The notes beneath the pieces were generated by a model. The model did not search any database and was not told the origin of the DNA. It saw nothing but the letters and a program-made list of their open reading frames with translations. From positions 496,001 through 560,000 of the forward strand of contig JAFCMP010000528.1 of the NCBI GenBank assembly GCA_017506865.1: DNA of 64,000 bases, written 5' to 3'. The stretch comes from Tribonema minus. Lineage: Eukaryota; Sar; Xanthophyceae; Tribonematales; Tribonemataceae. Made by a program: the position numbers and the translations under genes. How positions within the stretch are numbered: the first letter of the stretch is position 1; the number at the start of each line of letters is the position of its first letter. Positions 1 through 64,000 of the stretch are shown here, piece by piece.

Positions 1-2686
1 GCGCTTGACACAGCCGTGCATGCAGGGTGCCGCCCGGCGACTTCCCGCACAGCTTGCAGCCTGCCGTCTGCTCCTCTACTCCGATGGCGCGTTTGACGGC
101 CAGCTGCCAGGATAGGCCATCGAACGAAGCCGTTGTGGAGTACATGGGCTCGTTGAGGAATGCCATGCCGATCGAGTGCATGTGGCGCTGCGACCGGAAT
201 CGAGCAAGTGCTTGCGTGCGTTGCGTGCCCTGCGGCAGCTGTTGCAGGTCCGCCTCCACCTTATCTGCAAGCTCGGTAGCGACGGCATCTGCAAGCGCAC
301 TCTGATTGGGGCGCTTCAGGCTACACTGCAACTGCAGAGCACTGGCGTCAAGTACGCAAGCAGCATCCGCACCAGTGCCACCACCTGCTGTCGGCCGCAG
401 CGGCGGCTGCTGCGTAGGTGGTTGCTGCTGCAGTGGCGTTAGCGCTGGTGGCAGTATATGTTCCAGCTTGTCACCTGTTGCTGCACGTAGAGATGTGGCA
501 GCTGTGGCGATCGTCCGCATGAGGGGCAGGCGCGCCACCTCTGCTGCTGCTGCGCCTTGTAGCATTGCTGGTGTGGAACGCGCAGCGCCTTCATTGACGG
601 CTGCCGCTGCTGCGTGCGCTGGTGCTGCAGCTGTGCCGCCTGCCGTTGCTGCTGCTGCCAGTGGTGTTGCTGCTGCCGCAGGTGTTGGTGCAGCACCTGC
701 CGCATTGGCCGCTGCCACCGCCATTGCCGCTGTCGCAGCCGGCACGGTTGCGGCGCCGCCTGCCGACGCTGCTCCTGTTGCAGGTGCTGCAGCAGCCCTT
801 AGGCTAGTAGGGCCTGTAGCAGCTGTATTGCCTATGCCCGCAGCCGCTGCTGTTGATGCTGCAGTTAGTGATGCCGCCGAGGCCACTTGAGGTGCAACAT
901 GTGCTGCCGCTGCTGCAGCAGCCTCTGATGCTGGAGCAGCTGCTGCTGCCGCCGCTGCTGCTGCCGCCGGAGTAGTTGCGCCGTGCGCCGCCGCTGCTGC
1001 TGCTGCCGCTGGTGCCGCCTGTGCTGCCGCCGCGGCCCCTGATCCAGCGGCAGCTGCGTCGTGTGTTGCCGGAATGGCTGCGCCATAAGCGCGGCCAGCC
1101 GCTGATGCAGTTGCCGCTGCCGGAGCGGTCGCGCCTCCACTGGCAACCGCCGCTGCCGCTGTAACAGTTGCCGCTGCTGATGCTGCTGGTGCTGGTGCTG
1201 CTGCCGCTGCTGCCGGTGTCGCTTGTGTTGCCGCATCCTCAGCAGCGTTGTCTGCAGCCGCTTGAGGAGCCGCCTGCTGCAGCACCCCCGCCCATCCAGA
1301 GAGTGCTGGTTGCAGCGCTTGCAACGTGCCCGCCACATACGCAGCATCAGCGATGTCGCAGGCGCTGGTAATGCCAAGGCCGCCATGCCGTGTTGGGAGT
1401 CGCGCTTGCTGTAAGGCTGGGCCGTGCGCTGCCAGATGGAAGTGGGCCCCACTTTGCTCAAACTGGCGCCAGGTCTGGCCTGGTGGCTGCAGGCCCATTG
1501 AGTGCTCAAGCACCCACTGCGTGACCCGATCCCACTCCTTGGCGGCTGGCGCTGTCTGCGTAGTGGGAATGGTGCGCAGGCAGTACGTCATGCGAGGCAC
1601 CACGCAGTAGCGCAGTAACCTGAACATAGCCCTCGGAGATGTCAGGCGCGCGCATCGCTCTGCAAATCGAGCCCCTGCCCCGCCTGCACCCGCTTCCCTG
1701 CGCAGCCATGCGTCCACAAAGCTGCTGTGGCCCACCGGCACCCCCAGCAACACAGCTTTACGGTTCTGATTTTCATCCGTATCCCCCACTAGCTGAACGC
1801 CCAGCTGCTGCAGCAGTTGCCGCTCGTGGTCTGTCACCACATGCCCCCTGCCAGGCAGCGCGCGTGACTTGGTGAGGTTTAGCTCCAGCCCCACCTCCGC
1901 AAAGTGTTGTTTGAGCTGCGCCACCGCCTGTATGTCATCCTGAGTCAGCGTGCAAGCGCCTGTTCGGACGTTGGCATCGTCCATGTAGGCGCCCATCCGC
2001 CTCCGCGCGCGCTGCGCAGCCGCCGCCTCATTGAACCGTTTCAAGCACTGAGCAATGGCGCCGCAGAAGAGCATCGGTGCCGCGGGGTCCCCCTGCTTAA
2101 ACCCGCGCTGAGACATGATGATGCGCGTGGAGCCGTCAACGTGCTGGAACAGCAGGCGTGGCCGAGTGCGAACGTATGTGCCGATGAAGTAGTCGAGGAA
2201 GTCCGGCAGCTGTGCTGCTACCCATTCCGCTGCCGCCAGGACGAACACCATGTTGAAGGCATTCTTGAGGTCCAGCATGAACTGCCAGTGACCGAGCTCA
2301 TACGCGAGTTTGCCGGCCATGGCCGCTTTCTCCGCTCCTGCTGAGACGGCTACCCCATACTGCCCGTCTGGCTCAAGGAGCTCCGCCAGGAAGTCTTTGC
2401 GGTCTGCCAGGTACACCGAAGTGCATAGTCGCTGCAGCACCTCGCCGCAAACGATGGGCCGCTGCTTAGCTGTACCATCTTCCTGTTGTTCTGCAAGTGG
2501 CGTCAGGCGCCCCGCGCCATGCAACTGCCAGAAGGCATCCGGCAGCCGCGCAGCCTCCCGCATAACGGTCTGAAGCCACCGTGTGAGGACAGCAGCAAAC
2601 TCATGCCGTCCCCAGCTTGTGCGTAGCGCATCCTGCAGGTGGCTGTAGCGCAGCCCCGATGGGCCTGCTCCACTGTAAGGGCTTGC
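1..2686 (-). pseudogene. LINE ORF, reverse transcriptase part (continues past left edge)
   Basis: This is the continuation, in the same frame and with no further stop, of the LINE polyprotein after the TGA. It has RT blocks in order: SGLRYSHLQDA (about 2650-2620), RPIVCGEVLQRL (about 2470-2430), LDLKNAFNMV (about 2270-2240), QRGFKQGDPAAPMLF (about 2105-2064), YMDDANV (about 1990-1972) and LGVPVGHSSFVDA (about 1745-1705). A thumb-like region follows, then about 700 bp of Ala codons (GCA/GCG/GCT), and finally HSIGMAFLNEPM and CKLCGKSPGG..H..LC, the zinc motif that precedes the endonuclease. RT motifs are all present, so the copy looks young. The Ala-rich tract produces long spurious ORFs on the plus strand. 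Confidence 0.8.
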
Positions 2687-4687
2687 TCACTGGATGAGCT
2701 TGGCAACCGTCTCTGGCTCAATTCCCTCCCCCTGTAACAGGCTGAGTTCTGCTGGCATGTCGGCTGCTTTCGCCACAAGCTGATCAACCATGCCGGATAG
2801 CTCATGGAGTTGTTCCCCTGGCGCAGCGGGGGGTTTGGACTGCATGGCGGCAAAGCAGTCATCATCAGGTATCGCCACCGTTTTGGGCTGAAGGAAACGC
2901 GCTGCCTGCTGTAGCCCCCCCCGTGTGCCCATGCACTGTAGGACGTAGGCGTTGATCGCTGCCTCCGTTTGCTGGCGCGCGCGCCAGCGCCGGTGCGCAC
3001 GCGCGTGTGCGAGGAGCGCTGGCACCAACCGGTCAAGCTCACCGCGTGCCAACATTCTGATTCTGTCGGAGCGAGTGATGCCAGGTGCGCCATCGGTGGA
3101 GGTGATGAGTGATGGCATGAGGTGGTGTAGAATCGTGGATCTTTGCAGTCGCTGCACCCGCCCTGCGGAATCTGGCTCCCGCGCCGCATTGACGAACATC
3201 GTCATTGTGTGTGCCAACAGATGTGTTGCTGCGTTCTCCAGTGCAGCTCCCACATAGCGACGATTGCGTGGTCTAGCAAGGCTTCTAGTTGTCGCGAACT
3301 GCAGCTTGCACAGCTCATCGAGGCTGATGCTGTCAAGCACTGCTGCGACTGCGGGGGTTGAGATGGTCCACGTGAAAAGCCCACCTGCCCCACCTGCTGC
3401 GCCTGCAGGGCCTGGCGCTGCCGCTGCTGTCGCCGCACCTGCCGCTCTGGGGCCCCCTCCGCCGCCGCCGCGGCCGCCACGACCACAGCCTCGTCTGCCG
3501 CTGTCGCTGCTGCGACCGCTGCCACGGCCACCGCGGCCGTTTTGAGTTCGCGCGCCACTGCCGCTGTTGCTAGCACCGCCGCTGCGGCTGCTGGCATCAC
3601 TGCTGCGGCCGTTGCCAGCGCCGCTGTCCTTAGTACCGGCTGCACTGCCGCCGCCGGCACCGCTGCTGCTGCCGCCTCCGGTTCTGCTGCCGCTAGTCGC
3701 TCTGCTACTGCTGATGTCTGCATCATTGCTGCCGCTGCGAACGCGTCCTCCATTGCCACGTCCGCGCCCTCCACTGCGACCCCGACCCGCTCGTGTAGCA
3801 CTGCTGCCCCCGCGTTCCGGCCTCTTTGAGCTGCCGGAGGAGCTGCTGCCACCAGCCTGAGCAGCAGGTGCCTGCTGCGCGTGCGCTGGTCCCTTTGCGT
3901 AGGGGTTGCCGATGGGTGTGCACGCCGGTTGCTGCTGTGGCAGCGACGTGGTAGCTGTTGCCGTCGATGCATCAGGTGCTAGCGGTGCTGCTGATGCTGT
4001 TGTTGACAATGTTGCCGCCACTGCAGCGGGTGAAGTGATAGGCCTGCATTTGCGGCAGTGCTTGCCCGCGCTGGCATCGCTGCTGTCCACTCTGAATGTC
4101 TTGTTGGCATGAAACAGGTTTTTGCACAAGGCACACTCGGTGTAGATGGTTTGCAAGTGCGACGTGCTGAGGTCGGAGCGCTCCAGGAACGTTGTTGCTG
4201 TCCCACTGTGGTGTTTGCGCTGGTGCTTCGCCGCGATGTGGGCGTTTAACCTCTGCTGTAACGAGAGCAGCGACATGCCCTTCTTCACCACGAGGTCGCA
4301 TAAGTTGCACTTGTACTCCGGGTCCGCACTGCCTCCACCTCCAGCTTCGTCGTCTAGCATCAGACGTTGCTGTTCCAGACTGTTATGACCTGTTCTAGAG
4401 CGCTTGACTGCACTTTGCCCGCCCGTGTGCTCCCCTTCGCCTGTTTGATCGGAAATTGACCAACCGTCATTCTGTACCCTCTTGCGTTTGTGCGCTGCGC
4501 GTCCGTCTCCAGTTGCTCTGCTGCTGCCACTCGTGCCATCGTCCTGTTGACAAGCGCCATTGCCATCTGCAGCACTGGTGCTAATATCCTGCGCTTGTGC
4601 GCACGCTAGATCGGATTCCTTGCATTTCTGCGCTGATTCAGAGTTGGCAATACGGGCCTCCCGCCGCCGCCATGATATTCTTTTCAT
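2687..4687 (-). pseudogene. LINE ORF, N-terminal part (666 aa, zinc fingers)
   Basis: This is the N-terminal 666 codons of the LINE polyprotein. A C2H2-like finger (CNLCDL...HIAAKH) sits near residue 126-155, and a second Cys cluster (CALCKNLF...CRKC) near 183-215; such fingers are thought to bind nucleic acid in R2-type elements. A long Gly/Ser/Arg-rich stretch follows, then a block with 'TWTISTPAVAAVLDSI', which matches in position and character 'AWDLSTPSVVHALDQT' before the RT of the other LINE in this window. The frame stops at a TGA after KLIQ, and the same frame continues directly into the reverse transcriptase (ASPYSGAGPSGLRYSHL). The stop is therefore best read as a single nonsense change in a once continuous ORF. 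A natural two-ORF design is less likely because there is no frame change or new start. Confidence 0.75.
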
Positions 4688-4799
4688 GATCTCTGCTACG
4701 CCATGGTGCTACATGCTACAGCTACATACCTATCCGCATCTCGTGGAGGCCTACTTAGTCGGTACTACTGTCCTATTTCACTATCACCTGGCCCAGTCT

Positions 4800-4811
4800 G
4801 CTTTATAAAAA
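4800..4811 (+). promoter_or_regulatory. TATA-like box upstream of the ankyrin-like gene
   Basis: The stretch CTTTATAAAAAG lies about 105 bp before the proposed start codon at 4912 in a gene-free 225-bp gap. Position and sequence fit a TATA element; no other core element is obvious. Confidence 0.4.
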
Positions 4812-4911
4812 GTACTTGGTCGTCCATTCCTGTTTTCGCAAAGCCTTCCTAAATAACAACTTGTGACCAGACCTGCAGGGTCTCTTCCAGCTCGTGTGAA
4901 CAAAGGCCAAC

Positions 4912-7900
4912 ATGGTGAAGCGAGCGGTCAACGGTGCTGCTGGCGATAGTGCTGTTGCACCAGCTTCACGAGCATGCGCCGCTTCTGCGTTAAATGATGC
5001 CCCAACCGGTAAGAGGCACTACTGTTGTGTGTGCTGGTGGATCAAACCGACGCTGAGCGTTTCATTGAGCTTGACGAATGGCTCAGAGCTATACTCATGT
5101 GGTGATGTCGCTGTATTTTGCCTTGCACGACCGTTGCATGCTGGCCTGCTGATGTGCACCAGGGCGAGCGTCTGGGGAATGCATCAACTGTCACTTTTGG
5201 CGCCGTTGCCGCACGCTGCTCACTGCCGGATTCCTGTTGCTGACTCTGCGATGAATTGCATCTGTGTGCTTATCACTCAGCAGCAGCGGGAGATGACGTG
5301 TACACCAGAATCTTCGGCTTCCTTGGAAAAGGGCACTATCTGCAGGTGGCTCTGGTGGCGAAGCATTGGAGGATGATATACGGCTGCATGAAGGGCAAAT
5401 TCACAGCGGTCAGAGAGATGCCCAGGTAAATACAAAGCAGACAGCGTAAAAAGTGCATATATTGTATTATGACAGACACTTCAAGTGTGGCGGCCAGTGT
5501 TGCGTTGTAGAGCGTACTGGACACGGCAAGCGGCGCCAAGTGCGCAAGCGGCGATGTCATGTGCAGCAACAGGCCCTTGGCACACTTGCGCAAATGCTGC
5601 TGGCGGTTGTGCTGCTCACAGCGTAAGCTACAGATACAAAGTGCACCACTGCACTTGAGACAGTACAGGGTCAGTACAGGTGACAGTGCTCGCCAGTCTG
5701 CCGCACGAAGGCACTCATGCTCTTGATCCATGCATTTTGGCTCCATGCATTGACTGGTGCACTGCCCAGCTTCTTGTAGGGACTGTACCGCTGCAGCTTG
5801 TGACAGTACACAGGGACAGTACAGGCGACAGAGCTCAACGGCCTACCGTACAGAGAGCTCATGCCCTCTGCACTCCGGCTCTCTGCGTCTCACGCGGGCT
5901 TCAGACAATGCCATCTTGACCGGTGTGTGGTTGAGACTTGTGCACACTGCGTGAAATGTGTCGCATGATCACCCGCACACGGCGACGTACTTGCGCTGCC
6001 CTTTGTGGTACTACGCGCTACATCCCCATGTGCAGCTCTGCAGTCTGGCTTGAACCTTCTCAGTGGCGCTCTGCCGCTGGCACGGCTGGCGCGCGCAACG
6101 CCGGAATGTCACAACTTCAAGTTTATCATCATCTGCAAGCGTATCCACACACACACCAGTCGCGCCAACCTCAAGTAACACCATGCCTTGCCTCCTCCAC
6201 CGCCACAGATCTCTGCCGCTGCTGCAGTGGGCGTTCGCGAACGGCTGCCCGAAGGACCGCGTCATGGCGTGGGGCGCGCGGTCGGCGTCGCTTGAAGTTC
6301 TGCGCTGGGCGCGCGCCAACGGGTGCCCATGGGACGAGCACACGGCGGCGCGAGCAGCTCTGGGAGGGCGGCTGGACGTTCTGCAGTGGGCGCGGTCGGA
6401 GGGGTGCCCGTGGGACGAGTTCACGTGCAGGTCAGTGGACTGGGTTCAGTGTACTGTGAAGTTACTGCAGTGGGCGAAGGGTGCCCGTGGGACGAGTTCA
6501 CGTGCAGGTCAGTGGACTGTGTACTGAGAATAGGTGGGACGAGTTCACCTGCAGGTCAGTGGACTGGGGTCGGGGTACTGTGAAGTGGTCCCATGTACTG
6601 TGAAGTGGAGGTGGGGAAGGGGTCCGGTCCCAGGGAAAGTCCGTCAGATGGTGTTTCATTTGCATTCCTGAGGAGAGGGGAGCGATGCTGTGGCCGGTGT
6701 TAACGGTGGCGTAGACCGTAGACGGTCCCCCGACGCAAGAACTCATTTGAGGGGTCAGTTTCCAGATTGGGCAGCCCAGCCCTTTGACGCCGCCTCAGGA
6801 AAGCAGCGTCTGCACAATGAGCAACATTACATTGATTGCTCACCAACCCTTTCTCTCGAACGCATGCCCACGCCCACTGCGCGTCACGGCCGTCTCACTA
6901 CCGTGCAAGACACACAAGCTCACACACACACGCACACCGCCGGTCGTGGATCGCCCCCCGCCACCCCGCAGCAAGGCGGCGCAGGGCGGGCACCTCGCAG
7001 TGCTGCGCTGGGTTACGCTACTTACATACCTACCACAGCAAGGCGCACACGCACTGACACCGCCGATCGCGATCGCCTCCCCGCCACCCCCGCAGCAAGG
7101 CGGCGCAGGGCGGGCACCTCGCGGTGCTGCGCTGGGCGCGCGCGCACGGCGCGCCCTGGGACCGCGGCGTCTGCGCCGCGGCAGCGCTCAGCGGTCACAT
7201 CGCAGTGCTCGACTTTGCGCACGCGCACGGCTGCCCGATGGACGCGTACACGTGCTACAACGCGGCGGCGGCGGGGCGCGTCGACGTGCTGGACTGGGCG
7301 CGCTCCCGGAACGTTCCGTGGGGGGCGCCGACGTGCGCCGCGGTGCGTGTCAGCGCTCGCATGCATACCGTCTGCCAGCCGTGAATCAGCATGGTGCATG
7401 CGCGCTCAGTGGCGACACTCAAGTGTTGGGACATTCACTTGTTACTCCTACTCGTAGAAGCACTCGTACACAGGTACTCGTACAGTACAGGCGCGTGGAC
7501 GTGCTGGACTGGGCGCGCTCCCGGAACGTTCCGTGGGGGGCGCCGACGTGCGCCGCGGTGCGTGTCAGGTTTCAGCGCGCGGATACGTACCGCTTGTCAC
7601 ATGCGCGCATCAGCATCAAACATGCAGTGGGTGGGGGGCGCCGACGTGCGCCGCGGTGCGTGCCAGCGCTTAAATATGGAGCAGTTGTCAACCAAGAATT
7701 AGCATCATGCTTGCGTGCACTGTAGCAACGCTTGCTTCGAGCGCAGGTTGCCCAGGCCCCACTCTGCGGCAAGGGGGTGGAGGGGGGGGTTGGTGGACCT
7801 CTGAATTTTTCTGGAAATCACCCACTTGCTTGAGAATTCAGCAGTTGCAAAAAGAGCCTGCTGTGTCGCAGGAACAACCCTGAGATTGATTGTACTCTGT

Positions 7901-9066
7901 TTTGCATGCTGAGCGCCACAGACGTTGTACACCGTGCATAAGCTGCCTCTGCACGCCCTTTGGCAGAATATTGCGCACCCGGCACTCCTTGCACCATCTG
8001 TCAGTGGCGGTCAACCAGTGCTACGCCACCCCAGTGACTTCCTGTCCCCCCTGCCACTTCCTCATACTTGGAAGCTATGTGACATGCATCCATTTAGGCA
8101 ACCGCTTTCTGCCGTGGTCTCGCACGTATGCTGCCACCCTGTTCTGCCTGGCGTCATCACCGCCACACTGTGTGACCTGGACACAGTGACCCTGTCAGTG
8201 GTGGGCAACCACTGCTATGTGACGCCAATGGCTACGGTCCCCCCTGCCAGCTCCTCCATCTTCGAAGTATATGCAATGCATACATTTGAGCACCGCGTGC
8301 TACTGCTGTGTGACCCTGCAGGCGGCGCGCGCGGACCGGCTGGAGGCGCTGCAGTGGGCGCACGCGCACGGGTGCCCGATGGACCGCGACACGTGCAGCG
8401 GCGCGGCGCGCAACGGGCACCTGGCCGTGCTGCGGTGGGCGCGCGAGAACGGCTGCCCCTGGGTGAGCGGCCGTGTGTTGTTGTCGAAGTGATTGTTGTT
8501 GAAGTGCGAAGCTGTTGAGGCGAGCGTGATAGTGAAGTGCGGCAAGGCACGGGGCGCATTTGGCGGCGTCGGCTGCAGCTGCGCTGGAGATCCGCATGTG
8601 ATGTTTGCGCCTCGTGTGCGGTACGCGTGGCGGTGCGGTCGCAAGCGAACACTCTCTGAGTACATTGCGTGTCTGAAGCATGCGCATCTGCATGGAATGG
8701 TGTGAGGGCGGCAACTCGGTGATGCAGCAGATGCGCCTGCACACTCTCACAGTGCAAGCACTCCACGCAGTTGGTTCACTCCGAGCCTCGCTTCCCTTGC
8801 GCACGCCACTGACCCATACTTCAACTCCGGTCTTCACCCTTCACCCCACACACGCTGCATCCCTTGCCCAGGATACGGAGACCACGAGAGCGGCGGCGCA
8901 GGCGGGCCACCTCGATGTGCTCAAGTATGCGCGTGCGAACGGCGCGCCGTGGGACGCCGACGTCTGCGCGAGCGTCGCCGCCACCGCGGAGATACGCGCG
9001 TGGGTGCTGACCAATTCCGCGCCGCGCGGGGGCAAGGCGGTGCGGCAGCGGCTGCGATGGGACTGA
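4912..9066 (+). CDS. F-box-like/ankyrin-like repeat protein, six exons, 348 aa
   Basis: Exons inferred from splice sites and matching phases: 4912-5008, 5281-5425, 6209-6430, 7096-7342, 8322-8462, 8872-9066 (1,047 bp including stop). Exon 2 encodes a short helical block (GDDVYTRIFGFLGKGHYLQV..KHW) that resembles the F-box-like N-terminus seen in stramenopile ankyrin proteins. Exons 3-6 encode about eight degenerate ankyrin-type units with the core 'LxVLxWARxNGCPWD' (for example LEVLRWARANGCPWDE, LAVLRWARAHGAPWDR, LEALQWAHAHGCPMDR, LDVLKYARANGAPWDA). Such repeats bind proteins; the partner is unknown. It ends RQRLRWD then TGA. A TATA-like box lies about 105 bp upstream. Introns 3 and 4 contain repeated copies of exon ends with their splice sites. 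The repeat assignment is firm; the F-box label is tentative. Confidence 0.75.
6431..6575 (+). repeat. Two downstream copies of exon-3 end plus 5' splice site
   Basis: The used exon end reads GGACGAGTTCACGTGCAG followed by GTCAGTGGACTG at 6413-6442. Near-identical copies recur around 6490-6522 and 6537-6567 inside the intron, each with the same GTCAGT donor. Only the first is continuous with the ankyrin-like frame. Confidence 0.8.
6930..7095 (+). repeat. Upstream copy of 3' splice site and start of exon 4
   Basis: Around 6945-7013 there is a copy of the pyrimidine tract, CAG acceptor and first ~45 bp of exon 4 (CAAGGCGGCGCAGGGCGG... through GTGCTGCGCTGGG). The used copy lies at 7060-7137, about 120 bp further on. 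The first copy breaks off before the rest of the exon, so the second is taken as the real acceptor. Confidence 0.75.
7487..7667 (+). repeat. Two downstream copies of exon-4 end plus 5' splice site
   Basis: Exon 4 ends in the stretch encoding RVDVLDWARSRNVPWGAPTCAA followed by GTGCGTGTCAG. A close copy of about 80 bp recurs at 7490-7569, and a shorter one (GGGGGGCGCCGACGTGCGCC followed by GCGGTGCGTG) at 7632-7663. The later copies lack an upstream exon and are read as intron. Confidence 0.8.
7990..8320 (+). repeat. Duplicated ~170-bp block before the exon-5 acceptor
   Basis: The segments at about 8002-8110 and 8192-8300 align: GTCAGTGGCGGTCAACCAG versus GTCAGTGGTGGGCAACCAC, then CCCCCCTGCCA..TCCTC and CATTTAGGCAACCG versus CATTTGAGCACCG. 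The second copy leads directly into the used acceptor (TGACCCTGCAG) of exon 5. Confidence 0.6.
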
Positions 9067-10481
9067 GCACCGGCTGCCCTGAGCAATGAGTTTCTGGATG
9101 GCAGGATGTCTTCGTGGCTCGACTTAGTTCAAGGGCTACGTGCTAGAGTACACGGTTTGCGTGTGATTGACGCAAGCGCACAGCTCGGTTGTAAGGAGAC
9201 CGAGCTCAGTAAATCGCGTGTGGTTGGCGCAAGCGCACGGCCCGGTTGTAAGGAGACCGAGCTCAGTGAGTGGTCTGGCGGCGTTGACACGCGTGCGCGT
9301 GTTGGTGCTGCTGGGGTTCAAGCTGAGGGAGAGCAGGGGGGACAGCAGCGGCGGCGCCTGTGAGGCTGGGTGGCACTTCAGTCCTCGAAGCATTCTGCAC
9401 CCAAGCTGTGAGGCAGTCAGCACAAGTAGTTGCGAGCCACGTACAGCGGCGGTGAGCACAGCAACTTACATGACTCTGCCAGATGATTGACGACTTTTCT
9501 GAGGTGGTGGTGTGTGTCGAAGAGGAGCGTGGTGTGTGTGGGGGGCTTAGACGCTGTCGGAATGCGACCTAGTTCCATGCAGGGACCACTATACATGTAT
9601 CAGTGTTGAGTTCTGAGCTGGGACCCTGAAGGATTCATGATGCCTGTGCTGCCAACCTGCTTCAGATTGCTGAGGAAGATTCTCAGGTCGATTTGGAAAA
9701 ATTTGTTTTCGCATACAATGCAATTTATAAATCAATAAATATGCTCATCCAATGTGCACATTGTCTCTGGAATTGCTTCGACCTGCGGTCGACCTTGCTT
9801 GTGATGCACCAAGATCGTTGAAGAAATCATGTATCACGGAGTCTGGGTGTCCGCTCGTTTGCGACTTGTTCTGCTGAGGATGTTTGGAAAGTCCATTGCT
9901 GGGATGATGCAAAGTCACCATTTCTGTTCATCACGCTATGACAGTCGCTGATTTGCACGACCCGGCTCATCATCACCACGAGCATCCATCGAAGGAGACC
10001 CGCATGTCCTGCACAGTCGCAATGTTACAGTGGCGTCGTATCAAGATGCCGAGTACGGTCTTATGCGCGGAGCACTATGAATGCAGCCGTAACATGCTTT
10101 GAATCAAAATCAGTTTCACAACGGAAAACCGCAAAGGTGACATTCCCCCGCGAAGAGTGGCTCGCTAAATCTCGCCCAGCAGCAGCAGCAGCCCAGCCTG
10201 ACGGATTGTTGCATTGCCAAGAGCAATAACGCCACTCAACACCAGCACCACCTAGCCTTGCGCCACTTGGCAGTGGCAACAGTTGCCACGATTGGCACCA
10301 ACATCACATCGCGGATTCTCGCCAACACTTAGGTGATGGCGCCATGAGGTGGCGTCGTTAGGCCAACTTGTATGCCTGAGACGGACATCGGGGCAAATCC
10401 ACATAGCATCAGCCAGCACGAAGCCCCACAGGCGTTCGGTACAAATACGATGGAGGACTGAAAGGAGCTGGGGACACACTC
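9067..10481. other. Intergenic region between the ankyrin-like and FN3-like genes
   Basis: No convincing exon was seen on either strand. It holds a two-unit tandem repeat (9160-9275), an AT-rich stretch with overlapping AATAAA-like words (9722-9745) that could serve 3'-end formation of the upstream gene, and only short shadow ORFs. A four-codon upstream ORF (ATG GAG GAC TGA, 10450-10461) lies just before the next start codon. Confidence 0.5.
9160..9275 (+). repeat. Two-copy tandem repeat of about 56 bp
   Basis: Units of the form GCGTGTGATTGACGCAAGCG through GAGACCGAGCTCAGTAAAT and GCGTGTGGTTGGCGCAAGCG through GAGACCGAGCTCAGTGAG lie head to tail. They differ at only a few positions. Confidence 0.8.
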
Positions 10482-13400
10482 ATGTTAGCGATAATACCTG
10501 CAGCAGTGCTGGTGGTGTTGGCGAGCTATCAGGTGACATCAGTGGAAGGAGCGAACTGCTGCATAAACTCCACCAGCTCGGAGTCTTTCGAGGAGCCCTG
10601 CACCTGCTTGAGAGGCGATGCCACCGTCATATCTGGGGTAAGCCAGCAATAACCAACAAACCAAAAACAGCGTACACGTACACAACAGCTAAGTACAGCC
10701 GCAGACTGTTTGAGAATGTCTCTTGCACACGCAGGCTCATGCCATGTGTTGGCGGAGTCTTTCCAAATGTTGGTACACCCTTGCAGACTTCAGCAGGTGT
10801 TCGTGGCAGCCATCTCCGTGTGCAAGCATCAACCGGTGTTTTCAAATCACAAGACAACTTGACCGGTACATACCACGCAACGCACGCTTTGATGCTCAGT
10901 GCACGTCCAGCCGCAATCAAGAAAGTGCAAATGCCGTACATCCAAAGTCCCCATTTTGCAAGTTATCAGCAATTGCAGCCCTCAGAGGGATTTTCGGTTG
11001 GCGGAGCTGCGCAGCCTGACATAATTCGTCGGCGCTGTTGATTGCGGTTGATATGGCAGCCTCGCAAAACTTCGCTGGTCTCTCGGCGATCGTGGTCTTT
11101 GCTTTGATCACGCAATGTGTTTGCATTGTGAGTGCACAGTGTCGGCACATTGCTCCTCAGGTTCGCCAACTGTGGCAAACACCAACCGTCACCGTTGTCG
11201 CCAACAACAACGTTAAATTATGCAGACAGAGCCCAGCGCACAGCTCTCGGCTGCTCAGAACATTTGAACAATAGATAATGCGTCATGCCAATACGCCGCC
11301 TGTCTGTTCTGAGCGCATGTGCTCGAACTTCGGCTTGCCAGGCTGCGCTCACGAGCCTCTGGTTCCTTTGAGATGTGCTGCGCGGTGATGCACTTTCAGC
11401 ATTGCCGCAACGGAAGCTTGTTTCAGCCCAGAAAAACTGTCTCAAGAAGCATTAAATGTGAGGTGCGTCAACTGCCACGCCAACTCGCACCTGGCACTTG
11501 CAGCAACGTTGAGGTTGATCAGTTGATCTGCAGGCGCTGACATGTGGTGGGCCAGCCGCCAGCCGTGTGTTGGCATACGCGTGCAGATCGCATGTTGGCA
11601 TTGGGTAGGTATGTAGTGGCAAGACAACATCGCGCAGACCAATGGCTGCTGCACAGTGCGTAGACCAAAAATGCGAGGCGGCGTGCTGCAGACTGTGGAA
11701 AACTGGCGCTGAAGTGATTATGACAGGGCCGACATAATGACGTTCAGGCTAAAATGACGCAATCCACGCGGCCTTGCTCAGCATGCCAGGTTACATTCCT
11801 CTTTCGCCTGGAACACGATTGCCATTGTGAAGCGCTCTCATTCAAGGCAAAGTGCTAGAAAGCCAAATCATTCGCGAGTGTGAGGACTGAGTTGCGGTGT
11901 GGGCAAGACATGAAAGGCAGCGGTGCATATCAAGGACGCCGATAGTAGCTCAGCAAACCTACATGTACACGCTGCAGTACAGGCAAGGGCCACTTCATTG
12001 GCCACGTGTGATGGTCGACCTCACGCTCAGGTTGCGTCACCGAGCTGTAATGGCCGCGCGCGGCGGTCATACGCGACGTCAAGATGCCCAAACAGTAGTC
12101 GTACGTTAAAGTACCTCTTGAAGCATCACACAGACAGCACCAATGATGCCACGCCAGCGCGGCTGCTTACGCCTCAAGGGATCACCGGTATAATTATTGA
12201 TCTTTGCGGAATGCGTTTAATGGAAGCCGCTCGTTGGTTTAGGGCTAGGTGTTGGACCATGATCAAGTGAACCCCAGTGCCAACCCCCCATCTCATCAGC
12301 AATAAAAAAATTACTTTGCTTCTCACCGCCATTGACAGCCATGGGCGCAGTGCAAGGCCTACGGGCGAACGGGGGGCCTTCCATTAATGTGTATGATTCT
12401 GTCCATCCTCCTCCACTATGAGACTGTACATATGTGTCGTTCACTGGCTGCAGATTCACCTCAACCGCCTGCGTCCACATTGCCGCGGGTGTCGTTCACT
12501 GGCTGCAAGTTCACCTCAACTGCCTGCTCCCGCACTGCCTCAGGAGGGCACCGGCGACCTGAGCCGGCTGTACCACTGGGTCCTAGATGACCCCAACGTG
12601 GACCTCATCAACCGCAAGCAGCGCGGCATGCTCACGTTCGAGGTGCAGCCGTGCTCGGGGTCTGCCCACCTGTTCCTCAAGTGAGCGCCATAATGCCCCC
12701 CTTCATATATACCCTTTGGCGCGTATGGCAGTTTAATGTGCCGTTTGCAACCTTGATGGTTACGGCAGTTACACTCGCTCAGGGTCCGCCCACCTGTTCC
12801 TCAAGTGAGCCCCAGAATGCCCTTCATACTTCGAAGTACATACACGTTGGAGCATATGGACGTTGCATGCTCATCGCCGTTTGCGACCTTGACGGTTACC
12901 TTGACGGTTACGGCAGTTACACTCGCTCGGGGTCCGCCCACCTGTTCCCCAAGTGAGCGCCAGCATGCCCTTCATACATACCCTTTGATCATATGGCAGT
13001 TACATGCTCAGTGCCATTTGCAACTTTGACGGTTACGGGGTGTGCCCTACCTGTTCCTCAAGTGAGCGCCAGCATGCCCTTCATACTATGAAGTTCATAG
13101 AAGTACATACCTTTCGGAGCATATGGCAGTTACATGCTCATTGCCGTTTGCACGCTTGACGGTCACGGCAGTTACACTTGCCGGCAGACAGACCACAATA
13201 CGATTCACTTCTAGCAGCGCACGACTGGCGTCGGTCTGCATACCCATTGCCCTGACGGAATGTACGTGCATGGCACCGCAACGCCTATGTAGCCTGCATT
13301 CTCCGGCCATCATCGATGGATTGCAGCACATACAATCTGAGCGTCACACAGCACACATGCCGCAGCTGCTGCCTGCCTGATCGAGACCATTGGCTCATGT

Positions 13401-16400
13401 AGTTCATTTATCGAAGGAAGTCTGCAGAATATGGCGGCGAGGCGGTCCCTCTCTGTCTGACTGTAGAATCTTTGGCAGAGGATTGCCTTTGTGTTATACT
13501 TCCATGTGTCCAGGGCGGCTCAGCCATGAAGCAGTTTCCGTTACAAGTGTCGTGACTGCTTCTTTTCTGGCACATGTATTTGGTGCCATCGACTGTTCCT
13601 TTCTGCGGCGCGTAGCTGGTGCAGACGATACCAAGCTCTCAATGCTAACACCAATGAAATGTTGCATGCACTGTGGTGCGCACACACCAGCGAATCTGCT
13701 GTCCTCACACTGAAGTTGTTTGTTGCCGAACACGGCCCTTTACACCATGCCAACCCCCGCCATCTTCGCCATATCATCTGCACCTTCTGCGATGTAGCGC
13801 TGTACACCGCACTGGTACAGACTTTGGGCAGTCCTAGACACCACACGCACCTCGTGCAACGTCAAGTTGCACACTGCACCGATCCACAATATCGCCGCGT
13901 GCATGCACTGCCGCCGATCGATACAGACGTGGGCGCCTCCACATCACATGTACTCTGAACTACACCTTGTGCACAATGTCAGGTTGTACACTGCATAAAT
14001 CACAGTATCGCCGCATATATGTACTGCCGCCAATTGCCGCAGGAGCGCGAGCCCCAGCAGCTGGCCATACCTACCTACCTACAACTCGACGCTCGACCTG
14101 GACGTCAACAGCATCACGCTGGACGCGCGCTACGCGGAGCACGTGGCGCTCGTCAACGCGACGCCCGGGTCCACGTACCAGGTGCGCTGAGCGTTGCTGC
14201 TGCGCAAGTGTCGGCCATGCCATACGATCTTCGAGGTACCTATACATGCAATCTGTCAACGTGACGCCCGGCTCGACGTACCAGGTGCGCTGAGCACTGC
14301 TGCTGGCTCTCACGCATTGAAAATATGGCAGCAGATGAATTGCCTGCAATTTCTAGAATTGCATCTTTTGAATGGAAACGAATCAAAAGATCGTAGAGCT
14401 CTAGAATCAAACCCTGTAGGTATAACTCTGCCTCCTATACCATATCAAACATGCATACCATGCGACCACGCTGGCCCTCACGCATGTAGGTATGATCCGT
14501 GACTCTGTATGCCCTACCATACCACGCCGTACCATACATGCAAACCGCGCGTCAACGCGATGCCCGGCTTGACGTACCAGGTGCGCTGAGCGCTGCTGCT
14601 GGCTCTCACGCAAGTAGGTATGACTCTGTCTGCCATACCATATGATGCCATACCATACATTCACTATCATGCGTCAACGGGACACGCGGATGGACGTACC
14701 AGGTGCGCTGAGCACTGCTGTTGGTGACCACGCATGTAGGTCGTGTGCCTATTTGCCATACTTTGCCAAATCATACATACATACCATGCGTCAACGCGAC
14801 CGTACCAGGTGCGCGGAGCACTGCTGCTGGCGACCCCACATGTGCCTAGGTATGATCAATCACTTTGTCTGCCATGCCTTGTGGTGATGCGACGCCTGGG
14901 TGGGCGTAACGGGCGCGCTGAGCGCTTGTGCTGGAGACCCCGCATGTAGGTATCGTTTGTGTGTTTGTGCTGCACAATGTCCAGCATGCGTCAAGGAGCA
15001 TGATGTTCACGCATCGCGATTTGGCCGCGCTGCGTGCCGCGCACACGCGCCAAACACCCAGCATCACTCCCGCCTCAGCTGCTGCGCCGGTTGCGTAACC
15101 TTTGACAATGCCGCTGATGACGTGCAGTGCTCACGCTGCTCGAAGGCCACGGCGATGCCTCAAGCGCGCCCCTCTCGCGCCGTGTTGCCGCCGGCAACAA
15201 TGTCGAAGAGCTGCTTAGGGTTAGAATTAGCCCCCTGGCCTCACCGCAAAACAACCACTACGAGTCGCACCTGGACGGGCTGCGCCGCCTCCGCCTCCGC
15301 CGCCACAGCCGCTGTCGCCTCCGCCAATCATCTTGTCCCCAACGCTTGCTGAGCATTAGCTCTGCCCACTCACCTCCAACCACTTCCATGCACACACACG
15401 CTCCGCTCACCCGCACCCTACCGTCACCCTTAATCACCCGCTGTCTGCCGCATCTCAACGGACCGCGCCGCCGCCGCCGCCACCGCCTCCGCCGCCGCCG
15501 CCGCCGCTGCCGCCGCCGCCGCCGCTGCCGCCGCCGCCGCCGCAGATGACCATGTACACGAGCCTCTCGCCGAAGCCCGTGGCGCCGCCCGACGGTGGCA
15601 GCGCGCTCGTCACGAGCGTCAACGCTGGCGGCGACGGCGTCGTCGTCGCCTTCACCGCGGGCGCCACCGCCGGCGGCGGCGCCGCCGAGTACCAGCTCGT
15701 CTACGCGCCCATGCCGCGCTGGGACGGCGGCAGCGGCAGCAGCAGTGGTGGGAATGAGACGGCGGCGGCGCCGGCGCCGGCGGGCTGCGCGTTCTCGCCG
15801 AACGACACGCTCGCGGACGCGGGGCGCGACAACCCCAACTGCATCTTCTGGACGCCGTGCGGCGCGCAGGTATGTGTGTATCTATATTCGTGCACGAGAA
15901 GGCACCTACTTACCCCCGCTGCGTAGTATATGCATGTGTGTGTGTGCGTGCGTGTACCTACGTACCCCCTCTGAGTGATGTTTGATGCCAACTGCATTTT
16001 CTGGACGCCATGCGGCGCGCACGCATGTATGTATGTATGTGTGTGTGTATGAGAGAGAGGGTGGCTGCCTACCTATTCTAAGTGATGTTTGATGCCAACT
16101 GCATTTTCTGGACGCCATGCGGCGCGCACGCATGTATGTATGTATGTGTGTGTGTATGAAAGGGTGGCTGCCTACCTATTCTGAGCGATGTTTGATGTCG
16201 ATTGCATCTTCTGGACGCCGTGCGGCGCGCAGGTAGGTATGTGCGCGCGTGTGTGTGTGTGTGCGTGTGTGTGTGTGTGTGTGTGTATGTGTGTGCACGC
16301 AAAGGTACCTGCCTACCTAATCTGAGAGATGTTTGATGCCAACTGCGTCTGCTGGACGCCGTGCGGGGCGCAGGTACGTAGGTATGTATGAATGTGCGCG

Positions 16401-19400
16401 TGTGTGCACGATAAGGTACCTGCCTACCCCCTGTGAGTGGTTTTATGAATGGCGCCGACTGCATCTTCTGGATGCCGTGCGGCGCGCAGGTACATGTGTC
16501 CTTCAGAGGTATGCATGTAGAAGCGTGTGTGTGCACAAGAAGGTACCTGCCTACCCCATCCTCTAAGTGATGTTTGAGTGGCGCCAATTGCATGTTCGGG
16601 ATGCCATGCAGCGCGCAGGTATGTACGTACGCGCGTGCGTGCGAATGGTGAATGAGTCACCAGACACCCCTAATGCTAGGTTTGCCCAGACATGAACATG
16701 ATGTTGCAACACGGGTTTGCCCAGACATGAACATGATGTTGCAACACGCAGCTTGTCCCTCACAACAGCAGACCGAACAAATGAGCTCTTAACACCTCTG
16801 CCACACAGGGATGAATCGAAATTGATGTTTCAATCTCCGCAAGAGTTCCCGCTCCTCACTTGAGGGCCATCTTGCAGTACAATTCGCGCTCCGTTCCCCC
16901 CCCCCCCCTCTTGAAGGCCAACTTGCAGCACAATTCGCGCTCCGCTGACCGCCCCCCCCCCTTCCCCCCCTAATCCCCCCCCCCCCCCCCCCCCCAACGC
17001 TCAGGCAGCCGCGACGTACGCCAGCGACTGGGTAACGGTCGCAGCGGGTCAGCGCGGCACCCTTGAAGCGCGCAACCTCGACTCGGGCACCGTCTACATG
17101 CTGAACGTCGTCATGCGCGCACCTGTGAGCGGGCGGCGCGCGGCTGCGGGCGCGACGCAGGCGCAGGCCGTGTACACCGCGACAGCGCTCAACTTCACCA
17201 AGCAGACTTACGAGGTGAGCTCAGCTTCACCATGCAGATGTACAATATGAGCAGCGGCAGCGTGTAATGCTGGTGGATGCCTCGTTTAAAGTGGTGCACG
17301 CCCTGCTGTGTACATTGCGACAGCGCTCAACTTCACCGAGCAGACGTACAAGATGAGCAGCGGCAGCAGAGCGTAACGCTGGTGGACGCGTTGTTCAAAG
17401 TGGTGTTGACTTTCACCATTTGCTTTCAGAAGCATTCACCTACCTGGAATCTTGTAAAACGCGCAATTGCTTCATACTGCGGGCATGCCCTGCCGTGTAC
17501 ACCGCGACTGCGCTCAGCTTCACCAAGCGGACTTGCGAGATGAGCAGCTGCGGCAGCGCGTAACGCTGGTGGGTGCCGCGTTCAAAGTGGTGTTTTCTGC
17601 AGGCGTGCCCTGCTGTGTACACACATAATGGCAGCGCTCAGCTTTACTGAGCCGCGGCAGTGGTAGGCATGTATATATATAAGCATATGTAAGACTTTTT
17701 GTAGACTAGTACAGGTAACACTTTAAAGTCTACAGTAGGCGATGAATACTTCTCTTGTGTAGGCAGTATGGCGAATGGGCTTCTGCAGCAGAGTCCTGCA
17801 GTCATGTGATGGGTTGCATGGCAGTTGTGATTGTGCGCTAAGGAGGGTTAGGGTTAGCTTGACGTGGCGCATGACTACGTCACTGCCCCCCGCCAGCACC
17901 GGTGTCAGATGCAGCACCTATTCATGATGGTGATCAAGTTCATGATCAAACACGCGCATCAGCCGCGCGCTTGTACTGCAGCTCAATGAGCTGCTGCTAC
18001 AAGCAGATCGATGTCAGGAACCGGGCGATACGGGTAACCGTCGCCATCAAACCCTACCTACAGGCTTTACACACCCGTTTTCACATTGGCGCAGCTGCGC
18101 AGCGAAATGCCATGAACCCCACACACAGGCTATACGAACGCATTTTCTTCACTCTAAATGCTTTTGTCCATCTGCGCATACGAACGCATTTTCTTCACTC
18201 TAAGTGCTTTTGTCGATCTGCGCAACAACCCTATTCTTTTTTGGCGCAGCTGCACAGCAAATCGCCATCAACCCCTACACACACAGGCTATACAATCTCA
18301 CTTGTTTCACGCTAAGTGCCGTTGTCCCATCCGCGCAGGACTGCGTCGTCGACCCGAACTGCAAGTCCCAGGCGCACAGCGACGAGGTCATCAAGCTGGT
18401 GGTGGGGTGCCTGACCATCATCTTTGCCACGCTGCTCATCACCTTCAAGTGCGTGCACCTCGACCTTAAGCGCCGCATGCGCGCCGCCGCGCAGCGCTCC
18501 GCGGGCTTCGGCGCCAGCAGAAGCAAGGTATGTATCGTATGCACGTGTCTCGCGTAAACCCGCACTGCCACATTCCGAAGCGGCGGATGCACCAGTGTAC
18601 GCACTTCAGAGCATATGGTGCGTGAGTTTGGCTCTTGTTGTAATGGCGACTGCGCCACGCGGCGTGCGATACGTCACGCTGCCTTAGGGTTAGGATTAGG
18701 GTGAGGACGTAGGGTTAGGGTTAGGGCTATGCGAGACTTAGAATTAGAACATGCCGCCTTCACGCTCGCATGCCCTCTGTGCCACGCGTGCAGCGCCTCA
18801 TGATGTTACACGTGTTCTGTTCTTACTGGTCGATTCTTCAACATTCCGATAACAGCAAGCGTCTCAGGCATTGCTTCTCCCTGCCCTGCAGCATGCCTGC
18901 CTCTAGTCAGTTGCACATTGACGCGACTACGGACCGCGCCTGATTTTGGTGAAGGCCGTACGTGTCACAATCTCTGGAGCACCTGTGGAAGCGCAATGCA
19001 CTCGAAGCAGCCCGCCTTCGCGGTCCGGTGTGCTCATGTTCAGATTCTAATGTTCAAGTTCGTTTGCGCTGCGATTTCGCACTGACCACCGCATCACGAT
19101 GCATGCTGCGTACCGTTGGAGCCCTGATTGTGCCCCCCCCTTGCCGTTCCCCACCCCCCGCCGTTCTAACCCGCCCCCCACTGCCACCCTCATCGCTCGC
19201 AGGCGGGGGCACCAAAGCGGCGCATGGTACCGCCCATGGCAAACGTCGTCACCGCCGGCAGCAAGCCGAGCAGCAGATCGGTCAGCCCAGAGGCGTCGCC
19301 GCGGCGGCCGCCAAACAGGGTGAGCACTGACCCGCTTCCTAACCCCATATCAGCTCAACCCTGCTGTCGGTCCCGATTGCGAGTACATGTACTCACTCAG

Positions 19401-22400
19401 GAGGATTGTCACTTGAGGTGTTGGTAACCATTCATCGCAAGTGTCGCTCATGCACTCACGCGGTCGTTGGAGCTGTCCCTTTGGCTGCCGTGGTGAACGA
19501 AGACTTGGTTGTGCTACTGCTGCGACTTAGGGTTAGGGCTAGGGTTACTGCTGCACAGGTGTCGCTCTCCACATGTGCCCGCTGCGTTTTTTAATTGCCA
19601 CAACTCGCAGGAGTCTGGGTCCAAGACAAAAGTCCGGTGGAATACACGCGTGCGTCAACGGTACAGGGCAATGCAAAGGCGGACGAGCAGGAGGGTGCAC
19701 ACTCTCTGTCCAAGTATAGAAGTATGACATTCTGCCCTTGCATGATGATTCTGTTGTGCTCATCACCTTTTTCAGACAAGAGTCAGCTGGAGGCATTGCG
19801 CGCCTGAAAAGCCTTGCCGAGGGCGAACCAGTTCAGGCTGAACGATATGAATGACTGCGCTACGTGAAATTTTGACCTTTTCTTCGCACAACAGCGCGCC
19901 TGGACTCTTTTGTCCTCATGAAGACTGAGCCAATGTTTCGGGCGGCAGCCCGGTACACGACCGCGTCACCTCAGAGCAGGCGGCAGCGGCGCAGCACGCG
20001 GACCAGTACTGGCCAACCCATGCGAACACGGCTCTGTGCTCCTGCCTCCTCCCATGCGACCGCCGACTCTGACTTGTTCTCACGTAACGCATGTCAATGT
20101 CACAGGACGAGTCGAGGGCGGATCAGTACGGCACCGCGTCGCCGTCACCGACTTCAGAGCAGGCAGTGGCGGCGCCGCTGCGCGGCAGGGGGGATGCGCA
20201 GGAGAGCACGCCGCCGCCAGGGCTGGGGCGCATGTCATCCGCGGTGCGTCGCCGCCGCCAGTTGTGCCTTAAAGTTGGCAAAAAACTTATACTTCGAAGT
20301 ATGCGTCATTCTGGTCACCCTGGGGGTATTTGGTAATTCTGTATATCATTTTGATTGGTAGCCATCCAGACATTGTAGTGCCTTGCGCTTTGAATCCTAA
20401 AGATCATTGGTTTGCTTGGAACCAGGCCGGAGGCGGCCGCTGCCACAGGTGCCGCATGCGCGCACCGGTGTGCATCATGAGCAGTGACGTGTTGTCTGTG
20501 CGTACATTTTTATGGCTCTGACGGCGCTGCCGCATGAGGGCGCGTACCTCTTGTATGATGCACGCATTCGTGGCGCACGATCGCTTGCGAAGCGCGCACA
20601 CATACTTCAAGTTGAAGTACAAGCACACGGGCGCGTGCCTCGTGACGCATTTGTGGAGCACGACTGCTTGCGAAGCGCGCGCACATACTTCAGCTTGAGG
20701 TACACACGCATGGATCGTGAAGACGTGCTTGTGTCCATGGCGCAGCAAGCGTCCAAGCGCCCGCTGATGTTCATCTTCTTTTACGGCACAGCACCGCTCC
20801 AAGCGCATCTCGCCGGCGGCAGACGACAATGAGGCTACCGCCCTCGAGAGCATACCAAAGTACATGGAAGTGCGAGCCTAACTAGATACCTCAACTTGTT
20901 TCTCCACGGCGCAGTACCGCTCCAAGCGCATCTCGCCGGCGGCAGACGACGAAGAAGCCGCCGCCCTCAAGCGCATTCATAAAAGCGCGAGCCTAACCAT
21001 GTACTGCTATTTTCTTGATTGTTTTCGCGATGCAGCACCGTTCCAAGCGCATCTCGCCAGCGGCAGACGACGAGGAGGCCGCCGCCGCTGCTGCCGCGCG
21101 CCAGACGGCGGCGGCGAATGCGTGGGGCGACGCACGCGGCGCTCCCGTGGACGTTTCGGATGACGAAACCGACAGGGACGACGCGTCAAACAGGACGCCC
21201 GAAAGGTGAATGAGTAGAAAAAATTGTTTTTCTTTCTTGTTGAAACCGGCAGGGTCGATGCGGCTGAGAAATGTGGTTGGTTATTTTGAATGACAAAATA
21301 GACACAGATGACGCGCCAGACAGGACGCCCGAAAGGTGAATCAGGAGAATGCCTCGCCTTGTTTTGGATGTTGAAACTGACAGGGCAGATGCGGCTGAGG
21401 CATGTGAATGGTTGGTGTGAATGACGAAACCGACAGTGATGATGTGTCAGGGACGACGCCCGAAAGGTGAATGAGCAAATATTCCACCCCTTGTGATGTT
21501 AAAACCGACAGGGTTAGTGATGTCTACTGGACATGTGAAACTTTTTTGGTTTCCAATGACGAAACCGAAAGAATGACACGTCAGAGAGGACGCAATACAG
21601 GTGGGTTCTAGATATGCTTCTTTTTCCGATGTGAAAACCGACGGGGGTGGTGCCTCTGAAAAATACAAGTGTTCATTTCTGATGACACTGACAGTTATGA
21701 TGCGTTTGAGCATGCTGTTACTGTTTCGGACGTCTGCTCAGTGACGGAACCAACTGGGCTTCTGCGTCTGAAGGGACGCGTGGCACGTTGGAGTGCATTG
21801 TGGTTGTCGCCGACCTGTATGACGCGTCTGAGAGGACCGGCAGACGCATCTGAAGTGGTGGGGGTGCCTGAAGCTTGCAGTGGCATGGCGCGCACACGTG
21901 AGGTCGCAGCACGTGCAGGCTGCAGTGTGATTTGGCAAAAGCGTCGCACAGGTAGGCTGCAGGACAGAATTGGCAAGTCACATTCAACAAGACCGAAGCC
22001 TCCTGTGGCGAGCGCGCAGCAACCCTCAGCAACCGCCGCTGCATTAAGCTCCCAAAAAGCACCGAACCGACTGCATGCCATGTCAAACCTCAGCGCAGCA
22101 GGCCCTGCAGTGCCGCTGCAGCGAAGGCGCACGCGCTGGTCACTTCACCCTCACCTTCACCCTACCCCTAGTCTTAACCTTGACCCTAAACTTCAACAGA
22201 AGCCGAGGCATCATGGTCCCAGAGGCGACCGACCGCATGTCAAACCTCAGCGCAGCGGGGCCTGCAGTGCCGCCGCAATAAAGGCACATGCGCTGGTCAC
22301 CTGACCCTAATCTGAACACTAACCCGAACTTACCCTAATATCAACCCTGACCCTAACCCTAACCTTCCTCACATCCCTACCCCTAACCCTAACTTTCATC

Positions 22401-25088
22401 ATCCGCGCTCTCCGTGCTGCCCCCCGCGCGCTCGCGCAGAGCGAATGAGGGCTCGGACTACGGCAGCAGCGGCGCGCGCACGCCTCAGAGCTTCTCGTCG
22501 CCGCAGAAGGGCTACGGGTCGCCGAGGCCGAGCGTCAAGCAGGCGCGCCCGTCTTTCCAGCCGCCCTACAAGCCGTCGCCGCTGATGATGCAGTGAGTTT
22601 TTTGTTTCTGCTTGTGTGTTGGCGTCGTTCCAGCTGCCCTACAAACCGTTGCCGCTGATGATGCAGTGAGTGTTTCTGCTTGTGTGGTAACGTCCTTTCA
22701 GCCGGCCTTCAAGCCGTCGCCGTTGTCGATGCAGTGAGTTCGTTTGTGTGTGTTTGAGGAGTGGTCCGGACCGGCGGCAGCATGGCGTGCAGTGGTAATT
22801 GTAGCGCTTCCCGGCGTGGAAGGCTCACCGATGGCGCTGCCATAGAGCGCATTGTGCAGGAATCAGTGTCTGTATGGTGGTCATGCACACTTTCTTGAAA
22901 GGTGGCCTATGTGACAGGGGTCTGTCATTTCCTGAATTAGTTGGAGTCGGCGTTGCTGCTGTCTCCTGTTGTGCGTCCACGGGAGAAGGGGCATGTGCGC
23001 AATGGTTGAGGCAGTGGAACTTCAAGTGATACTTCAAACGGCTTTGCTGAGGCGTCAACCCCAGCCCTAGTCATGAGGAAAATGGTGGCACAGCGTGAGG
23101 CATTGCCTGCACGTACATCTATACTTCATGTGGCAATACGGCATGTATGCAGTACATCGACGCAAAGGGCTGTTTTTTGCATGGACGCAGCAGCACGGTT
23201 TGTACTCGTCCTGGCGCTCACACTCACTCTTGTGTCCTGCTGCATCTGCTGTTCCTCCTGCGCCTTTTTCGCAGGCAAGGCTCCAATGTCGGCAAGAGAC
23301 CAAGCGTATACGGGTGAGCCGAGCATTTCCTACTTCAACGATCACACTGCTGCGATGCTGCCACATGCATGGTAGTACCCATGTGCGCCGCATGAGTAAC
23401 TTGTATGCGCAAAGCAGCAGAGCTCAACAGTGCCACAGGTGCACGCTCTCCTGCGCTTCATGCGACGGCAGTGTCGATGCGTGGTAGTTCATGAAAGTGA
23501 TGTCCACTGCATCCGGTTCCTGTGAAGGACCGTCACGCCCACCAGTTTTATGTACCAGAACTTGGATGCATCCAGGTTTTCTGGGCCACACATACGCTAT
23601 CATTGCTGCATGCATCCCTCGTGACTGTCCCCATCTGGCCCCAGTGTTAGCCCGCCTCGGTTACTGCCACCGCCAGCTCTGCGCCTGTGTGCACTGTGCC
23701 CGCGCCATGAGTCATGTGCGCTCTGCAGCCTCCTTTTCCACATGTACCCAGGCTGACGACATGCGCATTCTGCCTGTGAATGTTACAGGTAGAGAACATG
23801 ATATACGCGCTCAGTGCGCTTCGTGCATTCGCACCCCCAAGCGCATCTCTCACGCCGACCTCGCTTGCTGTTTTGCGTGCCATGCAGCAATGCGTCGCCA
23901 GCGTCTTCGCCTCAGGGCATGCAGCCGCGGGGTTCGATCCAAGGCATGCAACCGCGCACCAGCGACGGCGACAGCGCCTTTGGAGGGTAAGCCGCTGGCT
24001 CCGTTGCATCATCCTTCAATTCACAAAGCACTTCGCATTGTCAGTACTCAAGCGCAGCTCCGTGGCGTAAGGCGTGTACTGTAGCTGATTCGAGAGGGTT
24101 TTCCAAGGCGGGTGCGTACAAGCCAGCCCTTGATTGTGGTGGCGTACCAGCTTGCAGGAGCCATGGCGACACCTCGCAGAAGGCGTGCAGGTGCTGCAAC
24201 GTCAGCGCTGGTGGCCGTGCTCACCTACTTGGCATCGACACGCCAATGTCTGACCACATGCTGCGTTGATCATGATGCAAGCGGAAAGCCCTCCTTTGCC
24301 AGACATGGTGCCAGCCGCACCAAGCATCTGTTTGCAGTGAACCCAAATGAAATAACTGCAGTTCTTCTTCTTTCACGACTTGAGTCAGAACCCACTCTAA
24401 TCTGCCCTCGCGCTCATATGGTCGTTTTGTTAGGCCGAGCCCCGCCGCGCCCATGCAGCGCCGCGGCAGCGTCCTCGGCGGCGGCGGCAGCAGCCAGCCA
24501 AACAGCGCTCCAACATCGCCGCGCTCGAGCGTCGTCGCTGCACGCGGCGGCGGCGGCGGTGACGATGCAGCACAAGTCGGTGGCGGCGGCGGCAGCGGCG
24601 CACCGGCCTCCCCGCGTGCGACCTCCTACCAGCGCGGGCCGTCGCGCCTGACGGAAGACGGCGGCGGCGGCGGCGCCGGCAGCCCTGCCGCCGCTGCGGT
24701 TCCGCGGCGCGTCTCATCGTATCAGCGCGGCGGCGGCGGCGGCGGCGATGGCGGCGCCAGCCCCGCCGCGTCGCCGCGCGCCACCACGTACCAGCGCGGC
24801 GCCTCCACGCGGCTCGGCGACAACGCCGGCGACGGCGGCGGCAACAGCGGCGGCGGCGGCGCGAGTCCAGCAGGCTCGCCGCGCGCGAGCGCCTACCAGC
24901 GCGGCACGTCGCGCGCGGATGGCGGCGTCGGCGGCGGCGGCGGCGGGCGCTATCAGCGCGGCGCATCGCGTGCCGCCGCCGCGGGCGAGAACGGCGGGCA
25001 GAGCAGCCCCAGCAGCCCGCGCGGCGGCGGCGGCGGCGCGGGCAACGGTTACATGGCCGCCGGCAGCGAGTCCTGGGGCAGCTTGTGA
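10482..25088 (+). CDS. Type I membrane protein: FN3-like ectodomain, YQRG-repeat tail; 14 exons, 854 aa
   Basis: Exons: 10482-10637, 12544-12680, 14043-14181, 15546-15869, 17005-17214, 18339-18527, 19203-19319, 19611-19649, 20106-20243, 21036-21205, 22440-22592, 23275-23313, 23888-23986, 24434-25088 (2,565 bp; all phases match). Residues 1-23 form a signal peptide (MLAIIPAAVLVVLASYQ); a Cys-rich stretch follows. Residues ~53-322 are beta-rich, with MLTFEVQPCSGSAHLFLK, NATPGSTYQ, AAEYQLVYAPMP and ARNLDSGTVYMLNVVMRAP, the 'L-x-P/S-G-T-x-Y' signature of fibronectin III domains; the first block recalls the NDNF family (tentative). One transmembrane helix lies at about 339-362 (LVVGCLTIIFATLLITF), followed by Lys/Arg, which puts the rest inside the cell. 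The tail is Ser/Pro/Gly/Arg-rich and ends with five SPRAxxYQRG-type repeats in exon 14. It is probably a surface or matrix receptor/adhesin; the ligand is unknown. Exon 8 has the weakest support. Confidence 0.7.
12424..12543 (+). repeat. Two copies of the exon-2 acceptor region
   Basis: GTTCACTGGCTGCAGATTCA..CTCAACCGCCTGC (about 12438-12471) and GTTCACTGGCTGCAAGTTCA..CTCAACTGCCTGC (about 12491-12526) are adjacent copies. The second leads into the used acceptor CTGCCTCAG at 12543. Confidence 0.6.
12657..13090 (+). repeat. Four copies of exon-2 end plus 5' splice site
   Basis: The used exon end reads GCCCACCTGTTCCTCAA followed by GTGAGCGCC (12665-12689). Copies with 1-4 changes lie at about 12787-12814, 12932-12960 and 13043-13070, each followed by similar intron sequence (CAGCATGCCCTTCATAC). 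Intervals are about 110-145 bp. Between copies run diverged repeats of TTGCGACCTTGACGGTTACG. Confidence 0.85.
14130..14960 (+). repeat. Six or more copies of exon-3 end plus 5' splice site
   Basis: The used exon end (GTCAACGCGACGCCCGGG through TACCAG, then GTGCGCTGAGC) at 14152-14192 is echoed at about 14257-14296, 14550-14591, 14670-14712, 14789-14820 and 14888-14922. A partial echo of the following intron (CTCACGCATGTAGGTATGA) lies at 14476-14493. Copies become more diverged with distance, and most carry the GTGCGC donor and the CTGCTGCTGG that follows it. Confidence 0.85.
15458..15545 (+). repeat. CCG microsatellite forming the exon-4 acceptor tract
   Basis: An almost pure (CCG/CCGCCT)n run of about 80 bp ends in GCCGCAG, the acceptor of exon 4. 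It takes the place of the usual T-rich pyrimidine tract. Confidence 0.85.
15825..16650 (+). repeat. Seven copies of exon-4 end plus 5' splice site, with GT microsatellites
   Basis: The used exon end (AACTGCATCTTCTGGACGCC then GTGCGGCGCGCAG followed by GTATGT) at 15837-15875 recurs at about 15990-16030, 16095-16140, 16200-16245, 16342-16385, 16458-16497 and 16588-16625. Each is followed by (GT)n-rich sequence such as GTATGTATGTGTGTGTG. In two copies the CAG before the donor is mutated to CAC; the others keep CAGGTA. Period is about 105-150 bp. Confidence 0.9.
16675..16752 (+). repeat. Two-copy 38-bp tandem repeat
   Basis: GTTTGCCCAGACATGAACAT through GATGTTGCAACACG is repeated head to tail with no visible change. 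Confidence 0.85.
16862..16996 (+). repeat. Duplicated block ending in poly-C runs
   Basis: GGCCATCTTGCAGTACAATT..CGCGCTCCG and GGCCAACTTGCAGCACAATT..CGCGCTCCG are tandem copies about 55 bp apart. Each is followed by a long C run (about 16897-16908 and 16952-16995, the latter broken by a few other bases) just before the exon-5 acceptor. Confidence 0.8.
17165..17665 (+). repeat. Four to five copies of exon-5 end
   Basis: The exon end GTGTACACCGCGACAGCGCT..CAACTTCACCAAGCAG..GAGGTGAGC (17169-17220) is echoed at about 17309-17352, 17493-17540 and 17613-17655. A partial echo lies at 17225-17250. The copies share a further motif, GCGTAACGCTGGTGG. The donor has decayed to GATGAGC in the copies. Confidence 0.8.
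18058..18338 (+). repeat. Four copies of the exon-6 acceptor region
   Basis: Blocks of the type ACACAGGCTATACGAACGCA..TTCTTCACTCTAAGTGC..TTGTC..CTGCGC recur at about 18060-18110 (diverged), 18121-18180, 18178-18232 and 18282-18336. The last contains the used acceptor CCGCGCAG. Two blocks also share GGCGCAGCTGC.CAGC.AAT..CCAT.AACCCC. Confidence 0.75.
18683..18728 (+). repeat. Interstitial TTAGGG-type telomeric repeat
   Basis: It holds five TTAGGG-like units (TTAGGGTTAGGATTAGGG and, after a gap, TAGGGTTAGGGTTAGGGC) inside intron 6 of the FN3-like gene. Shorter arrays occur at 17843-17858 and 19527-19548 in other introns of the same gene. Confidence 0.9.
19930..20000 (+). repeat. Upstream echo of exon 9
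   Basis: GACCGCGTCACCTCAGAGCA..GGCGGCAGCGGCGC at about 19959-19995 resembles GCACCGCGTCGCCGTCACCG..TTCAGAGCAGGCAGTGGCGGCGC in exon 9 at 20130-20177. It is a shortened, diverged copy. Confidence 0.45.
20735..21060 (+). repeat. Three copies of exon-10 acceptor and exon start
   Basis: Copies of TTACGGC(A/G)CAGCACCGCTCC..AAGCGCATCTCGCC..GGCAGACGAC lie at about 20780-20830, 20908-20955 and 21027-21072. The last begins the exon that stays open. The earlier two carry an AG at the same place but soon fall out of frame or have degenerated. Confidence 0.8.
21150..21610 (+). repeat. Copies of exon-10 end plus 5' splice site
   Basis: The exon end GATGACGAAACCGACAGGGA..CAGGACGCCCGAAAG followed by GTGAATGAG (21159-21214) recurs at about 21283-21343 and 21419-21476. 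A weaker echo lies at 21556-21606 (GAGGACGCAATACAG GTGGG). Between copies run repeats of GTTGAAACTGACAGGGCAGA. Confidence 0.85.
22145..22400 (-). repeat. Degenerate CCCTAA (telomere-type) array
   Basis: There are many CCCTAA, CCTAA and CCTGA words (22145-22195 and 22300-22400), with clean runs such as CCCTAACCCTAACC at about 22348-22362. It is opposite in orientation to the arrays at 17.8-19.5 kb and sits directly before the acceptor of exon 11. Confidence 0.85.
22536..22745 (+). repeat. Three copies of exon-11 end plus 5' splice site
   Basis: The used end CAGCCGCCCTACAAGCCG..TCGCCGCTGATGATGCA followed by GTGAGT (22557-22598) is repeated at about 22629-22675 and 22698-22740. The GATGCAGTGAGT sequence is kept in each. 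Confidence 0.85.
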
Positions 25089-25924
25089 TTGCGCGGCCGC
25101 GCAATACCATTTGCCTGTGCGGGGCACACAATTTATGCCCACTGCTGCCGTCATGCGAACGGTCCGCGCGACGTGCCCAGAGCGCATAGACGGTGCTCAA
25201 GCGATGGTGGCGGCGGCGGCGCTGTGCTGCCGCGCAGTGACACTGCAGCAGGCGCGTGCGTCAGCAGAGATCTTCTTGCATCGGTTTGATGTGAGGGTTT
25301 CTGCAGGTGGGGAGTATGTGCGTGGGAAGGGGCAAGCATTAGTAGATGTGTGTGTGTGTGCCGCGTTGTTTACAGATCTCTTATGTCGCCAAAGGCTGAC
25401 CTATTGGTGCATGGCATCCTCCGAAGCCTCAGGCATTGTCCCGGTGCTGTCCAAGGCTGATGCGCGCGCGGGGTACGCAGCGCAGCGCTGCTGGCAGTGG
25501 CTCACGGGCTTTTACGCAACGCGCCTCAACCCCGGCAGGGCACACACATGCTGTGTCTGCTGCCATTGGCTATGAGTGCGCGCGCAACAGCCTGCTCTGA
25601 TTTGGTGCGGGCATCTGCTGCTGAGCTTTGATGAGAATATGTTGTGTCACATTGGCCACCGTGTCCATGTCTCTCTGCTTCGATGATGTGAATATTGATG
25701 ACTTGCAACGTGCGCACATTCTGCGGTCAGGCAGCTCACATGGGGCACCAGCCGCTAAAGCACTGCGCTTCAACGACAATTCACATTGACAGGGCAACAC
25801 ATGTGCTGCAGCAACGACAGGTGTCACACTTGCGCAGATGGCACTTGCTATATATGCACGTCGTGTGCAGTGTGTTTGCTCATCATTTTGGAAGGCTCGC
25901 TGGGCCCCTCCTCCCCCTATTTTT
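25089..25924. other. Intergenic region before the second LINE
   Basis: It is the presumed 3' UTR of the FN3-like gene plus spacer. Only short ORFs without splice context were seen. The T/A block TTTTTTAAAAAA at about 25920-25932 lies where the 3' tail of the minus-strand LINE would be expected, but the exact 3' boundary could not be fixed. Confidence 0.4.
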
Positions 25925-26056
25925 TAAAAAAGGCCGCTGCTGGGCTGGTAGGTAGGGGAATCTTGGTTTTCGTCGTACGTATGGACTTGTATTTATAAAG
26001 GCCCAAGGGAGGCCGGGTTGCCTATGCAATCGAAAAGCTTGCGTCAACGCAGCAGC

Positions 26057-29000
26057 CTAGTCTGCGCTGTGCCCTAGGAGTTTGGATACCGGCGCCGCAA
26101 CACAGCCCAGCATTCGCGCTCCACGTGTGTATGCCATGACGCGCTCCGCCAACTCCCGCGCCAGCGATATGCTCAGCTCAATGTGGATCTGACGCTTAGC
26201 TAACCCGGCCTTGCGTAACACATCTGCCTTCCCCCCCCCTGAGCACAGTGCTGAGTGCATTGCCAACTCCTTAACAAAAAGGCTTGTCTGCTTGCCCAGC
26301 CGTCCGTACGACTCCTGCACGAATGGCACAAAAGCCCAAGATGACGTCAAGGTGCCGGTGTGGTGCTTGACCTTCGCGTCCTCCCCCACCCCAGCAGCAT
26401 AGCCGTCCGTGTTCGAGGCATTTGTTTTGCCTGTCAGGTACGAGCTCGCTGTGGGCGCGCGCACACTTGTGTCTAGCACTATTCCCTTGTTACGGTATGC
26501 ACTGCTAAAGTGCAGACACCCTGGGTCAATGACTGTGTCCGCCCGATACCCCGGTACCTTGAAGACGCTAGCGTCCTCATTGCGGACAATAGAGACATGG
26601 TGCTGTCTCAAGATGCGCTGTAGGCACCGCTTTTGGGCAGTGTGTGTCGCGTTGTGCCCCCGTATGTGCTGGCTGGGGCAGCTGATCGCATGCGTGGAGG
26701 TGGGGCTCACGTCACTGCACCGCCATGGGCACACCTCGCCCTGTATGCCCCACCCGTCTATGAAGATCGCAACCATAATCATCGTGGCTGCTGCCATACT
26801 GGACATGGGCGCCGCACCCGGGCGGTCATTGGCAGCGGGTGGCACGCTCATCCACGCCATTGCCCCGGACGCACGCTGGCTGCGCAGCTGCGCCAGGACC
26901 CGCGCGCTAGCCTGTTGGCGGCGGCGGCTGGTGTCACGCAAGTCACCAATAAGTGTAGCCTGCGTCGGCTTGCCCACGGCACCAGCCGAGGCAGCCTCTA
27001 GGTCCTCCACCAGGCAGTCCTCGTATTGACGTCGAAGAACATTTGAAAGGCGGGCTTGTAGTCCGTGCGTGAAGTGACCGCGCCGGCGGCGGGGCACTAC
27101 CTTTCTGCAGATCTCGTCAGCATAGGCCTCCCAGTCGTCGTCGTCGTCCTCCTGCCCGCCGCTGCAGCTGCTTTCTTCCGCGCTAGTTTGTGTTTTAGCG
27201 GGCGTGGAAGAGGCAGCCGCGGCAGCGGCTTGAGGGCCAGGTACGGTCGCCGCCGCAGCGGCCGCCTCGGCGCCAGGCACAATGCCGTGGGTGTGTGGGG
27301 CTGGCTCAGTGGTCCCCGTCTCCGTGACGGCAGTTGCGGCGTAGATCGCTTGCACCGCAGTGGGGAGCGTCGACGCTGCGGCCGTTGTATCCGCTGCCCA
27401 CCGTAGCAACGATGCTGGGAGCTGCTCGGCCACAGCTGTGCGTGATTTTTCGCCGCCATCAGCTGTCAGCGCTCGCGTAGAGCGTCGCACGGCCTCGATG
27501 ATTGGCGGCAGTCCCTGGTCCTCGCGTATTGCGCATGAGTGCTGCGCGAACCAGGTGACTGCGCCGTGTTCGTCAGTGCCGAGCCTCAGGGCCCCTGCTG
27601 CCACAGTGGCATGAATTATTGCAGGCCGCAGTGTTGTGCATGCCTGGGCCGTGTATGCGGCTGGTGCCAGTAGCCCCAAAAGCGGCATGCCCAGACCGCC
27701 TCGTCGCTCCGGCAACCGTGACGCCCGCAGTGGCACTGCGATGTCCGTGAGTTCTGGTGGGCCCAAGCGCGGCAATACCAGCACGCTGCCACTGCTGGCT
27801 ACCTCATTGTCACCAGCAGTGCAGGCGGCCAGCAGGTGTGACTTCATGACTGCCGCGGTAGCGCAGCCGTGCAGGTGCAGCATGCGTTCAAGCGTCCATG
27901 CACAGAACCCGTCAAATGCGTGCAGCCATGTCTCACTCAAAGCCGTGTCAACGACCCGAGCTAAGAAGCCCATCCGCTTCGTCAGTGACCTGCGCAGAAT
28001 GAACTGTGCTGCCTGTAGGTGATGCCGCGCCATCCCAGCTAGCTGCCACGACAATCGCCATGTCCCTGCGTCAACAAGATGCTTGCTCATGGCAGCATGC
28101 ACATAGGCTGGGTGCCCTACCGGTACCCCGACCGACGTAAAGCCCTGACTGGATTCTGGCATGGTGGCGTCCACAAACGGTATGTCAAGGGCGCGCAGGC
28201 GTGCTCTGGCCGCTTCATCAAACACTGTGCCGCGCATGGCAATGGCCAGCGACTTGTCTGGTCGAACGCGTAGGCCCCCTGCCGCAAGCCGACGGATCAC
28301 CTCTGCCACCCCAGCGGCCGCTGCATCGTCGAAGTAGGCAGCTTGCAGCACGTTGAGGTCATCCAGGAAAGCGCAGTGCGGGGCTGGCGGTTCCGCTGTG
28401 CTGTGGCCGTAGGCCGGCATACTGCCGGGCGTCGCATTCACTCCATCAGGGTAGAAGAGTAGGAATGCCGCTGCCACTGCAAAGTACAGCGGCCCTAGAG
28501 GGTCCCCTTGCTGGCACCCTAGGTGGGAGCAGATAATGCGAGCTTCACCGTTCACCTCCACTCGCATCTCTGGGGCAGTGTCACCACAGTATACGGACTC
28601 AAAGTGCGGGAGCAGCTCCGGACAGAAGAGCATAAGTCCCCGCACAATGGCGGCGCGATCCACACTGTTAAATGCGTTCTCACAGTCCAGCTGGATTGTG
28701 GTGCCATACAGCTCGTGCCACACGCGCGCGCGCGCTGCCACATGCTCGACGCCAGACCGGTATCCTACGCCAAACTGCGACATGGAGGCCAGCAGCCCCG
28801 ATATTTTGCCCTTGACACCCCGTGCCGCTGTGGACCCGAGGAGTCTGCGCCAGACACTGGAGCAGGCGATCGGACGCCGCTTCTGTCCTATGCCTGAGAG
28901 GGCCGCGGCGCGGAGAAGCCGTTGCGATTGCTCCGGCAGCAGTTCGGGCTCAACAAGCAGCGTCGTGAACACCTTGGCCAGGTGATGGGCGAATGCCGGT

Positions 29001-32000
29001 TCCATCACATCCGATTCTGAATCACCAGCTAGTCCTGGCGAGGCACTGCCCACGGGGCGGGTGGCTGCTTTCACTGGTGCACCAGGCCCAGCGGCCATCA
29101 AGAGGTGTTCATAGCGTAGGCCGTCCAGCCCTCCTGCCTTCCCCGCCCCTGCTGCGGACAAGGTCGACAGTATGTCTGTCGCCTCCACCTCGAGGCGCCG
29201 TCCGGCTGCGCTGGCAGCATCCTCAGGCCTATCGCTGCGATCATGCGCCTGACCCGATTCGAAGACGGGACTGCCGCTGCCAGCGGGCCCGGCGGTCGTT
29301 GCCACCCCTGCGCCGTGCAAGCAGTGCCGCCGGGCGTCGCGTACCAGGCCGCGCACTTGCTCCATTGGCGTATCGACTACCCCGGGCCGGGTGCCAGTTT
29401 CAGGGTGCTTTGCTGCCAGCACCTGTGCCGTGACCTCGTCTGCTGGGGCGCATGCTTCACGCGCCTCTAGTCGTGCGGCAGCCAGGCCTACCCCCCGTCG
29501 CTTGCCTGAGAGGGCAGCGCATGCTGTTTGCTGCCTGGAGTCAGCCTCCGTCCAGTCGGCATCGAAGTTCGTTTGTGCCGACGCCGTAGCTGCGTTGTTT
29601 GGTTTGGGGGCCCGCAGCGCCGCTGCTGCTGACAGCGTCTTTCTCAGTAGCTCCGCAAAGTCGCCAGACAGCAACGCTGCCAGCCGGGCCGCAGGCGGCA
29701 TACCGGTTCCCTCCGGTTGCCTACCAAAGGCCATTGCTGCTAGCAGGTGCAGCAGCCTGTAGCCGCGCTGCACTAGAGTCTGAGAAACCTGATGAGCAAA
29801 CGCCCCGGCACCATGGTGGAGGCGCACCCGTGCCGCCTCACGTGCACTGTCTGTGGCGTCCGCCAGTAGTCGTGTGGCGTGCTCCACTAGCCGTGCCCAC
29901 TGGGTGCACTGCAGCTGAGTGCGGAAGGGGTTGGCAGTCGTGGTGAACCGTAGCAGCAGTAGATCCGCCTCATTGGTCTGGTCAAGTGCGTGGACGACCG
30001 AGGGCGTCGAGAGGTCCCAAGCCAGGGATGCTCGTGACTGGGGCTTTGAGGGCCTGCCACTGGTGGTGGTGGTCGGGGGGGGCGGTGACGCGGCATCGTC
30101 CGGCGGGTCCAAGTCCATGTCCGCCCATCCCACGGCCGTCCCGTGGGGGGGGCTGCTGTCCTGCAGCCTTAGGCTGTTAGACTGAGTGCGGCTGCCGGCG
30201 CTGCCAGGCGGTGCCGCAGCAGCTGCCGTTCGGCGCCGGCGTTGCGCGCCGGTTGCCGTGGCCGCCGGGCGTTTCTTGCTGGACTTTGAGTTGGCAGCGC
30301 CACTAGCCGGCACCGCCGGTGGCTTTGGAGGTGTCGCTGCGGCAGCCCCCGCCGCCGCGGCCGCGCCGTCGCTACCCGCACCCCCGCCCTCGGACTGGCC
30401 CGGGGGTACTGCCGGGCGTGCGCGCGTGGGGGCGCTTCCATTCCGTCGACACGTGTGGCATGGCGAGGTCAGCGCGCATTGCCTCTGCCCCGCGCTGGCT
30501 GACATATGGACCAGACCGCAGGCACCTGTGCATGCACTCAGCTTCCTTACCGCCCGTAGGAAGTCTTCTGCCGTGCAACCATACATGGTGCTCATCTCCT
30601 GCACACGCTTGGCATGGTGTGCCCCAGTGTTGCAGGTACTGCTGCCTGAAGGGGCACGGTCACCGGATGGGTCGTGATCAACCTGCTGCCGGATGCCCTT
30701 GGCGTATGCTGCCGCCAGATTTTGCTGACAGTGTGATGTGCTCGCCTCAGGGTTCAGCATCGACCTCGTGCAGCTACCACCGTTGAAGTGGGCCACTACC
30801 GGTGCCATGCGGCTCGCAGCTGACAGTTTGCCTCGCTGTTTGCTGTCCTCTTTCTGACCAAGCTGCCAAAATGCCAGTGTGCATAAAGGACACCTCAGTG
30901 GCTCAGGCTGCTGCGGCAACTGTAGCGCAGTACGGGGCTGTGTCCGACTCGGAGCCGTGATGTGGGTGCTGTTAGCTTGAGTGGTCGCCGATGCTGTCAT
31001 AGTGGTTGGCAAGGGCGGAGCTGCCGCAGGGGCGACAAGCAGTTCAAAGTGTCCCACATTTGTATATAGCCCAGGCGGCGTCCACAGCACATCCAGATGG
31101 CAGTCAGGCTGAGCTGGAGTTACCGGTGCGAATACCGCTGGCAGCCCCATCAGTTGTGCCAGCACCAGCCCTGTTGATTTTTGCGTGCTGCCAGTGGCCT
31201 GAGGCTCGGCCTGCCACACCGTCACCGAGACCGCGTAGACCGCTGCAACAATGGCCCACACAGACAAACCGAGGGGCCGTCCCCACACGCCCTCTTCCTG
31301 TAGGCGTTGCAGCAGGAGCGTGTGCCCGCTGTCCGCGCTGTCCGTTTCATTTGTGCCGTACTCGATTGCGAGGCAGCGAGCGCGTGTCCCGTACGTGTCG
31401 AATTGTTCACGTGTACACGCAGGTTGGGCTGCTGCATGCGCGGTCAGTTGACGCATCGATGACATGCTGGCCCCTTGTTTGCCCGCCCCCTGCGTGACGT
31501 ATGCCACCATCCCGTCCAGCAGTGCCTCTCGCATGGCAATCACCAGTGCTGGGGCCGGCAGTCCGTGCTCAACTGCGACGCTGCCTATGCCGTGTAGAGC
31601 TGTATGAATCAGGCAGTTGCCGTTGCCCACGTTGCTCACGGGGCGAAGCTCCCCACCACGTGCTAGCGTCGCTGTGTTTTCCCCAAGCGCCTGTTTGTGG
31701 AGTGCCTGCAGGCCCGTGTGCCAAGTGGAAAAACCATAGTTGGTGGCTTTTGCCAGCGCGTCTTGCTGCTCCTCCACGGTGACTGTATGGCACACGGTTG
31801 AGGGTACCCGGGTCGCCACCGTCACGGTGGTGACCTTCGCCGGCCCGGATATTGGTGCTGAGGGGGCAGAGGCACCGCCCCTCGGCGGTGTGGTGGCTGG
31901 TGCCAGGGGTGCACGAGAATTGTCGCACTGGGCCTGTCGCTCCTGCGTCCGCCGTCTGTGTTTACCTCTGCGTCGACTGCGCTTTCCACTGGCAACCATA

Positions 32001-34732
32001 GCCGTGACAGGTGCTGTCTCGGTCATTGTTGCGTGGGTGCTGTTATCACCAGCCTGCGTTACGTCTGACTCACCACGTTTCCCGGCTGGCTGGCGAGGCG
32101 ACCTGGCAACGACCGGTTCCCTAAGGGAGAGTTGGTCAAACACCGTTGCCAGGTCATTACCTTCTTCTCGGAGGGAGAGCAAGCTGAACGTGACCGTCAG
32201 GTCATGCATCTGACTCGCCAGCGGTGCGCAGGAAGTCCGGCCCAGCAGGGTCTGTGTTGCTGGCGCGTCGCTGGGCGCCGGCCGCATATGCAGTCGGCGT
32301 GACGTGCGGCAGGGTCCAAGCTTGGTACCCGTCGGCCAAGCGCAAAGCACCGTGACGCGTGCCCGATTGGGGGCAAGGGCCAGTGCACGTACCCTGCGCG
32401 CGAGTGCGCCAGCCGCCCCCAGCAGGCCTTGCCAGTGTGATCCCGTCGGGTCCCTGGGGCATTCGCTAGACTGAGCGCCCGCTGCGACAGCAGCTGCGGC
32501 ACTGCCAGGTGTGCTGGGCACACGATCGTTGCTTGACATCGTTGCGCCGCTATCGCTAGCACGACTTTCGCCAGGCAGCACACCCATTGTGCTGCTCCGG
32601 GTCAGTCTCGGCAGCGGCGCATCTGCCACACCGTCCAACGTAGATGCATGGGCTTGCCTGGGGTCTACCCCCAGGTGCTCGCATCCGAGGATTTTGCGTA
32701 TGGGACCACATTTGCTAGCGGCGGCGAGCAGCGCGGCTGTTGGCTTCAGGCTATTCCCCCCACCAACAGCTGCACCACCCGCTGCCGCCGCGCATGTCGT
32801 TGGTCGGGTGTGTATGTCAGCAATGTGATCATGGCCTGATGCACGGTCACAGCCTGAGAGTGTGCATGCTGTCGCGGCGACCGGGCCTGCGAGGCAGTCG
32901 GCGCAGCGCCACACGTCGCACTGGTCCAGGGCCCCTAGATCACCAGATGGTGTCGTGGCGCTTGCTGCTGTGCGTCTGATGAAGAGGTTGCCGCACCCAT
33001 CGCAGACCTGCTCCAGGCCGCCGCATATTGGTCGATGGTCTAGGAAAAGCTGAACATGCAGTTCTGCAAATTGCTTCCCTTTCCCTGTGTGGCGCGTGCG
33101 CTGGTGTGCACATGCGTGTGCCGCTGGGCAATTCTTTCCCGGGGCCCGAGGATTTGCTCGCACTATGAACTTGTCGCACATGCGGCAGTCCAGCCCCGGG
33201 ATATTGACCTTCCGGTTGGCAGCGGGTGTCTTGGCGGGCGCCAAAAATGTCATAGCGGTGATGCCGGATATTGGGTGCCCGTTGCGACTGTTACCGTCAG
33301 AGGTGACGCTGCCGCCTGACAGAGAGGCGCCGCTGCCAGCTGGCTGCAAAGACCGGGACGTGATTCGTCTCTGGTGACCCGCCGGCCCAGGTTCGCCAAC
33401 TTCCATCGGTACAGGCATGGTCACGGTGACCGGCTTTGCCAGCGCACCGCCAGACTGTGGCTCTGGACGGGTGACGCTGCCAGTGCTTTGGGCGCTGGCG
33501 CGGCGCCGACCCCGCCGGGGTGCAGCCGCCCCACGTTCGCCGCCCGGTGCAGCAGCCGCTGCGGCCGCTGGTGCTGTTGTCACCATGTCTGCAGTACATG
33601 AGGTTTCCGCTGCGGTGACCTCCATCGGCTGAGGACCGGGATGCCACTGGGGAGAGGCGCCGCTGCTAGCTGGCTGCGAAGGCCGCGACGTGATCCGTCT
33701 CTGGTGACCCGCTGGCCCACTGGTAGGTTCGCCAACTTCCATCGGTACGGGCACGGTCGTGGTGACCGCCTTTGCCAGCGCACTCAGTTTGCCAGACGGC
33801 GACTCTGGGCGGTTGATGCTGCCAATGCTTCCGAGGCGTCCCGGGGGCGGCCCGGCGCTGGCGCCGCGACGCCGACCCCGCCGGGATGCAGCTGCCCCGC
33901 GTTGGCCATCTGATGCGGCAGCGCCTGCCGGCGGTTTTGGCACCATGTCTGCCGCACGTGGCGTTGCCGCCGCCGTTAAGTCGGAGGTAACCTTGCGACC
34001 GCATGCAGCGGCGGCTGTGACAGTCGTCCGTGGCTGTGCAACCACCGGGTTGGCCGGTGCGGGCCCCGCCGCTGGTGCGGCAGTGGCAGCCGTCACTAAA
34101 GGCGTTTTCCGCCGCGAACGTCGTTTTGGCATTGGCGTTGTCGCTACTGGTGAATCCGGCGGCAGTGTCGCCCGACGGCGTTTATTTGCCGCTGGTGGCG
34201 GTAGTACCACCAAGCTCAGTACAATCATCGCTGCTGGCGGCAGTGCCTCCCGTAAACTCGCCGCTTGAGACTCCGAGTCACTGGCAGGCTGATGCCGCGG
34301 GCGCTTCGTCTGTGAGCATCCCCTGTCACAGTGATTAGCGGCACCTGGGCTAGACAGATGGCGGCGGCGCTTCTTGACGTGCGCGTGGCTGCCACTGCCC
34401 TGAGGCTCGTCCGAGTCGGCTGACGACAAGTGTAGTCTGCGCATGCTTCTGCACAGCTCTGCAACCTGACTGCACACTGGCACCTCTGGCATCGGCCGCG
34501 GTCTAGAGCTCTGGGCCATCAGCTGAGGTGGTGGCGGGCCGGGTATCGGTGGCGGGTCCGGTATCGGCGGCGGGCCCGGTATCGGCGGTGGGCCCGGTAT
34601 CGGCGGCGGGCCCGGTATCGGCGGGGGGCCCGGTATCGGCGGCGGGCCCGGGATCGGCGGCGGGACATAGCTCGAATGCAAAGAGTTTGAACACTGAGTA
34701 TACTCGACTGATAGAGGGGGAGTCTTTGGCAT
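26057..34732 (-). CDS. LINE polyprotein: zinc fingers, OTU protease, reverse transcriptase, RLE (~2,891 aa)
   Basis: The frame is open from 34981, but the Met at 34732 (MPKTPPLSVEYT) is preferred because the upstream 83 codons are antisense to the neighbouring plastid gene. Residues below are numbered from 34981. A PPPIPG repeat occupies ~108-150. A Cys/His finger block (CRMCDKF..C.AH.CAH, CDGCGNLF..C.DC) spans ~600-690. The OTU-like protease has catalytic Cys in GNGNCLIHTALHG (~1119) and His in GHFELLV (~1309). A further finger, CPLCTLAFW, is at ~1367. RT carries LDCENAFNSVDRA (~2107), GCQQGDPLGPLYF (~2157) and AFLDDLNV (~2205; FLDD in place of YxDD). A C-x3-C-x8-H-x3-C motif is near 2748. 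The endonuclease is RADTVID..IVLDTSV (~2814), fitting the R2-type (K/R)PD..D core with Ala for Pro, and FVPFVQESYG (~2887). It copies its RNA into DNA at a nicked target site. No APE endonuclease or RNase H was recognised. Confidence 0.85.
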   Translation of the reverse strand: MPKTPPLSVEYTQCSNSLHSSYVPPPIPGPPPIPGPPPIPGPPPIPGPPPIPGPPPIPDPPPIPGPPPPQLMAQSSRPRPMPEVPVCSQVAELCRSMRRLHLSSADSDEPQGSGSHAHVKKRRRHLSSPGAANHCDRGCSQTKRPRHQPASDSESQAASLREALPPAAMIVLSLVVLPPPAANKRRRATLPPDSPVATTPMPKRRSRRKTPLVTAATAAPAAGPAPANPVVAQPRTTVTAAAACGRKVTSDLTAAATPRAADMVPKPPAGAAASDGQRGAAASRRGRRRGASAGPPPGRLGSIGSINRPESPSGKLSALAKAVTTTVPVPMEVGEPTSGPAGHQRRITSRPSQPASSGASPQWHPGPQPMEVTAAETSCTADMVTTAPAAAAAAAPGGERGAAAPRRGRRRASAQSTGSVTRPEPQSGGALAKPVTVTMPVPMEVGEPGPAGHQRRITSRSLQPAGSGASLSGGSVTSDGNSRNGHPISGITAMTFLAPAKTPAANRKVNIPGLDCRMCDKFIVRANPRAPGKNCPAAHACAHQRTRHTGKGKQFAELHVQLFLDHRPICGGLEQVCDGCGNLFIRRTAASATTPSGDLGALDQCDVWRCADCLAGPVAATACTLSGCDRASGHDHIADIHTRPTTCAAAAGGAAVGGGNSLKPTAALLAAASKCGPIRKILGCEHLGVDPRQAHASTLDGVADAPLPRLTRSSTMGVLPGESRASDSGATMSSNDRVPSTPGSAAAAVAAGAQSSECPRDPTGSHWQGLLGAAGALARRVRALALAPNRARVTVLCAWPTGTKLGPCRTSRRLHMRPAPSDAPATQTLLGRTSCAPLASQMHDLTVTFSLLSLREEGNDLATVFDQLSLREPVVARSPRQPAGKRGESDVTQAGDNSTHATMTETAPVTAMVASGKRSRRRGKHRRRTQERQAQCDNSRAPLAPATTPPRGGASAPSAPISGPAKVTTVTVATRVPSTVCHTVTVEEQQDALAKATNYGFSTWHTGLQALHKQALGENTATLARGGELRPVSNVGNGNCLIHTALHGIGSVAVEHGLPAPALVIAMREALLDGMVAYVTQGAGKQGASMSSMRQLTAHAAAQPACTREQFDTYGTRARCLAIEYGTNETDSADSGHTLLLQRLQEEGVWGRPLGLSVWAIVAAVYAVSVTVWQAEPQATGSTQKSTGLVLAQLMGLPAVFAPVTPAQPDCHLDVLWTPPGLYTNVGHFELLVAPAAAPPLPTTMTASATTQANSTHITAPSRTQPRTALQLPQQPEPLRCPLCTLAFWQLGQKEDSKQRGKLSAASRMAPVVAHFNGGSCTRSMLNPEASTSHCQQNLAAAYAKGIRQQVDHDPSGDRAPSGSSTCNTGAHHAKRVQEMSTMYGCTAEDFLRAVRKLSACTGACGLVHMSASAGQRQCALTSPCHTCRRNGSAPTRARPAVPPGQSEGGGAGSDGAAAAAGAAAATPPKPPAVPASGAANSKSSKKRPAATATGAQRRRRTAAAAAPPGSAGSRTQSNSLRLQDSSPPHGTAVGWADMDLDPPDDAASPPPPTTTTSGRPSKPQSRASLAWDLSTPSVVHALDQTNEADLLLLRFTTTANPFRTQLQCTQWARLVEHATRLLADATDSAREAARVRLHHGAGAFAHQVSQTLVQRGYRLLHLLAAMAFGRQPEGTGMPPAARLAALLSGDFAELLRKTLSAAAALRAPKPNNAATASAQTNFDADWTEADSRQQTACAALSGKRRGVGLAAARLEAREACAPADEVTAQVLAAKHPETGTRPGVVDTPMEQVRGLVRDARRHCLHGAGVATTAGPAGSGSPVFESGQAHDRSDRPEDAASAAGRRLEVEATDILSTLSAAGAGKAGGLDGLRYEHLLMAAGPGAPVKAATRPVGSASPGLAGDSESDVMEPAFAHHLAKVFTTLLVEPELLPEQSQRLLRAAALSGIGQKRRPIACSSVWRRLLGSTAARGVKGKISGLLASMSQFGVGYRSGVEHVAARARVWHELYGTTIQLDCENAFNSVDRAAIVRGLMLFCPELLPHFESVYCGDTAPEMRVEVNGEARIICSHLGCQQGDPLGPLYFAVAAAFLLFYPDGVNATPGSMPAYGHSTAEPPAPHCAFLDDLNVLQAAYFDDAAAAGVAEVIRRLAAGGLRVRPDKSLAIAMRGTVFDEAARARLRALDIPFVDATMPESSQGFTSVGVPVGHPAYVHAAMSKHLVDAGTWRLSWQLAGMARHHLQAAQFILRRSLTKRMGFLARVVDTALSETWLHAFDGFCAWTLERMLHLHGCATAAVMKSHLLAACTAGDNEVASSGSVLVLPRLGPPELTDIAVPLRASRLPERRGGLGMPLLGLLAPAAYTAQACTTLRPAIIHATVAAGALRLGTDEHGAVTWFAQHSCAIREDQGLPPIIEAVRRSTRALTADGGEKSRTAVAEQLPASLLRWAADTTAAASTLPTAVQAIYAATAVTETGTTEPAPHTHGIVPGAEAAAAAATVPGPQAAAAAASSTPAKTQTSAEESSCSGGQEDDDDDWEAYADEICRKVVPRRRRGHFTHGLQARLSNVLRRQYEDCLVEDLEAASAGAVGKPTQATLIGDLRDTSRRRQQASARVLAQLRSQRASGAMAWMSVPPAANDRPGAAPMSSMAAATMIMVAIFIDGWGIQGEVCPWRCSDVSPTSTHAISCPSQHIRGHNATHTAQKRCLQRILRQHHVSIVRNEDASVFKVPGYRADTVIDPGCLHFSSAYRNKGIVLDTSVRAPTASSYLTGKTNASNTDGYAAGVGEDAKVKHHTGTLTSSWAFVPFVQESYGRLGKQTSLFVKELAMHSALCSGGGKADVLRKAGLAKRQIHIELSISLARELAERVMAYTRGARMLGCVAAPVSKLLGHSAD
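34533..34672 (-). repeat. 18-bp coding minisatellite (PPPIPG repeats)
   Basis: About seven to eight head-to-tail units of GGCGGGCCCGGTATCGGC (plus strand) encode PPPIPG on the minus strand within the LINE N-terminus. Units differ by single bases. Confidence 0.9.
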
Positions 34733-34818
34733 CTTGAGGATCGTGATCACCAACTGCCTGCAGTGCTGAGGCAAGAGGGGCACAAGTGAAGCGCAGCAGC
34801 AGTGCCAACTGCGCAGAC

Positions 34819-37800
34819 ATGCCCAGCAAAGCGGTGCCAGTTGCCGTGGTGGCGTTTGCGCTGTGCCTGGGGACACACGCCTTCCTCTCTCCACAGTCAT
34901 GCACTGCACAGCGGCGAGCGAGCGCTGCGCCTCAGCTGTCCATGAGCAGTGGCAGCGGCAACGGCGGCGATGACATGGCAAAGCTCAGGAGAGATCTGGC
35001 CGTCTCCGTTGCGGCCGCCTCCCTCTTCGTGCTTCCTGCAATTGCCACGGCAAACGAGTTCCCATCTGGCGCGGGATCCTCCTTTGCCCAGGAGCAGAAG
35101 CTGCTGCAAAAGCTGCTTAAGGAGGACACAGAGGTGAAAGCGGAGACTGTGCCGGACGTGCCTGCGGCACCGCAGGTGGAGGTGCCGCCGTGGATGGCGT
35201 TGCCCGAGGTGCAGCCTGTTGGCGGCGGGCTCAAGGTGAGCTGAACACGTGCATTTTGCTTGCGCTGCGTTGTTACTGTCAGTTGCATCGCTATGAATGC
35301 CTGTTGCAACGAGCTCAGCAGTTGCTTGATGAGCAGTGTGATTAACGCTGCACGTGCTACCTTCATTCGCCTGCCGCGAAGCCTTCGCAGCCGTGTGCAC
35401 ACCTTGGCATGGCGAATGCCCCTGGTTTCCGCAATGTGTTGCTGCTTGAGGCTATGCTTGCAACACCTGTCGTCGCAGTGCTGATCTCTACGCCTGTCTG
35501 ATTTTCAGATGCAACCATAAATATTGAAGTCGCGCCAAAATAACTGCGAGCGCCTCTCTTCAGGACATGCTTCCAGAGCCGACTAGCACCGCGCGACCCC
35601 GCGCACTGTTCATGTTTGCGCAAAGATGCTAGAGAACAGGGCTGGTGCCACGCTAGCATCACAACTTCATTGTGCTGCTGCATGTTACGCTTGAGCACCA
35701 ACAACAGCAGCTGCAGCACTGTTGTTGAGGTTGAGCGCGCGCGCCGACAAGGCGATGCTCCCTCAGCTTTCAGCTCTGCTTTCAGCCAAATACCACTGCT
35801 AACCCTGCACAGCGGTTGCAAATAGCACCACACAGCAAACAGGGCGTATCGACCGACTTCACCTCTGATCCACTACATGCAATGCTTGGATAGCTTACTG
35901 TGCACGCAGCTGCCCTGTCTCCCCTAATCCGCACTTCTGCTGCTGTCGCGGTGTGTATTTTCTCAAATGCGGCGGCACAGCTGCGGGAGCCGGTCTTCCA
36001 GAAGTTTGACTTTACAAAGGCGCTGGAGGGCATGGACTTCAAGTTGGGTGCGCCTGACTACGGCAAATACAAGTTCAACATCAACGCCGCTGCGCCCACG
36101 CGCTGGGAGGACAGGTGCAGCAATCACGGACAGCACAGCCATGCGTTTGGCTTTCATGTTGTCATGCCCACGAAAGACAGAATCGATAAGTCTAATTTAT
36201 TCCACGCGGTATATCATTGTGTGAGTTGCTTGCGCAGATGCTTATGGCCAGGGCCATTTTTAGTTGACATATAGTATAGCAAGTGTCCGGCATGTGCACT
36301 GCTGCCATATTATCCAGGTGTGCCAGCCCAACAGACGCAGCCTCAGAGCAGCGCATGTATTGATGTGGATTCATGTCACATTTGCCTCGTCCACCGCTCT
36401 GGCTGTGCAGACTGAGCGCGTAGCCCTCCTGCCCAAGCCGCACAGCGTGACCGCAAATTACCAGAGGCAGGCGCGCAAGCACGCACTCTCATGAGCGAGA
36501 GAGACAAGCGCACCAATTCTCTTTGGCTCTGACTCTGCTGCCTACTCACCACAAGGACAGCACGCAGACGGGAACGTCCGCAGGTGCAGAAGATGCCGGC
36601 GATCTTCCTGGCCAAGCATGAGGCTGCCATGATCTGATCGTACGGAACCGAAACGCGTCACATGACCACCGAACCCGCCTTCTGCCGCGCGCACCCGCCA
36701 CACCTCGCAGGCCCCCGGTGAACGTACCGCCGCAGCTGCAGAGCGTGCTCACGAACCTCGCGCAGAAGCGCGCGGAGCTGCAGGCGGCGTGGGAGCGCGC
36801 GCCGCCGCTGCCCGCGGACGCCGCGGCAGCGCTCCAAGCCCTAGATGACGCCGCCACCAAGGCGCTGAAGCCCTACCTCAAGGACGACGTGCCGCCGGGG
36901 TTCGCGCTCGGCCTGCTGGCGAGCGCCGGCGTCGCGGCTGCTGGGCTCAACAGCGCCGCGGCGAATGCGGGCGCGGCCAGCTACAAGGGGAGCTATGGCG
37001 GCAGCAGCGGCGGCGGCAGCGGCGGCGGCGGCGGCGCAGCGGTGGCGGAGAAGGCATCCGCAGCGCCGGGGGGCAAGGGGAAGGAGGAGGAGGAGGGGGA
37101 GGGGGATGCGGAGGTGCCTGTGAGCGCCAGGTATGTGTGAGCAGTGCTCGGCCTTGAACAAGGGTTGGGAAGTGAATACGACGTGAAGCCTCAACTAATA
37201 GTTTGTGAGCAGTCTGCCGTGTTGGGCGGCGGATGAGGTGAAGAAGGGAGCAAGGGGATATACGCAGAGCATGTGTTATAAAAACTACTTGATTTGTGGC
37301 TGGTCATCAGTCCTGTTTTCCATGAATTTCAACAGACACTTCAAGTTCAGTTCAACTATGTTTTGAGTAGGTTTTTGAGCAGGAATGCTCTCATTGCAGC
37401 TGTAAGAGTCACGCTGGTCTGCACCTTCACTATTGTGACGTGTACAACAACTCATCACCAGATGACCGGTGAGTGGTAAACCGCGTGAACTGTAATGTAA
37501 TCCATTATGCTGCTGTGTGTGCACGACGACCCTCTCTGCAAGCACAAGTGTCAATGCAAGGCATTCCAGTACGGCAGCAGCTTTCTTGCATGCCGCAACT
37601 GTCAGTACCACGGCCACTAGTGCACAACTGCACTTGAACTTTGGCTCCTGTCATGTACACCACTTTCGCGCCCAGGCTCAAAGGCTTCAATAGACAAGCA
37701 GATGCATGGGGGAAGAAATCACATCAGAGCTACTTTACAGTTGAATCATTCACAAAACTCATGGAAGGACAGGAAGCGATCCCGTCATCGCTCAGCTACT

Positions 37801-40685
37801 TCAAACATGAACTTAAACCTTAGCACTTCTACAGCAGTGTTCCCACACACCTCCCCCCACTCTCAGCACATTTGCGCTCATCTAGGGAATCACATCAGCT
37901 GCACTGCTGTGTCGCTGCATCATGGCAAGCACCCAGCACAGTGGCATTGTTACCTTTGCAGGTCGTACGACGCTACCATCAGCTAATGGTGTGTGTGCCG
38001 CATCAGTCCACGGTGCAGCAATTGCGTCGGCGTTGGTGCACGTCTTGCGCTCCCATTACGTCATCTGCAGTCCACATGCGGAGATTGGTGCAACCTTCTG
38101 TCACCTGCAAGACCAGGAGAACAGGCCAGCAGGCAGAGCCACAGGCTTCCTCATTCATGCACTTCAACAAGAAGTTCAACTGTTTGCCTCCTTGGTGCGC
38201 ATCTCAACCATTGTCTATGTTCTGTTGTCTGCCAACAGCAGCGGCGCTGGCGCCACCGTGGCGGAGCTGGCTACGCTCCGCAAGGAGCTTGACAGCGCTG
38301 TCAAGACCATCAAAGAGCTGCGCACGGATATACTGGCGCTGCAGGGCCACAACGACCAGCTTGCTGCAGAGGTATGAGGCGCAGTTGCAATGAAACGTTG
38401 AAGTTGTTGCGTCACCAGCACTGTGTGCAGTACACCCAATCCGGCCAGCGGCTTGGAATGTGGTGCTGACGAGGCTGCATCAGTGAGCAGCCGTAAGAGA
38501 CTCAGGTTGCCGCAGAGGCGTTGTCACTATAGCAGTGAGTCGCGCAGGGTTTGTTTTACCACCGGTGTTGCAGGATGCCTGCATTGCTGCTGCTGTCCGC
38601 TTGCTCATAAGCTGTCGTAATGAGCGTAGACACGCGCACAGGCTCACAGCACACCTGCTTGGAGCCACAGCTCTCCCTCTGCACAGGGGAGTCAACGGCC
38701 TTGACACGCGTGCTTTCTCATTGACACCACCCATCACCTGACTCACGCCCCCCATGCTGCAGCTGCGAGAGTTGCGGCGGCGGCCGGACCCAGCGGCGGT
38801 GGCGGCGGCCGCGGAGGCAGCGGCGGCGCAGCAGGAGAAGGACGCACAGGAGCGGGAGGCGCGCGCGAAGGTCGCAAAGGAGCAGGAGGTCCTCGCAGCA
38901 AAGGTAGTAGAAGTATATGTACTTGAAGTACATACCTTCCTTTGTGTAGCGCGAGAGATGCTTGCGGCCACGGCAGCGCATGCGCCTATTTACGTTCAGC
39001 AGGAGATGTCTGCAGCAACGGCACCATACCGGCCTACTGTCGTTTTGCTGAGCACTGATGGTTGCGTCATGGGGCGCGGCCACGTGGAGCAATGTGGTGT
39101 TGCGCTCTCCGTGCGTTGAACTTACGGAAGTGCTGCGCGTTTACAGGAAGCACTGGTAGTGAAACTTAGGTTACAGGTCAGGTTGCTACCAAAGTTTGAA
39201 CCTTACTGTCCTACTCTCCACTTGTCTTCCACGCTGCACACACGGGCCCATTGTCAGCAGACAAACAGCATGTTGCGCCTGACAAGCGCGGAGGAACGGT
39301 ACAGACCCTAACCCTAATAACCCTAACCAATCTGACATAGGGGTCAGAAAGTAGCGCATAATTTTAAGAACACATCAAAAACAGTAGGTTGATGGTTCTG
39401 AAGACAGACATGTTTACTTGTTTGTCACATAACTAGGATCTCGAAACACAGGTTTGGTGCTATCGTCGATGGTGCCTTCGCGTTGCGCTGCAGCGACTCT
39501 CACACTTATGTTGCACGGGGCATGGTCGATCACTCAACGCCCCCCCCCCGCCCCCGTGCAATGTCGCAGATGGCGGAGGCGCGCGCCGCGCTGTCCCAGG
39601 GGTTCCCCTCCATGAAGGAGGTCACAAAGGCCAAGACGGTCTACGCAGACGAGACGCAGGAGGTGCGCGCTGCCGCAGACGCCGTCGCAGAGGCGACCGC
39701 CGCGTCCAAGCAGGCGCGCGAAAGCAAGACGAGCGCAGCCGCCGCTGCCGCCGCCGCCGCGCCCAAGAGACCCGCCGCTGCCGCCAAAAAGGCGGCGGCG
39801 GCCACGGCGCCCGCACCGCAGAGCTCTGACCCCGTCAAGGCCGCGATGGATGACGTGGAGTCGAAGCTGGCGGGCAAAGCGGAGGCCGAGGCGGAGAAGT
39901 TGAGCGCTGATGCGGAGAAGGCGGCGCGCGCGGTCGCTGCCAAGGCGCCCGCGAAGCCGCGCGCCAAGAAGGCCGCCGCCGCCGCAGCGCCCGCTGCCAA
40001 GGCCGCGCCGGCGCAGGCAGCGGCAGCGGCGGCGCCAGCGGCGGCGGCAGCGGCGCCGGCGGCAGCGGCGGCGGTCGCTCAGCAGTCGCAGGAGCCCAAG
40101 GCCGAGATCACTGCTGCTGCAGAGCCCGCAGCGGCGCCGGCGGTGGCACAGCAGGCGGAGGTGCGCAAGGAAGAGCCAGCGGCGCCTGCGAAGCCTGCAG
40201 CGGCGGCCAAGCCGGCGGCGGCGGCTAAACCTGCGGCAGCCAAGCCCGCCGCTGCGGCGAAGCCCGCGGCAGCCGCCAAGCCGGCAGCTGCGGCGAAGCC
40301 AGCACCTGCCAAACGAGCGGCTGCCAAGTCGGCAGCTGCCAAGCCAGCTGCTGCCAAACGAGCTGCTGCCAAGCCAGCTGCCAGCGCCAAGCGGAGCGCT
40401 GCCGCTAAGCCTGCGGAAGCGGCGGACGCGGCGGCGGCGGCGCAGCCTGCAGCTGCCGCCAAGCCCGCCGCAGCTGCAAAGCCCGCCGCTGCTTCGCCGG
40501 CCGCAGCACGCAAACAGGCCTTAGGGCTGCCTGACGGGTGGGTCCCTTCGGAGAAAGCCTTAGACCTCATGTCGGTGGCACAGCTGAAGGGGTTCCTGAA
40601 GGAAGAGGGGTTGCCGCAGACGGGTAAAAAGGATGATCTCAAAGCCACGATCATGGAATACTTTGCCAAGAACGCCAACAAATGA
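34819..40685 (+). CDS. Plastid-targeted, membrane-anchored coiled-coil/SAP-domain protein, six exons, 786 aa
   Basis: Exons: 34819-35235, 35981-36114, 36711-37130, 38239-38371, 38763-38903, 39570-40685 (2,361 bp; phases 0-2-2-0-0 match). Residues 1-21 are a signal peptide ending HA before F22-LSP, the Phe-led signal of complex plastids. A basic Ser/Ala-rich transit region follows, then RR (57-58) with a hydrophobic stretch ending ATA-N (76-79), like a Tat thylakoid signal. A second hydrophobic stretch (GFALGLLASAGVAAAGLN) lies near 247-265. Exons 4 and 5 encode heptad-like coiled coil (AELATLRKELDSAVKTIKEL). Exon 6 is Lys/Ala/Pro-rich with KPAAAAKPAAA repeats like histone H1 tails and ends in a SAP domain (LMSVAQLKGFLKEEGLPQTG-KKDDL), a DNA-binding fold. 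Inference: it ties plastid DNA to the thylakoid, as MFP1 does in plants. The start at 34819 is preferred over 34786 because it begins the signal peptide. Confidence 0.65.
39308..39331 (-). repeat. Short interstitial CCCTAA repeat
   Basis: ACCCTAACCCTAATAACCCT then AACC inside intron 5 of the plastid-protein gene; about three telomere-type units. Confidence 0.85.
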
Positions 40686-41735
40686 GGCAGCAGAGGCGGC
40701 GGAGGCTGTGTGTAAGCGCTGCAGGCTGCGCTCGCCACTGCAGCAGCCACGCCACAGCACTCTCACGAGGCGACTGCTGCCGAGTCAACACATCAGCTTG
40801 CATCCCAATCAGTGTTTAGAACAAAGGGAGGGGGACTGCAGGATGCGGGCTGCTGCAGCGGCAGCAGCGTGCGTCTTTGTGTGTGTGCCCATTTGCTACA
40901 GACGCTGCGGCGGCGGTGGTGAGGTGCGGCAGCGGCGGCGGCAGCGGCGGCGGCTCTGTCGAACAGCAACGCAGCGGCAGCGCTGGCAGCCACGTCAATG
41001 ACTCAGCCTCACTTTGCGAGCAACACAGCAGCCCTCATCAGGGTTTGGCGGAATGCCGCCGATGCTTGTATTGCACTGGCAGCGATTGCCGCAGACCTCT
41101 TCGCTGCAGGTGCTGCCGTCGCCGCTGCTGCGGATTTGGTGACCCATTTCGTTTGGTTCTTGCAAGGCCGGCATTACAGCACTAGCATCCCGTGGGGCAC
41201 ACACATATGTAATGGTTTACTGTGTGGCGTATTGCGGTGATGCGCATGGGGGATTTCTTGTGGGTGGGTGGGTTGGGGGGGGGGGGGGGGGGGGAGGGCA
41301 CGGGGAGTTTGGGGTGGGAGTGAGTGGGGGGATAAAACGCGCTGGGCCAACAATTTTACGTACCGTCAAAGCATTGAGTGCGTGTTCTGCGTCTTGCATT
41401 GGCTGTCCTGGGAACTGCTGATGTGAACTTGAGACTTGATGCAAAGCTGGGGCGCCTGAAGAAACGGCAAGTTGCACACACGCACAGGTTGCCGCAGTGC
41501 TCTATAGAACCTAGACACCATCAGTCACCACTACAACAGAAAGCAAGATTTGTGCACCATGTGGTACACCACGGCAGCACTCGCTGGCTTCTCCGCACTT
41601 TGTTGAGCATGGACGTGCAAGGCGCCGTTAAGGCCCGGTTCCTGCAAAGCTCAAGTTCAATAGCAGGAGTGTCACCATGGAGCGGAGCCCACGTCAAGTT
41701 GCACCTCAAGGTTCTGGCATAGAGGTGCAGCTATC
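40686..41735. other. Intergenic region between the two plastid-protein genes
   Basis: It is the 3' flank of the SAP gene and 5' flank of the methyltransferase gene. It contains GCGGCG-rich runs (40850-40985) that give Ala/Arg shadow ORFs, and an uninterrupted run of about 20 G at 41275-41294. No exon with splice sites was recognised and no clear TATA box was found. Confidence 0.45.
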
Positions 41736-44700
41736 ATGCGTCTAGGCCTGCTGTTGCAGCTTGCAGGTGCCTGCGAGCTGCTTTTCTTGTCCAGCAGCGA
41801 TGCTTTCGGAGTCAGATTGGCGAGCCGAGGGCGGCTGACAACGCTTACAGCAGCACTGACAAAGCCGCAGCAAGAGGAGCCTCCAGCGAGCAATGTGAAG
41901 CAGCAGCTGCTGCACATTTTTGGAGAGCCGCCCACAGACGACGACGAGTACGACAAGGCAAGCCAGACATCCTGACTGCTGCTCACAGTGCTTGAGGTTT
42001 TCCAAAGAGACACTGGCTTCCTGCTCGAATTCAACTTCATGGATATGTTGTACATGGTCATTTACGTCGCTGACTGCTGCTACCTCAAAGGCATCTGGTA
42101 TGCTGCCATTGTACATGCCTGCTTTGAAAGAGGGACGTAATCTGTCAGGTTTCCAAGAGTTACAGCACTAAAAAAAAGCTGCAGCACGCATCTTGCCTGT
42201 AGTTTACTGTGGTGAACTGATGCCCTGGTGCCAGTGGAGCTTTTCTGCCATGTTCTATTACACCTGTGCTGCTGCAGGGATTTTTACCAAATTGTTGTTC
42301 TGTATGCAGCTGGCCGCAGCGCAGAGTCCAATCATTTGCACTGTGTGTGCCGCAGCGATGATTGCACTACAGTAGCTGCGCTCATGTCATGCGTCCATCA
42401 GCTCATCAAGTAGCACTATGCCACCTGCACTCACTTCGTGCGTTAATCAGCTCGTCAATAGCCTGCGAGTAGGGGTAGCTCTGCATCTGCATCCGACATG
42501 AATTGATACGCAACAAAATCAGGACGTCCGCAAGTGTGTGCACGAGTGGTGCCACGCGCGGCATTGCTGGAAGGGCCTTCCATGATGGCACTGCTCTTAT
42601 GATGCCACACAACTCATCTGATGTCGCAGTTGCGCTGTGAACATAAGCTTGACCGCACGTGAGCGCAGGAAATGTGTCGCACCAACACATGTGAGGACTG
42701 TTGGCTTTGTTTGGGTTCGTTAGAAAGTGGCTGCTCCCGACTGTTGCTGGTACCACCCTGTCAGACACACTGCTGCACTGGCACATTCCAATTTTCGTTA
42801 CACCTCATAACGCAGCATGAGAGCTGACTCTAGGCCTTTGCCTTCATGCCCTGCAGGTCCTGGCTTCACCAGGAGCAAAAATGCCAGTGCGGCAGGTCAC
42901 CCGCATCTTCGGACGCTTTGCGACCCTGAGATACGTCGCAGACAAGGAAGGCAACAGGCACGTGGGGACGCCTTGATACAGGACACAAACGCGCCTGCTT
43001 GCCAATGCTTGCAAGTGTGACCGTCAGCACGGGCTTCACAGTTGTGCCCAGGAATGGCCAGAAGTGACTGGTTGTGTAACTTTTGCGGAAGCGCCTTGCT
43101 GAGAGCCTCGGCGGTGGAAGGTCAGATCGGATCATGAAGTGTTCCAGCCACGAGTTTTTCCCTGCATAGAAGCCTGGTCATCAACGAGCACAGCTGCATT
43201 CATGTCGGTACTGTGCTCAAAGGCAACGCGGCAGCTGGGTTTTTTCTTTTGATTCCTGTCTGTGTGCACTGCGGCACACGCAGCGCCACCGGCTGTACAC
43301 TTATCAGCACGTACCTGCTTTGGTGACTTGAGCTCATGATTCTTTGCGACTGTGCCTGCAGGTGGCACTGCATCGGGCCATACATCGATTTTGTGGGAAG
43401 CCAGAAAGCACCGTGGCAGCTGTCAGGCGAAGCGCGCCTCAAGGAAGGCGAGTCCAAGGACGAAAATGACCGCTGCTTGTTGCTGCATGGCTGATGCTTG
43501 CAGGGAAGGTGGTTTAGGGGCCATGATTAGGAAACATCGCTGTTAATGTCGTCAGAGGTGCAGCTGCAGCGGTTACTGGTGGCAGTACCCGATCTTTATC
43601 TGGTGCTGCTGCTTTCATGTGTGAACAGCGGCTAGTGCGGTGTCGCCCTCCGAAAGCGCGCGCAACGGGTCAGCGCTGCTAGGAATGACGATCGCTGCGT
43701 CGCGTGCTGCTGCTGCTGCTGCTGCTTTGTCATCGTCTTGTGTTCCCTGCGGAATCGCCTAGTTGGCATTCTATCTTACGTGTCATGCTGAAGTTACACA
43801 AAGGGCTGCATGCATGGTGACTAGGTTAAGGTTATATTGCCGTGAAGCTCCCAACTACCTCGAAGTATGTACACAGCACCCATTTAGCACGCTGATAGTG
43901 CCCCCAATACCCATCATAGCACTGAGTCCATCTTTGTGGTGCACGCTCGCCTGTGTGTGGTCTGCGCCAGGCTGCTAGCACAGGATCCTGCATCTCTTGC
44001 GACGGTGGTGGTCGCCGCATGGCTCAGTGGTATCATGTCGCTCCATCATGCTGCATGCTTTATGCATTGTTCAGCGTTGCATGAACAGCCAGCAGAGTCA
44101 CACAAGTACTTGCCTTCACCATGGCACGACATGCAGCACTTCATGTGCTCTGAGCAAACTTCAAAGCTGATGCGCAGGGGTGCACAAACCATCGACGCGA
44201 ACCGCCCCCAACCTCAGCTCCATGTGAATTTAGTAACTCAATTTACAATTGCGTTACTGCTGCAGGCCTGTTCATGCTGCCCGTGACGAGCTTCCTCTAT
44301 GAGCGAGGATGGCGGCAGCAGTTCAACAAATTCGGGTGTCCCGGCATTGAAACGGTGCGTCACCACTTGAACTATGTGGCTTGGATGTAAGTTTGTGGGG
44401 GTGCTATCTTTGAGTCATGCTATTGCTTGGGCAAGCTGCGCAGTCTGACACGGTGGCAGTGAGAAACTCCTGGCATCACAGAATACTTACCAGACTCACT
44501 GAAAGCCCTGTTCAAATGCGTTTCTTCTTATGTAGGTGTGTGGGTATCTGCTTGAGCATGGCAAACTGACTTTGATTCACCAGACATTATTGCTACTTTG
44601 CGGTGCTGGTTGTGCCGGCATAGGATATCATAATCTTCTGAATCATTTCCATGAAAATACGCTGGGCGTCCAGGCATTACGATAGCGTGCCAGTGTATCA

Positions 44701-47700
44701 CGAGAAGCTGGTGGCAAGACACTGAGCGACGGCCTGCATGTTCAGTTGCTTGCAGAAACCCTTGCCCCAGCCCAGACCCACCCGTCCTCCCCCTTCCTGT
44801 GACATTTTGTCTCAAATCCGCGTCGGTTGCTCAAACTCTGAAGTCTTGTGTCGTGGCTCCACTGCAGGAGTTCGATGAAGTGACCCAATTCTTTGAGCCG
44901 GTACAGGGCCCCGACGCTGTGGTTGCGGACCTTTCCTGCGGATCCGGCCTTATGACTCGCCGCCTCGTCTTCAGCAACAGGTACTCCCTTTGATGCTGCA
45001 GTGCAGCCCAGCGAACATCGTTTGTTGAACTGCTGAGAGAAGCTTTGTCCCCTCCCCTGTGAATGTGTGGCAGTTGTGGGTCATGACCTGCTCACAGGAC
45101 GTCTCATCGCCACGGCGGGAGCCTGCATGATAGCGTGCTGTGTACACATGGATACTCGCTGCAGCAAACAACGGGCACCTGTAATGCACAGGAGCTGTAC
45201 ATCGGCGCCAACGTCCCATCCATTGGTCTACAATGTAGAACAGTTATTCGCGGCAGCCGTCAGTGGTAGTACCTATGCACCATGGCTGCAGCGGCACAGC
45301 AAGTGATGGTCAGTCCTGGCACTCCGCAGTTGTCGCCTACCTGTTCATTCGCAGAGCTGGTTGCTCACCAGTGACGCCCGAAAGTGATGCCGGCAATGTT
45401 TGCAAGAATTCTCAGCACAGCCGAACATGCCCACTTTGTGTTTGCCTGCTTGACGGCTCGATTATTGCCGAGTCGCCGGCTGCAGCTGGCGGCATGCGTC
45501 AACTGGTCACATACCCAGAGCACACGGCAGTACTCAAACTCGTTCGGTGCCTCCACTTCACCCGCTGTGCTGACAAGTCCATCGCTGCCGGCGCTCTCAG
45601 GTACGGCCGCATCATCGGCGGCGACCTGTCGGCAGCTATGCTCAGGGAAGCTGCGCGACGGCTCAGCAGGTGCAGGCGCCCCGGCAGCGCCACCACCGTT
45701 GACTGGGTCCGCCTGGACGTCAGCCGCCTGCCGATCGCGACGGAGTCCGTGGATGCGGTTCACGCGGGCGCGGCGCTGCACTGCTGGGTCGACCTGGAGG
45801 CATCGCTCAGTGAGGTGACACTTATCAAGCACTTATTATGCAACAATAAATTGTACCTTTTACTCGCATTACGTCTTAAATTTATTCACAAGTATACGAA
45901 GTCTCTCTACACACGGGTGCGTCGAAGCACAAGGGTTGGTGCTTTACGCTCACTGCATGTTGTCTGCAAGGGATTCACTGCACTGCGTGCCTACATGTGA
46001 TTACGACTTTCTGTGATGAGCCTCCTGGTTGTTGTAGGCAGCACAATGTACCACCATTTCAAGCTGGCAACTGTGCAACTCCAGCAATGCATGATGATTT
46101 GGGGCCTGGTGATTGCTCACAGGCTTGTACCCCTCTCCATTGCACGCCTACGTACTACGGTGAAATCAGTGTACATCATGATATGGCCAATGTAAAGGCA
46201 ACACAGTGTCTTTTGTTCCGCCAGGATGGTGTGTTGGCTCACACACTCTTCTCGGTGCAACGCCTGTGAGGCAGAGTGATGGGCAGGTAGAGACGCGACA
46301 GTGACAGTGTTCAATACTTTGCGGCTTTCACTTTGGCGGAGCTGGCAATCAAAGACACAGTTGCACGGCGAACGCGGCGTCTGTGCGCTCAATAATACCG
46401 GTGTGCAACCAACTTGTACTGTGTCGAGATGGCTCGTTGTCAAGTAACGGTGCTTGTGCAGGTTCATCGTTAGTGTGCTCATCCTCTGCGTGTGCGTGCG
46501 ACGGCGTCCATATGTGTATAGGAGCCTAAAGGCTGGTCGCCATTTGTCAGGCAAGCGCTGTGTGCTATCCCTGTCCTTTGAGCCTCCTGCCGCCCAGATG
46601 CACGTGCATACCTTGCAGGCACTGCCAAACCAACATGGCAAAGTGTGAGACGCTGATGCACAGGGGCTGGCGGCTTTCATGCCATCCACCACAACCTGCA
46701 CAATATCCTCCTTTGAAGTGCAGCAGAAGGCATCCGCCGGCTAGCATGATCACAGACGGGTCTTGTGCTCAAGCCGACGCCTCACAACGCAGCGCGTTTG
46801 ATGCATTGCATGATACTTGCCTGGTGTGCGCACAGGTGTACAGGACATTGAAGCCAGGCGGCCGCTTCTACGCGAGCACGTTTCTGCTGTCGGACCTCAT
46901 GAGCGGCGTGGCCTCCAGCTTCCGGTGCTTCACGCGCGACGAGCTTGCATACCTGCTGGAGCAAGCAGGGTGAGCGCTGCTGCCGACACCTTCACAATCA
47001 TCTGGAACACTGTTGTCATTCATGCTGACTCTGATGCGCGCAGGGTTTTACGCATTGCCGCCGCTCTCAAACCGCCTTGTAAGGCTGTATTGAGCTGGGG
47101 AGGCATGTATCCCAAACTCCTACATGCCATGAGGGCTGCTCTTGCATGCTGCAGTGCCTGCAACAAACAGCCCAGCGACGCTTTCAGCCTCGAAGCTTAC
47201 GCATTTCATGTGCAGTGTACAGTTTTCAGGCATGAATGTGCGAGTGCGCTCAAGGAGCGCACTACGCCTCAATAGAGCCGCAACACGACAGTGCATGTCG
47301 TGCTGTGCAACCTGCCAAGCTCAGCGCTCAGATGCACCTCAATCACCTTGCGCCATGTGCGCGTCTGCAGACTCATCTCGTTCACCTTGCGCCCGTTCAC
47401 CTTGCGCCATGTGCGCGTCTGCAGATTCAAGAGCGTGCATGTTGTGTTGTGCAACCTGACGTGCTCAGCGCTCACATGAATCTCGTGTGCACGCCTGCGC
47501 CATGCCCGCGTCTGCAGATTCGAGAGCGTGGACGTGCAGACATACGGCAAGGCGTGCGTCATCGCCAAGTGCATCAAGTCCGCGACGCCGCCGCCGCCAG
47601 AGCCGACGCCCAGCGTCGAAAACGCCATGGCAGATGACACCGATGCCGGCGACTCCGCCGATGCCACGGGCGCCGGACACACTGCAGGCGTCGAAACTGC

Positions 47701-47908
47701 CGTGGCTGATGATCCCGATGCAGGGGATGCAACGGCCTCGTTGGGCCTGAAAGGTGCGTCGATGACTTCAGTGGGGGGCGCGAGCATCGAATCTGCTGCG
47801 GCGGATGATGCGGACGCTGGTGACTCCGCCGCCATGGCCGGCGGTGAGGCGCGCTACGATGGGGGGCAGTGGGAGACCTCCGCGGGGGACGACGCTGATG
47901 ATATGTAA
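41736..47908 (+). CDS. Plastid SAM-dependent methyltransferase (plant plastoglobule type), eight exons, 449 aa
   Basis: Exons: 41736-41957, 42857-42957, 43362-43447, 44266-44354, 44868-44980, 45601-45814, 46836-46969, 47518-47908 (1,350 bp; phases match). Residues 1-23 resemble a signal peptide cut before F (SSSDA-FGVRLASRGR), a plastid-targeting signature. The catalytic part matches the chloroplast methyltransferases typified by Arabidopsis At1g78140/At2g41040: VTSFLYERGWRQQFNKFGCPG, motif I DLSCGSG (187-193), GGDLSAAML, DVSRLP, VHAGAALHCW, RTLKPGGRFYASTF. It is expected to bind S-adenosylmethionine through motif I and to methylate a small, perhaps prenylquinone-like, substrate (unknown). 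The Cys-rich N-terminal segment of plant members was not seen. The C-terminus adds an Asp/Ala-rich tail with three DDxDAGD units. The first three introns use GC-AG borders in this model, so exons 1-3 are less certain than 4-8. Confidence 0.75.
47325..47530 (+). repeat. Three copies of the last-exon acceptor region
   Basis: CACCTTGCGCCATGTGCGCG then TCTGCAGA lies at about 47345-47373 and 47398-47426. The used copy CGCCTGCGCCATGCCCGCGT then CTGCAGA ends at 47518. The second copy even continues as TTCAAGAGCGTGCATG, like the real exon start TTCGAGAGCGTGGACG. Shared GTGTGCAACCTG..GTGCTCAGCGCTCA blocks extend the repeat. Confidence 0.8.
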
Positions 47909-49680
47909 CATAAGAGGTGAAGAAAATACGGGGTGGCACCAGCTGGTCATCCGACGCCCCTGGTCTGCCGCATGCTGGGGATGTATCATATTGTGTGGTT
48001 CATGCACCACCGCCGACATGGGATCACGAGATGACATGGCCGCAGTGTAAAAAGTCAGCAATCGCAGTGTTAGCTTGTGGGGCTAAACCTTGAGAGCATA
48101 GGGCCACCACGCGACCACGCACATGTTACATAGCGGACCCCTACACCAAGTGGGCATGTATATGAGTCGGCCCATGGGCGCAATGCCACCCCTAGCACAT
48201 GTAAATATAGCATACACTGCTGTTGTGATTGTAGATGCTAGCTCTCGGTTTCCATGACACACAGTGCACAGCAGGAGGGTATGCACATATGCCCGGCGTA
48301 GCCAGCACAGCAACATCTTCATGCTGCCCGCAATGCGTCTGATGGCGACAACACCTCAGGGGCATCAACACCCACCCCGCGCAATTCACAACAGTTTGAA
48401 GTGCCATCCATCCGTTGTACATAGTATGTATGCAATGGTGCCACAATGGATATGCTCCTTCATTCAGTTGCTCTTGCTTTCTGCTTAAGCAACTGTTGCT
48501 TGTCAAATGCTTCCAATGCAATCGTTGTTCTGCCTGAAATGTACGGAAATGGGGCATAAACAGCTATTTAACCCAATGGGGTGCTGTGCATGTTTTGCTG
48601 ATGACAGCATTGCCGCGATGCAAGGGCAGTGTTTCGAGGCGCTGTTATGGATGCACACATGTGCAAGCTTTCTTGAGACTGCGGGCGGCAGGCCGATGCC
48701 TGCAAGTACGTCCACGTTTCTGAGTGCTTGTGAGTTCCTAGATATGTTCAATTTGCATTTCTTCTGCAAATGCAACCCAAAGTCCACAGGTGTTGCGCTT
48801 TACCATTGTGCTGCCTCAAGCGAAGTCACGCGCATCTGGGTGTCTCAACAGTGGGAAGGGAAATGAATTTATTTCAATATTATGGTTGTCGTCTGCCAAG
48901 TGTCAGATGCTACTTCTGATGGTATGGGAAATGAATTTTTTTCAATGATGATTGTCGTCTGCCAATTGTCAGATGCTACTTCTAATGGTATCTGAGAAAA
49001 AGCAGACTGCAAATACATGCAGGGGCAAAATGCTGGGGCGTACAGCACAACAGGTGCCTGAGATGTTGTTGTTTGCGAGGCTGAAACCAGCCTGCTTTGA
49101 CACAAACATCTTAACCGGTCAAGTTGGTCCTTGCAGCATACAGCGAGACCAGACAATCCACCACGACAAACACTGGCATACAACACAACATGCCACTACA
49201 AACAAAATGCGTGCCATGATTTGCAGTACCTGGCCAGGTAGTCAATACGTACACATTGTAATCACCTCAAGCGCACCACGGAGCCACAGCAGACAGCAAA
49301 GGGGGCAGAGCAAGCTGAATGTAGGGGACGCATGGGTCGTGCTGCCTGCACACCTGAGTCTCTCTATTAGGCATGCACAACGTGCCCACACTCAATGCTC
49401 CTTGTCTTGCAGTGTTGCGATCAGAGCTGCTGCTGTTTCTGATGTAGCAGAGGATCTGCAAGACCGTAGTCGTTACATTATGTACATACAGAGCTATGCA
49501 ATACTCCACACACCACAAATCGCCCCTACAGCTGGATGCAGCAGCTGCGCTGTCAGAACCAAGCAGCCACGCATTTGAGTGCGCCTGCGCCACCCTGTGT
49601 GGTGTTGGAGGGCCGAACCCGACAGCGTGTCCGACTGAATTTGAAAGGGCAGCCTGACACGTACCGCTTGCGCAGCACAC
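47909..49680. other. Region without a recognised gene
   Basis: No convincing exon was found on either strand. A 119-codon open stretch at 48507-48866 (plus) has no family resemblance and no splice context. A diverged tandem repeat is noted separately. Confidence 0.4.
48855..48992 (+). repeat. Two-copy tandem repeat of about 68 bp
   Basis: GGGAAATGAATTTATTTCAA through CAGATGCTACTTCTGATGG is followed by GGGAAATGAATTTTTTTCAA through CAGATGCTACTTCTAATGG. Confidence 0.85.
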
Positions 49681-49681
49681 G

Positions 49682-50182
49682 TTGGTGCACCTTGCAGCAC
49701 GGATGCAAGACGGTGACTATTTGCAGGACAAACTGGACCCAGGTCTCAACACACAGCAGCCGTCTTCAGCGCAGTGTGTGGTGTGTTGCAGTGCGGGAGG
49801 CAGTGCTCATAGCGTCACATGCCGCCAACCCCCAGAACACGTGCAGGCTTGCACCGCCGCGCTAGACGAGGCGCTGGCAGCGTCGATACGCATGCTTGCC
49901 CACGGGCACCGCGTTGAAGAGATTGAGCGACTCCATGGCCCTGTGAATGCAGAGGCAACACGCAGGTGGGACAGGTTCACTTCGAAAAAAGAACATGCTC
50001 AACACTTCCATGAGCTGCTAAATGGCACACCATGCTCTGCACTGAGAGTCCGCAGCCTATGCCGCTTTGTGAGTCTGCAGCCTATGCCGCTTTGTGGGCA
50101 TAAACCTTGCTCAATTTCGACACCATTAGACATTGATGATGACTGCACAAGACCTCGCCCTGCTCACAACCAGTTGGCCTGA
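49682..50182 (+). CDS. Possible coding segment, unknown protein
   Basis: A 166-codon open frame whose middle part looks protein-like: a Cys/His cluster (CVVCCSAGGSAHSVTC) and then a helical stretch (LDEALAASIRMLAHGHRVEE). A GCAG before GACAAACTGG (about 49726) and a CAG-GTGGGA at about 49966 could be splice borders, which would make this an internal exon. No neighbouring exon could be joined and no family is recognised. It may be a chance ORF. Confidence 0.25.
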   Translation: MVHLAARMQDGDYLQDKLDPGLNTQQPSSAQCVVCCSAGGSAHSVTCRQPPEHVQACTAALDEALAASIRMLAHGHRVEEIERLHGPVNAEATRRWDRFTSKKEHAQHFHELLNGTPCSALRVRSLCRFVSLQPMPLCGHKPCSISTPLDIDDDCTRPRPAHNQLA

Positions 50183-50290
50183 GCCAATCATCGCATCTGC
50201 GCCGAATGGCCTCGATGAGCATGCTAAGAGCACAGGGACACAGCATCGTCAACTGCCATCATCGGAATGCTGTGAGGCCACTGGACTCAC

Positions 50291-51583
50291 CTGCAAATGT
50301 CGTCGTGTCCGCAGTTCATGAAGACTTTCGCCAGCGCAAATGTCAACTTCTGCCGCCGCATGATCTCGCTGAGCAGCTGCACTGCCAGCATCTCCGGCAG
50401 ACAGCTGATGTCTGTAATGCTCTCGCAGTGGTCAGCCAGCTTGCTTATGGCCATGTCTGTCAATGATGGAACCGCTGCAAGAGCCAGTGTCAGGCAGCGC
50501 AATAAAGCACGCTGCATGAGTACAAGAGGCCTGGCTTGAAGATTGGTTCGTCGCAATGTTGCGGAGCTAACAACTGGTGGGACCACGATTGGCAAATAGC
50601 TTGCCAGCCTGCTTACAAATAGATCTGTCAGCGCTTACACAGCTTCAGATGGGCAGCATATGGAGGACACTCAGCGTGATGCACCAAACAGGCAAATGCA
50701 GGGTAGCGGAAATTTCACCTCACCTACAAGATCTGAACTTTGATGATCAGTGCAAGTCTCAAAGAGAGAGATACAGCAGCAGGCATGATCAGCAAAAACC
50801 GGCAATAGCATAAGTGACGAGAGTGCTCCGACCTCTGGTCAGTATGCGGGTGAAACCTTTGCCGATGAGCGTTGCCTGAACCAGAGAGCCACCACGTTCA
50901 ACCACCAGTGCTCAGCATAATGACTGCTACCTGACAACAAGACACCCTGAATGGCATGGCAGCGTAATATTTGGTGTTTGCAGGTCTATGCTGGTTTGAG
51001 CACTTTATGTGAGGCAGCGCTGCGGCTAGCATGCTCATCACAGTAGCAGCCCCTGTCTTGTCCTCTGCGCCTTGGTGGTATGTACTACGGGAAACATTTA
51101 CCTCTTGACTGCATCGGCAGAAGGTCAAGGAGGTCATGATCTGCTGCTACTGCTACATCCGCATCTTGCCTTTGTGAAGCCAGCAGGTGATCACATTTCC
51201 TGCTGTAATCACAAGACGAGTAGAAACTCTCGAAGTCATATTTATTCACAGCAACACCAACTTTCCAGCAAGCGTTGAGGACACAGTTGTCTTATGACAT
51301 CTCTGTTTGGCTTGCGCCAGCTGAAGCGGGTTGAATGACGATTTCTAAGGTGATTCAGTGATGCATGAGACGGATTACCTGCGCACTTCATTTGGACAGT
51401 GATGGTCCGGTGTGTGGGCTTACGATTGCCCCCCACTGATATTGATTGCCTCCCCGCTGTGGGTTCTCCAGAGTCGGCATCATGCGCGGCTGTGACTGCA
51501 CCGCTCCGCCAAGTAGAGTCAGCGACCCTCGGCTCAGGCATCTCTACCGGCGCTGTTGCTCCTGAGAAGATCTCCTGTGCCAT
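50291..51583 (-). CDS. RAD7-like (F-box/LRR) protein, first two exons; 3' part unresolved
   Basis: On the minus strand exon 1 runs 51583-51424 (MAQEIFSGATAPVEMPEPR..., donor GTAAGC). Exon 2 runs 50474-50291 (acceptor CTCTTGCAG, donor GTGAGT). Phases match (1 to 1), giving ...VGGNP-VPSLTDMAISKLADHC. The sequence VPSLTDMAISKLADHCESIT, then SCLPEMLAVQLLSEIMRR and LAKVFMNCGHDDI, resembles the region before the leucine-rich repeats in plant and fungal RAD7-like proteins (VPSL.DL....L......I..L..VPD.L...L...L). Yeast RAD7 works in global genome repair as part of a ubiquitin-ligase complex. The expected LRR exons (towards 49 kb) could not be identified, so the gene may be broken or have exons I did not see. 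It shares an 82-bp divergent promoter with the Pmp-repeat gene. Confidence 0.5.
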
Positions 51584-51665
51584 CCCGCACAATCCTCTGG
51601 CAAACGAACTTAAATTCGCGAAGTAAACTTCAACAATATGATTTTTTTCTTCCTCTGACTAACCC
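51584..51665. promoter_or_regulatory. Short divergent promoter
   Basis: Only 82 bp separate the start codons of the minus-strand RAD7-like gene and the plus-strand Pmp-repeat gene. The interval is AT-richer than its surroundings (AACTTAAATTCGCGAAGTAA and ATATGATTTTTTTCTTCC). No perfect TATA box was seen. Confidence 0.5.
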
Positions 51666-54600
51666 ATGGCGGAGAGAGACAGAGCGGGGGCTTTTCTCGG
51701 CTTAGCAAGAGGCTTTCTTAGCTGTGCATTCGTTCTGCTGCACCTATCCGGCTGCTCAAGTGCGCCTTGTGCAGAAGCTCCACAATCTCTGGTGGTCTCT
51801 TCGGCCCGGGAAGCCGCCGAGCTTGCTGATGCTGTCAAGTGCGGTGGCGGTGTGTTTCGCGTAGCCTGGGATGGCGACGTGCAGTTGCCAGCTTCCTCCA
51901 TACACGTGGGGCCGGGCACGCAGATGATCATCGTTGGCAGAGGCGACGCCATTGTCCGCGGGACTGGCAAGCATCGCCTCTTCCAGCTCTTCCGAGGCAG
52001 CAGCCTAAAGCTCGCCGGGCTGCGTCTCACTGGAGGGTACGATGACGTTGGCGGAGCCATCCTTGTGGGGCCGGAGGGCAGTCTGCGCTTGGACAATTGC
52101 ACCTTTGCTGGCAACAAGGCGGCAGAAATGGGCGGGACTCTCGCTTTGGCGGAAGGCGCTTCCGCTGTCATGCTCCACTCTTCTGTGCGGAGAAGCTCTG
52201 CACCACTTGGTGGTATGGCATATGCGTATGAGGGTTCGAGCCTCACACTTTTCAACTCCACCTTGGATAACAGTGGCCTACAAGCAGGTGAGGACGACAT
52301 GCTGAGGCTTGCAGAGCAGCAGCAACAGGCACGACGCACGTTAAGCTAGCTCATGTGTCAGCGGCTGCATTGCGTGCTCGTGTTACGAGGAGACTTGTCA
52401 ATGGTGCGTCAGCATGTGCGCCCACCAACTAGAAGATGTGTTCAATATTTGTACTTGATAGAGGAGGGACCCTTCAGGGCTAAATTGCGGGTCTACGCGC
52501 TACTGATGCATATGGGGCTGCTAATTGTTGTGGTATGCATATGCGTGTGTATCACTGCGACCGTGAACTAATCAATGCGCTGGGGCGTAATTGCCGCTTT
52601 TACTGGACACCCGGGAAGCTGCGAGCTTATTCTGGCGCTACCTCTCCGGCACGTGGGGCGTTGTTGCTGCCCAGGAATTGCCTGACCGCGTGAAGCATAT
52701 ACTGGCACTTGGGGTGTAATAGTCATGCCTGGAATCATGTGGTTACTCAATTTTGTTCTGAGCTCAGGATCTTGTGGATATCCCATGTTGAACATGGACT
52801 TGAACATTAACCTCAAATGTGAACTTCTACCAGGAAGCTGAGTTCAACTCCACATTGAAGTTTCAAAAGTGCTCAGTGCTCACAATGCAACTTGAACAAC
52901 TTCAACTGTGGTGCAATCTCATAACCTCAACATCATGTTCAAATGCACCAGCGAAATTCAATGCTGGCAGGGTGAACCCTGCGGTTCAATCAGACTTTGC
53001 CCAAGTGCTCTGATGCTGGGGCCCGTTTTCCCAAATCAGGTCTGGTTTTCGCAATTCGAACCAAGTCACCATCATATGCTGTCAATCAGAAATTACTTTG
53101 TGCAAAGGTAAGCTTTCGCGATGAGATGACGACTTGCTGACATCACAGTCTCATAGGAGTATTTCGTCCCAGCATTGGCACTTGCAAGTTGCACAACGAC
53201 ACAGCGCTTGCTGACAAGCTTCAACTGACCGGATCCAAACACGTGTGTTCTGATGCACCCATGCCACCTCACAGATGCACGCAACACACTAAGTACATGG
53301 CCACGAAACGGAGGCGCCATTTACCTGTCCAGTCAGTCCTCGTTGAGCATGCAGCAGGCAACAATCGCTGACTGCACCGCGTCTTGGGACGGCGGAGCAG
53401 TGTACGCAGCGGCAACTTCTTCCATCAGTGCGTCCAATTGTTCATTCCACAAGAACAGAGCAACTGCGGGGGACGGCGGGGGGCTGTACTCATCCGGCAC
53501 CGTCTCGCTGACAGAGTGTCAGGCCATCGCGAACTTTGCTGGTGCGTCCGGCGGTTTCATGCACCTTGCCCCTGGCGCCAGCACATCCATGCGCAGCGTG
53601 CACATGTCCAGGAACACAGCCAAAGACAAAGGAGGCGCAATACATGCCTGGTTGCCGCACCGGCTCAGGATCGGTGCCAGCAACGTGACAAGCAATGGTG
53701 CTGCTGTTGGCGGCGGCCTGTTTGCACAACTCTGTAACAATGTTGCTTATGGCTTAGAACCCGATCCTCAGACTCTAGTTTTTGTGGACCAGCAGACGAC
53801 GTTCGACAGCAATACAGCAGAGTGCTGCTACGTAGCAGTAATGCTTCATGCCAACGTTCATATGACATCTGGATCGTATGATGTTGGCGGCCAAGAAACG
53901 CAATCCTGCACAGATGTGCATGTGGTTGCCGAAACAGGGTACAACACGGCATGCTGTTCTCGCGACGAGTATGCAACCAACTTGGACGGAGACCCACATT
54001 GTGAAGCATGCAGTGAGTTGCAGGGCCTATCCTGTGGCAATACACCTGACAACTCTGTGGCCACGCTGCAGCTCAACCCCGGCTGGTGGCGCAGAGGTGG
54101 CTCTCAGACCAAGGCGCAGCGCTGCATGAACGAGAAAGCCTGCAAAGGGGACAGCCCGATCACAGCAGCTGCAGGCAGTGAGGTGGCGACAGCATCGAGT
54201 TCATCGACATCATTGGTGGGGACAGCATCGACTTCATCAACATCGTTTGTGGCGACCACATCGACTTCATCGACGTCGTTATCAGCGCTACGTGATACCG
54301 CCAAATCGGATGCTGTTTGCGAAGTTGGATACCGAGGTCCATGTAAGTTTGCCCGCCGCATTCACTCACCATCTGACTGCGTTGATGCGAGTGGTTTATG
54401 TATGTCCTTGAAGGGTCAAGGCAGACTTGCCTTGAGCATTGTTCACTATCATGGCAACCATAGGTGCCATCCACACAGCATTACCACATCAGGTACCATG
54501 ATTCATGAATTAATGTGCAACAGTGCGCAAAAGTCTAAGAGAGGGCTAAATTAAACCTCATCTAGCGCGGAGTTTTGTGCTTGTTGAATACCCAATGCAG

Positions 54601-57600
54601 AGTTGTAAGTACTGTAACCGTGACGTAGCTTCATGTGACTGCCTCTTGCTTTACTGATAGCTGTAGCCAAAGTGGAAGTCCTCTTTTCTTTGATGGTACA
54701 ATGCACAAATTTAACAAGCGTCACAATCAGCAAGATGGCTCAGCCAATTTAGGAAAAGCTGGCCTTCAATTGAATTTAATTCACGTTGCTGTGGCTGTGA
54801 GTGTGAGGGAGGGTACATGTCAGACATTGGCTACCTGGCTGAGCAAGTCTGACCGAGTATGCGCTCATTGTAAGCATATATATACTACATATATAGAGAA
54901 GTACGAGTTTTGGTACAAATTGGAGGTGCCGTCTTACAGCTTAAGGAGTCAAGTTCAACGCTCATCAAAGCCAAATTTTCAGCACTTCCTGTGCTGAGAA
55001 ACAAATCGCCAAGAAAGCCTTACGTAAGACATTAGGGACCAGCCTGACGTCTGACAATTGTCATGATGAGTGGGGAGACTCTGAGAAAGATGCGCATGTG
55101 TGGCAACTGACCACCTGATTGAGGGTATTTTAAAGTCTGATCACTGACAGGTAGTGCACTTCCCTTTTGGTACATTTGGAAGTGCCCAGCACCTGTCCTG
55201 AGAGCAGCGTGGCGCTTGTTGTAACCCTGAGCAACTATAGTATATATGCTGGGCCAGGCTCTTAGTCTAGTAGTATTGCATTCTTTCTGAAAACTGCAAG
55301 GTTGCATGGACCTCTTGACTCAATCGGACGGACTCATGGCAGTTGAATGACAAGCATGCAGGCAAACCGGAGAATGCAGAATCCAGCTGTCAGTCCAGCA
55401 CGCTGATGTAGTGTAGCTGGCGGGTGATAGTGTCCTGATGTTTGATGATAGTATCATGATACCCATACACTTGAAAATCGCTACATCACTTAACGATTTT
55501 TTTATTCATGAAGTGTCTATTTTCAAAGTTAAACCACAGCAACACGAACAAGTGGGATGCAGCTGCTAGTACATACTTCGAAGTATGTCTGTGTACCGCT
55601 CATGGCAATAGCATGCGTTCAAGTTGGCTTGTTAATTCAAGACCAGTATCCCTTCGTGTCACCATTATCGCATGTGAAGCATCTGATTGAGCTGCTGCTG
55701 TGTTTCAAACTTAAGGCGCCAATATTGGCCTGTGTACCAGTCTTGTACGTCTTGAGCGCGTGCCAGCTCAGCATCATGTCTGTCAGGGTACCGCTCAATG
55801 ACATGGCAATAGCATGCGTTCAAGTTGGCTTGTTAATTCAAGACCAGTATTCCTTCGTGTCACCATTATCGTTTGTGAAGCATCTGATTGAGCTGCTGCT
55901 GTGTTTCAAACTTAGGTCGCCAATATTGGCCTGTGTACCAGTCTTGTACGTCTTGAGCGCGTGCCAGCTCAGCATCAATGTGCTTGTACATATATTTTTT
56001 GCAGTATTTAGGTGATTACACGTTTAACGGCTTCAACAAACATCAGAACGGACACCCTCAGGCTGTAAGGTAGGCTTAAGCGTCCGCATCGCTGCTGTGC
56101 ACACTGTCATAAAACCTGACACTGCAGATGAGTGTTATGCGCCCATCAATTGTCAGGGGTCAAGTTGGGGTTGAACGTATGTTGCATGTCACATCTGTAA
56201 CGCTTTGTTTGTTATCACATACACTTTTAAGTACATGTTTACTCCGTTGTAAGAAGGCGAGAGGCAATGTGTGTTGTCTGCTTCTTCATGTCGAGCACTT
56301 CAGCCTAAATTAGCACGCTTGGCGCTACTCTTTGGAATCCGATGACATGACGCACCGTATTTTCACCGCGCTCATGCCAAGAGCTGGTGTCCGTCTGAAT
56401 AATGCCAAAGCCTTGTCCACACAAATTCTTGACCCACTTGCGCTCGGATGGCGGATGAGCTTCAAGTTGCCACCGGAATCTACATGCAGCAGTGGACTTC
56501 AGCATAGCACTCTGACGATTTGACCACAGAGTATCAAAACGAATAAAAATACTACCACTACCGTAGTGACTGCAACACTGTCTGACAGTCACTGTGCCTA
56601 CTTCAAAGTTTGCTTGGCAATGCAATGCTTGAGTTGTTGCAGCGCACAGTTGTTGCAGGTTGCGGCAGTGCCAAGTTGCGCTTGTTAAAGTCAGTGCCCA
56701 TTGGGAGGCTCAATTAGACGGGTGCACTCATCCGCATCATATGGCCGCAGGCTGCTATGAGTCAGCTACACCTGTACCAATCTGCGCTCAGGCTGCTGAC
56801 TCAGAGTTCCACGAATCATTTCAGCATATCCGTGAGCTGGCCTGCGAGCACCACTTGATACTGCTTGAAAGCATGATTCAGAAGTAGCAGGCATGTAAGC
56901 CCATACAAGAAAACACACGACCCCAACTAGTATTGGGCTGCCAGCGTGCCATCTGACGACGTGGTGCCTCTACTGCCTCGCTGCTACAGATTGCGCGGTA
57001 TGCGCGGAGGACTATGCCCCTGGCCTTGTGGCGTACACGTGCCACAGCTGCTCAAGCGGGTCCGCTGCAGCTACAGGTGCTGTTGCCTGTATCGTCATCG
57101 TGGTGCTACTGGTAGTATGCTACATAGTTGGCGCCTACCTTCTCGACATTGGCGAGGTTGCGGACGCCACAGGCACGTGTTGCAGTGCTTGCAAGGCGAT
57201 CGGCACCACGCAGCTGGGCACGCTGGTGCGCCGCATCCCATTTGCCGTGCTGCGCAGCGCATACGTACTGCTCACCATACTGGTACAGTCCGTGTCGCTG
57301 TCTGGGCTACACCTGCCCAGCCTATACAGCGACTTCCTCCAATTTCTCAACCTCATCAGCCTGGACCTGGGTGTGCTTATGTCACCAGGCTGTCTGATCA
57401 GGCTTGATTTCTACGACAAGCTGCTGATCACCACCCTTGCACCGCTGGCGGGCCTGCTGGTATTGTGCGCCATGTACGCATGGAGTCGGCGGCGCCTGCG
57501 GCATGCATGCGCAGCCGGTGTCCATACATCAGGGCCGTCTGCTTTCGTGCTGCACAGCAGCAACTTCAGCGAGCGCGTGGATGTCCTGTTCTGCCGTTAC

Positions 57601-60600
57601 CAGCTGGTGGTGCTGGTGTGCTGCTTTCTTATATTGCCACCAACCAGGTGAGTAGTTGTTCAGTCATTAGTGGAAAATCTTTCGAGATGACTGATTACAA
57701 CATGGTGGCAATGAAGGTCCATGTCAAGTTGTTAAAACATCGAGGGCAACGCCATGTTGCAAGCTGGAAGCTGATGTCCCGTAAGTGTTTTGTATAATTC
57801 ACTCTTGAGAACACTGTAAGCTGTACAGAAAGATAGTTGACAGTGCCAGACCTCCATGGCCTGATGCAGATCACACTTGCCAATATCGAAAGGACCATGA
57901 ATCCTGACCCTGCATGCATCAATCGTATGCTTAAGGCTGATTGCAGCGCCTTGAATTTTTGCACTGTGCGGTGAGAAGCAAGTACTTGAGCACTACTCCG
58001 GTGAATCTGAAGATTTCATGAGTACATGAGTATTACTCCCGTTCAATGAGTTGCCGCTAAAATCAAAAAATTAACACGAGAACTAGCGCACAGAGAGCGA
58101 CCCCTTCCTTCACCTGCCGTCAGTTACATGGCAGGTCTCTACTAATCTTACAATCAAAATTGACACCAGTACGAGTACTGTACAGGTGTAATGGACGAAG
58201 ACTCAAGTAGTCCACAAGTCCCACAAGCAAAGGGATCAAGAGTGCTCAACAGAAACCTTGTTCTAGCAATCTTGAATGCATGTGAACTTGCTGAAGCACA
58301 ATCACCATGAATCTACATGAGTACATGAGCTGTACTCTGTACACTTTGATAAAATGTACTCCTTATCTTGCACGAGTAGCACTCATACTCCCTACTCCTT
58401 GAAAGTACTCGCACTCGTCCCGACTGCAATTCTTCACAGCGTCCTTACTGCATTGTACAAGCTGCGACCCCAGCGGCCGTCTCCTGAACGGCAAACCATT
58501 GGTTAACTTAAAGTTATGTGTGCTTGCTCAGCCTGGTGCAGGCACAGCTTTATGGCAGATTCTGAACCTTAATGGCTGGTGCTTTGATGGCAATTGGTGC
58601 TTTGATAGTGACCGCTGCAGCTGAGAATGTATTTGGCTGTCCACAAGCAGCTGCTAAACTCCAAGGCACAGGACCTGCCGGTGAATCAGAAATACCAGTG
58701 CCCAGCATCAAGCCACTGTGTCCAAGTCTGTTTGAACCATTTCAGCGTTCGTTGCTGCAATTGACATGTTATGGAGGTTATATGGTGAAGGTACATTGGT
58801 CTTGAAGTTGGCTAAGCTTCCAAGACGCGCTTGAACTTTTCAAAGTTCACTTTGGTATACAACTTACCTTCTTGGCCAAAGTTCACAAGTGAGGTTTGAT
58901 GTTCAAGTCCAAATGCAGCATGGTATACCACTAGAATCTGAGCAACAATAAATGAGCTTCTTTGTCATGTTTGATTCAGTTTCATATAGGCATGACTATC
59001 GAGTCCATACAAACACCATTGGAAGGGTTGAACTCCACAGCTGTGGCCACCAGGTAATGTTTCAAAAGCAGGTCCTCTTGTTGCAATTCAGACATCGCTC
59101 TATGATGCAAGAAGCAAGCATCAAGCTTCTGTGATATACAGGGGGGGTCACGATATAAGAGCGCTCGATATAAGAGCGGTCACTGTATAAGAGCGGTCTG
59201 ACGGCTGAACACGGATCTGGTCGATATAAGAGCTATTGGTGCTGCCGCGGCAGACCGCTCTCATATCGTGCCCACCTACCACTTGCCGCCTCACGAACGA
59301 TGCCTGAGCAGCGGCTTTTGCGTGATATTCAACAACGCTCAAGTGCATATCAAGCGGTCACAGCATATATAGCGCATGGTGCGGTTGCTTTCCGGCTTAA
59401 TTCATAGCCAACTTCAACTGTTGGCACGCTAACCCTGGATATGTACCCCAAACCCTAGGTCTAGGGCTAGGGTTAGCTTAGGGTTAGCACTAACTCTAGT
59501 TAAGCACAAAGGACGATATAGGAGCGGTCACAGTATAAGAGCGGTGAGGCTGGCGGGACGGACCCGCTCTTATATCGTGACCCCCCCTGTATTGTCAAGC
59601 TCATTCCACTGGTGTAAAATATACATACACGTATTGTATCATTTTTGTGCGACAAAGCAATCACTTGTGCGACAAAGCAATCACTGGCAGTCACCGTGGT
59701 CCGATGCTCGTGCTTCTTGCTGCCTGCGTGCTGCAGCACCACCATCCTCTCCACATTTTCATGTGACTTGGGGTTTGCGATCAACGATATGGGCAAAGTA
59801 GCGACAATAACGGCGGCAGAACTCCCTTATGTCGCTGGGTTTCTGCGCGCGGATTACAACACTCGATGCAACGCCGTCGAAGGTCCCTGGCGCGGCTATG
59901 CCATTTATGCCAGCTTTATGACCCTGGTTTATCCCATCGGTATCCCTCTGGCTTTCTGGGTCCTGCTTTGGCGTCAGCGCCGCGACATCATGTGCACCAC
60001 AACGGCGCAGGCTGCAGACAACAATGCACGTGTGCACAGCACGGCATTTTTGTGGAAGCAATATCGGCCAGAAGTATGGTGGTGAGTCCTTCTCACCACA
60101 TGTCCTTTAGCCGTTGTGCAGAAAGCAATCTGTCTGCGTTGCTTGTAGTCTTTGCCATTGAGCTGCCGATGCCACGGCATATGATGCTGCAATATTGACG
60201 TGATTTGATGGTGCTGATACCTATCCAATATGCGAGTCGCTTCGTTGTACTTCAAAGTAGCCTGTGATATTGGGTAGCGCTCCAGTCCATGTCACCTTTC
60301 ACGCTTCGTTACTTCATGTTTGCAATCTACACCGCTGTTGAGTGGCATAGCTTTTGCGAGTGTCATTTCCAGGGCCGTTTTGCCCTGCAATATGCATCTG
60401 AGGACATTCGAAGAGTATACTTGAAGTATACTGTTTTAGTACTATCACGTTGAATTTTGAAAGGTTGCGAGGCACCACTCAGTCTGGCAGGTTTCAGTGA
60501 CTTTAAAGCCATGAAAATGCACAATGCGGGCTTTCAATGGGGTCTGATGCAGGTGAACTTCATATGCAAGAGATAGTCCTGTGGCTCAGCAGGCATATAT

Positions 60601-61675
60601 AAATTGCATCTGTTGAAAAGGCCGGAAATGATGATTGGGCGCGTACTTCCAAGCTGATACGATGCCATCCGCCACCTTTTGTAAAGTTTAAAAAACCACT
60701 ATGCTTTGAAGTATGCAACATAAGTACGCTTTTTAAAGCTTTTGCGGGCAATTCACATTGGGCACCCCCGTGCATCTGTTGCAGTTACGCAGGCAGCGCT
60801 GCTTATAAGCGGTGGCATGCAAGCGACGGCCAGCGTGTGGTGCCGAAAGCTGTTTCTTGATTTGTTGATGGCTATGGCACATGTCCCAATTCTGTACGTC
60901 ACAGCACCAGCAAGAGTGCTGTAGCACACCATTCCAAGGCTGGGTACACGGCATTCAAGGTGCTCCAGGTCATGACTGCATTTGATAACACATCCCCTAC
61001 TCAACAATGTTGTGGCTTCAATGTCATTGGCTTTGAGCGCTTTGGCCATCATTACGCTGACTGTGCCCGCTTGCTGATTGCTGCCACAGGTGGGAAGTGG
61101 CCGAATGCGTCCGCCGGCTGTTAATGATCAGCGTCGTAGGCGTATTTTCACAAACACCTGCGGTTGGTGTGGGGAAAGCTGCCCTTCCCTGCACCCTCAC
61201 TGTGTTGAATATGGTGGCTGTGGGCCTTGCGATGCCACACAAGGAGCGCTGGGAGCTGCGCCACTACTGGCTGGGGTGCTGGATCCTCTTCGGCACCTAC
61301 TTTTCTTCTCTGATGATGGAGGTATACTACGGCATGAACAAGGCGACAGAGACCGCGCTGAGTGCAGTGCTCATTGCCCTCAACGTCCTGTTGCTGATTG
61401 CCACAGCGTATCAGGTCTTCCTGACTTTCAAACAGACGCAGGCGGAGGGTGGGGCAAGGCAGAACTCTTTTTACGGCCTTCGCCAATCTCACGCGCTGCC
61501 CACATCTGTCAGTGATACTAGTAGCCTCGCACCAGCCTCATCGCGCATTGAGCTGGAGATGGCCATTGGAGAGGAACAAAGTGAGGGCGAGCTGTCACCC
61601 AGTACGCCTATAGCGCTTAGCCGGCTGCCTGCACCAGCTTTCGATCCACCATTGCGACACAGGGTTAGCCGATGA
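51666..61675 (+). CDS. Pmp-repeat multi-pass membrane protein, five exons, 1,092 aa
   Basis: Exons: 51666-52287, 53275-54342, 56990-57647, 59737-60081, 61090-61675 (3,279 bp; phases match). A signal peptide (GLARGFLSCAFVLLHLSGCS) is followed by a beta-helix region built of polymorphic-outer-membrane-protein repeats with GGAI/GGAVY and N(C/S)xFxxN motifs (DDVGGAILVG, LRLDNCTFAGNKA, NGGAIYLSSQS, DGGAVYAAATS, NCSFHKNRA). A Cys-rich EGF-like junction follows (CEVGYRGPYCAVCAEDYAPG), interrupted by a Thr/Ser linker of TSSTS units. At least five membrane helices come next (VACIVIVVLLVVCYIVGAYL; LVVLVCCFLILPPT; FMTLVYPIGIPLAFWVLL; RRLLMISVVGVF; ALSAVLIALNVLLLIATAY). The exon 2-3 junction makes GYRGPYC and exon 4-5 makes VWWWEV, both typical of the family and good evidence for the joins. 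Such proteins are common in stramenopiles and may be surface receptors or channels; function is unknown. Confidence 0.8.
55588..55980 (+). repeat. Recent tandem duplication, period 201 bp
   Basis: CATGGCAATAGCATGCGTTC (55601) recurs at 55802, and the copies stay nearly identical for about 180 bp to GTGCCAGCTCAGCATCA. Only a few substitutions are seen (TATCCCTTCG/TATTCCTTCG, TCGCATG/TCGTTTG). It lies in intron 2 of the Pmp gene and yields two similar shadow ORFs. Confidence 0.9.
57960..58440. repeat. Possible degraded DNA element rich in GTACTC words
   Basis: The interval has GAGTACATGAGTATTACTCC near its left part and GAATCTACATGAGTACATGA..TACTCCTTGAAAGTACTCGC..CTCGTCCCGACTGCA on the right. 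The left edge (AAGTACTTGAGCACTACTCC) is a rough inverse of the right. A worn MITE is possible; clean ends were not found. Confidence 0.3.
59139..59589. mobile_element. 451-bp MITE, pogo/Tigger-like, in intron 3 of the Pmp gene
   Basis: It is flanked by TA on both sides (59137-59138 and 59590-59591). Terminal inverted repeats of 25 bp are perfect: they begin CAGGGGGGGTCACGATATAA and end GAGCG on the left, mirrored at the right end (59565-59589). CAG termini with GATATAA words and TA target duplication are typical of pogo/Tigger-type Tc1-mariner elements. Extra copies of (C/T)GATATAAGAGCGGTC and GTATAAGAGCGGT lie inside both ends. The core holds a degenerate TTAGGG tract (about 59442-59500). 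There is no transposase ORF, so it is non-autonomous. The intact TIRs suggest recent insertion. Confidence 0.9.
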
Positions 61676-62178
61676 TCTTTGCTGTTGCCACATTTGTTGT
61701 TTGGCTTTGTTGGTGGTAATTATACTTCATCGTTCTTGTTTGAAGCACATTTTCTCTTTTCTTTGCACTTCAAGTTTACCGCAACACAATGTGGCTGCTC
61801 AAGTTGCTGCTGCGAATGATCGCGGATGAATGCATGCATGTGTGTGAGTTTCAACAAACCCATTGTTTATGGGTCGTGAAACAGCATACTACTATAGTGT
61901 ACATTGCATGTTCATCAATTGCTGATGGTCCGCAGCTTCTTTCGGCCAGGCAGAAGAGATGCTCTGAGTGAAACATGTTTTCGTTCAATGATCAGGATGG
62001 CAGCAACGCTCAGCTGCACTTTATATCACCTGCGCCTGCCTCTGAGTCTGCAGAAACACCTTCACATGCTCGTGCTGCATCACATTAAACCGAATCACTG
62101 CATGCGCAACTTTGAGGCTGCAAACACTGACGGCTCCTGCCCCAGAAGCGTTTTGCCATTGTAAGGGTCAGTGCATGC

Positions 62179-62949
62179 TGTGCGCCCAGGTGTTGTCGAT
62201 GCAACGCATCTCGGTACCTGTACGACATTCCAATGTGGGAACTGGGGTGCGCCAGTCTCCTGTGTGTGTGTATGCCGTGTGTGTAGCTACCAGTCGCTGT
62301 TGACTACCTGACCCGCTCCTACCTCGACCCAGCAATGACTGTCGGACCCGTGTGCCGTGAGAAAGGGTGTGCCCCCTAACTCCCATAATAACCCAAGTAG
62401 GCCACCATGGTTGGCAAGTACAAGCAGAGCAAGGCGCTCCGGCTTTTAGCATGGTTTTATAGGTGTCGAAGTGATTAGCATGAAGCATCTGCAATGGCAG
62501 AATACGGCATAAAGCCAGTGTGGCAGAATATGGCTAAATAGCCCCCTCTAACCCTAGGGTCGCCTCACAACACACGCCCCCTGCATGGCGCATCCACGCA
62601 CAAGTGGTAAGCCATGTACAAGTTTGAGGCGCCCTGGCATCTATCAGCTACACTGTGGCTGCAAAGAACTTGAATACGTGCTGGCTGCACACCCGACATG
62701 ATGGCGCTATGCAGCTACCGCTACAGTACATATGTATGCGCCCCCAACATCATGGTGCTGCGCAGCATCTCCGTTGTATGCGCCCCCGACATGATGGCAC
62801 TGCGCAATTTGTCTCCCCCCCCAGCGCTTGTGTCACACGTGCTGAAAAATTGCGCATGACATTGTGCTAACAAAGCAATAGGGTGGGCGGGTGGGTTTGT
62901 GCGCCCAGGTGTTGTCGATGCAACGCATCTCGGTACCTGTACGACATTC
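62179..62949 (+). repeat. Perfect 52-bp direct repeat flanking ~670 bp
   Basis: TGTGCGCCCAGGTGTTGTCG through ACCTGTACGACATTC is identical at 62179-62230 and 62898-62949. The enclosed segment holds no long ORF. It could be the ends of a small element or a simple segmental duplication. Confidence 0.85.
62690..62830 (+). repeat. Short tandem family (CCCGACATGATGG units)
   Basis: CACCCGACATGATGGCGCTA, GCCCCCAACATCATGGTGCT and GCCCCCGACATGATGGCACT follow one another at about 50-bp spacing, each followed by GCGCAG- or TGCAG-like sequence. Confidence 0.7.
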
Positions 62950-63119
62950 GCCCCCAGACACTACACTGCTGATGCTATCCAAGCAGTGTGGTGTCTAAAG
63001 CGTACAGGCCCAACAATGAACCTGCAAACACGCTACTGTGCACAGCCCAATACAACAATGGGCTGAGCGCTGCCATGTGCAATAGACACAGCTGAAAGCG
63101 CCCCCATGGGCGAAGCTAC

Positions 63120-64000
63120 TCAAGCTGCGCTGGTGAGACACATGGCGCATAAGAGAGCTGCTGCCGTCTGTGTCTCACAAATGTCAGCGCAATATGCGCT
63201 AAGCACAGCCTGATTGCTGGTGGGAGACAGTGCTGTGCTAGTGTAAGCACCGCCGCGCATCTCCGCTGCGTCCGGCGGCTGCGCACCATCGCCACGCCTC
63301 TCCTTGCTTGAGCGCCGCCTGTGCAGCGCCTTATGCCGCGCCTGCCAGTCGCGGAGGCGCTGCTGCTCCTCGGGCGTGTGCGCCGCCCAGTACTCCCGCC
63401 TCTTCTGCTGCCGCCGCGAGAGCGGCCGCCCAAAGCTGCGGCCTGCGGCGCGCATGCTGCGCCGTGCAGCGCTAATGCCGGCGCGCGGTCGCGCAGGCGC
63501 CGCTGCCGCCGCAGTCGCCGAGCTCGCCGCACCAGCGCCGCCGCCCTTGTAGCATGCGTCGCTACTGCCGCTGCGTGCTGATGTAAGCGCTGTAGACCGC
63601 GCAGTGCGCGCAGCCGAAGTGAAACGGGTGTGCGCGCCTCCATCGCGCGCGCGCCTGAATGGAAGCGCCGCCGCTGCTGGCGCTGAACATGCGGCTGAAT
63701 CGCCGCTGCTGTCGTGCGCGCCCCTGTTGCAAGCGCGCACAGATGGAAGTGCCGCTGCTGCTGGCGCTGAAAGCGCAGCTGACACGTCACCGCTGTCATG
63801 CACGCCCTTGCTGCAAGCGCTTGTAGCTGAACGCGCTGGCATGTCACCGCTATGCGCGCCCCTGCCGCAAGCGCGCGCAGATGAAGGTGCCGCTGCTTCT
63901 GCCGCCGAAAGCGCAGCTGCTGACATGCCGCCGTTGCCGTGCGCGTCCTTCCTGCAAGCGCGCGTGGTGCGCACAGCTGAAGTGCGACGGCTGTCGTGCG
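63120..64000 (-). CDS. Ala/Arg-rich repeat ORF, open at the right edge
   Basis: A minus-strand frame stays open from the window edge to a stop at 63120-63122; the true start may lie beyond 64000 (no ATG start is evident near the edge). The upstream part is made of imperfect 28-residue units (SALSAPAAAALPSVRACNRG, SACSAPAAAALPFRRARDGG) encoded by an 84-bp minisatellite. The C-terminal part has a basic helical stretch (RRQQKRREYWAAHTPEEQQR) that could bind nucleic acid, and ends in a hydrophobic tail (AALLCAMCLTSAA). No family is recognised. It may be the last exon of a gene to the right or a repeat-born open frame. Confidence 0.35.
   Translation of the reverse strand, partial: HDSRRTSAVRTTRACRKDAHGNGGMSAAALSAAEAAAPSSARACGRGAHSGDMPARSATSACSKGVHDSGDVSAALSAPAAAALPSVRACNRGAHDSSGDSAACSAPAAAALPFRRARDGGAHTRFTSAARTARSTALTSARSGSSDACYKGGGAGAASSATAAAAAPARPRAGISAARRSMRAAGRSFGRPLSRRQQKRREYWAAHTPEEQQRLRDWQARHKALHRRRSSKERRGDGAQPPDAAEMRGGAYTSTALSPTSNQAVLSAYCADICETQTAAALLCAMCLTSAA
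63600..64000 (-). repeat. 84-bp minisatellite, at least four units
   Basis: Plus-strand units beginning CGCGCCTGAATGGAAGCGCC (63652), CGCGCACAGATGGAAGTGCC (63736) and CGCGCGCAGATGAAGGTGCC (about 63874), each ending GCGCGCCC..TGC.GCAAG, are joined head to tail. One shortened unit lies between the last two. The array continues past the window edge. Confidence 0.8.

Follow-up and report, generated by a model that had tools for sequence, protein, structure and literature searches.

Tandem copies of exon edges and their splice sites in introns of three predicted Tribonema minus genes

Ten introns of three predicted genes (A, B and C) in a 64,000-nt stretch of Tribonema minus DNA, here called the window, hold tandem arrays of the neighbouring exon edge together with its splice site, at 11 junctions (eight donors and three acceptors). 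The arrays, their registration on the predicted junctions and the in-frame copy lying next to the exon are evident in the sequence. They are probably best explained by recurrent local tandem duplication across splice junctions, with the surplus copies (echoes) passing into the intron.

The host-gene set comprises six genes (A to F) with 32 introns and 64 junctions. It should be noted that the gene models were predicted from the sequence with a home-made codon and splice HMM, trained on pieces of the same genes that it then modelled, and were edited extensively by hand. In gene A, first exons at 4912-5008 and 5281-5425 were put in place of the HMM exon 5388-5425, the HMM exons 7474-7557, 7747-7788 and 9184-9363 were removed, and the last exon was lengthened to 9066. 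In gene B, the echo copies 12917-12952 and 20792-20869, zero-length exons at 14285, 14581, 14809, 16233 and 16374, the exons 16507-16508, 21324-21335 and 24158-24190 and the final two HMM exons were removed, and two acceptors were shifted (15360 to 15546 and 16917 to 17005). Manual edits also concerned the 3' end of gene D and, in gene C, the 5' end, the 46858 acceptor and 46225-46228; gene F was mostly re-joined and gene E constructed by hand. Since HMM exons were removed manually from genes A and B, the treatment of echo copies as non-exons is partly the analyst's choice.

The first 624 aa of gene B gave no match in Pfam, and the best PDB match to a 368-aa N-terminal query was not significant (E 0.27). 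For gene C, the search of genome contigs returned 46 loci, every record being bacterial by name, and the best bacterial relative aligns to query residues 48-200, spanning three exon joins. Viral contigs contained no relatives of gene A, gene B (first 385 aa), the methyltransferase part of gene C, the last exon of gene F or the reverse transcriptase frame of the window, and the Rfam (gathering threshold) and tRNA scans of the window were both empty.

Echoes were sought by aligning each 40-bp exon end to its own intron, to the reverse complement of that intron and to equal-length stretches of other introns. At ten of the 64 junctions the exon end scored 45-80 against its own intron, compared with control maxima of 18-26 at the same junctions and of 18-30 across all 64 junctions (other introns), while the top reverse-complement score at any junction was 29. 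The eleventh echo junction, the C4 acceptor, was found with windows taking in intron bases. The original prediction of at least ten such introns in three genes is therefore borne out: A3 (at both ends), A4, B2, B3, B4, B5, B8, B9, B10 and C4. In the gene models, the exon-side donors at these junctions come after 6430, 7342, 12680, 14181, 15869, 17214, 21205 and 22592, and the acceptors before 7096, 21036 and 47518. Three junctions were barely above their own controls, namely the C1 donor (20 versus 19), the F1 donor (25 versus 20; its weak match has a score of 30 over 21 bp) and the B11 acceptor (22 versus 21). Genes D, E and F had no border-straddling array at the threshold applied, and weaker arrays (score 30-44) beyond the known ones were absent, save for a CCG-rich stretch in B3.

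The border-straddling arrays (Table 1) have 2-7 units each, arranged head-to-tail according to TRF and self-BLAST, as in minisatellite-like tandem repeats. The extra copies number 27, a count that leaves out the third B10 unit (22691-22747) and one B9 unit (21549-21593), and their aligned exon portion is 8-68 bp. Surplus copies occupy 18-56% of each of the ten echo introns (3286 of 9885 bp in sum), in agreement with the predicted growth by tandem duplication across exon borders. The arrays also stand out against shuffled introns, as six rounds of dinucleotide shuffling of all introns, with the same low-complexity filter, yielded no tandem match scoring 30 or more.

Table 1. Predicted host genes and exon-edge arrays in the window.
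Feature	Position	Strand	Description
Gene A, ankyrin-repeat protein	4912..9066	+	6 exons; open 348-aa chain; Pfam Ank_4 8.7e-14
Gene A exons	4912-5008, 5281-5425, 6209-6430, 7096-7342, 8322-8462, 8872-9066	+	Predicted model
A3 donor array	6410..6586	+	Exon 3 end + CAG|GTCAGT; two echoes, GT at 6508 and 6555
A3 acceptor array	6923..7136	+	Intron end + 41 bp of exon 4; one prior copy, acceptor ending at 6971, 56/58 identical
A4 donor array	7275..7670	+	68 bp of exon 4 + donor; two echoes, GT at 7558 (78/79 identical) and 7656 (39/40)
Gene B, membrane-protein-like by eye	10482..25088	+	13 exons, 841 aa, open chain
B2 donor array	12653..13181	+	28 bp exon end + CAA|GTGAGC; echoes at 12805, 12953 and 13062
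B3 donor array	14147..14951	+	35 bp exon end + CAG|GTGCGC; five echoes, at 14285, 14581, 14703, 14809 and 14913 (GT gone from the last)
B4 donor array	15835..16629	+	35 bp exon end + CAG|GTATGT; six echoes, GT gone from those at 16023 and 16130
B5 donor array	17167..17652	+	48 bp exon end; in each of two echoes AT stands in place of the donor GT
B7 acceptor side, weak echo of exon 8 that may be older	19940..20001	+	Score 36, 50/70 identical
B8 acceptor array	20783..21086	+	Two copies (intron end + exon-9 start) ahead of modelled exon
B9 donor array	21154..21652	+	46-52 bp exon end + AAG|GTGAAT; echo GT at 21336, 21467 and 21601
B10 donor array	22550..22756	+	43 bp exon end + GCA|GTGAGT; two echoes, period ~70
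Gene C, methyltransferase	44266..47908	+	At least 5 exons (5' part outside model); Pfam Methyltransf_11 1e-18
C4 acceptor array	47291..47530	+	Chiefly intron end + 13 bp of last exon; about three units

The exon-proximal copy had been predicted to keep the reading frame, and this is what we found: each of the 27 copied splice sites, used alone, leads to a frameshift or a stop. In gene A, 91 of 189 positions match at a lag of 27, the ankyrin period, against at most 19 at the other lags from 20 to 34, and the exon-proximal splice sites keep this 27-residue period across the junctions. Consequently, the coding copy is the one adjoining the exon body. Used together, the echo donor at 6508 and the echo acceptor at 6972 would add 201 nt in frame, but these meet a stop. 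The echo donors show no sign of purging; with the B9 site corrected, GT is kept in 20 of 25 and lost in five, and 16 of the 25 match the real donor at all 9 bases compared. As many as five GT donors follow one another within one intron (in B3, five identical 9-mers), of which apparently the first alone is used, and the decoy splice sites, originally proposed as a possible source of alternative splicing, are presumably silent.

The copies had also been described as progressively decayed, which holds on average. Over nine arrays, divergence from the exon copy grows with distance (permutation p 0.0003-0.004, a range covering the corrected B9 site and runs leaving out odd units), but the gradient is not strict, being reversed in B5 and tied in A4. 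In addition, over the stretch compared, no difference separates the B4 units 16023 and 16130, which also have the same dead donor, so units duplicate within arrays too. Divergence from the exon copy is 0-3% in A3 and A4 and about 10-39% in B2, B3, B4, B5, B8, B9 and B10.

Substitutions at codon positions 1/2/3 were 0.110/0.108/0.190 between exon copy and echo and 0.215/0.201/0.276 between echoes, although such comparisons are soft because the copies of one array are not independent. At the first two codon positions the echo-echo values are thus about twice the exon-echo values, the pattern that would arise if the exon copy were held while the echoes drift; third-position differences between echoes are somewhat higher. 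With the same softness, the exon parts of echoes are less diverged than their intron parts (0.230 versus 0.358) and carry fewer gap bases (10 versus 60). This difference is not what simple neutrality predicts and counts against it, although the 40 intron bases partly overrun the homologous unit. Overall, the surplus copies appear to decay in a roughly neutral manner, and their divergence differs from intron to intron. Note that the B9 donor site was set six bases off in the substitution figures, in the surplus-copy share of the echo introns given above and in the placement and copy-number figures below, and was corrected for the gradient and donor counts.

Could some or all of the copies be real exons, that is, tandemly duplicated exons used as cassette or mutually exclusive exons? 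We consider this unlikely for the arrays as a whole, and B8 is where it fits best. Both upstream B8 copies align gap-free over 51 bp of the exon, differ from the exon copy by 3/0/8 at codon positions 1/2/3, a third-position bias, and the first of them (20792-20869), which the HMM had chosen, can be read as an in-frame cassette exon of 78 nt, with which the protein has 867 aa. The B8 copies may therefore be true exons, the first being a candidate cassette exon; the HMM had likewise picked a 36-nt exon at 12917-12952 in B2. However, the echoes of the other arrays are partial exon edges (8-68 bp), and a whole-exon copy with both splice sites and an open frame is absent from ten of the 11 arrays, where the exon edge alone is copied. 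The five echo donors without GT and the only mildly third-position-biased drift between echoes also argue against this reading.

Even within the window, echoing is not the general mode of intron growth that had been proposed: genes A and B have echoes in nine of 17 introns, genes C, D, E and F in one of 15 (Fisher p 0.007). Nor is duplication confined to borders. Among 21 intronic tandem arrays, 11 straddle an exon border and ten do not, two of the latter stopping 2 and 9 bases short of the acceptor exon; the set omits low-complexity arrays, units shorter than 20 bp and exon-internal and intergenic arrays, and takes in 16679-16748, 16859-16962 and 59645-59685 from TRF, the self-BLAST filters having missed some short-period arrays. 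The predicted tie between copies and exon borders thus survives in part, as the 11 straddling arrays compare with 4.4-5.0 expected under blind placement (P 0.001-0.004; unit lengths were entered manually from prior self-BLAST and alignment results). Copy number is also higher in straddling arrays than in those internal to introns (P 0.0002). Therefore, something may favour borders; the enrichment is moderate, and part of it could stem from a detection bias where the exon copy is conserved, although, as noted above, weaker arrays (score 30-44) did not turn up beyond the known ones except for the CCG-rich stretch in B3.

Exon edges might act as repeated templates, a possibility that we regard as doubtful, from which a polar process directed at the border emits the exon end and 5' splice site into the intron, the oldest copy lying farthest. 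It is similarly improbable that such a process, driven for example by breaks linked to transcription, or by R-loops, at the 5' splice site, makes new copies mainly at the exon edge and pushes older ones inward like a conveyor. The excess of straddling arrays and their higher copy number, the greater divergence of farther copies and the preponderance of donors over acceptors (8 to 3) all point this way; yet the last is not significant (one-sided p 0.11), the distal ends of any tandem array may decay faster, some of the same introns hold arrays away from borders, and the identical adjacent B4 units indicate duplication within the array. If the template reading were true, the introns would hold a layered record of their growth, with intact donors and AG|GT sites kept there in reserve.

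That the introns themselves were born when an exon segment bearing AGGT was duplicated in tandem is far less probable. The array units bear splice-site motifs, and intron birth of this kind is documented, as stated in the part of PMC3443670 drawn on here, but the echoes sit within introns. The AGGT model puts the intron between two copies, so the start of the next exon should match the start of the intron. When acceptor queries (20 bp of intron and 80 bp of exon) were compared with each of the 32 introns at a score of at least 30, the matches were A3, B8, C4, the CCG run in B3 and the weak B7 site, none at an intron start, and this origin was rejected within the window. Introners, in which a single sequence family would be shared by many unrelated introns, were also rejected within the window, as strong exon-end matches are confined to the own intron and other introns of the window score at most 30. 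An assembly artefact or low-complexity chance is hardly credible despite the GT-rich stretches that TRF reports in some arrays, since most copies are about 10-39% off the exon copy, the exon parts are complex coding sequence, the real scores exceed the controls and the shuffled introns are empty; a chance origin was rejected within the window.

Under the preferred explanation, local tandem duplication of units of about 70-215 bp would recur in this stretch. Where a unit spans a splice junction, the site adjoining the exon body (for donors the first, for acceptors the last) would go on defining the exon, so that mRNA and protein would be unaltered and the surplus exon edge with its splice site would turn into intron. 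Further duplication would lengthen the arrays, and the surplus copies would decay near-neutrally while selection holds the exon copy. The mutational mechanism may be slippage or staggered-break repair, and exon definition is presumably the reason that the arrays are tolerated. The exon breakpoint is nearly common to the units of B2 (28/28/25 bp), B4 (35 bp five times and 30 bp), B5 (48/48 bp) and B10 (43/43 bp), the pattern to be expected if a single initial duplication was later expanded. However, it differs among the units of A3 (59/21 bp), A4 (68/25 bp), B3 (35/30/31/8/24 bp) and B9 (52/46/46 bp), which counts against this explanation.

How introns grow longer, and what makes intron size vary between genomes, is difficult to see directly, since copies decay. 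In the present arrays selection keeps the exon copy, which can serve as a fixed point of comparison; each array thereby acts as a clock and records the order in which events took place. With serial GT donors in one intron, the arrays are moreover a natural splicing test bearing on exon definition.

The process had been thought undescribed, which does not hold, judging from the portions of the cited papers used here. Local tandem duplication carrying splice-site sequence gives rise to introns with the protein unaltered (PMC3443670), as here, but in Tribonema existing introns lengthen by several units each, with no new intron between copies. In the potato RdRp gene, one duplication across an intron-exon border created a new intron (PMC4974935); its unit likewise holds intron end and exon start and inherits the splice signals, whereas the Tribonema arrays are multi-copy and mainly donor-side, with no new intron seen. 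The fission yeast genes SPOG_01682 and SOCG_00815 have introns of 24-nt repeats common to exons (PMC3629103), with several tandem units running on into the exon as in Tribonema, although that case concerns a short unit, two orthologs and intron gain. Daphnia neo-introns are said to lengthen via repeated repair of staggered breaks, leaving direct repeats (PMC4202315), so that repeated duplication is a passive route to longer introns there as well; direct repeats within the introns of the window exceed chance (self-BLAST, shuffles), as growth of the Daphnia type would need. The Daphnia description, in the portion used, concerns staggered breaks in young introns and makes no mention of multi-unit exon-edge arrays whose donors are intact. 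Among titles and abstract openings, with subscription papers mostly outside the scope, no multi-copy exon-edge arrays were recognised. That introns arise and grow by tandem duplication is thus known from potato, fission yeast and Daphnia. The Tribonema arrays look like an unusually dense form of this process, and what seems new in them is the long run of many copies whose decoy donors are intact.

Six genes were modelled with 32 introns in total, of which 30 start with GT and two with GC, the latter placed manually, while the AG end found in all 32 is imposed by the gene models. By its intron borders the window looks eukaryotic; composition and gene types prompted a guess at a green alga. Neither Rfam at the gathering threshold nor ARAGORN gave any match over the window. 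The genes and other elements are listed in the table.

In the junction test, the 40-bp exon edge was aligned to the adjoining intron, with 20-43 stretches of other introns as controls. Scores of 45-80 were obtained at 10 of the 64 junctions, where the best control scored 18-26, and the top control anywhere among the 64 was 30. Three further junctions (scores 20-25) beat their own controls by 1-5 points and were taken as noise, and an eleventh, in C4 (intron 4 of gene C), is found once intron bases join the query. The count of echoes, that is, surplus intronic copies of an exon edge with its splice site, is 27 at 11 junctions, and an alternative alignment listing gives a few more. The shuffled-intron control proposed with the original prediction (six rounds, low-complexity filter) produced zero tandem matches scoring at least 30. 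The arrays formed by these units are real and orderly.

The echoes had been presented as a general mode of intron growth. They occur in 9 of 17 introns of genes A and B but in 1 of 15 of the other genes (Fisher p 0.007). Surplus units occupy 18-56% of the ten echo introns, which in A and B exceed the remaining introns of both genes in length (one-sided P 0.018); with all genes pooled, the length difference is not significant (P 0.11).

Of the 21 intronic tandem arrays scored (18 via self-BLAST, 3 via TRF), 11 cross a junction, where blind placement predicts 4.4-5.0 (P 0.001-0.004), and copy number is higher in these than in the other intronic arrays (P 0.0002). Two of the ten non-straddlers stop 2 and 9 bases from an acceptor exon. 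Easier detection through the conserved exon copy may account for part of the border excess; there was no sign of a concealed set of weak internal arrays in the introns. The exon share of the unit (mean 0.32) is skewed low versus uniform (KS p 0.005), and arrays at donors number 8 versus 3 at acceptors (one-sided p 0.11).

Divergence from the exon copy grows with distance from it across nine arrays (p 0.001; 0.004 once the register of B9 is corrected and gaps are disregarded; 0.0003 and 0.002 with odd units dropped). The progressive decay claimed earlier is evident in seven of the nine, where divergence is greater in the last echo than in the first, but B5 is reversed and A4 equal. The gradient fits a polar process in which new copies at the exon edge displace older ones into the intron, but also a faster outer-end decay in any array. 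Since the B4 units at 16023 and 16130 are identical, duplication also occurs inside arrays.

Differences at codon positions 1/2/3 are 0.110/0.108/0.190 between exon and echo and 0.215/0.201/0.276 between echoes, which is consistent with a constrained exon copy and drifting echoes. Echo exon parts diverge less than the 40 intron bases compared (0.230 vs. 0.358) and contain 10 gap bases versus 60 in echo intron parts, and B8 has a strong third-position bias (3/0/8). These observations count against a fully neutral reading.

The exon-proximal copy had been described as keeping the frame, and the modelled A3 and A4 sites, which are exon-proximal, do preserve the 27-residue period of the gene A protein (91/189 matches at lag 27, versus a maximum of 19 for the other lags tested, 20-34). 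For gene B, the splice choice is based on the open 841-aa chain only. Using a single echo donor or acceptor leads to a frameshift or stop in 27 of 27 cases. In gene A, donor 6508 or acceptor 6972 alone gives a frameshifted product of 355 or 390 aa versus 348 aa for the primary one, staying long because the frame remains open; jointly they would gain 201 nt in frame, with a stop at codon 209 of 416. In phase-2 introns, the donor consensus turns the first full codon into a stop (PMC2809761), and the stops met on echo donor use in B2, B9 and B10 match this rule. The donor GT is kept in 20 of 25 echoes, and the 9-mers carry 16 substitutions in 225 bases. Sixteen of the 25 show no difference from the real donor across 9 bases; therefore, the choice of the first donor there is not explicable by the 9-mer alone. 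We infer that it is picked by position, through exon definition or transcription order.

Genes and other elements in the window
Feature	Position (strand)	Remarks
Gene A		ankyrin repeats, Pfam Ank_4 8.7e-14
Gene B		no Pfam match within portion searched
Gene C		methyltransferase, Pfam 1e-18
Gene D		SAP domain, Pfam 1.3e-10
Gene E	41735-43493	manual model, open if both introns are GC-AG; no Pfam match
Gene F		beta-helix/PMP region, Pfam 8.9e-10
Reverse transcriptase open frame	2-2686 (-)	Pfam RVT_1 1.2e-10
Adjoining open frame	2687-4708 (-)	no Pfam match
Single open frame	26057-34984 (-)	2975 codons stop to stop; putative second retroelement, a candidate by position and look
Possible cassette exon	20792-20869	78 nt, in frame, copy of gene B exon 9 start
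TTAGGG-like/CCCTAA-like short intronic runs	18684-18726, 22304-22400	spotted by eye, also in TRF
TTAGGG-like/CCCTAA-like short intronic runs	39302-39330, 59459-59490	spotted by eye
Tandem duplication	55583-55977	195 bp, 93% identical, gene F intron, ~1 kb from nearest exon
MITE-like element	59136-59592	gene F intron 3; perfect 28-nt terminal inverted repeats
Direct repeat	62179-62230, 62898-62949	perfect, 52 bp, spacing 719 bp, past gene F

The arrays are best seen as local tandem duplications that splicing tolerates and that make introns larger, clustered within a single 20-kb stretch. Duplication may prefer exon borders. Multi-copy exon-edge arrays were not recognised in the titles and opening abstract lines of the papers that the literature searches listed. 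The general process is already covered by the reviews and cases of intron gain through tandem duplication (PMC3443670, PMC4974935, PMC3629103), together with the Daphnia neo-introns that were passively lengthened via repeated break repair (PMC4202315).
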